Shown here: positions 1 through 64,000 of the stretch, in pieces | How positions within the stretch are numbered: the first letter of the stretch is position 1 | Layout of the letters: each line of letters begins with the position of its first letter | NCBI GenBank assembly: GCA_963281255.1 | Contig: OY725494.1 | Location: 1,563,934 to 1,627,933 of the forward strand | Length of the DNA stretch: 64,000 nt | Direction of reading: 5' to 3' | Source of the DNA: Aphrocallistes beatrix | Lineage: Eukaryota > Porifera > Hexactinellida > Sceptrulophora > Aphrocallistidae | Position numbers and translations under genes: made by a program | Notes under the pieces: model-generated | Databases searched by the model: none | Told to the model about the DNA's origin: nothing | What the model saw: the letters and a program-made list of their open reading frames with translations, nothing else

Positions 1-3
1 ATT

Positions 4-797
4 TTGGAAAGCTGGTTAAAATGGAGATCCAGACTGGAAATCATTGATCAAAGTAACAAGTCCACAACAATTTCAATGAACTCAACAAAGAAAAGGTCTC
101 ATAGACAAATAGCGTTCAAAGTGATGCGGGGAAGGGAATCCAGTTATGCAGATCTTCTTTCCGCCATCAACAATCTGGATTATAATCCTGATGAGGATTT
201 TGAGATGGAGGAAGCTATTCTTACAGAAGTGCTAGTTCCACAAGGTGATCCAGTAGAGATTGATATGTTTTCTCCACCGTCTTACCAACCCCAAGAAGAA
301 GTTCGTATTCTAGAGGAATCTCGCGTAGCAACCCAGAAATCGGCTATTGATTCTATCTGTTTTGAATAGATAAAACAGAGGATACAATATAACAACAAGG
401 TCAATGTAGGATGGTGAGTTTAAATAGTGTTGATTTGTTATAGTGTATTAGAAAATAATGTGTTCATGACCTTCTTATTATTCAAATACTTAGTTCCTCT
501 CTGAAGAAAGATGATAAAATCCTTTATACGAATATGCCGAAACTAAAGCATTTACCTAATATAAAGAAATAACCCAAATATTTCGGACCGCTTACACTAG
601 CAGAGGTAACATATAGTCATGTTACGGTTTCAAAGAAGGAATTAGAAACCAAACATGATAAGAAAATTCCCATCCATATCGTACGACCTTACTTTGAAAG
701 ATCTGCTAAACCTCGAGGGAGGAAACGGAAAACTACAGATAATGTTAGCTGCAATAGAACTAGAATAACTAGAATTGACCAGGTAATTAAATTTTGA
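4..797 (+). pseudogene. C-terminal remnant of an INT-type (Ginger/gypsy-like) transposase
   Basis: An open stretch of 121 codons (4-369) enters from the window edge. It is acidic and low in complexity (NPDEDFEMEE, then PPSYQPQEE), like the linker behind an integrase core. After a broken stretch, 537-797 reads through one in-frame stop (570-572) as a block with F-G-P-L-T-L-A-E-V and, further on, I-P-I-H-I-V-R-P-Y-F. This resembles the GPY/F module and tail of gypsy-type integrases. The catalytic core would lie left of the window. An OTU module follows on the same strand at 1556, the order described for Ginger1 transposases (integrase, then OTU). The first part is assigned by position only; the GPF block is the firmer evidence. 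Confidence 0.5.
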
Positions 798-1555
798 GGA
801 TAGATGGATGGTCTTGAAATTATATTATGTTGTGTGAAGTACGATCTCTCTCATTTTCTAGACTCAACAACTTTTGGGATTTTCAAAAGAATCCATCTTT
901 TCCCACCTAGCCAGCCTAAAAGTAAGATTGGCTTTCATCTTTTTTCTTTTGTAACATCCCAGTTCTATATACATCAATATTTGAGGTTTAACATTACGCA
1001 TATTACGTTTAATTACGATCATTATTACGAATAATTCTGCGAACTTGTCATCCAACTGTCAATTCTATACGATTACTTCTCACTAGGAAAATCTAGTGCA
1101 AAATAAACGAAATGGAACTTTCATGACTTCCTTACACGAACAATTGCACAGCATGCAAAATAAGTTTGATAAATATTGCTCAATGCACTCATGTTTCAGT
1201 TTCTGAAAGATGAAAGAAAAAGAAGATCGGCTTGTAAGTTCTAATAGCTATATGGAATATAAAAACTCTTCTTCTTTAAAACAAACATCTGTGAGTGACC
1301 AGTCACGGACCGAAAAATGCAAAATTTGCTTGTATACTTTAATAATATAATTTTTAAAAAAAAGAGTATACGTAATGTATAGAAGAGGGATATTATCGAG
1401 ACAGTGCTAGGATAGACTATAGATCTCTACCCTCACTTTACAGTACCCAGGCTGCTCGACATACTCATAAAGTATTGTACTTTGTGGTTTGTATTCACTA
1501 TGTTTGCCGAATTATTTTTTAAATTTTCAATCAATCAAATATGTATTCTTAGACT
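798..1555. other. No gene recognised
   Basis: AT-rich sequence between the INT remnant and the OTU remnant. The short open frames (for example 804-1034) resemble no family and overlap on both strands. It may be decayed linker of the same element. Confidence 0.4.
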
Positions 1556-2045
1556 ATGCAATACTCAAATACGATGATATGGGAAATTCTTTCCGATACA
1601 GATACTCATCTTCCAGATCCATGTGCTGATTTTCCTAAAATCGTCGTTATTGATGAGAGTTGGCAACGAAGTATGTGCAATTCCATAGGGCTAAACTTCT
1701 ACTCAGATAGCAAACAACCGTCTAATATTGCTGGGCTGCTTCTGAGAGATTATGAACCTTACGAAACTGATGACATCGTAGGTGATGGCAATTGTTTATT
1801 TCGATGCCTCTCGAAAATAATTATGGGTATGATATCTCGATCAATTGCGAGTGAGGGCACATCAAAAATGGATGGTATTTTAATCTAAGCAAACGACACC
1901 CAGTGAATATCTTCTTACTGAAAATCCTGTCCACCTCAAAGGAACTTGAGGAAGTGACGTCGAAATTATGGCCGCTTCGACTATTCTTCACCCTGATATC
2001 TACGTAGCGAATAACGACAATAAGTCAAGGGTCACTAATTTGTGA
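1556..2045 (+). pseudogene. OTU cysteine-protease module, copy 1 (broken)
   Basis: OTU domains are deubiquitinase-type cysteine proteases with a Cys-His pair. The ORF 1556-1888 contains V-G-D-G-N-C-L-F-R-C-L-S, the classic OTU catalytic Cys block, at about residues 78-89. A frameshift near 1888 moves the rest to frame 1893-2045, which reads G-T-stop-G-S-D-V-E-I-M-A-A-S and then L-H-P-D-I-Y-V, the usual OTU W-G-x-D-V-E-I / D-I-Y-V segment. The stop at 1947-1949 is TGA where the family has Trp, so a TGG to TGA change is likely. The His-containing end is missing or decayed. A W-Q-R-S-M-C motif lies 44 residues before the catalytic Cys and recurs in the other two OTU copies of this window. Probably the C-terminal domain of the transposase whose remnant precedes it. 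Confidence 0.8.
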
Positions 2046-2309
2046 AGTACGCTGAGATTTCTCAGAGCTAGTACTGTTTTGAAAAATCTTTCCGGGCGTA
2101 AAATTGTCCGGCCGGACAGATTTTTCGAAATATTATACTCCTTCTTAAAAACTGTTCCACCTAATAATAGAACTTGGGAAACCATTTCATTAGTCATCAA
2201 ATCATCATATAATTTCTCATCAAAGATGACAATTCTTAAACCGAATATTATTAACCCGATGAATTTTATAGATCTAATCAATGAATGACATTAAGTAGAA
2301 AAGAAAATT

Positions 2310-2410
2310 TTTGAATCTATCTAACTACTGAATCCATCCATTATTGATGAGATAGACGATCGTACTCGGATCTGATTAAGGGCTGATTCTCTTCGATTAT
2401 CTTCGGATAT
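2310..2410 (+). repeat. Inverted-repeat arm, outer part (pairs with about 15520-15620)
   Basis: The stretch with CTACTGAAT, TTATTGATGAGATAGACGAT and the ATCTTCGGATATCTTCGG end is matched in reverse complement at about 15520-15620. The match continues, after insertions, into 5110-5440. Confidence 0.7.
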
Positions 2411-2509
2411 CTTCGGACGAAAATTATACTCTCCAATGAACGAATAGACCAGGGGTCGTTAATATAAATACTAAAATGTCTATTAAATATAAATACTAAA
2501 ATGTCAATA

Positions 2510-3018
2510 CACTCGAACCTCTCTTATCCGGGCAGTGCCGGACCGGAAGGTGCCCGGATAACAGAATTTGCCCGGATATCGGAGGTCCGGATAAGAGAGG
2601 TGCCCGTAACTCAGAAATCAACTTGAATAGCAGTTTATAGTGTTAAAACTGTCAATTTGTATAATGGGTGAGCTTAAACAATATATAGTGCCCGGAACTT
2701 AGAGGTTATTAAAATTAGAGTTCCGGATAAGAGAGGTGATTGTAAAATAGATATTCTATAAAAGAAAAGAAACTATTCCATTGCGATTGATTAATACATT
2801 TTAAGCAGTATTTATCCCTGAATATATTAGATGTCGCAATTATCTTGCCAAATTCATTACAAAGTTCATTAAATAATATTACATGATAATGATTGCTGGA
2901 ATTGTGGTTAATAATTGACTTGAAAATAGGACAATGCATATTGACTAAATGTCGAAAGGGCTGCCCGGTTGAGAGAGGTGCCCGGATATCGGAGGTCCGG
3001 ATAAGAGAGGTTCGAGTG
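2510..3018. mobile_element. Tigger/pogo-type MITE, 509 bp
   Basis: Terminal inverted repeats start CACTCGAACCTCTCTTATCC and end with its complement, directly flanked by TA on both sides (2508-2509, 3019-3020). The GGATAAGAGAGG and TGCCCGGATA motifs recur inside. TA duplication and this terminus style fit the Tc1/mariner superfamily, pogo/Tigger branch. It has no coding capacity. Confidence 0.85.
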
Positions 3019-3065
3019 TACTTCTTTAAATAATCAGGTTAGAAGTTTAGGATTTCGAGTAAATA

Positions 3066-4407
3066 ATGGCATCTGCTTGTAAAAGACGCAAAGTGGATCA
3101 GGAAAATAGTATATTTAAGGAAAGTTGGACATCAATATTTCTTTATCATGTATGGAAAATGCCATTATGCCTATTATGTTCAAAGATAGAATCTCTGCGA
3201 AGGTGAGTGACTGAGCAACAAGGTACTTTCATAAGACATAGAACAGAGTCTGATAGTAGAGATCTTTTTGCTGACATCAGTTTTTCTTCGCGAACTCTTA
3301 CTCGCCGAATTGAAGGCTTAGCCTAAGATATTAAGCCATCATTACAAAAACGTGCACAGCAATTTGAGGTCTTTGCCATTGCACTAGATGAGAGTTTCGA
3401 GTTCACTGATACTGCCCAAGTTGCTGTGTTTGTAAGAGGAATCAATGCAAATTTTGATATTACTGAAGAATTCACAAATCTCGTCTCACTGAAGGTACTA
3501 CTACTGGTGTCAATATATTTGAAGCAATCAGACATGTCATGGATGTCTTAGGCTTAAGGCTAAATAATCTTTGTGGGGTTACGACAGATGGTGCTCCAGC
3601 TATGATCGGGAAAGCGAACGGGCTGTTTCTTTAATTGAAAAAGAGATGCGAAATAATGGGATCGAAAGACAAAGTTAAGAACAATACTGTATTATTCATC
3701 TTGAAGCCTTGTGTGCGAAATCCATTAAAATGCAAGAAGTGATGCGAGTAGTTATTAAATTACTAAACTTTGTTCGCACAAGGGCATTATATCATCGACA
3801 ATTTCAGCAACTGTTAGAAGAGATGGATAGTCAATATGGCGATTTGTTATTCTATATTGAAGTGCGCTGGTTAAGTAGAGGTGCTATGTTGCAGCGAGTA
3901 TATCAGGTGAGAGATGAATTGGCCATGTTTGTGAGAGAAAAGGATATTGCAGTTCCAGAACTCAATGATCAAAATGGATGGCAGATTTTGCATTTCTGGT
4001 GGATATTATTAACTACTTAAATATTCTAAATTTGAAACTGCAAGCAAAGAATCAACTGATCAATGTTCTTTATAATCATATTTATGCCTTGGAGATGAAG
4101 TTGCAATTATGGGAATTTCAAATGAAAAAGCGAAATTTTGTTCATTTTCCTATACTCCACGCACATCAACTAATTGATAGCTCATGTTATGCGGATTTAA
4201 TATCTGATCTCAAAGAGCAATTTGTTTGTCGATTTGCAGATATTAATAATCATCTACGTAAAGAAATTTAGTTTCTTCGCTAATATATTTGATGTTGAAA
4301 TTTATGATGCCCCAGAAGAGTTACAAATGGAACTGATCGAACTTCAAAGTTCGAGTGAGCTCAAATCTAAATTTCAGGATGTCAATATATTAGCATTTAC
4401 TATGTAA
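3066..4407 (+). pseudogene. hAT transposase pseudogene (GTF2IRD2/ZBED-like lineage)
   Basis: Reading from ATG 3066 with stops and frameshifts gives an almost complete hAT-like protein. A short Cys-containing N-terminus is followed by F-A-I-A-L-D-E-S (first catalytic Asp), T-D-T-A-Q-V-A-V-F-V-R-G, V-T-T-D-G-A-P-A-M-I-G (second catalytic Asp block, about 3580-3612), and the hAT helix E-V-R-W-L-S-R-G near 3864-3885. The C-terminal part runs to the stop at 4405-4407. Pieces open in one frame are 3709-4020, 3978-4271 and 4222-4407. At least two in-frame stops and three frameshifts break it, so it is long dead. This lineage also gave rise to domesticated vertebrate genes; nothing here suggests domestication. 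No termini were identified. Confidence 0.85.
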
Positions 4408-4446
4408 TATACGTACTAGTACGTAAACAATTAAAATATTTTCATG

Positions 4447-4924
4447 CACTGTCTGGCCAAAAGTATTGGAACACCCCGAATTTTCTCATAATAATAATAA
4501 TAAAATGGGCATAATTGTGAAGGAGAATCCATCCAAATTTTGCCATTTAATGCTTTTCTGATATTAAATTCGTGTTCTACACATTCGAATCATTTGAATT
4601 ATCTAGGATATAAGCTTTCTGAAGATAGTTTATTTACGAAAGCTAATATTTGTACATCTCGAGCCAATTGTCACAAATAAAAACCACTATACATGATGGT
4701 GATATGTGGCATACGGCCCCCATGGTGATAAAAAATTGCTTTCGGATGCAATAAGTCCTTAGAAATATAATATATGGGTAATTCGAATACGTAGAACACG
4801 GATCTTATATCAGAAATGCAGTAAATGGCATAGTTTGAATGAATTCTCATTGACCAAAATACCAATTTTATTACTATTATGATGGGAAAATTTGGGCTGT
4901 TCCAATACTTTTGGCCAGGTAGTG
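4447..4924. mobile_element. Tc1-type fold-back MITE, 478 bp
   Basis: Left end CACTGTCTGGCCAAAAGTAT, right end complementary to CACTACCTGGCCAAAAGTAT followed by TA (4925-4926). The left TA has decayed to TG. The two halves are complementary over roughly 200 bp each, so a transcript could fold into a long hairpin. It sits just behind the hAT pseudogene. Confidence 0.85.
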
Positions 4925-5109
4925 TATATACTTATTGGAAGCTCTTAAAAACTATATGATATGCATCCTTTATTAGACATTTTTATAACAAGTTGAAAAT
5001 AATACGTAAATATTGAAATAAAATATGACATTTTAGACAGACGATATCTCCTCCGGCCCGCGGGGTTGTAGAGGTTAGGCAATTTGTCCCGTAAACTGAA
5101 AAGTTTGCC

Positions 5110-5440
5110 GATCCCTGAATAACTCTGAGTATCCGGAAAGGAGAATTTCAGTTATTTGTTTCTGTGCTGGAGATGAATTGTTTTCGACATTTCTGCATTC
5201 TCGATCCTGAGATAGTTTTTTTTCATCATAAATAATATTGGGATGATTGTTTCAACTTCTGTTTCTTCCCTACATTTTCGACATTTCTGTGTACTTGATT
5301 GAATTTGATAGTCAAGTGTATTTTGACAATTTGTTACAAAGCTGTTGAAGTTTGTTAGATATAAAGATTTCTGTGTATTCGAGTAGCAAGACTAACACTT
5401 TATTTCAATTTGGTATGAATAGTAACCCAAATGTGAATTA
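5110..5440 (+). repeat. Inverted-repeat arm, inner part (pairs with 15105-15445)
   Basis: About 330 bp, including GAGTATCCGGAAAGGAGAAT and TACATTTTCGACATTTCTGT, are found in reverse complement at 15105-15445. With the 2310-2410 block this forms one arm broken by later insertions (Tigger MITE, hAT, Tc1 MITE). Confidence 0.8.
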
Positions 5441-5929
5441 ATATGATATTTTTTAAACATCTGTCCACCCGGACTTATTTACTTTCCTACAAATTGTCTG
5501 GATCGAAAAAACTCCGTCCTATTATCAGAACTCATGAGGCCATATTGGTATTTATCAAATATCATGAAAATATGTTTATGCACTTTGAGATTTTGTGTGC
5601 TTCCTATATTATTATATTGGATCTATATGATCCAATATAATAATATAGTAGCACAGTACTAAAATGAGTGCTGGTGTCCGGTCGGCCGGCCGTAAGTGGT
5701 GCACAGACCAGAGTATAAAAGATATCACCCTGAATTTTTTTGTGAAGCTACGGAAATAAATATATGTTGTAGAAAGTGTTGTGTAGATGACTTTACAAAA
5801 CTATGCTAATTAATTATGCTGACGTCATCATGATGACACAGCCAAAAATTTACATCCACAATTTTCATCCTACAAACTTTAATTGATGTAAAAATTAATC
5901 TAAGATATTTAAATTATTGATAAATAAAG
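5441..5929. other. No gene recognised
   Basis: AT-rich sequence with a small palindrome near 5616-5650 (TATATTATTATATTGGATC read toward its complement across TATATGATCC). No family resemblance seen. Confidence 0.35.
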
Positions 5930-6037
5930 TCCCTCACGGACGGGCTAGAAGTGTGCTTCCACATTCCTTGGATGAAGACATAGTAGATGTCATCTCAGGA
6001 ATTTGGAAGCACACTTATAGCCCGTCTGTGAGGGGTT
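5930..6037. repeat. Short fold-back hairpin, about 50-bp arms
   Basis: CCCTCACGGACGGGCTAGAA near the left end is answered by TTATAGCCCGTCTGTGAGGG at the right; the arms differ at only a few positions around a small loop near 5980-5990. It may be a tiny MITE or the tip of a larger one. It lies immediately before a Helitron-like fragment and the INT pseudogene. Confidence 0.75.
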
Positions 6038-6050
6038 TTTATTCTTACAA

Positions 6051-6094
6051 CAAGCGCGCTTCGATTGCTTGCGCTGCGCGGCTGGCGGACACTG
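6051..6094 (-). mobile_element. Helitron-like repeat, 3'-end fragment
   Basis: The GC-rich end of the dispersed repeat family described at 21142-21681 (CAAGCGCGCTTCGATTGCTT and the following GGCGGACACTG), cut off after 44 bp. Confidence 0.7.
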
Positions 6095-6097
6095 ATA

Positions 6098-7194
6098 AAC
6101 TATATTTCGAAATTGGAGATTCTCAGTCATTGGTAATTAGGGTATGTGTACTTACCAAAATACTATCAGAAATACACAATTCACACCAATGTGCTGGATA
6201 TACATACGCTTTAGCTAAGGGTCGATATTATTGGCCTAGTTGTATAAAGACAATACGTATGTGAGAAATTGCGAAGGCTGTCAAAGAAACGCCAGTTCAC
6301 TAAAGAGACCAAATGAACCACTCCAGCCTATGCCTGTGATAGCTCGAGCTTGGTATAGAGTAGGCATGGATCTGACTGGTCCTCTAATACAATCTGAAGG
6401 CTATCAATACATTTCAACGATGGTCGACCACTTTACAAAATGGGTAGAAACAAGACCACTAAAGAGCAAAGCCACTGATGAAGTTTCCAGGGGAGTGTAA
6501 ACTATGTATTGTTCCAAGGGTGCACCAGTCCATATAATAGGTGACAACGAGGGTGAATTTAGAAGCACATTAATGGATCATTTACAAAAATATACAATTG
6601 TCGGTTAATATTTACAGCTCCTTACAGTCCTCGAACAAACGGAATAACAGAATCCTACCACAAAGCTGTTAAAAATTACTTGATAAAATAGTTTGAACAA
6701 AAAGACAGGTGGCTCCAAGTCTAGAACACATAACATTTTCACTTAATGTACGAAAATTCAACAGGATATTCGGCCTTCGAACTAATGCATATTTTGAGAA
6801 ACCCACGATTACCCAATGAAGTGGCCGATATATTTGAGCAAGAAGTTTTAGACTGCGAAGAACATGAAACAGATTATAGTTGGGGTGATGATTCAAAACT
6901 AATGGAATTTAATTATAAAATTCATGAGATCAAGGAAATTGTATATGAAAATGCCTGCAAAAAACTCGTTTAATATAAGATTAAAATGAAAAAAACAATT
7001 TGACAAAAGGTTGTCCCAATTTCACACGAAATTTGAACACAACGATCAAGTACGTACTTGTAATTAATCATGTAAGAAGAAAGAGTCAACTAGAAAACCG
7101 TTGGATAGGTCCTTTTCTTGTTATTAAAATATACCAGAATGAAATCTTAGTGAAGAAGGTGGGAAGCCTCTGCGCTTTAAACATTCGCAAGTAA
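6098..7194 (+). pseudogene. INT-type transposase/integrase pseudogene
   Basis: Pieces in three frames read in order. An H2C2 zinc module comes first (I-H-N-S-H-Q-C-A-G then V-R-N-C-E-G-C-Q-R). The DDE core follows: G-M-D-L-T-G-P with catalytic Asp near 6367, I-I-G-D-N-E-G-E-F near 6534-6560 with the second Asp, and S-P-R-T-N-G-I-T-E-S near 6628-6656 with the Glu. A spacer with S-T-G-Y-S-A-F-E-L-M comes next, and finally N-R-W-I-G-P-F-L-V-I, the GPY/F module, near 7099-7128. All three catalytic acids are still visible, but several stops and frameshifts inactivate it. No reverse transcriptase, RNase H or LTR is seen nearby, so it could be a Ginger-like DNA transposon or a retrotransposon fragment. 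Confidence 0.8.
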
Positions 7195-7366
7195 GTTTTA
7201 TTCTCTGCAAATTTCAGTTTTGATAATCCGAAATTGTTAAAAGTATAATGTATGCACATTATAGTCATCTATGAACAAATTCTATTATTGTATGCTTGTA
7301 TGTAGCAATCACCTCAAAGTGGGTAACGAGCACTTCTATTAATGCTTACCTGGAAGCAAACTTCCA

Positions 7367-7451
7367 TTAAGGTTGGCCTTTCCTATAATAGCTAACTTTT
7401 GAATTTTTCAACCGATTCATTTAAAATTTTCAGTGCAGATTTGCATTTACT
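7367..7451. mobile_element. Possible terminus of the TTAA fold-back family
   Basis: TTAA at 7367-7370 is followed by GGTTGGCCTTTCC, close to the GGTTGGTGTTTCC terminus of the family at 18805-20023. No matching right end is assured; the nearest complementary end with TTAA is at 15008. Confidence 0.4.
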
Positions 7452-7577
7452 TAACTCTATTACATGGACCAGGGATATATTCTAGCTATGACGGTTTACT
7501 TACCATCTTTGTTATGGCTTCACACTTTATACTTCCTATTATACAACTACATTTTATTAGTATTCACATCGGAAACA
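7452..7577 (+). repeat. Inverted-repeat arm (pairs with 13456-13588)
   Basis: About 125 bp including ACATGGACCAGGGATATATT and TTATGGCTTCACACTTTATA recur in reverse complement at 13456-13588 with few differences. Either terminal repeats of one roughly 6-kb element that holds the minus-strand INT and OTU remnants, or two solo copies. Confidence 0.8.
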
Positions 7578-7735
7578 ATGAATTACTTAAACCCTGAGTT
7601 AAACATGGATTTTTTACTGTTAGCACGATGCATTTGATTTAATTGAAATATAAATAATGAAAAGTCTAAAATAATCTAAAACATGGATTAATTAAATAGT
7701 AACTATTATTCTATAACAATTGCATCACTAAAACT

Positions 7736-8309
7736 TTATAAATTGTAAAAAGAAGAATATCGACAATGTATGAGGTCGATCACTGGCTCATAGTGATAAT
7801 CAGAGTGGTTAACTAAATAAAAAGCTGGATTGCTGTACTTGTGGTAGTTGGAACAATATCTATACCACGTTGAATGACATTCTTTTCTTCTGGGATGAGA
7901 TTGGAGATTAGATACGAATATGTCTACACTAAGCATTTTAGAAAAAGTTATTATCTCAACATCTGCACCCCAGATCTTATCCGAATGCAGTAAGTTTTTC
8001 AAATTTGGTCTCCAAGTATCGGGAAACAAAACTTGCGCCTTCTGTAACCATTAAGCGACAAATTTCCGCGGGAATTTTTGAATAACTATCTTGAGACCCT
8101 ATTAAGATGGCTGATAAGGCACGAAACAAACAATTACCATCTCCAACAATTGGTAGCTCTTCCAAAGGTATGACATTCTCTAATTCTTCCCCCACATAAG
8201 TGCTTGCTTGTATTAATGCGATTTCATGGGTAAAGCCAAGTTGAGCACACTTTGATCTTAACCAATTAGGTTGTGGTGGTGTATAGTGTGGCTCATCGCT
8301 TTGTGGATC
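7736..8309 (-). pseudogene. OTU cysteine-protease module, copy 2 (one frameshift)
   Basis: Read leftward, 8309-7977 gives P-N-W-L-R-S-K-C, then I-V-G-D-G-N-C-L-F-R-A-L-S with the catalytic Cys. After a frameshift in the overlap 7977-8029 the other frame gives I-W-G-A-D-V-E-I-I-T-F-S and V-D-I-F-V, then N-H-S-D-Y-H-Y-E-P-V with the catalytic His, ending at 7736. This is the most complete OTU domain in the window; both catalytic residues are present. The Trp of the W-x-x-S-x-C motif lies 44 residues before the Cys, exactly as in copy 1. The INT pseudogene at 9780-11080 lies upstream on the same strand, so this fits the C-terminal OTU domain of a Ginger1-like transposase separated by later insertions. 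Confidence 0.87.
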
Positions 8310-8772
8310 TGGAGATCATATTTGCATAGGAGAGTATTATCTTTTAGATATTTTCCAAGGATCTTTTTCTCCAGAAACTCGACTATCTACAAATAAGAGA
8401 TTAAAAAGTAAATATTTCTTATATTTAAATTGAAAGAAGTTATTCTTTTATGTGCAGCTCCTATCTATCTATTATGGGAGATGCCTTAAGGCATGGACGG
8501 CGTGTAACGTCCGTACACGCGATCCAAAGAATCTAGTGGATCTGATTTGTACAACCACGGACTGAACATAACTTACAAAATATAAGATGTACACCTAGGT
8601 CCTAGGGTAACAATTGTTCATATTTTCTTTGGGTTTAAGCATATTGTATGCTAGAAAAGAGATCCCAACGACCTGCAGCTAATATGAATATTCAAAAGTT
8701 TAATAGCATATCTCCCCGAGTCCTATTTAAACGGATTTGGTGGATTGCACAAGTCCACAGTATATTACAATA

Positions 8773-9118
8773 CAAGCGCGCTTCGCTTGCTTGCACTGCG
8801 CGGCTGGCGGACACTTTGTGGGCGCCTGGGGTCACATTGATTAAATATAAGAGAGATACCATCTCTAAATCATCTACCATACTGTCATAATCGATATCAC
8901 CAAATTTGTCAATTTTTAAAATTTTTGATGCGAATGATGACGTCATAACAAAGTAATGAGTCATTATTTTTTGATGATTGTTGCATCATATGTGAAGACT
9001 ATTAATATACACATTCTATTAAAATTTCAGCCTTCTATCATTTAAAATAGCTGAGTTATAGGTGAAATTTCTAATTATAAAAAAGGTGACTAAAGTATGA
9101 AAATTGATCGTCGACACA
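8773..9118 (-). mobile_element. Helitron-like repeat, 5'-truncated copy
   Basis: Starts with the GC-rich terminal block CAAGCGCGCTTCGCTTGCTT, continues with the family body (GAGATACCATCTCTAAA, a single TGACGTCA near 8939, TGAGTCAT near 8958) and fades out near 9118, before the usual 5' end. Confidence 0.8.
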
Positions 9119-9261
9119 ATCGTTTAAATAGATATGAGCAGGCTCGGATTTAGGGGTGCGGGCTGAAACTACTTTGACTAAATAAAGCGCTGCACAATAT
9201 CCCCTTTAGATGTGTACCTCTCTAGCACCCCATATGTCTCGTTCTAATATTAAAGTAAGTT

Positions 9262-9357
9262 TGGATAAACCGATAGTAAAGATAAACTGATAGTGAGAAT
9301 AAACCGATAAGAATAAACCGTTGTCAGAATAAACCGATAGTAAGGATAACCTGGTGT
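9262..9357. repeat. Short degenerate tandem repeat
   Basis: Five irregular units of about 14-20 bp built on AGAATAAACCGATAGTAA. No function suggested. Confidence 0.55.
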
Positions 9358-10355
9358 AAAAAACCAAACGGTTTCGACTGTATTTTAATTAAATATTCCA
9401 ACAATTCTTCCTCTCCCAAAACACCCCTTTCCCTCGCTCTTTACGCTGCAGCTCTGACTGTACATATCTACTGTATTATTAATTCTATCAGCATATTATG
9501 CCACCCCCCAAAAAAGAAACTATATGAAAATAATTTTAAATATGAAATCGATATTCAATGAGAACGAGTACATAGTTATCACTCCATGTCAGAACTCAGA
9601 TCTAAGAAATCTCCGAAATTTCTCGATATCAACGCACCTGAGCAACCATTTCTAAATTTTGGCCCGTATGTTCGATGAGTAGTAGAGTTAAATATAACTA
9701 GTATGATAATGTTCTAATAATTAATTACTTTTGTTTCACGGCAATAGTATTTTTTTGAAAAGTAGATGGGGTATCTACTAAGTTTGCCTTTGATTAGAGT
9801 AACTAGATGACTGTCTGTAATGCTGGAGATTTTAAACGGTCCTTTGTAGATTAGTTTCTCTTTCGTGCCAGGCATTTTCATTTCTTTATCCTTGGCATGT
9901 TTCTGGTGTACTCAAGGTCTGATGGCCAATCGGTTGTACATTCTGTTTCGACAGTTAATTCATTATGAATATCATCAACATCTTCATTAGGTTGTTCAGT
10001 CACATCTAGATTTAATCGGCGGGGGAGAGGCAAATGATCGAAATGACGACCGAACATGAGTTCGAAAGGGCTGTATTTAGTTGCTCGTTTCCTGTGTATG
10101 TTTGCTGACAAACAAGCAGGTTGAAGCTTGAATGGACACTCGAAATCTTTTTCATATATGAACTTGGCGAGTTTTCTAAATAATAACAATATCAAATTCT
10201 TTCGATCAAATAGCAGTTTTTCATTCATACCTTTTAATTATTTTATTATGGGCTTCGACCAAATCATTCGACTGTGGGTAGTAGGCAGTAGTGGAGTGAT
10301 CGTCAACATTCAGTCCATTATGGAATAGTTTGAATTCCTATGAATAAATAATAGA

Positions 10356-10573
10356 CCGTATTTACTCGAATAATCACCCCACTAAAGAGTTGGAAAAATG
10401 TATTAAACCCTCTTAGAATGAAGATTTATAGCTAATTATTGCTTCTTTCCACTAATCGAATTACTTGGTTGATTAAATTCATTATAAATTCTCTTGTTCG
10501 CAAAATAATACTCCTCCATCAGGAAAGAGGATAAAAATAATAATCGCCCCAGCTAAATTTCGAGTAAATACGG
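10356..10573. mobile_element. MITE, 218 bp, CCGTATTTACTCGAA termini
   Basis: Begins CCGTATTTACTCGAATAATC and ends with TTCGAGTAAATACGG followed by TA. Short inverted termini and the TA flank on one side suggest a Tc1/mariner-type MITE. Nested in the INT pseudogene. Confidence 0.7.
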
Positions 10574-10806
10574 TATTCGCGTATTTCTAAAAAAGCAAAG
10601 ATTGTCACGGTTTCTTGATTTGGCGAGAAAAGAGGTTTTACTAACTGCTATCAATATATAGACTCACCTTACTCGTGAATTCTGTGCCCTGATCATGCTG
10701 TATAATAGCAGAGACACCAAAAATGAGATAAATCTCAGGCAGAACATCAATTACTGATTGTGTTGTCTTTGTAAATAAAGGTCGAGCAACGACAAACTTA
10801 CTTATA

Positions 10807-10994
10807 CAGTAGAACTCGGTTAGTACGTACTCGGGATAAGACGTACTTCGGCTTAGTACGTACTCATTTCTCTGAACCAAAATTCATTTATTATATAGAT
10901 TCCTATGTAATATCAACTCGGTTAGTACGTACTTACGGATAGTACGTACTTTTTTCCGCTTCCCGGAGGGGTACGTACTAACCGAGTTCTACTG
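10807..10994. mobile_element. Tigger/pogo-type MITE, 188 bp
   Basis: Left end CAGTAGAACTCGGTTAGTAC, right end its complement, TA on both sides (10805-10806, 10995-10996). Inside, the motif TTAGTACGTAC recurs. It splits the INT core exactly between its first and second catalytic Asp blocks. Confidence 0.88.
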
Positions 10995-11342
10995 TATAAC
11001 AAACAGCAACTAATATGTTTGTAGCCTTGGGAATTAATTGGTAGATCAGTCACTAGGTCTACCCCTATGTAATGCCAAAGGAGTCTGGGAGCTGGGATTA
11101 ATCTACAAATAAATTCATAATACAGTGGATACCAGTTAAAAAATACCGGATATGAGGTACCGAACTTGCGAATTATTGACCAATTTAGAAGAGTTTAGGG
11201 GGCTCAGACATAATTTTTTCTTGTGTCTATGGACCATCTTTGAATCCAGAGATGTTCGAGCCTACCCATCCCCTGGATATAAGAACCATATCCAACGAAG
11301 TCGATTAATTAAGAATATGTTTTAGTAAAATACTTGGTTATA

Positions 11343-12657
11343 CAGGGTGTGATTTAAGTTCTGTCCCATTTATAATTACCCATAACTTTGCGAATAATCA
11401 CTTTGTATGATTGAAAATGCACGTATAGATTAGAGATCATGTTACAATACGAATTATGAATTGCTATTCAATGTATCCGACTTTGTTTTCAATTACAGAT
11501 TTTATTCTGCCAGGCAAAGCCCCTACGGTGGCACGTAGGACCTCTTGGGGAACCTTCTCCCATCCTGCTACCAAATATCATTTCAAAGACTCAATATTTT
11601 AGTGAGATTTACTACAGGCATTTGTTTCGAGAATGGGCCAATCGAATAACCTATGGGATTTAGGTCTGGGCTGTACGAAATCTATTGGTCATCACTGATG
11701 AACCCCGGAATATTGCTGCGAAGCCAATCTTGAGTAGAATTTTCGGTATGGCCTTGAGCTCTATCTTGTTGGAAGACGAAGGACCTCCCATTTAATATTG
11801 TTTGCCCTAGGTTCTTCACAACCGGCTGTAAAATCAACTCACGGTAGGTGGGAGCATTGGTTTTAACCCCATTGGGGACAAAAACCCGATGTGTCCGTCC
11901 ACTAGTGGATATTCCAGGTCAAGCCATCACTGAGAGAGGCTTTTGCAACCTAGGGACATATCTGAGCATTTCACTATTGCTACATGTCGTGAGTGATATT
12001 GTTCTGTCACTTTGACTATTAGAAACCTCGTGGATTGTAAAAAATTTCTCATCTGATAGCAGAATATTTTCCAGACCACAAGTAGCATGCCAAGTTCTCC
12101 CTCACATCTCAGTAATCTCTTCTCTTTAACCTGCTCACTAAGGAAATGAATCCAAATGAATCTTCTTTCTTTTGTAACCTCGCATGCCTAAACATATTTT
12201 CACAACTTTGCGGATTGAAAACTCGGAAACTTTGAGTTCTAGAGTCATTTTTCTCAGCGAACGCCGGGAATTCGACGAATCCGCTCACACACAGCCTTCT
12301 AGAGTTGAGAACCCTTATTGACGGCGGACGACTACTTCTTGCCCTGTCCGCAGCTCCTCCTGTCTCCTTGTATCTCCTAATAGTACGATGGACGAACTTT
12401 TGCCTGGATTCAGGAAAATTCAACAATTTCATTATTTCTGCATGTGTCCCGTCGGTTTTGAATAATTCAATAATTCCACACCTCTCTTGCCCCATTGGGA
12501 ATAAAATTTCAGAATCTGGTTATTTTGTGCAATTAAGTTAGATGTTTACGGTAAAGTGTCATTATAACCTAAAAATAGCTTTTATAATAACTAATACACT
12601 GGTTATGCTTGGATTGGTAGTAGTCTAAATTGGGGACAGAACTTAAATCGCACCCTG
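11343..12657 (-). mobile_element. mariner-like transposon, DD37D (maT-like), dead
   Basis: A 1315-bp element with termini CAGGGTGTGATTTAAGTTCT on the left and the complement of CAGGGTGCGATTTAAGTTCT on the right, flanked by TA (11341-11342, 12658-12659). One degenerate minus-strand transposase gene fills it. Confidence 0.88.
11660..12495 (-). pseudogene. Transposase of the DD37D mariner, catalytic residue lost
   Basis: The N-terminus (MGQERCGIIELF, then R-T-I-R-R-Y-K-E-T-G-G-A and R-P-P-S) is the two-part helix-turn-helix of Tc1/mariner transposases. A frameshift near 12280 is followed by E-N-I-L-L-S-D-E-K-F-F (first Asp), V-M-A-W and F-V-F-Q-Q-D-R-A-Q-G-H (second Asp), then I-S-Y-S-P-D-L-N-P-I-G-Y-S. 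Thirty-seven residues separate the second Asp from the Gly in N-P-I-G; the maT group has the third Asp there. A TAG stop replaces the Trp that usually precedes the P-P-Y-S-P-D-L motif. So the copy has a frameshift, a nonsense codon and a catalytic substitution. Confidence 0.8.
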
Positions 12658-12659
12658 TA

Positions 12660-13455
12660 AGAACTTTTTTAACAAAATGACCATTGATAGAGAGAAAAGT
12701 GCTACTTGAGACATCCTCCAATGTTCAAAAAGTTTTGACTTAATTGTATTTTATTTTCTTGAAATAGAAAACGCAAGTTTCTACGTTCCATACACTATAG
12801 AATAATAGTTTAATATGGTTCAAGCACTGTCATAGTCAAGGATTAATACCTACTTAGCCAGTACTGATATAAGAACATTTTCTCGACTCCCAGCGATGTT
12901 TGTATAACCGGTATCAACTGTAGATATAATTCGTTTTTGAAAATATAAGATTATGAGAACTTACATATTTGCGAATATCCTTTTGCATTCCTCACCACAC
13001 GTAGTATTTCATGATCATATCGGTGGTAGCATTAATTCCACAATCTTCCGGGTCATGATACAGTTTGAGGATATTCAAAGTAGGAACCGATTTCTTCCAT
13101 TTGATTTATGAATCTAATAGAGATATTCAAGAATTAAAGGGGGAGAAAATAGCTGATAAATATAGACACTATGATACGCATAATATTTAGATAACCTTGA
13201 ATAACTTCTCCCTTTCACCAATCTTATAAGAAGAAGCCCGCGTCTTCCAAGTCTGTCGAGCAGAATTCGAGGCCAAATCTTTGGGAATAATTCCATTCTT
13301 TAAGAATTGGAAAATGTTATTATAATCAAAATATCCATACTAATAATATTAGGGGAAAGATATAGAAATTATTCAATAGTAAATCGATATAACAAAATTA
13401 ATGACATTATGATAATATCCGATGTCATATTTTACCGAATGCACTTCATTTTCCT
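12660..13455. other. No gene recognised
   Basis: AT-rich sequence; the open frames at 13114-13296 and 13307-13597 are low-complexity and unlike any family I know. Confidence 0.35.
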
Positions 13456-13588
13456 GAAATACATGCGAATACTAATAAAATGTAGTTGTGTAATAGGAAG
13501 TATAAAGTGTGAAGCCATAACAAAGATGGTAAGTAAACCATCATGGCTGGAATATATCCCTGTCCATGTAATAGAGGTAAGTAAATGG
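13456..13588 (-). repeat. Inverted-repeat arm (pairs with 7452-7577)
   Basis: Reverse complement of 7452-7577. This copy also contains three variants of GGTTTACTTACC spaced through the arm, a possible binding-site array. Confidence 0.8.
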
Positions 13589-13687
13589 TCATGGTAAGTA
13601 AACCGTCATACAACAGTACAACCGAAAAAAACTTTTGAGGCACCGTATATAGGAGTTGCACTAAAATTAAATTTTATTGATTTACGG

Positions 13688-13760
13688 ATGTAATACAAGT
13701 ATAACTATGTTTAGTTCTAGGTTAAACCTAGAACTAAACATAGTTATACTTGTATTACAT
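13688..13760. repeat. Perfect 73-bp palindrome
   Basis: Two 36-bp arms without mismatch around a single A. The left arm starts ATGTAATACAAGTATAAC and ends TTCTAGGTT; the right arm is its exact complement. Confidence 0.95.
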
Positions 13761-13762
13761 TA

Positions 13763-13906
13763 TATTTTGATGATATTTTCCAAAATGAAGATTCATTAGT
13801 AATTGATTTGCAAGAAGTGGAAGTAATGGACACTACAAAATTAAATGCAGGTGATATATTAATGGAATTGATTGCAATGAAAGAAGAAATAATCAAGTAT
13901 TTCTAA
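13763..13906 (+). pseudogene. Unidentified short coding-like remnant
   Basis: A 47-codon open frame directly behind the palindrome reads Y-F-D-D-I-F-Q-N-E-D-S-L and later M-E-L-I-A-M-K-E-E. The composition is soluble-protein-like rather than AT noise, but there is no start, and I recognise no family. It may be the end of a transposon gene truncated by the palindrome. Confidence 0.25.
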
Positions 13907-14127
13907 AGGATATTGCCTCTCCAAAATGCAATCAATATTGACGGAGCAAATTAACTTGCCAATACGTGAATTTGTGGAATGGAAACTTTAACCTTCCCTA
14001 ATGAAAAAGTTCTGCCTGATCATTAATTCTGTTTTAAGTTAGAAATTAGTGAAATGTTAATCTCCTGGCATAAAGAAGCAATGAAGTAGATATCCTCTTT
14101 GATCTATTTTCAGAAGATCGTGATTAA

Positions 14128-15008
14128 CTTCAAAATATGGTATATCAAAAATTTTTACCATTAAAAGTGTGAAAAACTGGTCATTGATGACTGCCCACCC
14201 AAAATAACCACATTCGATAGTAACAGCCGGAATCCCAGATCAATAACTTCTTTGAACCATGTCAGATCATCATTTGAATTCTGAATTGGTGTCCGGCATT
14301 GAAATTCCAGCAATTTGATATATGCCCATAAATTAACATTAATGAGAATATTGCATAAGATTAGGCGGCAAGGAGTTGTTAAAAAATACAAAAATTCAAT
14401 CAGGGTAGATTTAATCAACAACCAATAGTAACACTTAACTTCAAAATATGGCATATCAAAATTTTTCACATCATGACAGCTTCAAAAGTGTGAAAAAGTT
14501 GTCAGTTATGACTGGGGACCCAAAAATGAACACGTCCGATAGTATCCGCTGAAATCCTATATCTATAACTTTATTCGACTATCCCAGGTCGTTATTTTAA
14601 TACTGAATTCGTGCTCAGCACTAAATCTCCAACAATTTGATATATATATATATTGACCATATTTGGAGAATATTTTGGTTCTGTTCCTAGCAGCGACCCA
14701 ATTCCAAATATGATCAATATATATATATAAAATTGCTGGAAATCTAGTGCTGAGCATGAATTCAGCATTAAAAAGCTGATCTGGCACTGTTGAAAGAAGT
14801 TATAGCTGTGGGACATTTCGCATTTAAAATGTGTCGTTTTTAGAGTGACACCAGGTGATACAAGTGGCTCAAAGTAGCAAAATATTGGGGTTGGATTTAT
14901 AGAAATCGGAATTAATGTTTAGAACCCCTATAAGGATCTAAAAAATATAAAAAAGCAATTTGGGCACATTTTTAGTGAAAAACAAGTGTCCCATGGGAAA
15001 CACCAATC
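14128..15008 (+). mobile_element. TTAA fold-back family, diverged tandem copy
   Basis: Two diverged stretches (14128-14440, 14440-15008) match the right half of the family member at 18805-20023: the CTTCAAAATATGGCATATCA block, an inner inverted repeat about CAATTTGATATATATATA and its complement (14630-14760), and the end CATGGGAAACACCAATC followed by TTAA (15009-15012). The left terminus is not found next to it. Confidence 0.7.
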
Positions 15009-15104
15009 TTAATTCAACTAAATACTAGTTTCCAGAACGAGTTAATTCACGAAAAGTAATGCTCGGTTTAATTTCTATGAAAGTGAACAACGATTTGTTC
15101 ATTT

Positions 15105-15625
15105 AATCAATTCACTTTTGGGTTACGATTCATACCAGCTTGAAATAAAGTGTTGATCTTGTTACTCGAATACACATAAATATTTGTACCTGACCAGCAT
15201 CAACAGCTTTGTTACAAATGGTCAAAACACACTTGACCATCAAATTCAATCAAGTACACAGAAATGTCGAAAATGTAGGGAAGGAACAACAGTTGAAATT
15301 ATTTCCCAAACTTCATAAACATTCCAATATTATTTATGATTGAAATGAACCATCTCAGGATCGATAATGCAGAAATCTCGAAAACAATTCATTTCCAGCA
15401 ACAAAAACAAATCACTGAAATTCTCTCTTCTCGGATACTCAGTGTATTCCTCCATTGGAGAAGGTCACTTTTTTAGCTATCTACTAATCGGTGAAGAGTG
15501 GTATATGTACGATGGAATTAGACATCCGAAGATATGAAAGAGAATCAATCCTTAATTAGGTCCAATGAAACCTTAAGTACGATCGTCTATCTTATCAATA
15601 ATTGACGTATTCAGTAGTTAAATAT
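15105..15625 (-). repeat. Inverted-repeat arm (pairs with 2310-2410 plus 5110-5440)
   Basis: The uninterrupted form of the arm: 15105-15445 is the reverse complement of 5110-5440, and about 15520-15620 that of 2310-2410. Confidence 0.8.
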
Positions 15626-15740
15626 ATTCAGATAAGAGGTAGTTATTTTCACCATTAGGTTAGACGAATTTAGTTGCAGATATATTCAGTAGTTACTAGT
15701 AGTTAGTCAATTTCAGCATTTAGTAGTTATTAGAAGTAGT

Positions 15741-17930
15741 CAGCTGTCAGGTCCTGTGTTCTCTCTCTTTAATCCAGCATGTGAATCAGCCAACTCACAT
15801 TCTCGATATGATAATATCCCGTTCTGCTGACATCATTCTCTCTGATCCCACTCCTGTCCATCTATTATCTGACCATTTCTCCATCTCTTGTAGTCTCTCG
15901 CTTCCCAAACCTTCTCTTTCCTCTCAGAAGGTTTCCTATCGTTCCAAATCCATCAACCTCCCAATCTTTCTTGCTGATTTCGCTTCCTCTGATCTCTGTG
16001 CTAACCCACCTGAGGAGAATCTTGAGGAACTTATGGCATCATATAGCAGTACTCTATCTTCCATCTATGATCAGCATGCTCCGCCGCGAACCAAAACCAT
16101 AGTCACCCGTCCCCGTGTCCCTTGGTTCACTCATACCATCAAGCAAACCAAGCGAGCGAGAATGAAGGCTGAATGGAAGTGGCGCCAGTCTAATGACCTT
16201 GACCATTTGGCTGAATTCAAGCATCAGAGGAATCTTGTGATTGACATGATGAACAGGGAACGTCGCAGTTTCTATTCTGATTGGATTAGTCAGTCCGGTC
16301 AAGACCAGCGCTCACTCTTCCGTAAGGCTCACTCACTTCTCGGCTTACGCCAGCAACAGGTTCTACCACCTCATGCTGATAAGGCTGCTCTTTCTCAGGA
16401 ACTCGCCAACTTATTTGTTCTAAGGTAGACAACATCCGTTCCACCATCGATTCAAATGTATCGTCGTCTTCCGTTACCCCCTCAGATAATTCAAACATTG
16501 AATCCCAAATACTTTCCACCAATTAAAAGAATTATCTGAGGAAGAAATTGTTTCCTTTGTTTCCTCCGCTCAAAATAAATCTTGCATCCTCGATCCTATT
16601 CCAACATCCCTGGTCAAATAATTTCTTCCCATCCTAGCACCCATCCTTACGAAAATCGTAAATTGTTCCCTCTCCACTGGTCATTTTCCTTCTCCCTGGA
16701 AACGTGCCATTATCTTTCCCAAACTTAAAAGACCAAATCTCGATCCCATCTTCTCTAACAATCGTCCATTTAGCAATCTTTCTTTCATTTCTAAGATAAC
16801 TGAGAGGGCTGCTTCCATCCAGGTCGTGAATCATTTCACATTACATCATCTCTTCGCCGGGACGCAGTCTGCCTATCGTAAGCATCACAGTACGGAGACT
16901 GTGCTCCTGTCGACCATACCATCTTACTCAATCGTCTCCAATCTCATTTCGGCATTTGTGACTCTTCTCGATCTTGGTTTGAATCTTACCTCTCTGGTAA
17001 GACTCAATTCGTCACGATAAAGGGTTCTGATTCCTCCAATATCCCGGTGGAACAAGGAGTTCTTCAGGGTTCTTGTCTTGGTCAGCTTCTCTTTAGTCTC
17101 TATACCAGTCCTCTTTTCGACCTTATTATATCCCACCTCCCCGACAAGCACTGCTATACCGACGATACTCAGGTATATCTTTCTTTTAAACCCGGTTCCA
17201 TCTCTTCTGAAGATTCTGCTTCCTCCGCCATCCAATCTTGCATCTCTGCGATCCGTTCCTGGTTCCTCACCAACAAGTTGCTTATCAATGACACCAAGAT
17301 TGAGTTCCTTATAATAGGGACTCGTCAACAACTATCTAAAGTTCAAACTGATAACATCTCTGTTGGTGAGTCGAGCATCTCTTCTTCCAAAGATTGGCTC
17401 AACAACACCCTCTCAATGTCTACCCAGGTCAGCAAAGTTGACTCATTCTGCTTCTACTACATCTATAATATCCGGCGTATTAGAAAATATCTCTCTAGGG
17501 AAGTCTGTAAAACTCTCGTTAATGCTCTTATCACATCTCGTCTTGATTACTGTAACAGCCTCTTGTATGGTTGCCCCTCATCCCACTTAGCTAGACTCCA
17601 GCGAGTCCAGAACAGTGCAACCAGGCTTATCTACAATGTCTCCCGTACCTTCTCGTCATCTCCTCTTCTTATCAACTTCCACTGGCTGCCTGTTAAACAT
17701 CGCATCCTCTTCAAAATTCTCCTCATAACTTACAAAGCCATCCATTCTCTTGCTCCGGACCCAAAACTCTGGGTGATCGTGCATTTAGTTTAGCTGCGCC
17801 TGTTGAGTGGAATCGTTTCCTCCGAGCTGTCGGATTCTTCTCTTCAAAAAACTCCTGAAAACTCATCTTTTCCGTATCACACACGACACAGCCAATTAAT
17901 TAAATACTTTTATTATTATTATTATTATTA
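15741..17930 (+). pseudogene. 5'-truncated non-LTR retrotransposon (CR1/L2-like LINE)
   Basis: Encodes the end of an AP endonuclease (I-Q-H-V-N-Q-P-T-H-I-L-D-M-I-I then L-L-S-D-H-F-S-I, the catalytic S-D-H, near 15868) and most of a reverse transcriptase. The RT shows P-W-F-T-H-T-I-K-Q-T-K-R-A-R-M-K, then G-T-Q-S-A-Y-R-K-H-H-S-T-E-T-V-L-L (near 16858-16908), G-V-L-Q-G-S-C-L-G, and the active-site box as Y-T-D-D (near 17155) where Y-A-D-D is usual. The tail Y-N-I-R-R-I-R-K-Y-L-S, S-R-L-D-Y-C-N-S-L-L-Y-G and H-W-L-P-V-K is typical of CR1/L2-type elements. Several frameshifts and a deletion around 16920-17040 (where the A-F-D-T-V catalytic box should be) show it is dead. The 3' end runs into an ATT microsatellite near 17908-17950, usual for such elements. 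Confidence 0.88.
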
Positions 17931-18027
17931 ATTATTATTATAATTATTATTCAGGGTTGGGTTTAGGGTTGAGTTTTTATGCATTTCTGTTGTCTCATAT
18001 TCTTACGCCTCTAGACATTACAGGTTG

Positions 18028-18265
18028 ATACATAACTATCTTCAAAAAATGATGACTCATCACTCTGTTATGACGTCATCATTATGTATCAAAATTTTAA
18101 AAATTTATAAATTGGGTGATTTTTCGTGCGATATCGATTTTTAGGACAGACGTATTTCGAGATGTTATTTCCCTTTTAATTAATCAATGTGACACCAGGC
18201 GCCAAAGGGCGCCTCCGGCGGACACAGTGTCCGCCAGCCGCACAGCGCAAGCAAGCGAAGCGCGC

Positions 18266-18267
<2 letters not shown>
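18028..18267 (+). mobile_element. Helitron-like repeat, 3' half
   Basis: Shows TGATGACTCATCACTCTG, TGACGTCATCATTATG, the body, then both GC hairpins (GGCGCCAAAGGGCGCC and GGCGGACACAGTGTCCGCC) and the terminal CAAGCGAAGCGCGCTT. Confidence 0.85.

Positions 18268-18362
<95 letters not shown>
18268..18362. repeat. (ATT)n microsatellite
   Basis: About 30 ATT units abutting the 3' end of the Helitron-like copy. It produces a spurious poly-leucine frame. Confidence 0.95.
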
Positions 18363-18363
<1 letters not shown>

Positions 18364-18804
18364 TAATTTGTATGTATTTCATTTTACTGGGAATTTCAAA
18401 AGTGTACTCATTATCCGGAGTCTAACAGAGTCTACTATAATATTGCCATATGCATATATATTTGTGTTAATACAAGTATAATGTAACAATCTTAGTCGGA
18501 ATGAAACAAATTCGGAGAGGCGTAGCCTGCACAAGAAGTAAGGTGACGCCACCCGTCACTGTCTACTCCCCTACTAATTTAAAAAGTTACGTGATTGTTG
18601 AATTGACAGGTAAATTATGTAGAGAAATGTAATTAACCATTAATTGAAGTAAAGTAATCAGTAGTAAAAGCACTGCAGTGAAAACAACATTTCGAAAAGG
18701 GAATAAATTTCAGCATTTTTGAAAATTATCCAGGACCAAGGTAGATAATGAATAATGGCTTTTTAATTTTAAAAAACTTCCCTGTTATCCACAAAGCTTG
18801 TTAA

Positions 18805-20023
18805 GGTTGGTGTTTCCTTCCAGAACTAACTTTTAAAGTTTTCATTATTTTCTTCTGAAATTTTTTGTGGAAACTATTCTCGTTGAGTTATCTGCAAAAA
18901 TACACTTTTCGGGAGCCCAAGAAGTAAGAGAAAAATTATTTTTTTCCCAAATGACCTAATTTATAGAGGACATTCAAGGAAACTTCAATGCCTTATGCCT
19001 CTTTTACTCAATTATTCTTACACAAAATGGTTGAATAAAGAAAATAATAGGAATAGAATTTTCAATTTTAACCTAAATAATTTTTTCTTTCAAATTTCGT
19101 TTATACAAAATTTAGAGGCAGATTTTCGAAAGGAAAAATATTTTAACTTTTTTCTAAAGTAGAATATCGAAAATCTATCTCTATCATTTTGTTCTACGTG
19201 ACGAGATCTTTCCAAAACAATCGAGTTTTTTACTCTATGACTTTTGTAACTAGAGATTCCTCCGTTGTAAAATTGATTTTTTTGAGTGTTAAAAACATGC
19301 TACAAAGCAATTTTTTTCGGAAAGGCTTGATTTCCATTTGTTTTTACGGAATTCTGATAATATATAACATCAAAACATCCTCAATCAACAACTTATTGTA
19401 GTACTTAACTTCAAAATATGGCATATCAAATATTTTCACATCATGACACCTTCAAAAGTGTGAAAAAGTTGACAGTTATCACTGGGGGCCCAAAAATGAC
19501 CATGTCCGATAGTTTCCGCCGAAATCCCATACCTATAACTTTATTTGACTATGCCAGGTCGTTATTTTAATACTGAGTTCGTACTCAGCACTAAATTTCC
19601 AGCAATTTGATATATATATTGACCATATTTGGAAATATTTTTGGTTGCCTTTTCCTAGCAACGGTCAGGAATGTTAAAAAATTCCTGGCCGTTGCTAGGC
19701 ACGATCAAACAAAAATGTTTCCAAATATGGTCAATATATATATCAAATTGCTGGAAATCCAGTGCTGAGCATGAATTCAGCATTAAAAAGATGATCTGGC
19801 ACTGTTTAAAGAAGTTAGAGCTGTGGGACATTTCGCATTTAAAATGTGTCGTTTTTAGAGCGACACCAGGTGATACAAGTGGCTCAAAGTGGCGAAATAT
19901 TGTGGCTGGAGTTATAAAAATCGGGATTATTGTTTAGAACCCCTATAAGGATCTAAAAATGATAAAAAAGCAATTCGGGCACATTTTTAATAAAAAACAA
20001 GTTTCGCATGGGAAACACCAACC
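18805..20023 (+). mobile_element. TTAA-flanked fold-back transposon, 1219 bp (family reference copy)
   Basis: TTAA (18801-18804) precedes GGTTGGTGTTTCCTTCC and GGGAAACACCAACC precedes TTAA (20024-20027). The termini are 13-bp inverted repeats. The centre holds a second inverted repeat (about 19560-19800) around CAGCAATTTGATATATATAT and CTAGCAACGGTCAGGAATG. TTAA duplication is a mark of piggyBac and Kolobok elements, but the GGTTGG start is not the usual piggyBac CCC start. No transposase is encoded. Confidence 0.82.
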
Positions 20024-20027
20024 TTAA

Positions 20028-20604
20028 GGTAAGTAGCTTCTTTCAGAAATTCTGTAGACTCGATTGATTGCATTACAAAAATGTGAACAACAGGGTTGAA
20101 AGTTGAAACGGAACTACAACTGGACTGGAGAACATCTCAATATCACTAAGAGGGCTATTAGATGACATCATGGAGATGTCTAGACCGCCAGTAATCCCTT
20201 CAAAAGATTTTTTCCCCTTGATTGACATTATTTTCAGTTCAATTTCAAGTCCAGTATCAGCGGGTCCACTACTTGTCTTTTTGATACTGATAACATGTCA
20301 GAAATAATTGGCTTATATTTAACTAGGACGTTGCACCATTTTTGTACACATCATCTTTGCTCCTAATGATTCCATGATTTTGTGAAATTGTACGAGCAAT
20401 ATCCACCCAGAGTACTTCTTTGTCACTTGAGGTTAGTTTCGAACTGAAAGCGCCAAATAGAAATCAGCACAAGTGGGAAACTACTTTGCGGACCACTAAG
20501 CTATCTCTAAATTGCTTGAAAATTCTATGGTGAATACTTGGTGATCAAGGTAAATTATTTGAAGTGTACATCGAAAGATTCAAACTTTCGAATTTTTTGG
20601 AGTA
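20028..20604. other. No gene recognised
   Basis: Unassigned sequence between the TTAA element and the Helitron-like array. No open frame of note. Confidence 0.35.
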
Positions 20605-21141
20605 GGAAGCTCAATTTTGTCAAGTGGGAGTCTTTTGGCTATGGCTCCACTAAGTTCTGACCTCAGACAAAAATGTCGACACATCATGTAATTATGACGC
20701 TATTGTCACCTTGTTTAAAATCAGAAATTAAAGTTTTTCGACTCTGTATAACTCACTCATTTTAGGTGATTGAAGGCTGAAATTTTAATAGAATGTGTAC
20801 CGTAAACTGGGGCGACTTTGGCCCTAGGAGGTGACTTTGTCCCACAATAGCAATTTTAATAAAATACACTCAAACTTAGAAATACTGCAGTTTAAATACC
20901 TTTGGATATATTGAGAGTTTCATTAAACATATTAGCAGTACGATTACATTGATCCATAAGTTTGAGTATATTTTATTAAAATTTCTATTGTGGGTCAAAG
21001 TCACCTATTAGAGCCAAAGTCGCCCCAGTTTACGGTCTATTAATATGTCTCTAATATGACGTCATCAAGACGTATCAAGAATTGGTAAAATTGTCATATT
21101 TGGTGATTTTTCGAGTGATATGGATTAGAATTTATAATTAA
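20605..21141 (+). mobile_element. Helitron-like repeat interrupted by a MITE
   Basis: Sense-strand copy from GGGAGTCTTTTGGCTATGGC to near its 3' end, with the MITE 20800-21037 inserted. It runs head-to-head into the minus copy that begins at 21142, so the GC-rich ends are shared at the junction. Confidence 0.75.
20800..21037. mobile_element. MITE, 238 bp, CCGTAAACTGGGGCGAC termini
   Basis: CCGTAAACTGGGGCGACTTT on the left, its near complement ending TTTACGGTC on the right. The interrupted Helitron-like consensus reads GTGTATATTAAT, so the flanks GTGTA and TATTAAT imply a TA duplication. Internal halves are also complementary (TTTGAGTATATTTTATTAAA). Confidence 0.78.
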
Positions 21142-21622
21142 CAAGCGCGCTTCGCTTGCTTGCGCTGCGCAGCTGGAGGACACTTTGTGTCCGCCGGAGG
21201 CTCCATTCGGGCGCCTGGAGGTGACATTGGTTAATTATAAGGGAGATATCATCTCTAAATATATCCATCTTAGTTTTAAAATCGATATCACTAAAACACC
21301 AAATTTGTCAATTTTTAAAATTTTGATGAGTAATGATGACGTCATAGCAAAGTGATGAGTCAGCATTTTTGATGATAGTTGCATCATATGTGAGACGTGT
21401 TAGTATACAGATTCTATTAAAATTTCAGCCTTCTATCTCCTATAATGGCTGAGTTATGCCCGAATAACTGTGTTGCTTAACTTCTAAAAATGTGACAATG
21501 ACGTCATAATTCCATGATGAGTCGACATTTTGGTCTGAGCTCAGAACTTACTGGAGCCATAGCCAAAAGACTCCCACATGCCAGCTTTCTACGCCTGGCA
21601 GTTTCTTCAATCAATTCGTTAC

Positions 21623-21653
<31 letters not shown>

Positions 21654-21681
21654 AACATTAATCGAGTTTTAATAGTAAGGA
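21142..21681 (-). mobile_element. Helitron-like non-autonomous repeat (full-length reference copy)
   Basis: Full length 540 bp. On its own strand it begins TCCTTACTATTAAAACTCGA preceded by A, carries an AT microsatellite about 30-60 bp in, then CTGTAACGAATTGATTGAAG, a unique body with two TGACGTCA sites, and ends with a run of GC hairpins: GGACACAAAGTGTCC, then CAAGCGAAGCGCGCTTG, followed by T. A TC start in an A/T target and a 3' hairpin are Helitron-like. The expected CTRR ending is not present (CTTG instead), so classification is tentative. No Rep/helicase gene is in the window. Confidence 0.8.
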
Positions 21682-21683
21682 TC

Positions 21684-21769
21684 AATGTGAACCTAAGCGT
21701 CCAAAAGGCGCCTCCAGTGGATACAAAGTGTCCTCCAGCCGCACAGTGCAAGCAAGCGAAGCACGCTTG
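21684..21769 (+). mobile_element. Helitron-like repeat, 3'-end fragment
   Basis: The GC-rich end only (AAAAGGCGCCTCCAGTGGAT, then AAGCAAGCGAAGCACGCTTG). Third member of the local array. Confidence 0.75.
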
Positions 21770-22082
21770 TATATATGATTCCCGAAATTTGAAGAATCTA
21801 TAAAATATATTGAAATTTCTAAATGGTTTTAATGTGAAAATATATTCCTTTTTCGTTTGATTTTGAAATACTTCGAATTGAAGCAATTATCTAAAGAAAA
21901 TTTGAAAAGGATTATATGTAATGCACCAGTATCAATCGAGTATAATTAAATTAGATATACAACCAATTATTATTGCAAGATTCAAAACAATTGGGAAATA
22001 GGAGTAAAATTATGTTGTATATGCAATCATTTTAATAAATAAAATGCTATACCCATTTCTAAAAAATATACTGAGGAATTAG

Positions 22083-22088
22083 TTTATT
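22083..22088 (-). promoter_or_regulatory. Candidate polyadenylation signal AATAAA
   Basis: AATAAA on the minus strand about 150 bp after the transporter stop codon, at a normal distance for a short 3' UTR. Confidence 0.45.
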
Positions 22089-22235
22089 ATTTCGAAAAGG
22101 TACAATATTTTCAAATGATCACAAATTGAAATCTGAAGGAAATCTCTTGTATTTAATAAATTCTCATACAGAACATACTTTATCACTATTTGTAATGTGA
22201 TTATGTGACAATTTATTGAAACTGAGGCAAAATAC

Positions 22236-23717
22236 TCATAGTAGATTGCGCGTTTCCCCACTGATTTCACTGCTAACCATATCAGAGTTGCTCTGTTCAG
22301 CATTTGATCTATCTCTGTCAACAAATAAACTTCCTATCAGATAGAAAAAACCTGATAAACAAGAAATGAAGCAAGTTAGGTAGAGAGCAGTTTGAAGGGA
22401 ATTTGAACGTGCGATTTCAGTGGAATCGGTACCACGTAAGTAGTCTGAAATAGCACCAACAAGAGTCGGGCTTGCTGCATCACCTAAAAGGTGGGAAAAG
22501 AGAATTTGAAAAGCTTCGGCAGTAGAACGCCTCTGAGGAACAATAACGTAGAGCAAAATATTTGCGTTTGGGGCCCAGTTGAAACTGATAACGAAAACAC
22601 AGAAAAATACCAGAGTGAATCCAGCCCATATTGAATATCGAGTTATAGTCAAAGTCGTGTATAAAAGAGGAGCACTTAATATCATTCCTATCGCGCAGAC
22701 ATACATATCAGATTTTCCAGAATAGCGAGACAAAAATTTTGATAACTCAGAACCGAATAAAGTACCAACTAAGCCGCCGATACCAGAAGCAACACCAAAA
22801 AGTATGCTACATGTATTAGATGAAATTAAAGAGTCATAGTATGCATCAGAAATAAGCGTTGTGAAGCGAGGTGCCCATTGAGCAAGAGCGCCAGTGCTAA
22901 AAGCAACACCTGTAAATCCTAAAGTTGAAAATATAAAACTACGATTCGTTATTACAGAATATATATCAAAAAGAATTGTTCTAAAACTAGATTTACTTCT
23001 AAGTGATACAGATGAATGAAAAGCAACTTCCGAACGTCCACGTTGGGGTTCCCGAGCCAAAAATACAACCAATATCACTGCTAAAAACCCGAAAGGAGGG
23101 GTAACTCTTAATGCCCATCTCCATTGTTCAGTGTGAATATTCAGGACCTTAACAGCAAAGGTTTGAGCAAGAGCAGCAATTATATACCCAAGAGCGGTTC
23201 CGAAAGGAATGACAAGGTAGAATAATGAGAGCATCCTTATTCTTAATCGATGAGAATACATGTCAGCAATAAGTGTGGGAGCTATAGTTGCATAAGAAGC
23301 CTCACCTATACCAACAAATGTACGCATAAGAAGAAGAAACCAGTAAGTAGGCGAAAAAGAAGATGCCAGGGTGGCTCCAGACCAGATTAATAGACCCAGT
23401 CCAATAAGCCAAGTTCGACGGTATCTATCTCCTAATAACCCGAAAGGAATTGAAAATATCATAAATGATATTATAAAAGAAGTGGTTAAAAATCCTGTCT
23501 GGGAATCTGTAAGTTCATGTCCAAAACCATTAGTAGTTGCATTTTCTAAGTTAGTAACTATAGCGGCAATCGTCCAACGATCTGTATAATTAAGGGCATT
23601 AATAAAAACTAAAATGGTAAAGGTGATACAATCACGATGAAAACTAGTAGTAGCTTTATCATTTTTGCTCTTTGGTCTGGTAAGTTCTGAATTATCATTA
23701 ATCATAGTCGCCATCAC
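22236..23717 (-). CDS. Spinster-type major facilitator transporter, intact single exon
   Basis: A 493-residue protein of the usual length for Spinster (SPNS) proteins, which are multi-pass transporters of lysosomal or plasma membranes moving lysolipids or sphingosine phosphate in characterised animals. Visible family marks: N-Y-T-D-R-W at the end of the first membrane segment (residues 43-48), the MFS loop G-D-R-Y-R-R (96-101), and G-I-G-E-A-S-Y-A-T-I-A-P (136-147), followed by L-I-A-D-M-Y. About twelve hydrophobic segments alternate with short polar loops; no signal peptide is needed. The Met at 23717 was chosen because it opens the frame and leaves a normal hydrophilic N-terminus of about 28 residues; M4... 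a second Met lies three codons in. The frame is clean with no intron, in contrast to every neighbour, so I take it as a functional host gene. The substrate cannot be read from sequence. Confidence 0.92.
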   Translation of the reverse strand: MMATMINDNSELTRPKSKNDKATTSFHRDCITFTILVFINALNYTDRWTIAAIVTNLENATTNGFGHELTDSQTGFLTTSFIISFMIFSIPFGLLGDRYRRTWLIGLGLLIWSGATLASSFSPTYWFLLLMRTFVGIGEASYATIAPTLIADMYSHRLRIRMLSLFYLVIPFGTALGYIIAALAQTFAVKVLNIHTEQWRWALRVTPPFGFLAVILVVFLAREPQRGRSEVAFHSSVSLRSKSSFRTILFDIYSVITNRSFIFSTLGFTGVAFSTGALAQWAPRFTTLISDAYYDSLISSNTCSILFGVASGIGGLVGTLFGSELSKFLSRYSGKSDMYVCAIGMILSAPLLYTTLTITRYSIWAGFTLVFFCVFVISFNWAPNANILLYVIVPQRRSTAEAFQILFSHLLGDAASPTLVGAISDYLRGTDSTEIARSNSLQTALYLTCFISCLSGFFYLIGSLFVDRDRSNAEQSNSDMVSSEISGETRNLL

Positions 23718-24754
23718 AAGGGATTAGGGCTAAATAAACAAAATTCACAGAAAGAATATCAAAAAATTAGTTAACGAAAAGAAAGAGAAATAAGGATACA
23801 TATTACGGCCATGGGTGTAATAATTTCTCGAAATCACCATTTTTAACGGTATCCAATGTACGAAAATTCTGAAAATTTTTTAAAGTTTTTTGGCTTTATA
23901 ACGTTCTTATAAAGGTTATCTCCATGTATCTTTAATTTTTGAATCATTTTACAAGTGTTTTCGTACTTTTTTCTTCGAAGGAAATAACAAGTTTTTCATA
24001 TATTTTGGATTGAATTGAAATCCTATATTTTATTAATTATTAAGTAACAGTACAAATAAAATATATAACTAAGTGAAAACTACAAAATATCATTACTTTA
24101 TCATCTTATAACATAAATATCCTATTTTAACTGTTGCCACTCCTAAAAGTAGAGAGGATATACTTAGCAATATCCTCCCCCTTAGATTGGGCCCAGGTCT
24201 TCTAAAATATAGTTGTGGTGAGACATCCACAATAATTCTTCTGCCTCTTGGGGTGTTCATTTAGTATGCTAATCGAAATTGTGAATAAAATATATAATTA
24301 TCAATCTATTTATTATCGAAGTAGAAAATATAATACCTCATATGATAATAAATTATCTAAATTTTATTTATTATGTAAAGACATCAGAATGTCTAATGCC
24401 GGCATACAATTCATATTTCAACAATTATCCAAATAAGGGTAAGATAGCTAACACGATTTACTCAATCACTTGGAGAATAAAATCCATTCTTCAGATTGCC
24501 TAAAAACGATTGTGATTGTAGTCAAGCAAATAACGTGATAAATCATCAACTGTAATTGAATCCTTACAAAGATACAACACTATTGTCATTCCGTGGAAAC
24601 TTTCAAACAATAGAAGTTTGATTCTATAATTAGTAGCCGAATACCACTGTTTGAATCTAAACTACAGATAGCATCTAAAGAATTTTGAAAATTGATATTA
24701 TTCGGCTGAAATCGCGTTTGAAGCGGAAATTTAGGGGGAGAAAGGGGTTATCGA
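23718..24754. other. No gene recognised; upstream region of the transporter
   Basis: AT-rich. The first few hundred bases should hold the transporter promoter, but I see no convincing TATA box or initiator. The frame at 24248-24436 is low-complexity. Confidence 0.4.
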
Positions 24755-25240
24755 ATGGATTTACAAACACTTCTTTCACGTATCGAAGAATCACATGCAT
24801 TGTGTCCTCAGGGTACATCTTCATGGTGTTATTTACAGGTCCAGATTGCACAGCATGAGAAAGATCCATTGATTCCAGTCCCTGTTCCTCGAGAACCATA
24901 CCTAACCGAATCAGAGATGGAGCGGGTTAGAGAAACGTTCGAGATTTTTTCAAGTCTATCCCTTTGTGAGTGCCTAACCTTAGGCAAGACCCAAAATCCG
25001 AATGAAAGCCTTCACAATATGTTATGGCATAATGCTCCAAAATCAAAACGGCTTGGGCAGAGATCCGTGCAAGCTTGTGCAGCATTAGCGGTCCTCAGCT
25101 TCAACCATGGCACCCTATCACTTTCGACTGTCCTTGCTGAGTTAGGCAAATCTGTCAGTCATAATACCATGAAACATTTCTCTGAACGCGATCATTTTAG
25201 AAATTTGGCTCGAGTACACACTATTAATGATCAGAACTAA
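24755..25240 (+). pseudogene. C-terminal fragment of a Mutator-domain transposase-like protein
   Basis: An open 161-residue frame with C-P-Q-G-T-S-S-W-C, then L-G-K-T-Q-N-P-N-E-S-L-H-N-M-L-W, A-P-K-S-K-R-L-G and L-S-F-N-H-G. The K-T-Q-N-x-N-E-S block followed by W and P-K is the C-terminal part of the Mutator-like transposase-domain proteins common in invertebrates; the Glu in N-E-S is probably the last catalytic acid. The catalytic N-terminal half is absent and stops precede the first Met, so this is a truncated piece, although its own frame is clean. Confidence 0.65.
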
Positions 25241-26166
25241 TGTTAAATTCGTTAGCAGTAACCATATTTAATAAATAATGATAAGTATAATGCATCTAAA
25301 ATCCTAAAATAGCTATTAGACTTGAAAAAAAACTAATTAATTTCAAACCCGTTTATCTCAAAATAATATTTTTATCTAACTTGTCAGGAGCAAAACAAAA
25401 ATCCTGAGGAATTGAAAGTATTATAAGGGATAATTTCAATCAAACCTGTTTAAATAGCCCGCAAACAACACATCTATCGGCTCCGATTATCAAATTAAGC
25501 GCAATTTTTTTAAATAGTCAAATCAAAGGGAAAAATCACCATTTTGACCGACTTAGGTATTATTTTGTGATTATCTGGAGCAGAACAGTTTATATCGCTA
25601 AAAACGTCCGAAGACCATATAAAGCAAATAAAGTCTAATAAAAAAAATGTACCAAAGGTTATTAACAAGATTAGATAAAATCAGGGAAAGTTTTTTCAAC
25701 TATATTATTTTGAATAGGAAGAGAAAATCAATATTCAAAAAAATAATATCTTAGATCTCTATTATATATAGAGTTTAAAGCATAAATAGGCTTAGAATAA
25801 CTATACAGAGCAGTTCCCTAACAATGCATAAGATATCACTACTATAACTAAGTGCTGTAATACTAACCTAAGACCAAGCGTACGTGGGATACCGTTAACA
25901 AATTTTAGGATATCAATAAATACATTGCCTAGACAAAGTTATTCATACACCCTATATTTTCCATCCAAATTGTTGAATACTATTCCATTCATGAAGTCAA
26001 AAACATTCAATTAGTAATACAAGCACTAAATCTCGTTCCAAATTATTTTCTTCACATTCAAATTACTCACTTTATATCCTTTCAAATCTAATTACTCTCC
26101 TCTACTGTCTTAAATCTTTTTAGCATTTGCTACCCTATGTCACATGTCAAGCGTTATCACTAATTA
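25241..26166. other. No gene recognised
   Basis: About 0.9 kb of AT-rich DNA without a notable frame, inverted repeat or known element. Confidence 0.4.
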
Positions 26167-26708
26167 CAAACGCGCTTCGCTTGCTTGCGCTGCGCGGCTG
26201 ACAGACACTTTGTTTACACCTGAGGCGCCCTTTGGGCGCCTGGGATTACATTGTTTAATTATAAGGGAGATAACATCTCTAAATACGTCTGTCCTACTAT
26301 TATAATCGATATCGCACGAAAAATCACCGAATTTGTCAATTTTTAAAATTTTTGATGTGTAATGACGTCATCACAGAGTGATGAGTCATCATTTTTTGAC
26401 GATAGTTGCATCATATGTGAGGTATATTAATATACACAATCTATTAAATTTTAAGCCTTCTATCACTTAAAATGGCTGAGTTATGGTCGAAAAACTGAAA
26501 TTTCTAATTATAAAAATGTGACAATGACGTCATAATTCCATGATGAGTCGACATTTTCATCTGAGCTCAGAACTTACTGGAGCCATAGCCAAAAGACTCT
26601 CATGTGCCAAAAATCAGCTTTGTGCGCCTTGCAGTTTCTTCAATCAAATCGTTACAGATAGTATGTATATATATATATATATACATATTAATCGAGTTTT
26701 AATAGTAA

Positions 26709-26711
<3 letters not shown>
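26167..26711 (-). mobile_element. Helitron-like repeat, full length
   Basis: Same layout as 21142-21681: 3' hairpins at the left (with GGCGCCCTTTGGGCGCC intact), TGACGTCA at two places, TGAGTCATCATT, and the 5' end with an AT microsatellite and the complement of TCCTTACTATTAAAACTCGA. Confidence 0.88.
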
Positions 26712-26745
<34 letters not shown>

Positions 26746-26758
26746 TACTACATATATA

Positions 26759-26990
26759 CAGTAGAATGTCAGTTATCCGAACCCAACTAAATATACTAAA
26801 TTTATAAATGATGCATCCTTGAGTTGAGAATTGAAAGTACTACACTGCCATCATTTTATATACATACTTTTGATGATACGTACATAGATCAATATGTATT
26901 TTATCCATATTCATCATTATGACTACTTAGTACTACTGACCATCTTTTCTATATAATTACATAACTTCAGTTATCCGAACCCCCTCGGTC

Positions 26991-26994
<4 letters not shown>
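26759..26994. mobile_element. Tigger-type MITE fragment
   Basis: CAGTAGAATGTCAGTTATCC after TA, with a second TTCAGTTATCCGAACCCCCT near 26967. The right end has dissolved into the AT microsatellite. Confidence 0.55.
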
Positions 26995-27029
<35 letters not shown>

Positions 27030-27034
<5 letters not shown>

Positions 27035-27527
27035 GACTCTCGTTAACACGTACACCAAGGGACCGTGGAGATTTGTACTCCTTATCTGGAGTACGTATTA
27101 ACCGAAGTATGTACATAGCCACATTTGTCCAAAATACTTAATATACATAGTGATAACTACGTGAGAGTATGAAATTGTACTTGTCAAATAGAGAACTCAT
27201 TATCCATGTTGTATTAACGAGATTCGACTGTATTTTCATTGAGAAATATCTGTTTAGTATCTATCTACGTACCATATTCAAAGTGCTCGTAGGCACACAC
27301 CTGTTCGTATTATCCGTGTTCGTATTAACCGATGTATTTAGTATTGAAAACGCACTGAAGGGGACCCACAAATCGTACTTATTATCCGATATTTCGTCTT
27401 ATCCGTGTTCGTGTTAACCGGAGTTCGTTTGTATATATTTTGCCATAGATTAGGTTGGGGAATCAAAACTTGTACTTCTTATCCGATTGTACTCCTTATC
27501 CGTGTTCGTATTAACGAGAGTCGACTG
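27030..27527. mobile_element. Tigger-type MITE, 498 bp
   Basis: Left TAGTCGACTCTCGTTAACAC, right TATTAACGAGAGTCGACTG, TA on both sides (27028-27029, 27528-27529). Internal copies of TATCCGTGTTCGTATTAACC recur several times. It was inserted in an AT microsatellite. Confidence 0.8.
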
Positions 27528-27529
27528 TA

Positions 27530-27571
27530 TATATATATTATAATATATATATATATATATATATTATAATA

Positions 27572-27640
<69 letters not shown>

Positions 27641-27660
27641 ATATATATTATACTCTATAT
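27530..27660. repeat. AT microsatellite
   Basis: Nearly pure AT run with TTATAATAT interruptions; low sequence reliability expected here. Confidence 0.9.
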
Positions 27661-27661
27661 A

Positions 27662-28876
27662 CTAAGGGCAACCCATGGTTTCCAGGATTGGAGATACAAA
27701 AATTAATTAAGCAATAATTATAAAGACAAAACTACATTAAATGTTCAAAATATTCCCCCTTATTCTGAATACAGAGTTCAAACCGCTCCAACCACTTATG
27801 AAAAGTTTTTTTGTACCATTCTTTGGGGATGGCTTTGAGATCATACTGGAAAATGGCGCTTCCAAGCTGGTGGTTGGTTTCAAAATCTCTTCCAGACAGA
27901 TGCAATTCGTGGTTGTTAAACAGCCAGAAGTCACAAGGAGAGAGATCTAGGCTGTAAGGTGGATGCTGAAGCTTCACAACCCCCAAAGAATCCAACGTAT
28001 CCTTCACAAACCGAGTTTTATGGGGCCTAGCATTATCATGGAGAATTCGCAGGCCTTTACAGATGGTACGTGGGCGCCTCTCTTTATAGTGCTGTTCTAC
28101 TGCAGCAAGGCAGGTAGTGGCATAATACTCCCTGTAACTCTTTGGCCTTTAGGTAAGCATATTTGAGCCACTGATCCATGTGCGTCAAAGAAAATTGTGT
28201 ACAGTACCTTACGTCCAAACCTATCGGGCCTGGCTTTTTTGGAGGGGGGTTTTCTTGATCCGTCGTCATTTTTTCCGACCCAGGTACACGTAGCCGATTT
28301 TCTTTCAGGTTCATTATAACTTATCCACGTTTCATCCCCAGTAAAGATTTCGTTAAGACGCCTAGGGTCTGCATTGCTATATTCCTTTAAGAGTTCTTTG
28401 GACATTTTTAGACGTGCCAATCGCTGAGATTCGGTGAGTTTATGCGGAATCCAACGTGCACAAAGCTTTCGCATTTGAAGATCGATGGTCAGAATCCTCT
28501 CAACACTTCCCGTTGATATCCCAGATTCATAAGCAATATCTTTGATGCTACAGTGTGGATCCTCATCAACAATAGCCTTAATGCGAGCGATATTCTCGTC
28601 TGTCCGAACCTTAAATTCGGGGCCTGGTCGAAGGTCATCTTCAACAGATAGTCTTCCTCCTCGGAAGCGAGCTGCCCACTCACATACCCTCGAATAAGAA
28701 AGATGACTATCTGGACATACAATGACCAGCTCTTCAAATATCGCTTTAGGGGCAAACCCGAGTTTTGTGCGAAACTTGATGTAGGTCCTCTGCTCAATAT
28801 TGGAATCTGATTCCTTTGAAGCCATAAAATTACCCAGTATCAAAAAGTTCTCCTGGAACCCATGGGTTGAACTTAG
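27662..28876 (-). mobile_element. mariner transposon, DD34D, 1215 bp
   Basis: Inverted termini CTAAGGGCAACCCATGG on the left and complementary to CTAAGTTCAACCCATGG on the right, with TA at 27660-27661 and 28877-28878. It carries one transposase gene. Confidence 0.88.
27732..28825 (-). pseudogene. mariner transposase with a single frameshift
   Basis: From M-A-S-K-E-S (28825) the frame gives the helix-turn-helix region, A-A-R-F-R-G-G-R-L-S-V-E-D-D, then F-T-G-D-E-T-W (first catalytic Asp), W-V-G-K and P-K-G-Q-R-V-T-G. About one base is missing near 28127, after which the other frame gives Y-Y-A-T-T-C-L, I-L-H-D-N-A-R-P-H (second Asp) and Y-S-L-D-L-S-P-C-D-F-W-L-F (third Asp). The last two Asp are separated by 34 residues, which defines mariner DD34D. 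All catalytic residues are intact and no stop is seen besides the frameshift, so the copy is fairly young. A longer in-frame extension to 28885 lies beyond the right terminus and is not part of the gene. Confidence 0.88.
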
Positions 28877-28893
28877 TATAGACACACATAAAC

Positions 28894-28922
28894 AAACATT
28901 AATCGAGTTTTAATAGTAAGGA
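28894..28922 (-). mobile_element. Helitron-like 5' terminus, solo fragment
   Basis: Complement of TCCTTACTATTAAAACTCGA with the adjacent ATTAATGTTTG, without the body. Confidence 0.6.
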
Positions 28923-29851
28923 TATACTATTCAAGCTTGTAGGAGAGAATTAGAATTGAAATATTATAGTGAGTAATTCGAAAGTGGTATTCGAATTTGG
29001 GGCTAAATTTAGCGTATCTCTTACAAATTGAATGTCCATGCCTGGAAAATAGATTAGATCATAACTTTTACAGAAAATTTTGGAGTACAAATACTTTCGT
29101 CCAGGAAGAGTAATGTCTGAATCTGGCTTTATCTCACTCTGGTGGCATCAAAATTTGGTAAATCATTTTTCCATAACATACAGATTTTATTTTATTATAT
29201 AATTTCACAGAAAGATATTCCAGATGTATTAAATGTACTGGGCACACGTATCAATAGGAAACGTTATATTGTTAGAGAGGAGATGTGACACATATTTGCA
29301 ATGTCGGCGGAACCACGGGGGCTAGGGCGGATTTAGCCCCCCTACTTTTGGCAGAGGGGGGCTCAGCCCCCCTACTTTTACCCCACCTCTTATATATCAT
29401 ATTCATTTATTAATTGCAGGGCATTTCGGTTCCGATCTGGGGTTGGTGGGTGTGACCAGTTCTAAGTTAAGTTGTTATGAAAGTATATTACAATATTAAC
29501 TTGAATTGTTGATTTTAAATGATTAGACAATTATTTGATGAAAATTTTGGGAAATCAATTAATTCACCATGAATCCATAATATATTAACGAAATGTCGGA
29601 TTTCCCTCCAATTTAAGAATACATTGAAATGTGTTAAACAATGCAATTGAGTAGGCGGAATGTCACTAACTCGTGTAAATGAGCCTTACTAATAATACTA
29701 TGTAAACAACATTTCTTAGGATGTCAAAACAAGAAAGTATTTTCTCATTTTTTTTGAAGAATACTTGTAACGAAGAAGAGAAACACCTAATTATTATTGA
29801 CTCTTGTAATGGGGCTATGTTTGAGCCATATTCTGATATTAAAAACATGTA
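28923..29851. other. No gene; hAT-like terminal fragment near 29306-29392
   Basis: Mostly unassigned. At 29306-29392, GGCGGAACCACGGGGGCTAG and two copies of AGCCCCCCTACTTTT resemble the ends of hAT-type MITEs; no full element is delimited. Confidence 0.4.
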
Positions 29852-31186
29852 CAGTCTGTAACATAATTATTGAGAATCATTAAAATACTGTAAAACACAC
29901 GTTCATGCGAATATCTTCTAGTCGTTTGAATATATTGTTAACAACATGCCAATAACTAATAATTAATCGGAAACTGCCTGATTCTATCACTAATTGGCAC
30001 CTGCGTGGCATGGAATCACAGTATGGCTTGAGAAATTAAGGGTTTATGTTCGACCATACGATCTCGAGTTTTTCTCTCAGTTCGGAAATTGTCCTGGGAG
30101 CTAGTTTTATGAGTTCTTGTGTAACCCATCTGAAAACATTCTCAATCGGGTTGAGGTCAGGGCTCTGCGAAGGCCATGGTAGATGGTTTGGGATATTTTG
30201 GGACAAAAATTGCTTGACAACCTTCGAAGTGTGTTTTGGGTCATTATCCATGACTAGACGCCATTCATTTTGGTGAAAGACCTCAGCCTGGGTCAACAGA
30301 TGCCCTTCTAGGATGGTAATAAACATTTGGCTGTTCATATTATCAGTAAAGATGGAGAGAGGAAACGTCCCCATTGAGCTAAATCCTGCCCAAACATTAA
30401 TTTTGGGGGTATGTTTAGTCGTTGGAGCTGTTCTTTTTGTGTCGGATTTTGTCCACATTTTAATCCTTCCTCGAGACAACCAAATCGACATTTCATCGGT
30501 ATAAACAGTCTTATTCCATGCTTTTTTTGGGTACTTATGCTTCTTTGCCCATTGAACTCTCGCAAGCCGATTTTTCTCGCTCACTATTGGTCTGTTGGTC
30601 TGATATTTTTAGTATAGTCGAGGTCTTTCATCGCTCGCCAGACAGTTTCATGAGAGGGTTTCCCGGGGACAAGATTAGCCAAAGTACGCAAAGAGAGATA
30701 AGGCTTACGTCTGATCTGTTGGGAAATGCTTTTTCGGATAGATAATCTCAGTTTAAACGGTCTCCCAGCACCCTTACGATGTTCTAAACCAATGTTGTCT
30801 TGTTTTCTAGATTTCACCCTATAAACCGTGGCAACGCTTACGCCCAACTTCAGTGATATCTCTTTTACAGATAAACCGGAGTTGTTCAATAGTGTTTCTA
30901 TTTGGGTTCTCTTTAGTTTTTGACTCATGTAGGCAGTATTACTAGCTAAATCATTGATAGGAAAAAGATAAAAGTTAAATATGCAAAAAATTAAGAAAAT
31001 GGTGACGTCATCATTTAATTTGAGCTTGTATTTTTAGCAAAAAATGGGAATTTCTTTCAATATGGTCAAAATACTTGAGAAAAATGAAGATAAAGATAAT
31101 TTTGATAGAGAGTAAGAAGAGGGATATTTATTAAAATTGGTTCAATAAGAATTTATAAAAATTCTCAATAATTAAGTTACAGACTG
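29852..31186 (-). mobile_element. Tc1-like transposon, DD34E, copy 1
   Basis: A 1335-bp element with 26-bp inverted termini CAGTCTGTAACATAATTATT (right end with one change), TA on both sides. Nearly identical to the copy at 56634-57976. Confidence 0.92.
30036..30928 (-). pseudogene. Tc1-like transposase, copy 1 (frameshift plus nonsense)
   Basis: The N-terminus MSQKLKRTQIETLL is followed by two helix-turn-helix domains (S-V-K-E-I-S and G-A-G-R-P-F) and the nuclear-signal-like linker; the catalytic part shows V-Y-T-D-E-M-S-I-W, V-M-D-N-D-P-K-H-T and S-P-D-L-N-P-I-E-N with 34 residues between the last two acids (DD34E). Compared with copy 2, one T is missing from a T run near 30605, shifting the frame after Y-T-K, and a GAA to TAA change ends the protein at 30036 instead of about 31 residues later. 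Both lesions are private to this copy. Confidence 0.9.
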
Positions 31187-31192
31187 TATGCT

Positions 31193-31376
31193 ACTGACAT
31201 AAACATTGAAAATCTTTATAGCTGAAAAACTGAAATTTATAATTATAAAAAGGTGACAATGACGTTATAATTCCATAATGAGTTAGAACTTAGTGGAGTC
31301 ATAGCCAAAAGACTCCTTCATGCCAAAAATCAGCTTTCTGTGCCTGGCAGTTTCTTCAATGATTTCGTTACCGATA
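31193..31376 (-). mobile_element. Helitron-like repeat, internal fragment
   Basis: Body sequence with AAAAAGGTGACAATGACGTT and the CTTCAATGATTTCGTTACCG end, lacking both termini. It abuts the plus copy. Confidence 0.7.
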
Positions 31377-31378
31377 TA

Positions 31379-31400
31379 TCCTTACTATTAAAACTCGATG

Positions 31401-31439
<39 letters not shown>

Positions 31440-31872
31440 GTAACGAATTGATTGAAGAAACTGCCGGGCGCAGAAGGCTGATTTTTGGCATGTGGGAGTC
31501 TTTTGGCTATGGCTCCAGTAAGTTCTGAGCTCAGACGAAAATGTTGACTCATCATGGAATTATGACGTCATTGTCACATTTTTAAAAGTTAAGCAATACA
31601 GTTATTCGAGCATAACTCAGCCATTATAAACTATCATCAAAAAATGATGACTCATCACTTTGTTATGACGTCATCATTACTCATCAAAAATTTTAAAAAT
31701 TGATAAATTTGGTGATTTTTCGTGCCATATTGATTAGATCAGTGGGACAGACGTATTTAGAGATGTTATCTCCCTTATAATTAACCAGTGTAACCCCAGG
31801 CGACCGAAGGGAGCCTCCGGCGGACACAAAGTGTCCGCCAGCCGCGCAGCGCAAGCAAGCGAAGCGTGCTTG
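31379..31872 (+). mobile_element. Helitron-like repeat, nearly full length
   Basis: A|TCCTTACTATTAAAACTCGA start, AT microsatellite 31405-31436, two TGACGTCA, TGATGACTCATCACTTTG, then GGCGGACACAAAGTGTCCGCC hairpin and CAAGCGAAGCGTGCTTG end before T. Confidence 0.88.
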
Positions 31873-31889
31873 TAGATATATATATTCCA

Positions 31890-33046
31890 AAATAAATATT
31901 AATCGAATATTAATCGAGTTTAAGGATGATATATAAACACACATTAATCCAGTTTTAATAATAAGGATACACTCCACATTGCTCCGTTTAGAACAACTTT
32001 GTATTTTTATTGAGTGGAACAAAAAATTATCCATGAAAAATGGGGAAACCGTTGCTTGGATTGACATCGAATTAGATAATAATATGAAACTTATTAAACT
32101 TCAACAAACAAAATTGAGAATAAAGAAACCTGGGGAGTTACTATTAGAATAAAAATGTATTTATAAAACACATAAGTGAATATCTTAAGGGATTAAATTA
32201 TATATAAAAAAATTTCACCCTATTAATGGGCATTCCAACTTTTCGTCTACGATGAAACAATTTAACTTTATAGTATATCGAACTATCTATATTAGAATTT
32301 ACTGCAAGAAAAAGAAATTTCAGGGGAGTATATTGGTGACTAGGGATTATCTAGGAGCGCCAGAGATTCTATCGTATAATTTTGTTTCTCAAAGTGTTTA
32401 GAAGCGACAAAATCCAGAATAATATCCAATTTGCCCTAGATTAATATGCTATTTACGATATAGACGTATTAAGTATTAGGGGTTTGAGGTATCTCGGAAG
32501 GCTTTAAAATACCCTGATTGGAGACATTCCAAAAAGAATTTTCTTTCGTTTTCTTTTTATAACATTCGGATGCGATCATCGAAATTGGCATTAGCTATAT
32601 CAGTTACCCAATGTTTACTTCAAAAGTTCCTACTGTTTAATCATCCATGAACCAGTGAAGGGTTGTGCAGCACTTGAAGAAAAACGGAAAGGGAAATTCT
32701 TTTATAAATTTCTCTAGTTAAGGCGGAGAATAAGATAGTTTAGTAAGTACTTTGTCAAAACAAAGTACTTACTAAACGTTTTTTGAAATTTTAAAAATCA
32801 ACATAATCTTCCAAAATTAGCATTATTAATATATTGATATTTTCAATATACAAATCCTGTTTCATTGTTAATAAAGCCATTCGATCGAAAAGGGGGAAAT
32901 TGTGAAGAAAACACCCAATTAACATAGGGAGAATGTTTAAATCTGGTATTCTATACCAAAAAGTCGCTCAGATGTCCTTCATAGGGTCCTTCTCACAGAT
33001 ACCTCCACCTGATCCACAATTTTGAAGAAAAATTACAAAATAAAAT
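31890..33046. other. No gene recognised
   Basis: Apart from two decayed ATTAATCGAGTTT 5'-end pieces (31908-31972), I see no gene or delimited element. Confidence 0.4.
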
Positions 33047-33162
33047 CAGCCGCCTCGGCGCCACGGTTATATAAGTGGTCTTGTTTTCACCGAAGCAACC
33101 GGAAAACTTTTGAAAAGTGGACCGGTTAAACCGTGCAAACCGGACCAGTGGCGCCGGCCCTG
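33047..33162. mobile_element. hAT-type MITE, CAGGGCCGGCGCCA family
   Basis: The right end GTGGCGCCGGCCCTG is clear; the left CAGCCGCCTCGGCGCCAC is decayed. Related short elements are at 37614-37730 and 38401-38558. Confidence 0.6.
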
Positions 33163-33330
33163 AACCAATATTATTCACTATTATTAAATCAAAAGCTATT
33201 CATTGTATTAAAAAATACTTTTAACAATAACCACGTATAATTACTCAAAATTTCTAGTCCCACTCGGGTGTAAATTCAAAGTTTACCAATTTTTAGTGTT
33301 TTTATTTTGTTTTAAAGACGTTCGGCTTAA

Positions 33331-34026
33331 GGTGAGGCTAATCTCAAAATTGGAAATTTGGGATGAATATTAGATTTGTAATAAAATGATATATTTCTAT
33401 AGTCTCATATCCGAACTAGCTTATCTGTAAGTTTTAAAGAAAAATTTCCATTATTCATGCGATTATATGGCTTCAAAGATGACGTCATTTTATAATTTTG
33501 TACAAAAATTCCAACTTTTTTTCTTTTAATTTTTACGACTGAGGTACATTGTGTCACAAAGTTATAAGGTTGTAGTAGAGATAGAGCTTAGCTCTTTGTT
33601 TTATGATGGATGGTATTGTTGCTTGAACAAAGTAAAATGTATGCTGATCATTTATTTAATGATAAAATATTTCTAATTAATTTAACAATTTGAAAAAAAA
33701 TCCGCTGCAACGAGTTGACAAAATTATTTCAAAAATTAAAAATATAATCACTTTTTAAAACATTCTAATCGAGCCAATTTGTTCCTTATTGAATATGCTT
33801 CATAACGCAATTTTGATTTTGACTCTATGTAGTACTGAAGTTGAGTTATGCTCAACATAAGTTGTGGCTGTAATTGATATGGATCATACTAAGTATGGAT
33901 TCAGAGTAAAACTATGCATAGGAGCAGTATACTCTCGCACGTTTTATGTGTACTTAGTATAGAGTGATGATTTTGTACCATTCAATTAGCGCTACTATAA
34001 TATTGATTTTTGAGATTAGTCTCACC
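33331..34026. mobile_element. TTAA-flanked MITE, second family, 696 bp
   Basis: TTAA (33327-33330) then GGTGAGGCTAATCTCAAAA; at the right TTTTTGAGATTAGTCTCACC then TTAA (34027-34030). About 20-bp inverted termini, no coding capacity. Confidence 0.85.
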
Positions 34027-34030
34027 TTAA

Positions 34031-34667
34031 TGTGTTGATGTCTTATTTTTGGATGTTTATCTCAATTCTAAGCAAATGAGGTGAATGCCAAGATCATTTT
34101 GCAACCATTTTCGTCAAGAGAATCACGATAGCATGAAAACTCCCTGACTTAGACAGAGAACAAAGGTTTGACAATTTTGCAGAAAACTCTTATAAGTTGT
34201 TGCCACATGTGACGCTTTGGTACCCCAAATCTCCGTTTTTGGGGCTTTTCGGTGGAGAATAGGAAAGTCTAACAAATACTTCGCCCTAACTCCTAAACAA
34301 GGCTTTTTAAAAATTCAAAATCAGCACAATTGCCGAAGACTAGCCTAATATTAAGATCCTGTTGGACTCTTTTGAGATCGAAATCTCATTTACAAATTGT
34401 TTTGAATTTTTGTTTTAGGGACCATGGATAATCAAAATATTAGAGCATAATTGATAACTTCGATTTAATAATTTGGATTTAACTTTGTCGAGGAACTCAG
34501 AATGAATAAGTAGAAAAGAAGGGGTCACTTGATATGTTTCTTAGTTTCCAAAGAAAGATTAAAGATAAATGTCTCTAATATACCCTCATCAATTTTGCAC
34601 TGTATGAGAATATCAATAAGTGAATTAATAATTATGTAATCGGAGGCGATATGGTGTATATTAAGAA
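34031..34667. other. No gene recognised
   Basis: AT-rich spacer, nothing delimited. Confidence 0.4.
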
Positions 34668-35189
34668 CAAGCGCGCTTCGCTTGCTTGCGCTGCAGGGCT
34701 AGCGGACAATTTGTGTCCGTCGGAGGCGCCCTGCGGGCACATTGATTAATTATAAAGGAGATAACATCCCTGAATACTCCTGTCCTACTGTTATAATTGA
34801 TATCGCACGAAAAATCACCAAATTTGTCAATTTTTACAATTTTGATACGTAATGATGACGTCATAACAGAGTGATGAGTCATCATTTTTGATGATAGTTG
34901 CATCATATGTGAGGTATATTAACATACACATTCTATTAAAATATCAGCCTTCTATCACCTAAAATGGCTGAGTTGTAGTCGAAAAAAATGAAATTTCTAT
35001 TACGTATAAAAAAGGTGACAATGACGTCATAATTCAATGATGAGTCGACATTTTCGTCTGAACTCAGAACTTAGTGGAGCCATAGCCAAAAGACTCCCGC
35101 ATGCCAAAAATCAGCTTTCTGTGCCTGGCAGTTTCTTCAATCAATTCGTTACATATATATAAACATTAATCGAGTTTTACTAGTAAGGA
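34668..35189 (-). mobile_element. Helitron-like repeat, full length
   Basis: Hairpin end CAAGCGCGCTTCGCTTGCTT at the left, two TGACGTCA, TGAGTCATCATT, and the complement of TCCTTACTAGTAAAACTCGA at the right. Its AT microsatellite is very short, unlike other copies. It ends 400 bp before the nuclear receptor start codon. Confidence 0.88.
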
Positions 35190-35588
35190 TAATCAAAATC
35201 GCATTGTCTCCACGAATTTTTTGAGAGTTATAAGTGTGAACTCATGATTCCTCCGTTAAATAACGCATTTAAAAAATATATACTGAATAGCAAGTACTAT
35301 TTTATTACGATTTTTATAGTCTTTGTACTTTGATGTAACATACTTATAAATTTGCTTATAACTCCATATGCAAAGTATGTATTTCGAATATCGCAGTCTT
35401 CAGTGCCATCAAGACCAAAAGATTGCTCTTCGCGGGTCTGGCTATTATTATAATGTTTTCTTTTGATAAATTCGTAATAGATGCACTTAAATTCATGTTT
35501 TCCATTCTTATTTTGGGGTAATTATTAATTCATATTCTAATCCTTTAATTATTTTGTCTAGATATTATTGCCACATTTGAGATTTTGA
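35190..35588. promoter_or_regulatory. Upstream region of the nuclear receptor gene
   Basis: 400 bp of unique AT-rich sequence between the Helitron-like copy and the start codon; it should contain the core promoter, but no box can be picked with confidence. The neighbouring repeat puts CRE and AP-1 motifs 500-750 bp before the start codon. Confidence 0.3.
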
Positions 35589-36899
35589 ATGGTTGACATC
35601 AGTTTAGCTTCAAATTCAAGAATATGCGCAGTTTGCGAACGCGAGTCAGTATTCGGTACTGCATTTCGTATGCATTATAACGTATATTCCTGTGAAGCTT
35701 GTAAATGCTTTTTTAGAAGATCTATTCAGCTAAAAAGAAAGTATATATGTAAATATTCTAATGAATGCCTAGTTTCTAATAATTTGACCAGTCAATTTTG
35801 CAAAGCCTGTCGATTGAAGAAATGCTTTAATGTTGGGATGATGAAACATTCTGTAAGACCCAAGAAATTGCAAAAATTTTTGATCCATTCAGTGTCTACC
35901 ATTGAAAGCACTCCATGCATTGGTGAATCTATATCTAATCCCTTGAACAGTTTGAATAATGACTCAATTTTGAAATTACCAGATAAGCTTTGTATTTCTA
36001 TACGCAATGACAATATTGTTTCTCAAGCTAAGTTCCATGAAAACACTGAAAGAATTGATTTGAGCTATAGTGATAATAATCTACCCTCTCAATTTGAAGA
36101 TAGTGTTACTAGTCTTCCAAAACCAGCTGTTAATAAGAACATTTCAACTTCTTATTTTAATTCAAATCTAATTGATAATAGCGAACCAAATTTGTTTATT
36201 CATTCCAATTTTTCAATCAGATCTTCTCTCTCACCTAGAATGTTTATAGTAGATGCATCAAATAATGACAAATTAATTCCTCAGGAAAGATATGATGTTG
36301 CTTCTATTGAAGAAGTCTTGGATAGCTTAAAAATACGAATTTTGGATCTTTTCAAATGGGCCAAAAGATCTTCTGAATTCGGAAAGCTATCTCCCAATGA
36401 TCAAAAGTCCCTTCTTCGCTACACTGTTGTTGAGTTGGTAATGCTTGGGTTCGCTCGGGCATCTATCCATTATGATGATGTTTTATATTTTAATCACATA
36501 CACAAAATAATTAGGCCGAACCATCCGAATAGTGCTGTTGCATGCGTAACAAAATTAACTATAGACAAATTAGTAAAACCTCTAAGATTTCTTAATTTGA
36601 ACAAATCTGAATATAGGATAATGAAGGAAATAATACTGTATAATCCATCTTCGACTACTTTGGGTGATTTGTCGAAAGTTCGTGAGATGAGGGGTAGTCG
36701 CTTTCAACATTTGTACCTTGAAGCCTTCCAAGACATTTGTAGATTTGGTGATATATTATCGTTGTTAACACCATTATTTGAAGTAGCAACAGAAATAACA
36801 GAACAGCTCCGCTTGGAACAATATGTACAAGAAAGTGAGGCCACAATGGATGCTTTTCTTCTAATTAGTTTATTACAGGATGCAGAAGTGGATGATTAA
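35589..36899 (+). CDS. Nuclear receptor, intact single exon, unusual zinc-finger spacing
   Basis: A 436-residue ligand-type transcription factor. The DNA-binding domain occupies residues 13-84: finger I uses C13, C16, C35, C38 and finger II C54, C60, C71, C74; the P-box is C-E-A-C-K and is followed by F-F-R-R-S and C-R-L-K-K-C-F-N-V-G-M. The gap between C16 and C35 is 18 residues (13 in the standard receptor) and finger II has 10 instead of 9 between C60 and C71. A long Ser/Asn-rich hinge (about 90-235) leads to the ligand-binding domain with the signature D-L-F-K-W-A-K-R-S, F-G-K-L-S-P-N-D-Q-K-S-L-L-R, and a C-terminal D-A-F-L-L-I-S-L-L helix that could serve as AF-2. The LBD looks RXR/HNF4-like (NR2) or like the expanded supplementary receptors of some invertebrates; I cannot place it more closely. 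No intron, no stop: a functional host gene by appearance. Confidence 0.92.
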   Translation: MVDISLASNSRICAVCERESVFGTAFRMHYNVYSCEACKCFFRRSIQLKRKYICKYSNECLVSNNLTSQFCKACRLKKCFNVGMMKHSVRPKKLQKFLIHSVSTIESTPCIGESISNPLNSLNNDSILKLPDKLCISIRNDNIVSQAKFHENTERIDLSYSDNNLPSQFEDSVTSLPKPAVNKNISTSYFNSNLIDNSEPNLFIHSNFSIRSSLSPRMFIVDASNNDKLIPQERYDVASIEEVLDSLKIRILDLFKWAKRSSEFGKLSPNDQKSLLRYTVVELVMLGFARASIHYDDVLYFNHIHKIIRPNHPNSAVACVTKLTIDKLVKPLRFLNLNKSEYRIMKEIILYNPSSTTLGDLSKVREMRGSRFQHLYLEAFQDICRFGDILSLLTPLFEVATEITEQLRLEQYVQESEATMDAFLLISLLQDAEVDD

Positions 36900-37287
36900 T
36901 TGATTTTAATATTTAATTTTCATTTTGTCTATTGTCAGTATTATTATTTTACTAAATATATGTATTTCTATAAATCCATCTGTTGGGTGTCTATCCACCT
37001 TTATATAGTATACATATGCGATCAAATCGTTTATATTTATTTTGAATATATCTTATTATAATCATTCCTCAGGACCTATTTTATAGCATAATACTGTCTA
37101 TTATCATCAATCAATCACTCGAGTAGTTATAACCACCCAAAAATTGGGAATTGGAGTGGCTCGTCCGCTCACTAGATTCGAAAATGGTCATTTATAACTG
37201 AAAATTCGATTTGATCCAGCCTAGAATACTCAAACTAACTAACGATTTCAAAAATTCGGGACTACAGTTTGAAATAGTAAATATGTA
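36900..37287. other. 3' flank of the receptor gene; nothing else seen
   Basis: AT-rich; no perfect AATAAA on the plus strand within the first 250 bp, so the polyadenylation signal is probably a variant. Confidence 0.35.
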
Positions 37288-37992
37288 CAAGTATCCCTCG
37301 TCGTTCGCGGGAGTTACGTTCCTGAGAATTGCCGCGAATGGCAAAATCGCGAACGGCAAGACGTTAGTTCAATGAGAATCGTGGGGTTACGTTCCTAGAT
37401 TATAAAAACGACGTAGATACAGTTTGCTAAATACGTTATAGATTCAATAGTTAAGCTGTAATACTGATACAAACACTGGCACAAGTGAAATGGTAATAAT
37501 AAATGAAGTGATAAATGAAAGATATACACCCCCTAGTAGCAAACCTAAGTACCATACCTAAATAGTAATGTCTAGCCTTTCAATCACCAACAAACTTCCT
37601 TTTATGCTTGATGCAGGCCCGGCGGAAGCAACTTTTGATTGGTCCGGCCAAAAGCAAATTTGCATATGAAAATAAGCCATAATGGCATAAAATTGGTCCG
37701 GCCAAAGCCGGACCAGTTCCGCCGGCCCTGTGATGTAATTATTTAGTAGAAAATTATAAGTATACGTAGAAACAATAGAGTCTAGTATTAGTATAGAGCA
37801 ATAGAAACAGTAAATGCTATTGCCAGGATAATATGGAGATACGTATAAGGTTATGGACTTATGGTAGCCCATGAAACTACTGAAGAGAGTAACGAAAACC
37901 GCGAATAGTCGAGGGAACGAGTCGCGAATAGCAAAACAAGACTCAAAAAAATTTCCGCGAATGGCAAACCCGCGAACGGTGAGGGCTGCCTG
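37288..37992. mobile_element. Tigger-type MITE, 705 bp, with nested hAT MITE
   Basis: CAAGTATCCCTCGTCGTTCG at the left and GCGAACGGTGAGGGCTGCCTG at the right, TA on both sides. The phrase CGCGAATGGCAAA recurs near both ends. Confidence 0.8.
37614..37730. mobile_element. hAT-type MITE, 117 bp, nested
   Basis: CAGGCCCGGCGGAAGCAAC at the left and GTTCCGCCGGCCCTG at the right; TTGGTCCGGCCAAA occurs twice inside. TGATG is found on both flanks, a partial target duplication. Confidence 0.75.
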
Positions 37993-38236
37993 TATTGATC
38001 CTTAATTTATTAAAATTATGAAATGGGTAAATATAAAGAAATCATGAATTGGATAGAAAATAACCATAAATGATTTGTTTTAAAAATTGAGTCTCTATAG
38101 TCGATTATGTAAGGTCTATTGTGTACATTATCACTGTGAATATACAAATATATTCGCCAACAGCTAAATTTTGAACAAATAATGTTAAAATTGGTATGAT
38201 AAAGATGACGTAAAATAAATTTATCTCTATATTGAA

Positions 38237-38355
38237 CAAGCGCGCATCGCTTGCTTGCGCTGTGCGGCTGGCGGACACTGCTCACATTAATTAGTTGTAT
38301 GGTAGATAACATCTCTAAATACGTCTGTCTTACTGTTATAATCGATATCACTCTA
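38237..38355 (-). mobile_element. Helitron-like repeat, internally deleted
   Basis: GC-rich end (CAAGCGCGCATCGCTTGCTT) and the first part of the body only. Confidence 0.7.
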
Positions 38356-38400
38356 AAGATCAACTCGATTAATGAGTATATATATATATATATATATATA

Positions 38401-38558
38401 CATGGCCGGCGCCATGTTTTATCGGCAGTGGGTGTCCTAAGAGGGATTTCTCTGAAAGTGGGTATCCGTTTATGGAGGGATATATATTGTACAATATGAT
38501 AAAACAGGACGCAGTGGGTGTCTGGACATCCAGGACACCCCCGGTGGCGCCGGCCCTG
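38401..38558. mobile_element. hAT-type MITE, 158 bp
   Basis: CATGGCCGGCGCCATG at the left (one change from the family start) and GGTGGCGCCGGCCCTG at the right, inserted in an AT run so the target duplication cannot be read. Confidence 0.65.
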
Positions 38559-38809
38559 ATATATATCCCTGGCACGTCCAGGAATGTTGAAGTGAAAGTG
38601 GAAGTTAATTGAAAGTAAATTGAAAGTGAAAATGAAAGGTGGGTCATTTCTATTTATACCTTTCACCCCAAGTATTCCCAGGGATAATATATACATATAC
38701 TCATTAATCGAGTTGGCAGACACTGTCTGCATATGCAGCCTCGCAAGCGCTTGGGATCAATTACAAATTAGAGAGCTTTGGGTGCATGAAATTGGTTACT
38801 TCCACTAGT

Positions 38810-40544
38810 AATCACCAATGTATAGGTTCAATTCGCAATAATTGAAGGTGACAGTGACAGGTGACAGTTCGATCAACATGGAATATGTACAATTTTTACT
38901 ATGCATTTGTCGATACATTATAGCAGTTGTAACATCGATAGATTTATAGCACACAAGTCGATATATTTGATTTTTGGATCGGCTTTATCTTTACTAAGTT
39001 TGTTTGAAATGTGTATTTAATTATAATTTGTACAGTTATCCAATTTTTAGACTCTTGCACAAAAAATAGAAGGCTCGGGCATCGAATATTAATGGGAGGG
39101 CATTAATAATGATATTCGAGAATATCTAAGTAAAATGTGCCTTAGATTATTAAGTCCAGCCTAAATTTTTTTTAATGGATCCCAAGTTATCACAAATATT
39201 CCTGGAAAAGCACTTGCTTCTAAAACCACAAAATTCCGTAATAGATGCTCTTATGGAATTTTATTATATTCCGAAAATCATTAAAAATGACTGTTTGATA
39301 AAATAAAATTTATCCAGGGCTATAAACACCTGAGAATAACTCCTGTTTGCTAACATTTCGATGTGATGACCTTAAAAAACCAGAAGTGCACTACCATCAT
39401 TCAGTGAGTTTTTATCTAATTACTAATTAGTTAATATGAGGAATTCAAAAAATTTCGCTTCTTTTATTAATGGTGAATGAAATAAAGATCGGCAGGTGTT
39501 ATCTGCGAGCACACCTCAGTATAACCGGGGTTCTCCCCTACCCGTCCGCACTGTTTCAAATAGAGCCTGCATTTTAACGCGCTTAGCTTGTCAAATAAAG
39601 TGGCATGGTTATTAAATAATGCATATATTAACCGAATAAAAAGCACATACGTAATTGCAAAATTACGCGCTTTCCTATAATCCTGAGGGAAACACTGCCC
39701 GTCCGGAGATTAGCGTAGACGGATTAGTTACGACGTTTTTGGTAGCATTTAAGACTATCCACATTCTTCAGGAAAATTTCCAATATGATATCTGGCAATG
39801 GTGCAGAGTGGCCAAAAATTTACAGCCGCTGTATTTTTTGCCAAAATCCATCAAAAACGTTCGACGAATTAAAGTGTTCTCCAACTAATGTTTGATCCTA
39901 AGTTTGGTCACCTTTCCATCGCTTCTTAAAAGTAAAAACGAGGTTGTTATCTATTTTTGTCGTTTAGATTATATTTAGAATTATTTAGACTACACTTCGA
40001 AGTTCGAGATCTATTTCTAGTCTTAGACAAGGCTGAAGGAAAGAAAATTTCAGGATGATAATAATTCCATATACAAGGGGCCTTTTCTATTAGATCTGAA
40101 ATAACTCTCTATCTTACTGGAAAATATTACCCTAGATTAGAAGAGGTGGTTGAGTTGTTATTTACATTTGTGAATATGCAGGTTCTAATGTAAGTATGTA
40201 CTATATTGAAATTGCATATCAAAACATTAGAGAGATCAAAAGAAAATACAGCGCACTTCTGAAACACAGGGACACATCAGGAGCAGAGCTGTGTGCCTTT
40301 TATCGAGTAGTTAGATGTATTATATAGAATCTCCCCCTTTGTTGTCCAGATCCCCAGATTGGTAAATGTTGTCACCAATTGAATACCTTTTAGATTCCCA
40401 ATTGGATCTTAATAATATTTGGATTACTGATATCAAGATATTGGTAGTATCAAAGCTCGAATCAGCTTTATTTATTCAAAAAATTCTACCTATTTTCTAA
40501 CTTTGGTCTACTATATTTAAATCATTTTGACTACCAGACCTTCA
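38810..40544. other. No gene recognised
   Basis: About 1.7 kb of unassigned sequence. The frame at 39655-39888 (77 residues) has mixed composition but no family resemblance and no clear start context. Confidence 0.35.
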
Positions 40545-40987
40545 CAATATCTCAGTTAATTATCCTTAATCGAATTAAAACGCTTTTTGATGCAGGAATA
40601 ACATCAGCATCAGATATTATTATACGTACCAAGCTTCAGAGGTCTACTGTCTTTAGGATTGTGAAGAGAATTCGCAACATAGAATCTCTTGAACATAACC
40701 AAGCTGCTGGAGCTCCCCATGAATGTTCATATATGTATAAAAATCAATCATTACTACATTGTCACGTTGTCCACGGGTATCTCTAAGAGAACTAGCTAAA
40801 ATATCAAGTAAATTCGGTAAATCCTTATCTATGACCACAATTCACTGGATAACCAGTACTTAAAGCAGGATTGGGGGAATGTTTGGTTCGAAGATGAGTG
40901 CTCTGTATGGTATTTCGCACCTTGGGGCTTCAGTAGTTAAGATTTTCTTTCACTGAAAATTATAATATAAATGTGTATCTTAACCAA

Positions 40988-41400
40988 GGTTGAAACCGAT
41001 TGAACCGAATATCAGTATTCATGAATAGTTCCTGAACCGAATACAAATACTGATAATCATAGGCGTCGTAACCCACCCGGTTACCCGGCAATGGCCGAGC
41101 GGCCCAGAGGGAATGCTGGGTAGTCCCGGTCTAATGCCGGGTGCTACCCGGTAAAAAGCTTAGTGCTATTATGTACTGGTAATTGGCTGTTATTAATTCC
41201 TAATGTAGATCAAGGGTTCACGGCCCATTTGGCTGACGGTAACGCTGGATCAGCTCAAGATACGGCCCGATTAACTGACTGAACGGCCCTGGATTATTGT
41301 GGCCGGGCAGTCCAAGGGTAGGAAATAAAGTTTACGACGCCTATGCTGATAATATTCGGTACTCTAACCGAATACGAATGCTGATATTATTCTGGTTTAA
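40988..41400 (+). mobile_element. ACCGAAT-rich repeat element, copy with nested MITE
   Basis: Begins CAAGGTTGAAACCGATTGAA like the element at 41667-41836, is split by the MITE 41058-41345, and fades near 41400. Confidence 0.55.
41058..41345. mobile_element. MITE, 288 bp, with perfect 8-bp target duplication
   Basis: CATAGGCGTCGTAACCC at the left, GTTTACGACGCCTATG at the right, and CTGATAAT directly on both flanks (41050-41057, 41346-41353). Eight-bp duplications are typical of hAT, but the termini do not start CAG. Confidence 0.88.
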
Positions 41401-41666
41401 TAATAATAATAAAAATTACAGTAAAGGTAGATTGAACAAGAATAGTACAATATTAATCTTTCGACTTATTTAAGTCTCTTCAAGTTCTTTGTGCATGAGT
41501 TTCATAATATTGATTTGTGCCTTTAGGTTCATAAATTCTAACACTGCGCAGCTGAAATAAATAATCTTTAATAGAGGAGTGTGAATTGTTATAGTACTGT
41601 ATATGTTGACCTATTTTACAGATAGTGACTGGATATGATAGGTAATTAGTTAGAAAATATATTATA

Positions 41667-41836
41667 ACCAAGGTTGAAACCGATTGAACCGGATATAAAT
41701 ATTCCCTAACCGAATACGAATACTGATATTCGGTCACTCTAACCGAATGCGAATACTGATATTCGGTTCCCAACCGAATATCAACTATTTGCCAAATAAT
41801 ATTTGGTCTAACCGAATATTGAATTATTCGGTTGGA
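41667..41836 (+). mobile_element. ACCGAAT-rich repeat element, compact copy
   Basis: CAAGGTTGAAACCGATTGAA to ATTCGGTTGGAACCTTG; inverted ends of about 12 bp, with CTAACCGAATACGAATACTG repeated inside. Confidence 0.6.
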
Positions 41837-42324
41837 ACCTTGATCTTAACATAATGGATAAATGCTTAATCGAATCAGCCAATTTATTCTACCCTGAAGG
41901 CTGGACATTTACAAGAGAGCAATTCTCCAGTTCACGAATCGATCCTGAGTAAGACCTGGAAATTGGACAAGAATATTACCATTGTGGGCTGGCCAAGTAA
42001 TTCACCGGACTTAAATCCAATTGAAAACCTTTGGGAACCCTTAAGGTTGGTGTTTCCTTCCAGAACTAAGTCAAAAAGTTTTCATTATTTTCTCCTGAAT
42101 TTTTTTTGTGGAAACTATTCTCGATGAGTTATCTGCAAAAATACACTTTTCAGGAGCTCAACAAGCAAGAAAATTTTTTTTTCCCCAAATCACCTAATTT
42201 ATATAGGACATTCAAGAAAACTTCAATGGCTTATGCCTCTTTTACTCAATTATTCTTGCACGAAACGGTTGAATAAAGAAAATAATAGGAATAGAATTTT
42301 AATTCTAACCCAATTAATTTTTTT

Positions 42325-42575
42325 AAAGGGCTAACAAATTCTTTTGTATGACCTCTATTTATGTCAGTGATGACAGGGCATATTTTGATAAATTATTAAT
42401 CATAATGTAAATGGCGTAAATATTCAAGATAGAGCCATAATATGTATTATGAGCATATGGGTTATTGAGTATGAGAAGTCGAAAGGGCCAACTAATTCTT
42501 TTGTAGGGCCTCCATTTTGTCAGTGATGACATAGCATTTTTTGATAAATTCTTAATCATAATGAAAATGGCATCC
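42325..42575 (+). repeat. Direct duplication, about 90-bp units
   Basis: CAAATTCTTTTGTATGACCT...ATGTCAGTGATGACAGGGCA (from about 42328) and CTAATTCTTTTGTAGGGCCT...TTGTCAGTGATGACATAGCA (from about 42490) are diverged copies about 160 bp apart. Confidence 0.65.
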
Positions 42576-43489
42576 CTCAAAAAATGGGATATGATTCCAT
42601 TAAACTAGCCCTTTTTTTCACATAGCACTATATTTTTTCTTTATGTTTGTAAATTTAGATCTGACTGAATTAAATTCATTCTCAAGAGATGCTATTTTTC
42701 ATCAAAAATAATTTTGTAGCTTCCCTAACATTTTGTTTTTGTTCAATTAGCAAGTTCCAAGCATCAATATCGTTCATTGTGTAAATTTAGATGTGAGATG
42801 ATATTTTATTTGTTTACCATACCCTTTTTAACAATTTAACTCTTCATAAATAACATCATTGGCGTTCAATTTCATGCTTATTAGTAATTATTAATCATTG
42901 TTATGCTTCATTTGTGCTAATCTTAGGCAACCATGACTAAAAAATTTGACTTTTGAAGTGGTACCTTTTCGACCCAATTGACTACTTAAATGTAATTTCT
43001 GATTGTGTGCGGCACCGTGCGGCTGTACTATACATTTTAAATCAATCAGAAGTGCATAAAGTAACTCTGGTTAACGGCTTTTATCACGCCTCTCTACGCC
43101 TCTAAAGTTCCTACACTATATAGACATGATTCGCAAAACGAATGTATTACCATTTTGAATGTTAATTTTTTTAAAACTACTGGAAGTAACGCTATTGTAT
43201 CATGAATATATCATCTAATGCATGTTATTAAGATAACTTGTAAATTATATTATGCTGGCTTCTATATTCTAGAAACTAAGCGACAAGTAAAATTGGGTGT
43301 AAAAATGAAAGGATTCAAAATTGCTTGATCACTCCGGCTAACCACAACATTACTCGAGTATGCATGAGTTGTTCTTTTTGCAATTTGGAATTCTTAGGTT
43401 TCAGACAGTGTAGAATCTAAATTTGATATCAAACATCGATTTCAAGATTCAAAAAAAAGATCCTATTTCCCCTAATTTGCCCACTGTGT
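42576..43489. other. No gene recognised
   Basis: Interior of the composite TTAA region without similarity to the reference copy or to a known family. Confidence 0.35.
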
Positions 43490-44029
43490 CCTAGTATTAA
43501 ATAACATTCAAACATCCTAAATCAACAACTTATAGTAGTACATAACTTCAAAATATGGAAAATATATCAGTAGAACCTGTATATAACGGCCACCCAAGGG
43601 ACTGGACAAAGTTGGCCGTTATACACAGGTGACCGTTATATACAGGTGATTGTCTTAATCCCCTTAGGTATAAACGTAGTGTAATAAATATAATGTTTCT
43701 AGAAAATTCATGATAAATACATAGTAATATACGTACTATGTGTGGTAATAGTACTGTTATTTCTATCGAATCTAAGTGGGAAGGTCTAATAATTTATTTA
43801 ATGCAAAAGTCCTCAATCTGCGTCTGTTTTTTTGTCATGCTAAGATTCATCAGCTCTACTGCTTCCTCCAAGTCCATGACTATATTGGGAAGGTCTGGAC
43901 GATCCATCTGTATCTTGAACTTTTTCAGGTCACCGAGTCTACTTTGTGCTTTGAAAATTGAGATAACCTCTCTCCACTTTCTATCTCGTCCATATTTTCA
44001 TCATCTGATAATTCAGCATTTGATGTTGT

Positions 44030-45693
44030 CTATATGCTGGGACATTCCCCATCTAAATTCGTGGTAGCAATTTCATTGTCTATAACCACTAGATCGCGGA
44101 AATCACAATCAAACAATTCATTACAAATCTTAGATGTCATTAGAGGAACACTCTCATACTCATCTTTCTTCTGTTCGTCATGCTCATTATAAGACTCGGA
44201 ACTAACCATAAAACCGCAATGCCTGAAACATTTTTGAATTGTTGAGGCCTCTACTGTCTTCCAAGCAGTGTTTATCCAATAAATTTTATCCAGTACCGAG
44301 ATCTGACGCAGAATCTCTGACCCAGACTTGGTTTTATCCTTATCCATTGCATTAAGCACAAATTGAATTTGCCTTTTACGGAACTTGAGCTTAAGGGTTT
44401 GTATGATACCCTGGTCCATAGGCTGCGAACGAGAAGTTGTGTTGGGGATGCGAGGGTGCGTTGTCTAAGAACAACAACACTTTCCTGTCTTGACGGAGCA
44501 TTCTGCCGTTGAACATTTTCAACCAGTAATCAAATATACAGTCAGAGGACAAAAGTATTCGACCACTTCATTATTATGTATTCGTAATTTACGTTGTAAT
44601 TGGCATAACATCAACAATATTTCCATTATTCAGAATCAACTGGAACAAGATGAACCCTTGAGTGTTTTGTAGTGGAATCCATACTGTATTTTGAAATTTT
44701 TGAGATAATTAGCTCATTAATGAGTTATTAGCTCATTATCTTTCGCAAAGTGAGTAACAAGAAATCTGCTCGAGATAGAGAAATTTAGACGTTATATTCG
44801 GAATCTACACCCCTTAATTACCCTAGGAATTCATTTTTAGATTGATTGAACATCTTTGCTGCCTAATGATTAGATTTTTGTGTCGGCTCTGCCACCCTAT
44901 CCACCTTTACTAAGTGGTTTCAATGGCACAATGTGGCTGAAGTGGCAGAACCGACACAAAAAATCTAATTATTAGGCAGCAAAGATGTTCAATCAATCTA
45001 AAAATGAAATCCTTGGGTAATCAAGGGGTGTAGATTCCAAATATAACGTCTAAATTTCTCTATCTCGAGCATATTTCCTGTTACTCACTTTGCGAAAGAT
45101 AATGAGCTCATTAACTCATTAATGAGCTAATTATCTCAAAAATTCAAAAATTCAAAATACAGTATGGATTCCACTGCAAACACTCAAGGGTTCATCTTGT
45201 TCTAGTTGATTCTGATTCATGGAAATATTGTTGATGTTATGCCAATTACAACGTAAGATACGAATACATAATAATGAAGTGGTCGAATACTTTTGTCTTC
45301 TGACTGTATAACTCGTCATCCATGCCTTTTGATTTGACAAATATGTCAAAGGAAGTGTCTTGGGCTCGATATTCTTGAAGCACCGTGGTTTCACAGATTT
45401 ACCAATCACGAGTGGCGTCATCTCTCCCATTGCACTAGCACACAACGCAATCGTAAGCCGTTCCTTAGACATCTTTCCTCCACGACAATGAGTCCCTTAA
45501 ACATGAAATGTCTTTGTGTTGGTTGTAGCACGGTAAACTAAGCCAGTCTCATCAATATTAAAGATGTTTAGTAGTTCATATCCTTGGCACAACTCAGGAA
45601 GTTTTGATAGCCAATCACCAACAACCTTTTCGCTGACATCCCCACTCTCACCACTAATTGTCCCAAAAACGATATTGTGTAACCAAAACTTTT
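44030..45693 (-). pseudogene. Tigger transposase pseudogene
   Basis: Read leftward from 45693: F-W-L-H-N-I-V-F-G-T-I-S-G-E-S-G, I-F-N-I-D-E-T-G-L-V-Y-R (first catalytic Asp), then after one stop M-S-K-E-R-L-T-I-A-L-C-A-S-A-M-G and K-A-W-M-T-S. The MITE 44539-45306 follows, then F-D-Y-W-L-K-M-F-N, L-F-L-D-N-A-P-S-H-P (second Asp), and after a frameshift M-D-Q-G-I-I-Q-T-L-K. The N-terminal CENP-B-like DNA-binding half is gone. Removing the MITE with one TA joins M-T-S-Y-I-F-D-Y-W-L in frame. Confidence 0.87.
44539..45306. mobile_element. Fold-back MITE, 768 bp, about 350-bp arms
   Basis: Starts CAGTCAGAGGACAAAAGTAT and ends with its complement, flanked by TA. Almost the whole element is one inverted repeat; AGCTCATTAATGAG and TTATCTTTCGCAAAGTGAGT occur in both arms and the centre is near 44910-44940 around CCACTTAGT. 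The termini resemble Tc1-type elements. Confidence 0.93.
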
Positions 45694-46397
45694 TTTAATG
45701 TTTAGAACCCCTTTTGTGATCCTAAAATGATTAAAAAGGACTTTTGGCAAATTTTTGATAAAATACAAAATGCCCATAGGAACGGCCAACCATATTTGGA
45801 GAATATTTTGGTTGCCTTTTCCTAGCAACGATCAGGAATGTGAAAAAATTCCTGGGCGTTGCTAGGCACGGTCAAACAAAAATGCTTCCAAATATGGTCA
45901 ATATATATATCAAATTGCTGGAAATCTAGTGCTGAATTCAGCATTAAAACGTTGATCTGGCACTGTCAAAAGAAGTCATAGCTGTAGAACATTTTGCTTT
46001 TAAAATGTGTCGTTTTTAGAGCGACACTAGGTGATACAAGTGACTCAAAGTGGCGAAATATTGGGGCTGGAGTTATAAAAATCGGAATTATTGTTTAGAA
46101 CCCCTATAAGGATCTATAAATGATAAAAAAGCAATTTGGGCACATTTTTGGTAAAAAACAAGTGTCCCATGGGAAGCACCAACCTTAAGCACCGTTTACT
46201 TAAGAAATAACTGGTAAACAAGGACGACCTAATTCATAGTATCAAAAGAGAATGGGAGACCTTAAGCCCAGATTTTTTTGAAAATTACTTGTTCTCTATG
46301 AGTAAGCGAGTACGAAAGTGCACAGAAAGAGGAGTAGAGAAAATTAAATGAATAATAATAAGATAAATTAAAAAACAGACTTTATCCTTACTGTTAA

Positions 46398-47097
46398 GGT
46401 TGGTGTTTCCCATGGGACACTTGTTTTACTAAAAATGTGCCCAAATTGTTTTTTTATCATTTTTAGATCCTTATAGGGGTTCTGAACAATATTTCCGATT
46501 TTTATAACTCCAGCCCCAATATTTTGCCACTTTGAGTCACTTGTATTACCTGGTGGTGTCGCTCTAAAAACGACACATTTTAAATACGAAATGTCCCACG
46601 GCTGTAACTTCTTTTAACAGTGAAAAAGTTGTCAGTCATCACTGGAGACCCAAAAATGACCATGTCCGATAGTATCCGCCGAAATCCCATATCTATGACT
46701 ATATTTGACTACGCCAGATCGTTATTTTAAAAGCTGAATTCATGCTCAGCACTAGATTTCCAGCAATTTGATATATATATTGACCATATTTGGAAACATT
46801 TTTGTTTGACCGTGCCTAGCAACGACCAAGAATGTTTTCACATTCCTGACCGTTGCTAGGAAAAGGCAACCAAAATATTCTCCAAATATGGTCAATATAT
46901 ATATCAAATTGCTGGAAATTTAGTCTTGAGCACGAATTCAGTATTAAAATAACGATATGGCGTAGTCAAATATAGTCATAGATATGGGATTTCGGCGGAT
47001 ACTATCGGACATGGTCATTTTTGGGTCCCCAGTGATGACTGACAACTTTTTCACACTTTTGAGGGTGGCATGATCTGAAAATATTTGATATAGAAGA
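46398..47097 (-). mobile_element. TTAA fold-back family, inverted copy
   Basis: TTAA (46394-46397), GGTTGGTGTTTCCCATGGGA, then the reverse complement of the right half of 18805-20023, the inner inverted repeat (46730-46960) and GTCATTTTTGGGTCCCCAGT. The distal terminus is replaced by the fold-back that starts near 47098. Confidence 0.75.
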
Positions 47098-48757
47098 TGG
47101 TTGGACTTATACATACCTGCTTTAAGTCATTAACAAAGCACGATAAAGCTTAGGAATGTTTATAGGCATATATAAATATGGTGTCAAAGTACCCATATCC
47201 GTTGTTAAAATTTGAATTAGTCACAATATGGTTGCGCAATAAGTTATATTTGTGACAAATTTAGTGATTTTCAGAGGTTGTTTAAGGAAATTCTGTGTTT
47301 TTATTATAAAATTTTTCGCATAAACCTGACATGTGAATGGGTTAATGAATAATTCTACGCCTCATTCAATGGTTTACGAGTAATTCGACGAATTACCAAA
47401 TGTGTCCAACATTATAATTTGTCTAATAACACGTAACCATTGCCTACTCTAATAATGCATCACAGTAAAATAACCAAGGATGCGGTAATAGCCGAATGGA
47501 TTAATACACGATTAGCCTAAAATCGTTAATCATGCAGAATAGGCATTAAGAATGTATTACCAGCATATATAAACATGGCATCAAATAACATATATCCGTT
47601 GTCAAAATTTCGATTCGTCATCATATCATTGCGCAATAGGTCATTTTAAGCACGATTTTGGCAATTTTCTAAGCTGTTTTAACCCTATTTCTAAATGGTA
47701 TTAAGGTGTGATTTTTGTGTAGAACCAAGATTAGTACGAGTTGATTTGAAAAATTTAGAATTTTTCAATGGAATGTTGTTACATTCCTGCGTTGCTATGG
47801 TAAAGCATTTTGGTCAGTTTGGGCCATATCCTGCAAACTGTAAGAACTAGGTCTTCAAATTTGATTTTATTTGATAGGCAATTGGCTACTTCCTATTAGG
47901 TAATAATACAATTTAAACTTCTAAATTCACAGATTATAGAGTTATGAGACAATTTAGTGTTTTGGCCACATTCTTAAAATCAACCATAACTCAAAACTCG
48001 TTGAATTTAGAAGTTCAAGTTGTATTATCACCTAATAGGAAGTAGGTCATTGCCTATCAAACACGATCGAATTTGAAGATCTAGCTACTACAGTTTGCAC
48101 GAAATGGCCTAAACTAACCAAAATGCTTTACCATAGCAACGCAGGAATGTAACAACATTCCATTGAAAAATTCTTAATTTTTCAAATCAACTCGTACTAA
48201 TCTTGGTTCTACACAAAAATCACACCTTAATACCATTTAGAAATAGGGTTAAAACAACTTAGAAAATCGCTAAAATTGTCCTTAGAACGACCTGTTGCGC
48301 AATGATATGATGACTAATCGAAATTTTTCCAACGGATATATGTACTTTGATATCATGTTTATATATGCTGGTAATACATTCTTAATGGCTATTCTGCATG
48401 GTTAACGATTTCAGGCTAATCGTGTATTAATCCATTCGGCTATTACTTCATCCCTAGTCCATGATTTTCTGTCTACTGTGAGGCATTATTAGAGTAGGCT
48501 ATGACGTAACCAATTACATTTAGTTAAATGAATTATACTATCATTTAATAGGAAGTAGTCTATTCGCTAACAAATGGAATTACATTTGAATGTCTAACAA
48601 GTATGTATAACCTATTGTGCAATCATATCTAAATTTTAACAACGGATGTGGGTACTTTGACACCATATTTATATACATATGCTGGCAATACATTATTAAG
48701 CTCTATTGTGCTTTGTTAATGATTTAAGGCAGCTCTGTATTAGTCCAACAATCTTCT
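47098..48757. repeat. Large nested fold-back, 1.66 kb
   Basis: Inner arms about 47421-47960 and 47995-48522 are complementary almost throughout (for example TAGTACGAGTTGATTTGAAA in the left arm and its complement in the right). Outer arms 47098-47290 and 48597-48757 repeat the same start (ACGGATATGGGTACTTTGAC versus ACGGATGTGGGTACTTTGAC in opposite orientation). The outer arms are diverged copies of part of the inner arms, so the structure is a hairpin within a hairpin. No coding capacity. Confidence 0.85.
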
Positions 48758-48822
48758 ACTGCATCCTTAATCCAAAATCAGCAAGTTACTGTGATATGCA
48801 GCAGGCTATAGACTCCGCTATT

Positions 48823-49071
48823 TAGGTGATAGAACCTGAAATTTTAACAGAAAGTTTATATTAATATATCTCAAATAGTATGATACGACTATTATGAAAA
48901 AGATACTCTTCACTCTGTTATGACGTCATCATCACGCATCAATTTTGAAAATTGAAAATTTTGTGATTTTACGAATGATTGCGATAATAACGTTATGACA
49001 GAATTATTTAGAGATGTTATTTTCCTTATGATTAATTAATCAATGCGAGCCTTGCAAGCGAAGTGCACTTG
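48823..49071 (+). mobile_element. Helitron-like repeat, decayed 3' half
   Basis: TATGACGTCATCATCACGC, TAGAGATGTTATTTTCCTTA and a worn GC end (CCTTGCAAGCGAAGTGCACTTG). The two large GC hairpins are deleted. Confidence 0.7.
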
Positions 49072-49173
49072 TGTTCATATGCTAATATCAATTTTTCGAC
49101 TTTTACTATTTATTATGTTACTATTAACAAGTATTCATTAAACAATTGTTTAACTTAATTTATCTATCTATAT

Positions 49174-49510
49174 CAGTGGTTCTCAACCGGGGTGCCATTT
49201 ACTTCCTCTAGGGGTGCCGCAGGCCTTACCACACTTACTGCTTTATTTTATTTTCTATTGATACCATTGTCAATGTTGAATTTGATGATTGTCCTCTGAC
49301 AATCCTCTGGAATAATTTATTACACAATATTCACAATAATTTCCTAGTTTATTAATTAGTTATTCTATAATAAAGTCGTAATAATTCAAATCAATCTCCA
49401 CTTTTACTATCATTTGTTCATTGGCCTGCCCCTAAGTCAAATTAAGGGGTGCCGCTGAAAGGTATAAGTTTAGAAAGGGTGCCGCGAGAAGAAAATGTCG
49501 AGAAACACTG
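49174..49510. mobile_element. hAT MITE, 337 bp, perfect 8-bp target duplication
   Basis: CAGTGGTTCTCAACCGGGGT at the left, GTCGAGAAACACTG at the right, ATCTATAT directly repeated on both flanks (49166-49173, 49511-49518). GGGGTGCCGC phrases near both ends. Confidence 0.93.
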
Positions 49511-49654
49511 ATCTATATATATAGTTTTTGATACTAGTTAATGAGTGACAAATGGAAACCTATTGGAGTATTTATTTGGACAAGTTAAGACACCGTCATA
49601 GGAAATGTAAAAGTACACTCCCATCCCTGATTTACAGTCTTTATCCACTAATAT

Positions 49655-49838
49655 CTGCTTGGATGGTGCAGTGGTTAGGGTGTTTGAACACCAAGAATTA
49701 GGTCACGGGTTCTAACCTCGCCCTATTTATTTGCATCATGCTCTCAATTATATTGTTTCGTCCATGAAGTCTGAGCCTACACTCTTGCAGAACTTTAGTG
49801 AGCTGAAAGCATTAAGGATCTCGTTTAGGTAGAGTTTA
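49655..49838 (+). mobile_element. tRNA-derived SINE-like element
   Basis: TGGTGCAGTGGTTAGGGTG (49663-49681) matches a tRNA A box and GGGTTCTAACC (49708-49718) a B box, at tRNA spacing, so an RNA polymerase III internal promoter is likely. The full cloverleaf does not form well, so a tRNA gene is unlikely. The 3' boundary coincides with the left terminus of the next element. Confidence 0.6.
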
Positions 49839-49839
49839 T

Positions 49840-50353
49840 AACGAGTGTTATCTTAGCGGCCGATTCAGCGGCGGATTCGCATGTCACGTTCAAACATGAA
49901 TAACTCAGCAAGCATATGTCATAGATGAAATCTAACTACACCATTGTGTAGAAGAGCATTGGTGCATTCATATTTGATATATGTAATTTTAATATCCCGC
50001 ATGGTGAGTAAGCAGTGACACTTTTAGTCCATGTCACGTATCTGGTGGAATAACTCAGTAAATATGAATGGTAGCAATTAGCCATTTTAACCACGTGAAG
50101 ATGAGCTTTGGTGCACCCCTGAATTCCATTTTCGAGACTAAATTCATAAAACTGTCTGAAAGGCAGGGAGCCAAAATTTGTATTACTAGTTTGGTAATAG
50201 GCATGACTTCATACTGGTATCCAACTAGGATGTGATCAAGACAAACTTAGCTATTTATCCATAGTTATTTACGCTCTTGATGAATGTCCATGAATTTGTT
50301 TACACAATCGATGCATAATTCCTGGTCAATTCATAATTAATTAAATATTCCTC
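49840..50353 (+). repeat. Left terminal inverted repeat of the Mutator-like element
   Basis: 514 bp; includes two TGTCACGT-type motifs near the outer end (CATGTCACGTTCAAACATGA, CCATGTCACGTATCTGGTGG) each followed by a GAATAACTCAG phrase, suggesting a tandem sub-structure of possible transposase sites. Confidence 0.9.
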
Positions 50354-50397
50354 CTTTTTTTTTTAATTTGATCCCAGCCTAATTAGTATATATAAAT

Positions 50398-52778
50398 ATG
50401 TTGGGTTTTTTCCGAACTAACATTATTCAAACTTCGACGTTTTCACACATTTTTGTTTTTCGCATATCGCATTTTGCAATTCGCATTTCGCATTTTGCAT
50501 TCCTCATTTCCATATCATTCGCTTTTTTCTTTTCCATTTTCAGAAAGATGAATAATACGGAGAGTATTATTTTATGTCAGGCCTTACTCCAATTGGGTTA
50601 CGTTTCTTTTGAATCTTTAAATTCTGCATTAAATAAAGAAAACAGGAGAGCAAGCAATTCTCTTTGGGGAATATTGTGCATATCGATGTACGGAGTCAAC
50701 AGAGAGAGGAAACGCACGTTACTCTATACTAATTGGATGAAGAATCGCGGTCAGATAAAGGACTTAGTAGCTGCTGAGATGTCATCTAAGGGTGATTGAA
50801 CAAGTCCGACGATAAGGTGGTATATCAAGGGAACGCATATCTTGATAGGAGTGGTAAGATATTTAAGAGTGGAGATAATGATAGTTGTCTTGAGTCAACC
50901 CCCATGTTAGATATTCCACAATCTAATCAAGAACTGGAACTTGATTGCTTAAACGTTGAAATAACTAATACTAAAAGTGATCGAAATCTCAACGATGCGA
51001 TAAATCTCCCTAGTATTTCTAATGGGGAATTTAATTTTACTTTGGGTGAATGGGAAAATATAGCGATGTTACAGGGAAACCGAGCAATCTTTTCGAGGGA
51101 TTAGACCAATGCCTTTAATGCTAAGATCGAAGATAAATTTGTTTGTGTTATTTGCTTTAAATACAAAAAATAGGTAAAATTAGTAGGAAAAAGCAATACT
51201 TGTTTTTTCACTGCTCATGCAGAATGCAAGTTTTCTAATTTTTCTTCGTTTTAAATTTACAATACAGAATGAACCTTTTACCTCTCGGCCTGTTAACATT
51301 ACTGTCAATTACGAAGTAATGGGTACTTTATCTCCTGAGCATTCAAATGTGGACATTGCCTATTCAAGAAAATTGTAGAATAGTTTATGATTGTAGGTAG
51401 ACTCTAATTTAACTGATAAATCAGTTGGTAACTACTTTTATGAACAGTTTCCCCACCCCAATTGTGAGAGCTCTGCGCTATCTTTTGGTAACTTTAACAA
51501 TGTAAGAAGTGCCTGCGACTTGAGGAACGCTAAGTTTGATTTGTCTTGTCTTCAAAGGTTTTCTAACGATAATTGGAGCGAACTTTCTGGTTTACAGGAA
51601 TATTATAGAAATATTACAGTTAATAATATACTTCGAGGGTACATCCAGTCTTTAGGCCATGATCCGTTCATAGTTCATATGTATTCTCAAGATCAAATTC
51701 AAGTTTTGAATTATTTTAAGGGTAAGAAAGTAATTGTGCATTTAGATTCTACCGGCTCTATTATTAGAAAAATAAACTAGAGCCAAAAGCGTGTTTTTTA
51801 TTATGCATTGACGATTCATCACCATGAGGTCACAACCAGCCCTTTGACATTAGCTGAAATGATTAGTTCAGCTTATTCTTCTGCAGAAATATCTTAATTC
51901 TGACATAAATGGTCTCTTGACTCAAAAAAGGTCTTAAGTAGAGAAATTAATATTGGCCATGTAGAGCTTGATTATAGCTGGGCCCTTATTCATAGTGTTT
52001 GTAACGCTTTTATTAAATCTGATATTTTCACATACTGGGATAAATGTTGGATATTATTATTTAGTCAGGAGGATGTTTGTATGCAATTCGCGTTATTCTT
52101 CACTTGTGTTCCGCTCACCTAATGAATGGAATAGCTTTTAATGTGAATAAAAAGTTTAAGTTATCTAAACCAGTTCGAAAATTGTTTCTTCATAGTATAG
52201 GATATATGATAAATTATACTCAAATGATAAATTTAGATAATGTTTGTATGGATTTGTGTTTTGTCTTTTTAAACCGAAATTTCAGTAAGAATGTTGTGAA
52301 GCATATACAAAATTTAGAATCATTTATTAGTTATAGTAAAAGTTGCGATGATGAATATGTTGACCCGAGGATAGTAATAATTTGACATCTTTTGTGGAAA
52401 ATGAGAGTAAAACCTATCGCGATAAATCCCCATTTGGAAAGCATTTTAACACAATTTATGAGAAGTGTAAATCCGAACTTTTAGTTTGAATGAGAAACCT
52501 TGTTTGGAAGCAACCCTTGTTATAACCCTGAAATTATTGAATATCTACTTACCCATTATATGGTTATAATTCCACTATGGTCAGGCATTATTTTGGGATT
52601 TGGTTCCAGTGAATCCGATGTTTACATGAGTCATTATAGTAATGCAATTGTAGAAAATTGGATGCGTATAGTAAAGATAGACATATTAAATTCTAGTACT
52701 GGTTTAAGACCAGGGGATCTGATAAGGATTATGCATCTTAACATAATTAGCAGCTTTTTGCTTTGCTTTTCATCCTAG
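50398..52778 (+). pseudogene. Mutator-like DDE transposase pseudogene
   Basis: The frame opens 45 bp inside the left terminus. The first 50 residues are hydrophobic and low in complexity; a better start may be M-N-N-T-E-S near 50548. Then follow a possible zinc finger (C-V-I-C then C-F-F-T-A-H-A-E-C, about 51146-51230) and V-I-V-H-L-D-S-T-G-S (first acid, near 51744). Next come F-Y-Y-A-L-T, H-V-E-L-D-Y-S-W-A-L-I-H (second acid, near 51970), V-I-L-H-L-C-S-A-H-L-M-N (C-x-x-H, 52092-52127) and A-I-V-E-N-W-M-R-I-V-K (final Glu, near 52650). D, D, C-x-x-H, E in this order is the Mutator layout. At least six stops or frameshifts break it. The exact group is my inference. Confidence 0.68.
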
Positions 52779-53076
52779 AGCTAAGAAGGTATTTAAAAGT
52801 TATAAGCGTAAAAGAGATCCTTCTGAGGAAGAGAATTGTCAGGAGGAATGGCAGAGAAGAAGTAGGGAGAAATGTAATAGCTATTTAGTATCTAAATCTA
52901 TCAGTTTTCTCAAGTTAGAGCATTAGTAAATAATTAAAATAAAAGAAAATTAGATGCAGGTAATGACATAAATGAAACTGAACAAAAAAAAGTAAAATTA
53001 GTGTAGATAAAAATGGAAAAACAAAGCTAAAATTTGTACCTAGGTTGCGTCAGAGATTATCTGATTTGAAAAAAAC

Positions 53077-53757
53077 GTGACTTTTCTGTCTCACGAATCA
53101 GTGATAATAGACAGTGACGCTGCCGATATTATCACTGATTCAGATCTAGTAGAACAAGATATTTTACGATTAAAGTTGCCTCCCTTCCGCTCGCCAAATA
53201 AAGACTGGCAAAACAGTATTTGTGGTAAATGGAATATTTTGGTTTCTAATTATATTAATTATGAAATCGATCCTCATTTGGATCAACAAGATCTTAGAGA
53301 TTGTAAACCTTGTGTTGTTGAAAAAATAGTGGGTATGGAAATTGTTACTTTCGAGCTCTTTCGTTTATCCTTACAGTAGTCAGCAAAATCATTTTAATTT
53401 ACGTACAATTATAGTTAATAACATGTTAGGTAGATAAAAAAATAGATGTGACGCCTTTTTAAGGACTAAATATGTTTACCAGCAAAGTAACTACAGAAGT
53501 GTAAAGGATTGGGTAAATAAGACAGGTATGGATAAGAATGGGAAGTGGGCAACGGATTTGGAAGTATTTGCAACAGCGTTACTTTTTGAAACCGATATAT
53601 GGGTATATTTAGGACCTGGAGGTACACGCTGGATTGGATTTTCTGGTAAAAGGAAAAAATTAAATGAATTTCTCGATTGTCCCTCTATATTTAGATTATA
53701 TCTACAAAATACTGGCTGTCATTATGAACCTGTTTTGTCTGTTGATAATATGTAATC
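53077..53757 (+). pseudogene. OTU cysteine-protease module, copy 3
   Basis: D-W-Q-N-S-I-C opens the module (the shared W-x-x-S-x-C motif). At 53331-53370 the codons read G, AT-, G, N, C, Y, F, R, A, L, S: one base is lost from the Asp codon of G-D-G-N-C, which shifts the frame exactly at the catalytic site. Downstream, W-A-T-D-L-E-V-F-A-T-A, T-D-I-W-V-Y and C-H-Y-E-P-V with the catalytic His complete the domain by 53755. It lies 300 bp behind the Mutator-like transposase on the same strand and inside the same termini, so it is probably the C-terminal domain or a second gene of that element. Confidence 0.83.
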
Positions 53758-55178
53758 CAATTCTTCAATTAAGCCAATTTAATAGATTCAACTTCTATAT
53801 ATGACTTTATTTTATTTTGTATCCGTGCTGTTGTTGTCATTGTTATTGTTTTTATTTTGTATTCATGTTGTTTTTCTTTTTTCTTTTTACCTCTTCATAG
53901 CACTTAGTGTTCTTTATCAAATGCAATCAACTCAATCTCATTTGTTGTCACAATCTGGAAGTGTAGAGTGAGTCAAACACAAATTTCTAAAGAATGTACC
54001 ACACAAGAAGTTCCTGTTTTTCACAAATCAACATAGTCTATTTATATATCAAATATTTGACTTGCCCGAAATTTGGAACCAACAAACATATAGTGATTCA
54101 AAAGAAGCATTCCACGCATACGTGATTACACTTCAGATTCCTAACAAGGGAAATTAAACGATTTACTCGCTCAAAATGGAAGTGCATTACAATAACACAC
54201 TGGCAGGGGCTATACTTGTATATTTTAATTAGTCAATAGCTTAGTCCAGAAGCTCAATTGAATTGACTTTATTAATCAGAGTTATTTTAAGCATATTAAT
54301 AAAGATGGTAAATTTACGATTACAATTATTATTCATTATTTATCAAAAAGACAAAGCCGTGTGTGTGGTAAATACATGTTAAATTCATTATAGTGGAACG
54401 AAATTACCTGATAAGTTTATTAGTAAGTATTTGTTTACAATTGATGCTCGTTATATAAAATTAAACTTCATAAGTTTATAATATGTCCTAAAGCGAATAA
54501 TAAAAATATTAAAATCGGGAGCGATTCCAATTTCTATTTTGACATTATGAGGCCTTATTTACGAAATTTCAACTTTTAGGTTGACTGAATATGACCCATG
54601 GTCTTGAGAAGTTCTTCCCTTAGCCTGTGTAATTGTGAAATTGGAAATCTGTTTTCCATTGCTTGAATTGTATGTCATCAGTGTATGACAAGGCTGTCCA
54701 AACCCTATCTCCTCGGGCAGCCACATTCCATGATTGGGATCGCGGGACGCAATATAAATGTAGATTCAGAAGTTAATAGAAAATAATATGGCAATTATTT
54801 CTCAAATGATTAATAGAAATATAATATTTTTTAAATATATTAGTCAGTGAACTGAGGACAAGATTATCTAATTATATTTCTCCAACTCGTCTAGACACTG
54901 TTGAGATCAAAGGATTTTCTCGAGACTGTTTGCAATACCTGTCTTGAAATCCATTCACCTGCATATTTTGTATACCCTCTCGAGAGTGGTTTGGTAGTGG
55001 CTACGGATATTATTACCTTGTATGTGGAGAATACCAGCACAAATCAAGCATTGGGTTTTTCCATGATTATACCTGACAACAGTTTTAGAGCATTTCGCAG
55101 AATTTGAACAGGTAATCCTTATATAATAATCATCTTAACAATTTTATCCGTGAATAATAAATTTTTGTCTGTTCTTAC
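53758..55178. other. No gene recognised
   Basis: Interior of the Mutator-like element between the OTU module and the right terminus; 1.4 kb AT-rich. The 68-codon frame 54901-55107 has no family resemblance. Confidence 0.4.
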
Positions 55179-55691
55179 GAGGAATATTTAATTAATTATG
55201 AATTGACCAGGAATTATGCATCGATTGTGTAAACAAATTCATGGACATTCATCAAGAGCGTTGATAACTATGGATAAATAGCTAAGTTTGTCTTGATCAC
55301 ATCCTAGTTGGATACCAGTATGAGTCATGCCTATTACCAAACTAGTAATACAAATTTTGGCTCCCTGCCTTTCAGACAGTTTTATGAATTTAGTCTCGAA
55401 AATGGAATTCAGCGGTGCACCAAAGCTCATCTTCACGTGGTTAAAATGGCTAATTGCTACCATTCATATTTACTGAGTTATTCCACCAGATACGTGACAT
55501 GGACTAAAAGTGTCACTGCTTACTCACCATGCGGGATATTAAAATTACATATATCAAATATGAATGCACCAATGCTCTTCTACACAATGGTGTAGTTAGA
55601 TTTCATCTATGACATATGCTTGCTGAGTTATTCATGCTTGAACGTGACATGCGAATCCACCGCTGAATCGGCCGCTAAGATAACACTCGTT
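55179..55691 (-). repeat. Right terminal inverted repeat of the Mutator-like element
   Basis: Reverse complement of 49840-50353. Confidence 0.9.
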
Positions 55692-55884
55692 TAAAAAATA
55701 TTTTTGCTCTAATGATAGTCGAGTTTTTCTATGTAAACACGCTATGCACACATATGCAGCATGTACCCCATTCAGCAACTATCAGTAGGTTTTGCACCTC
55801 ACCAAGATTGTGAACCCCCTGGGAACATATCAGTATGTATCCGGGGGGAATATAAATTTATAAATCTTTAGGGTTTTTAAGATA

Positions 55885-56362
55885 CGAGCACCCTTCGCTT
55901 GCTTGCGCTCCGCGGCTGGGGGACAATTTGTGTCCGCCGGAGGAGCCCTTTGGGTGCCTGGGGTCACCATTGATTAATTAAATGGGAGATAACATCTCAA
56001 AATACGTCTGTCCTACTGTTATAATCGAAATCGCACTTTGTCAAGTTTTAATTTCTTAATGCATAATGATGACGTCATAACAGAGTGATGAGTCATCATT
56101 TTTCATGATAGTTGCATCATATGTGAGATATATGAATATACATAAAATTTCAGCTTTCTATCACCTAAAATGGCTGAGTTATGGTCGAAAAATTTCTCAT
56201 TATAAAAAAAGGTGACAATGACGTCATAATTCCATGATGGGTCGACATTTTCGTCTAAGCTCAGAATTTAGTGGAGCCATAGCCAAAACGATCGCACATG
56301 CCTAAAATCAGCTTTCTATGACCGGCAGTTTCTTCAATCAATTCGTCACAGATATATTTATA
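55885..56362 (-). mobile_element. Helitron-like repeat, lacking its 5' tip
   Basis: GC-rich end at the left, two TGACGTCA, TGAGTCATCATT, and CAATCAATTCGTCACAGATA at the right; the last 30-50 bp are replaced by the INT transposon that starts at 56367. Confidence 0.85.
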
Positions 56363-56366
56363 TATA

Positions 56367-56532
56367 TGTCATGGACCGAAGTGTAAATTGGCCAAGATTT
56401 GTGAATATTGGCTAAATCTTGGCTAAAAGCAACTTTGGCTCAGCCAAACATTTGGCTGAGCCAAATTGTTGAGTTAACCTAAATTTGATGGGAGCATCAT
56501 ACATTATGGGTTGACAAGAAATTGCAGATTTA
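56367..56532 (+). repeat. Left terminal inverted repeat of the INT transposon
   Basis: Rich in TTGGCT and its complement AGCCAA: the segment TTTGGCTCAGCCAAA, a short palindrome, is followed two bases later by TTTGGCTGAGCCAAA. Confidence 0.85.
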
Positions 56533-56633
56533 ATTCTAAATGTTATTAATCAATTTATTACTAATAAAACTAATTTACGACAATAAATTTAACAATTATA
56601 AGCTCTTAAATCTATTATTAGATAGAAATAGTA

Positions 56634-57976
56634 CAGTCTGTAACATAATTATTGAGAATCATTAAAATACTGTACAAACACACGTTCATGCGAATATCTT
56701 CTAGTCGTTTGAATATATTGTTAACAACATGCCTATAACTAATAATTAATCGGAAAACCGCCTGATTCTATCACTAACTGGCACCTGCGTGGCATGGAAT
56801 CACAGTATGGCTTGAGAAATTCAGGGTTTATGTTCGACCATACGATCTCGAGTTTTTCTCTCAGTTCGGAAATTGTCCTGGGAGCTAGTTTTATGAGTTC
56901 TTGTGTAACCCATCTGAAAACATTCTCAATCGGGTTGAGGTCAGGGCTCTGCGAAGGCCATGGTAGATGGTTTGGGATATTTTGGGACAAAAATTGCTTG
57001 ACAACCTTCGAAGTGTGTTTTGGGTCATTATCCATGACTAGACGCCATTCATTTTGGTGAAAGACCTCAGCCTGGGTCAACAGATGCCCTTCTAGGATGG
57101 TAATAAACATTTGGCTGTTCATATTATCAGTAAAGATGGAGAGAGGAAACGTCCCCATTGAGCTAAATCCTGCTCAAACATTAATTTTGGGGGTATGTTT
57201 AGTCGTTGGAGCTGTTCTTTTTGTGTCGGATTTTGTCCACATTTTAATCCTTCCTCGAGACAACCAAATCGACATTTCATCGGTATAAACAGTATTATAC
57301 CATGCTTTTTTTGGGCACTTATGCTTCTTTGCCCATTGAACTCTCGCAAGCCGATTTTTCTCGCTCACCATTGGTCTGTTGGTCGGATATTTTTTAGTAT
57401 AGTTGAGATCTTTCATCGCTCGCCAGACAGTTTCATGGGAAGGTTTCCCGGGGACAAGATTAGCCAAAGTACGTAAAGAGAGATAAGGCTTACGTCTGAT
57501 CTGTTGGGAAATGCTTTTTCGGATAGATAATCTCAGTTTAGACGGTCTCCCAGCACCCTTACGATGTTCTAAACCAATGTTGTCTTGCTTTCTAGATTTC
57601 ACCCTATAAACCGTGGCAACGCTTACGTCCAACTTCCGTGATATCTCTTTTACAGATAAACCGGAGTTGTTCAATAGTGTTTCTATTTGAGTTCTCTTTA
57701 GTTTTTGACTCATGTAGGCAGTATTACTAGCTAAATCATTGCAGGAAAAAGATGAAAGTTAAACATACAAAAAATTAAGAAAATGATGACGTCATCATTT
57801 AATTTGAGCTTGTATTTTTAGCAAAAAATGAAATTTTCTTTTAATATGATCAAAATACTTCAGAAAAAAGAAGATAAAGATAAATTTGATAGAAAGTAAA
57901 TGATAGAAGAGAGATATTTATTAAAATTGGTTCAATAAGAATTTATAAAAATTCTCAATAATTATGTTACAGACTG
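56634..57976 (-). mobile_element. Tc1-like transposon, DD34E, copy 2
   Basis: A 1343-bp element, TA flanks (56632-56633, 57977-57978), termini CAGTCTGTAACATAATTATT; nearly identical to 29852-31186. Inserted in the INT transposon. Confidence 0.92.
56739..57713 (-). pseudogene. Tc1-like transposase, copy 2 (single nonsense codon)
   Basis: Complete 325-codon frame except for one TGA at 57174-57176, where copy 1 has TGG (K-I-N-V-W-A-G). N-terminal paired-type helix-turn-helix, first Asp in Y-T-D-E-M-S, second in M-D-N-D-P-K-H, Glu in N-P-I-E-N. The C-terminus is longer than in copy 1 by about 31 residues, ending S-G-G-F-P-I-N-Y. A single transition separates this copy from an open frame, so the insertion is recent. 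Confidence 0.92.
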
Positions 57977-58973
57977 TAGTTTCACATTCACAGAAGGCTA
58001 CAATGATTCTGAATAAGTAATCAACTAATGAATTTGTCGAATCCGTAACTACAGTTTAGTTAGTGTGGAATTGACAATCAAACAATTACTATCAGTCAAG
58101 TGAGTTTGGAATGTCCATAACTACATTCTAAATATTGAGAACTGTAAGTACTTGGCAACGGATAAAGTAATTGTAGGAATGTAATTTTAGTTTCATTTAA
58201 CTATGCCTATTGTATGAAGTAGTTTTTCGTAGTATATAATGTTGAAATGCTGCCCGAGTGTACTTGCCATCACCAACATCACATTTCCAACACCAGAAGA
58301 TTTTATGGGGAGTTAGATCAACTCCCCAAATCTAAGCAGCCTTTAACCCAGGGGGATATTGAAGAGATGATAAGTTTGTTAGTTAATTCTTCTGAGGATT
58401 TTGGCAAAAGCTTCCACCTCCGAGCAGTTGAGAAGTACAGCGTCTGTCGGTTTGGTGATATTTTCGAGCTGTATACGAAGGGTGGAGAGTTTCGAGGAAA
58501 AGAGAGACCCCGCGCATTAGTAGTTGCCAAGGAAGATGTTTGCGAGACTCTCTGCAAAGCACACGACAAGCTCTGTCATGTAGGGAGGTTTAGAATGTGG
58601 GCCTATTTGGAGAAGAATAAACTGCACATTACTCGCTCGCTTGGAATTATTTTGACGACTCTGCTCTATATGCCAGGAGAAGAAAGGGAGATGACTACGA
58701 AAAGGATTGTCCACAAGCCAATCATTCCTCCAACTGTTGGCCAGTGTGCACAGTCTGACCTGATTGATTTACGAATGCAAGAGGATAACAGGTACAAATA
58801 CTCTCGCAATGAGTGGAAGAGCACACGGTTCGTACATGGAAGGCCTAGGAAATTCACATATCAAGGAAGCATTGAGCGAGCCAACCAGGATGTCGAGCTG
58901 CTCTTTGCCCGCCTCAGATCATTGAAAAAGCCACTGGACCAATGGGTGAGTGAGTTAAAATATGTTCAATATA

Positions 58974-60305
58974 CTACGGGTGTTCAATAAGTTCTGATCA
59001 ATACACTGTAAAACATTTAAAATACACGATAAACAAGTAATTAACGTTCTATTTTTTCAAAATACTCCCACGATTATCGATACAGCGTTGTAAACGTTCT
59101 AATCATTGTACAAATACTTTTTCAGTCCTCAGGAGGTATAAGGTTTAGATACTAGAAATCGCCGAACCTAGTCCTGCATTTGTGTCGAAATGACGACCAG
59201 AAAGGTACTCTTTTAGCTTCGGGAATAAATAAAAGTCACAAGGAGCTAGGTCTGGACTGTAGGGTGGATGCTCAAGCTCAACCATCCCCATGCTTGCAAT
59301 TTTGGCTTTGACCTGCTTCCCCCCATGCCAAAATTGGTCCGGGTTAAATTTTGTGCCATTTAATTACGTACACTAAAGTAGTCCTCTCCTCATAGGATGT
59401 GATGACATTACAATCACTCTAGGAGGTCTCTATCAATAGGGAGTCTATTCAATACATGCCAACTGCACGTTTTTTGCATTGAATGTCCCGCTTTTATATT
59501 AAGTTTTATTATGTCCACTTTTTTTAATTCTACAAGTATGTAGAAGTTTACTATTGCTTCTCGCCATTTCCCTTCAACGCTGCGCCCGCTTTGATCATGA
59601 CTCAAGTTGGCATTATTCAAGTTAAGAAAAATGTCTGTCGGTAGACCGATAGTGCAGCTGACTTGGCACGCGAGATATGAATATTGTAATACATCGGGCT
59701 ACTAAATTTTTGAAAACTCAAATTTCGCAGCGTACGGAGATACATACATACATACATATGGACGGATGTGGTACACCGTCACTGCCATAGGGGCATCTCT
59801 CTGCAGAAACTGCACTAAAAATGGTCCTCCAGACTAGATTTGGCAGCCAAAACTGATCCCTCAGACCAATTTTGGCCTGACAGGCCTTTGTTAAGCAATG
59901 AAGGACCCATCGAGCACAAACCTTTGATAGATTTAGTTTTGACTTTAGAATGTGGCCAACACTTCCCATTGAGATCCCAATAATATGAACTAACTCTTTA
60001 ACAGTGATATGAGGATCTGAATCATCGAGTTCCTTAATAGCACTGGAATATTTGGGGACAACCGCAGTAACAGGACCTCCAGCCCGAGGGTCATCTTCCA
60101 CAGACTCTCTACCTACCCTAAAGCGCTGGGCCCATCGTCTGACTCCAGGATAAGATAGAGCACCTTTCATACCGTAGACTTGAACCAAGTAAAAACTGGC
60201 TTTTAGGTAATTGATAAAATAAACATATTCTATGAGCGAATTAAGGTACTAGTAAAATCTAGTAATGTCATATAATAATGATCAGAACTTATTGAACTTC
60301 CGTAG
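58974..60305 (-). mobile_element. mariner transposon, decayed
   Basis: CTACGGGTGTTCAATAAGTT at the left, complement of CTACGGAAGTTCAATAAGTT at the right, TA flanks (58972-58973, 60306-60307). Removing it with one TA restores the INT sequence, and the inverted duplicate at 61746 shows the same site empty. Confidence 0.87.
59090..60188 (-). pseudogene. mariner transposase remnant
   Basis: The N-terminal part reads W-A-Q-R-F-R-V-G-R-E-S-V-E-D-D and I-S-M-G-S-V-G-H-I-L (helix-turn-helix region, 60188-59880). The C-terminal part at about 59150-59290 reads H-P-P-Y-S-P-D-L-A-P-C-D-F-Y-L-F with the third catalytic Asp. The middle (59340-59700), where the first two Asp should be, shows no match and was probably replaced. 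Confidence 0.78.
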
Positions 60306-60838
60306 TACTAAGAATACTGTCAAACAATCTACATTTGGACGTACTCCCTTTGAGGTGCACTTTAGGAGGACCGCCTGATCTATCTGTAGTTTTGATGCTA
60401 CCCCAAGAGTTGATAGACTCGCTCAATATGATGTAGATGACACCCTACAGATGGGTGGCGAGATCATCGAATTCTCTACTCAAACTACCGAGGCTACAAC
60501 TGTTCCTGTCCCACGATCGAGCACGCCTATCCTCCTCCTCCCACTCTCTCGCATGACTCTATGTCAGCCGGATGTGACGATTCCTTCAGCCGATGTTGCT
60601 AACCAAGTGGATAGAGACCAACAGCCTCAGCCATGTTCTTCATATAGCCCAGAGCCTGTCCACGGTACACCGAAGTTGAAGTTCCCTCCTCGCCTCTCTC
60701 TTCTACTGACGAGCTGGATGAAGCGATTCTTACGACTTGGAGGTTAGACCGCTTATTAGGACTGATATTACATCATCTGTTAAGACGATATACTCTAGTA
60801 CTAATCGCTGTATTGTAAGGTTAAATGCTCTTCATTTA
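60306..60838 (+). repeat. Inverted duplication, plus arm (INT tail)
   Basis: About 530 bp matched in reverse complement by 61028-61746 once the hAT MITE is removed. Contains the Pro/Ser-rich coding tail of the INT pseudogene. Confidence 0.92.
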
Positions 60839-61027
60839 ATGTCTGCTATGTAAATGTTTCCAGTTTGATAGCGAATAGCTAGAATTCTGGGACTGTTAAA
60901 ATATCCTGGAGCTTTCTTGTTCGTAGATCTCTTACAGGAGTAATCAATAGGAAGTCGTTTAGTTTTGTAATCAGGAACGACAGGCTTGACTCGAGGAAGG
61001 AAGGAGTGAGTGAGGGAAGTGTTGGGA

Positions 61028-61746
61028 AGGGAAATGAAGAACATTTAACCTTACAAACAGTGATTAGAGCACCAGAGTATATTGTCTAGGTCAGGGCTGT
61101 CCAACTGTATTTACTTCGGGCCGCAACTGCTTCATACCATTTAGTGGTGGGCCGCAATACAGGGGCGTGCACTCGGGATGGGTATGGATAGAGGTATTTT
61201 GGACGCAACGCGGGCCGCACAAAGCAAGGCCGTGGGCCGCCTGTTGGACAGCGCTGGTCTAGGTTAACAAATGATGTAATATCAGTCCTAATAAGCGGTC
61301 TAACCTCCAAGTCGTGTAAGATTGCTTCATCCAACTCGTCAGCAGAAGAGAGAGGCGAGGAGGGAACATCAACTTCGGTGTACCGTGGACAGGTTCTGGG
61401 CTATATGAAGAACATGGCTGAGGCTGTTGGTCTCTATCCACTTGGTTAGCAACATCGGCTGAAGGAATCGTCACATCCGGCTGACATAGAGTCATGCGAG
61501 AGAGTGGGAGGAGGAGGATAGGCGTGCTCGATCGTGGGACAGGAACTGCTGTAGCCTCGGTAGTTTGAGTAGAGAATTCGATGATTTCGCTACCCATCTG
61601 TAGGGCGTCATCTACATCATATTGAGCGAGTCTATCAACTGTTGGGGTAGCATCAAATCTACAGATAGATCAGGGGGGATCCTCCTAAAGTGCACCTCAA
61701 AGGGACTACGTCCAAATGTAGACTGTTTGACAGTATTCTTAGTATA
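61028..61746 (-). repeat. Inverted duplication, minus arm with empty mariner site
   Basis: Reverse complement of 60306-60838, continuing about 17 bp past the mariner position (AAATATGTTCAATATACTAA on its own strand), which is the uninterrupted target. The far end runs straight into the minisatellite. Confidence 0.92.
61092..61256. mobile_element. hAT MITE, 165 bp, perfect 8-bp target duplication
   Basis: CAGGGCTGTCCAACTG at the left, TGTTGGACAGCGCTG at the right, GTCTAGGT on both sides (61084-61091, 61257-61264). GGGCCGC motifs inside. Confidence 0.95.
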
Positions 61747-61763
61747 TTGAACATATTTGAACT

Positions 61764-63286
61764 ACACTCTGTCCCTTATAACAGATCAAGTGACAACTAA
61801 ACTACACCCTGTCCCTCGTAACAGAGCAAGTGACAACTGAACTACACCCTGTCCCTTATAACAGAGCCAGTAACAACTGAATTACACCCTGTCCCTCATA
61901 ACAGAGCAAGTAACAACTGAATTACACCCTGTCCCTTATAACAGAGCCAATAACAACTGAATTACACCCTGTCCCTCATAACAGAGCAAGTAACAACTGA
62001 ATTACACCCTGTCCCTTATAACAGAGCCAATAACAACTGAATTACACCCTGTCCCTCATAACAGAGCAAGTAACAACTGAATTACACCCTGTCCCTTATA
62101 ACAGAGCCAGTAACAACTGAATTACACCCTGTCCCTCATAACAGAGCAAGTAACAACTGAATTACACCCTGTCCCTTATAACAGAGCCAATAACAACTGA
62201 ATTACACCCTGTCCCTCATAACAGAGCAAGTAACAACTGAATTACACCCTGTCCCTTATAACAGAGCCAGTAACAACTGAATTACACCCTGTCCCTCATA
62301 ACAGAGCAAGTAACAACTGAATTACACCCTGTCCCTCATAACAGAGCAAGTGACAACTGAATTACACCCTGTCCTTCATAACAGAGCAAGTAACAACTGA
62401 ACTACACCCTGTCCTTCATAACAGAGCAAGAAACAACTGAATTACACCGTGTCCCTCATAACAGAGCAAGTAACAACTGAATTACACCCTGTCCTTCATA
62501 ACAGAGCAAGTAACAACTGAACTACACCCTGTCCTTCATAACAGAGCAAGTAACAACTGAATTACACCCTGTCCCTCATAACAGAGCAAGTAACAACTGA
62601 ATCACACCATGTCCCTCATAACAGAGCAAGTGACAACTGAATTACACCCTGTCCCTCATAAAAGAGCAAGTAACAACTGAATTACACCCTGTCCCTCATA
62701 ACAGAGCAAGTAACAAATGAATTACACCCTGTCCTTCATAACAGTGCAAGTAACAACTGAATTACACCCTGTCCTTCATAACAGAGCAAGTAACAACTGA
62801 ATTACACCGTGTCCCTCATAACAGAGCAAGTAACAACTGAATTACACCCTGTCCCTCATAACAGAGCAAGTAACAAATGAATTACACCCTGTCCTTCATA
62901 ACAGTGCAAGTAACAACTGAATTACACCCTGTCCCTCATAACAGAACAAGTGACAACTGAATTACAACCTGTACCTTATAACAGAGCCAGTAACAACTGA
63001 ATTACACCCTGTCCCTCATAACAGAGCAAGTAACAACTGAATTACACCCTGTCCCTCATAACAGAGCAAGTGACAACTGAATTACACCCTGTCTCTCATA
63101 ACAGAGCAAGTAACAACTGAATCACACCCTGTCCCTCATAACAGAGCAAGTGACAACTGAATTACACCCTGTCCTTCATAACAGTGCAAGTAACAACTGA
63201 ATTACACCCTGTCCCTCATAACAGAGCAAGTAACAACTGAATTACACCCTGTCCTTCATAACAGAGTAAGTAACTACTACGAATGA
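61764..63286. repeat. 40-bp minisatellite, about 38 units
   Basis: Unit of 40 bp built from ATTACACCCTGTCCCTCATA and ACAGAGCAAGTAACAACTGA. In about 61840-62330 units alternate between a TTATA...GAGCC(A/G) form and a CATA...GAGCAAG form, giving an 80-bp higher-order period; later units are mostly single 40-bp forms with CTTCATA variants. Adjacent units are highly similar, so expansion was recent. Confidence 0.97.
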
Positions 63287-63426
63287 TTCATACCTTTGTT
63301 GAATTGTTAATATTTTTATTTAATTATTGTGCATTGCTAATTACTGTTAACATGAATGAGTTTTATATTGGATTTTCTCAACTGGTAATCATAATCTATA
63401 CTACTCTCACGCATAACGCAATAAGA

Positions 63427-63577
63427 TAAATCTACAATTTCTTGTCAACCAATGATGTATTATGCTCCCATCAAATTTAGGTTAACTCAACACTTTGGAT
63501 CAGCCAAATATTTGGCTGAGCCAAAGTTGTTTTTAGCCAAGATTTAGCCAAGATTCACAAATCTTTGGTCCATAACA
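63427..63577 (-). repeat. Right terminal inverted repeat of the INT transposon
   Basis: Complement of 56367-56532 with small gaps; carries the same TTTGGCTGAGCCAAA palindromes. Confidence 0.85.
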
Positions 63578-63595
63578 TATACATATATACGTCTA

Positions 63596-63629
63596 TCCTT
63601 ACTATTAAAACTCGATTAATGTATATTTA

Positions 63630-63674
<45 letters not shown>

Positions 63675-64000
63675 GTAACGAATTGATTGAAGAAACTGCC
63701 AGAGTTTTTTGGCTATGGCAAGTTCTCAGCTCAGACCAAAATGTCGACTCATCATGGAATTATGACGTCATTGTTACATTTTTAAAAGTTAAGCAACACA
63801 GTTATTTGGACATAAATCAGCCATTATAGGAGATAGAAGGCTGAAATATTTTAATAGAATCTGTATACTAACAAGTCTCACATATGATACAACAATCATC
63901 AAAAAATGAAGACTCATCACTTCGCTATGACGTCATCATTACTCATCAAAATTTTAAAAATTGACAAATTTTGTGATTTTTCGAGTGATATCGATTTTCA
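63596..64000 (+). mobile_element. Helitron-like repeat, runs off the window
   Basis: A|TCCTTACTATTAAAACTCGA start, AT microsatellite 63635-63672, CTGTAACGAATTGATTGAAG, TGACGTCA twice, GACTCATCACTTCGCTATGA. The 3' hairpins lie beyond the edge. Confidence 0.88.

Follow-up and report, generated by a model that had tools for sequence, protein, structure and literature searches.

Three stretches of OTU domain in the genome of Aphrocallistes beatrix are best explained as the decayed C-terminal ends of cut-and-paste transposases, all three lying within one 64,000-nt stretch (GCA_963281255.1, OY725494.1 1,563,934-1,627,933), the whole of which is referred to here as the window. Judged by sequence comparison, the ~50 residues ahead of the OTU domain are homologous across most families of the two transposase types that carry them, one Ginger1-like and one referred to below as the second type. 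The best explanation, which we hold to be somewhat probable, is a deubiquitinase module carried by the transposase and exchanged once, long ago, between two transposon types.

A six-frame scan of the window identified exactly three sites of the form W-[QL]-[RN]-S-x-C, each ahead of G-x-G-N-C within the OTU modules that the first-pass annotation had placed at 1556-2045, 7736-8309 and 53077-53757 (copies 1 to 3; Table 1). The spacing it gave between the Trp and the catalytic Cys also holds, at 44 residues in copies 1 and 2 and at 46 in copy 3, where the value is exact in the intact relative L025. Frameshifts break all three copies, leaving none intact. As had been proposed, copies 1 and 2 lie downstream of integrase remnants in their own orientation, identified using phmmer and, for copy 2, colinearity with L039. 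In copy 1 WQRSMC (1661-1678) and GDGNC (1781-1795) share one frame, and the piece containing them gave no Pfam match at E 0.01. Its GPY/F remnant was also matched in the genome-wide search as window 486-761 (E 2.3e-16), while the integrase DDE core lies outside the window, immediately before its first position (L009 7364-7695).

Copy 2, for which the first-pass annotation stated no strand, is encoded on the minus strand (WLRSKC 8264-8247, GDGNC 8144-8130), its extension and OTU start being 89 % identical to a 220-aa ORF of L031. L039 is colinear with it over five blocks whose DNA identity ranges from 87 to 95 %, and through L039 we could identify an integrase of its own at 11185-10345 of the minus strand, so that copy 2 was rejected as a counter-example with a plus-strand integrase nearby. 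A plus-strand integrase remnant at 5899-6497 is part of another element, separate from copy 2. Copies 1 and 2 are best explained as derivatives of two different Ginger1-like families. The three window copies are not each other's closest relatives, an outcome that the first-pass annotation had named as counting against its idea, but represent two integrase-linked families and one family of the second type.

Table 1 Features of the three window copies and 9-bp duplications at second-type elements
Feature	Position or place	Strand	Evidence
Copy 1 GPY/F integrase exon remnant	573..794	+	phmmer, L029 GPY exon, E 4.6e-10
Copy 1 extension and OTU start	1553..1885	+	motif scan; profile A1 E 2.6e-18
Copy 1 later OTU piece, different frame	1950..2042	+	profile A1 E 7.4e-7
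Copy 2 DDE integrase remnant in two parts	10644..11194	-	phmmer E 4e-12, 5e-8
Copy 2 GPY/F integrase remnant	9717..9911	-	phmmer E 1.1e-9
Copy 2 extension and OTU start	7980..8315	-	motif scan; profile A1 E 5.5e-21
Copy 2 remaining OTU domain, different frame	7739..8050	-	profile A1 E 9e-10
Copy 3 whole transposon, 5.85 kb	49841..55690	+	blastn vs L025; termini and flanks
Copy 3 left long terminus	49841..50353	+	match to L025 inverted terminus
Copy 3 right long terminus	55179..55690	-	match to L025 inverted terminus
Copy 3 transposase core piece	51397..51780	+	ORF, by eye vs alignment A2
Copy 3 extension, WQNSIC 53206-53223	53065..53376	+	motif scan; profile A1 E 4.8e-18
Copy 3 OTU catalytic stretch, GYGNC 53331-53345	53322..53411	+	motif scan; profile A1 E 5.9e-4
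Copy 3 remaining OTU domain	53438..53752	+	profile A1 E 1.2e-41; PF02338 E 3e-4 (below Pfam's cut-off)
9-bp duplication perfect	L012, L013, L014, L016, L019, L020, L022, L024, L025, L028		
9-bp duplication absent, both ends readable	L015, L026, L027		

Copy 3 is part of a complete second-type transposon ending in ACGAGTG...CACTCGT, related to L025 at 91.9 and 93.9 % DNA identity over the main blastn blocks; its flanks show no visible 9-bp duplication. The core piece contains HLDSTGS, by eye the first presumed catalytic Asp. Its extension matches the second-type extension profile at E 1.7e-21 and the Ginger-type profile at only E 0.12, and since WQNSIC and GYGNC occupy different frames a frameshift must fall between them. 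Of the description given earlier for this copy, the transposase and the long termini, which are inverted, stand, whereas the label Mutator-like is not borne out by sequence.

Intact carriers elsewhere in the genome provide evidence for the fusion. L037 unites Pfam rve and OTU in one 525-aa ORF, so that integrase and OTU do occur within a single intact frame; they are also joined across predicted exons. We predicted four phase-0 GT-AG introns in five copies from two Ginger1-like families, four of the five copies being stop-free from GPY/F through OTU under the predicted splicing, and in the genes examined the OTU module forms a predicted single exon starting at a phase-0 intron. PF00665 matched the L029 exon at E 1.4e-6 and L037 at E 6e-7, both slightly under the Pfam cut-off, and the GPY/F exon, recognised by eye and by mutual similarity, carries K/M-Y-x-GP or a close form in nine aligned rows. 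One element measured has terminal inverted repeats (TIRs) of 134 bp that are 88.8 % identical, a 4-bp GGAC duplication and the end TGTTT, the latter two read by eye. An LTR retrotransposon or provirus was considered and provisionally rejected on account of the TIRs and 4-bp duplication and because by eye no reverse-transcriptase-like ORF was noticed on the coding strand of L029.

The occurrence of OTU in Ginger1 and in one Hydra MuDR is already in print. The Ginger1 descriptions in Bao et al. 2010 (PMC2836005) place OTU C-terminally in elements of Hydra, Aplysia and the pea aphid and, as in the Ginger1-like elements here, combine it with a Gypsy-integrase core, a GPY/F part and introns (predicted in ours). 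The TIR length falls inside the 40-270 bp of Ginger1 and the duplication is of the same length; however the Ginger1 duplication is there given as CCGG or CCGT/ACGG and the 5′ end as TGTNR, and we therefore use the name Ginger1-like, GGAC and TGTTT having been read in one element.

Transposases of the second type are uninterrupted ORFs of 1041-1272 aa with a C-terminal OTU, three of the listed places sharing a 1102-aa frame and five a 1041-aa frame. Their termini are long and made of tandem repeats, and perfect 9-bp duplications flank ten of the 13 copies with both ends readable. Six aligned rows have an invariant D232, D307, C353-x2-H356 and E540, of which by eye we take D232, D307 and E540 to be the DDE triad. 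The designation Mutator-like draws on the 9-bp duplications, the long termini and the D-D-CxxH-E layout and not on a sequence match. The Pfam MULE domain PF10551 was not found in eight second-type proteins at E 0.1, nor in five of them at E 10, a setting at which filters drop most matches above 0.1. The same profile matched 121 other places in the genome at E 0.001 (positive control L047, E 3.9e-22), none of the 121 lying within 3 kb of 84 second-transposase core matches. Profile comparison of the second type with two true MULEs gave E 0.15 and 0.12, no better than the E 0.056 of a mariner control, and a PDB search retrieved only two chains, both designed proteins. The silence of PF10551 and the level of the mariner control would be expected if the second transposase were a separate DDE superfamily producing 9-bp duplications by coincidence, a reading we consider rather unlikely. 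Against it, a weak alignment with L048 pairs both presumed Asp regions, and the 9-bp duplications, the long tandem-repeat termini and the D-D-CxxH-E order fit Mutator or Rehavkus/Phantom kin. The MULE duplication is 8-11 bp, usually 9. In the parts of Dupeyron et al. 2019 (PMC6446971) concerned with Rehavkus/Phantom, 9-bp (8-10 bp) duplications and, near the end of some elements, minisatellites are described; Rehavkus differs in having a PHD finger, and the table rows for Rehavkus/Phantom list no OTU. Table 1 of the same paper does list a Hydra element filed under Mutator, MuDR-6_HM, with 'Ovarian Tumour Gene', which also speaks against a separate superfamily, although the likeness to the second type is one of description and the Pfam MULE profile misses the second type.

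The extension ahead of the OTU domain links the two types. W-x4-C within 52 residues before the catalytic motif was present in 14 of 17 Ginger-type, 17 of 18 second-type and two of three window rows, as against none of two host and one Helitron OTU rows examined and 3.8 % of shuffled stretches. L001, L009 and L029-L032 were dropped from this count as the same genomic places, and the Helitron L038 was unmatched by the pattern. Many rows are near-copies; counted by family the motif occurs in nine of nine Ginger-type and six of seven second-type families, the Trp lying 44 residues before the Cys in the Ginger type (45 in L037) and 46 in the second type. A profile of the 50-residue Ginger-type extension detected five of the seven second-type families among 8100 ORFs at E 3.5e-6 to 1e-3, ranking them ahead of any unrelated ORF. 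The family of L025 and copy 3 reached only E 0.12-9.1 and L023 was not found; both are joined to the others by whole-module alignment. In the reverse direction the second-type profile gave only E 0.22-1.6 for copy 2, L044 and L040, behind an unrelated ORF. The frequency of W-x4-C far above that of shuffled stretches and the cross-matches between types led us to reject chance as the origin of the motif. An alignment of ten modules (A1) has 24 invariant columns including DGNC and a His, C82 and H203 being taken by eye for the catalytic pair, and divides into two groups, second-type modules being ~25-29 % identical to the first Ginger-type row. PF02338 exceeded its cut-off in every uninterrupted OTU protein scanned, eight of the second type and those of L037, L036, L044 and L040. 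Among solved structures the OTU core comes closest to human OTUD1 and OTUD3 (4bop, E 7e-8; 4bou, E 2e-7), although the solved matches listed all align from profile position 59 or later while the Trp lies at ~43.

Genome-wide the association is directional. Among 149 listed OTU places a GPY/F integrase exon lies upstream on the same strand in 56 and the second transposase in 42, with no transposase part downstream on the same strand or reversed upstream; neither part is nearby in 51. Co-location was scored within 5 kb from the OTU, second-type core and GPY lists, leaving out the downstream opposite strand and the DDE list, which by eye would add at least two (C20:1958134, C17:2656373). Scoring took in 75 or 150 of the candidates that each search yielded (263, 528, 421, 370, 222 and 623), which makes these genome counts lower bounds. 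Two of the partnerless OTU places, C19:943683 and C4:5142400, have true MULEs within 5 kb, at three places in all. In viral contigs there were 26 pattern matches, with no relative among them.

In the OTU tree one branch separates the two types (94/92; 93 % of bootstrap trees), and inside each type the transposase trees recover the same major clades. It had been suggested that the module moved between superfamilies and that disagreement between OTU and transposase trees would speak for this: a homologous unit on two types is indeed found, but within this genome there is no clear incongruence, and recent or repeated swapping finds no support, the major clades being in agreement. A single ancient exchange would suffice to explain the trees, as would two acquisitions out of one shared source. 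The OTU of a Helitron groups weakly with the second type (82/90), and it and the host OTUs sit on branches too long for the tree to be rooted. Two independent captures from the same host or Helitron source lineage, with no transfer between transposons, seem unlikely to us; the division into two groups at ~25-29 % identity, the unrooted tree and the weakly placed Helitron OTU are compatible with them, but W-x4-C is common to both types and was unseen in the two host and one Helitron OTUs examined, so the common source would also have had to carry the extension. We favour instead a module that would have passed once, long ago, between Ginger1-like elements and the second type, perhaps as an exon given the phase-0 boundary of the Ginger1-like module. 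A broader and more tentative reading is of a transposon-only W-x4-C deubiquitinase lineage acting as a portable accessory exon that would have travelled among DDE superfamilies and would benefit each alike, through a longer-lived transposase or steered repair, its second carrier possibly lying outside Mutator.

We infer that transposons use the OTU module as a functional deubiquitinase borne on the transposase protein; it would strip ubiquitin from the transposase or from host repair or chromatin proteins at the cut site, resulting in a longer-lived transposase or in repair steered toward the element. Deubiquitinase domains occur on several kinds of transposon; according to a 2022 paper (PMC9741609), those of OTU type on transposons had not had an activity test. 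Viral deubiquitinases, it is noted there, often also process polyproteins; OTU could likewise be a processing protease that frees the transposase, either from the OTU part or from some longer precursor protein, ubiquitin not being its main substrate. In the long ORFs seen, OTU is C-terminal and shares a polypeptide with the transposase, which would allow this, although a single chain leaves no second product to free in the elements seen, and we judge it improbable. Equally improbable in our estimation is a role in countering host defence, by deubiquitinating in trans the factors that silence or destroy transposon products in the germ line: a related idea has been put forward for transposon-borne tegument-like deubiquitinases (PMC9741609) and three transposon types here bear OTU, but the fusion to a transposase suggests action near transposase or DNA. 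The third type is represented by Helitron L036, a 1970-aa ORF with OTU at the C-terminus and without W-x4-C; Helitrons and Helentrons with OTU on the mobility protein appear in the relevant passages of PMC2836005, PMC6431247 and PMC9741609, their rolling-circle Rep/helicase contrasting with the DDE transposase of both types here.

If the OTU module is one exchanged unit, ubiquitin control may be a general bottleneck for animal DNA transposition. The uninterrupted frames of the second type and of the Ginger1-like L037, together with a defined module boundary, provide material for an activity test in which the conserved W-x4-C can be mutated separately from the catalytic Cys. For the second type, saturation of dS in two of the four OTU pairs leaves selection poorly measured; the Ginger-type OTU exon is under purifying selection in two pairs, with dN/dS of 0.095 and 0.096 at a dS of 1.8.

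Three OTU modules had been reported in the window by a first-pass annotation, and a six-frame scan returned exactly three W-[QL]-[RN]-S-x-C sites, each followed by G-x-G-N-C, in this stretch (C8:1563934-1627933, C8 being contig OY725494.1) of the 28-contig, 100.5-Mb genome. Judged by eye from open frames such as a nuclear receptor and a transporter, the genes of the window appear to be those of an animal. Copies 1 and 2 each retain the two motifs in a common frame, spaced by 44 residues; a frameshift separates them in copy 3, and further frameshifts occur downstream in all three. The profile built from alignment A1 of intact relatives detected the best pieces of copies 1, 2 and 3 at E 2.6e-18, 5.5e-21 and 1.2e-41 respectively. 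Pfam gave no match to copy 1 at E 0.01 and matches below the Pfam cut-off to copies 2 and 3.

Copies 1 and 2 indeed follow integrase remnants in the same orientation, as had been proposed. Copy 1 is preceded by a GPY/F exon and by a DDE core situated immediately before the window start, both on its own strand, and copy 2 by DDE and GPY/F pieces. A nearer integrase remnant on the opposite strand appeared to contradict the assignment of copy 2; it was ruled out as its partner, since copy 2 has its own pieces upstream on the minus strand. L039, a relative of copy 2, is colinear with window positions 11185-10345, 9525-9092 and 8772-7989 and matches the window in five blocks at 87-95 % identity. 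The element ending in copy 3 is 92-94 % identical in two main blocks to L025, a locus with an uninterrupted 1102-aa frame; the flanks of the copy 3 element show no 9-bp duplication.

Features of the window and of related loci in the same genome
Feature	Position	Strand	Remarks
Copy 1	near 1556-2045	plus	
Copy 1 integrase GPY/F exon	573-794	plus	
Copy 2	near 7736-8309	minus	
Copy 2 integrase DDE pieces	11194-10644	minus	
Copy 2 integrase GPY/F piece	9911-9717	minus	
Other integrase remnant	5899-6497	plus	H2C2 E 3.5e-5, DDE E 1.8e-10
Copy 3	near 53077-53757	plus	
Element ending in copy 3	49841-55690	plus	
Tc1-like transposase	30036-31033, 56739-57758	minus	two near-identical broken copies; label by eye
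Mariner-like transposase	27732-28909	minus	two overlapping frames; label by eye
Open frame, nuclear receptor	35589-36899	plus	436 aa, host-gene-like; label by eye
Open frame, transporter	22236-23723	minus	495 aa, host-gene-like; label by eye
Near-identical open frames	60379-60747 / 61259-61669	plus / minus	inverted pair, facing, ~0.5 kb gap
1041-aa second-type frame	C4:961412, C6:4042450, C7:763718, C7:2463656, C15:4005091		at least five places, identical OTU scores
L015, second-type copy	409-8420 of locus		
L036, Helitron (C2:4502000-4510000)	513-6422 of locus	minus	one uninterrupted 1970-aa frame

Intact Ginger1-like relatives (L029 and its kin) have the exon order integrase DDE, GPY/F, three small exons and OTU, the DDE exon of L029 matching Pfam rve at E 1.4e-6. 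Five copies from two families have four predicted introns each, all with GT-AG boundaries. From within the GPY/F exon onward their exon lengths are all divisible by three, and the joined GPY/F-to-OTU stretch contains no stop in four of these copies and one in L029. In both families a phase-0 intron precedes the OTU exon, which starts 37-38 residues N-terminal to the Trp. Integrase and OTU occur in one intact frame at L037 (rve plus OTU, 525 aa), in keeping with the proposed pairing. The L029 element has 134-bp terminal inverted repeats (TIRs; 88.8 % identity) and a 4-bp GGAC duplication. The 2010 description of Ginger elements (PMC2836005) gives TIRs of 40-270 bp, TGTNR ends and duplications reading CCGG or CCGT/ACGG; the lengths in the one element measured agree with these values, but the letters differ.

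In the second type, the same module forms the C-terminal end of ORFs that are 1041 to 1272 aa long. Pfam found no transposase domain in eight of these proteins at E 0.1, nor in five of the eight at E 10; D, D, C-x2-H and E are common to the aligned cores. The termini are long and inverted, mostly tandem repeats of ~185-187 bp or ~321 bp in the families read, and perfect 9-bp duplications flank 10 of the 13 copies in which both ends could be read, none being found at L015, L026 and L027. Copy 3 had been placed behind a Mutator-like transposase, and the duplications in its relatives and the long termini favour this, but the Pfam MULE match is missing: of the 121 MULE places in this genome, not one lies closer than 3 kb to any of the 84 second-type core matches listed, and the second-type profile scored two Pfam-MULE proteins of this genome no better than a mariner control. 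The label Mutator-like is thus a reasonable surmise based on the duplications and termini, and not a result of sequence comparison. Terminal arrays at L012, L014, L016, L017 and L025 differ in length among copies and between the two ends, and the inverted termini of the L025 family enclose an open frame of 215 aa, present at both ends of L024 and L025 and at one end of L026. Two of the 1041-aa places, L014 and L015, show 100 % identity across 5.5 kb, which suggests recent activity. L015, with a coding part identical to that of L014 yet no duplication, may have arisen by recombination between copies.

Among 149 listed PF02338 places (from 150 scored of 263 candidates; the window copies are absent from the list), 56 are preceded on their own strand, within 5 kb, by a GPY/F exon and 42 by a second-type core; none has both and 51 have neither. 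Neither partner was found downstream on the same strand or upstream on the opposite strand of any of the 149. Conversely, a listed OTU lies within 3 kb downstream of 48 of 84 listed core fragments and within 5 kb downstream of 57 of 150 listed GPY matches. The 51 partnerless places include the host-like genes L010 and L011 and the Helitrons L036 and L038, and at some of them a transposase may have been missed. Helitrons represent a third OTU-bearing type of transposon here, L036 encoding Helitron_like_N, PIF1 helicase and a C-terminal OTU. Pfam MULE matches occur less than 5 kb from two partnerless places, C19:943683 and C4:5142400.

The extension of ~50 residues N-terminal to OTU is shared by most families of both types. 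W-x4-C precedes the catalytic motif in 14/17 Ginger-type, 17/18 second-type and 2/3 window rows, in 0/2 host and 0/1 Helitron rows, and in 3.8 % of shuffled sequence. The exceptions are L006, where Cys replaces Trp, the degenerate L034 and L035, second-type L023, where Gly takes the place of Trp, and the copy 3 piece, truncated by its own frameshift. Extension-only profiles without OTU letters were run against 8100 ORFs. The Ginger-type profile detected five second-type families (L005; L014, L015 and L021; L012 and L013; L016 to L019; L020) at E 3.5e-6 to 1e-3, with no confident match to L023 or the L025 family (E ≥ 0.12 or unlisted) among these ORFs. The second-type profile detected L045, L046 and L037 at E 9.9e-5 to 7.3e-4 and the majority of the remaining Ginger-type rows, including copy 1, at E 0.0087 to 0.14, ahead of the first unrelated ORF; copy 2, L044 and L040 ranked below an unrelated ORF in this set. 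The listed alignments to PDB OTUs start at profile position 59 or later, past the extension.

In an OTU tree of 18 rows with outgroups omitted, a single branch parts seven second-type from eleven Ginger-type rows (94/92, 93 % of bootstrap trees). Copy 1 groups with L041 and L043 (99/97) and copy 2 with L044 (100/99), then L040 (94/93). The same three clades are recovered in the integrase tree (nine rows, support 99-100), and the second-type core tree sets L025 and L023 apart from the rest, as does the OTU tree. The one conflict is in finer order, the integrase tree joining copy 1 to L041 (82/85) and the OTU tree L041 to L043 (91/82); in either tree copy 1 is represented by a short fragment. 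Movement of the module between superfamilies, as proposed earlier, is thus supported in part: the type-splitting branch and the matching transposase clades of these unrooted sequence trees argue for what would be one old exchange, and against repeated swapping. Adding host and Helitron OTUs gave no good root, and the Helitron OTU was placed weakly with the second type (82/90).

OTU domains are already published for Ginger1 (PMC2836005) and for a MuDR element from Hydra (PMC6446971, Table 1), and those on Helitrons are also in print; the literature searched, of limited scope and partly in excerpt, described neither the shared extension nor an OTU comparison between both carriers. Published proposals are that such domains may aid repair after transposition (PMC2836005) or, for related Helitron enzymes, may block degradation of proteins that transposition requires (PMC9741609), the latter authors describing transposon OTU domains as still awaiting a test. 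The putative catalytic Cys and His are invariant in ten aligned modules, so the module is likely, judged from its residues, to be an active protease. Established OTU chemistry makes deubiquitination close to the transposase the most likely role, the substrate being inferred. The Ginger-type OTU exon has a dN/dS of ~0.095 at dS 1.8; dS was saturated in two of four second-type OTU pairs, and the other two gave dN/dS of 0.34 and 0.38.
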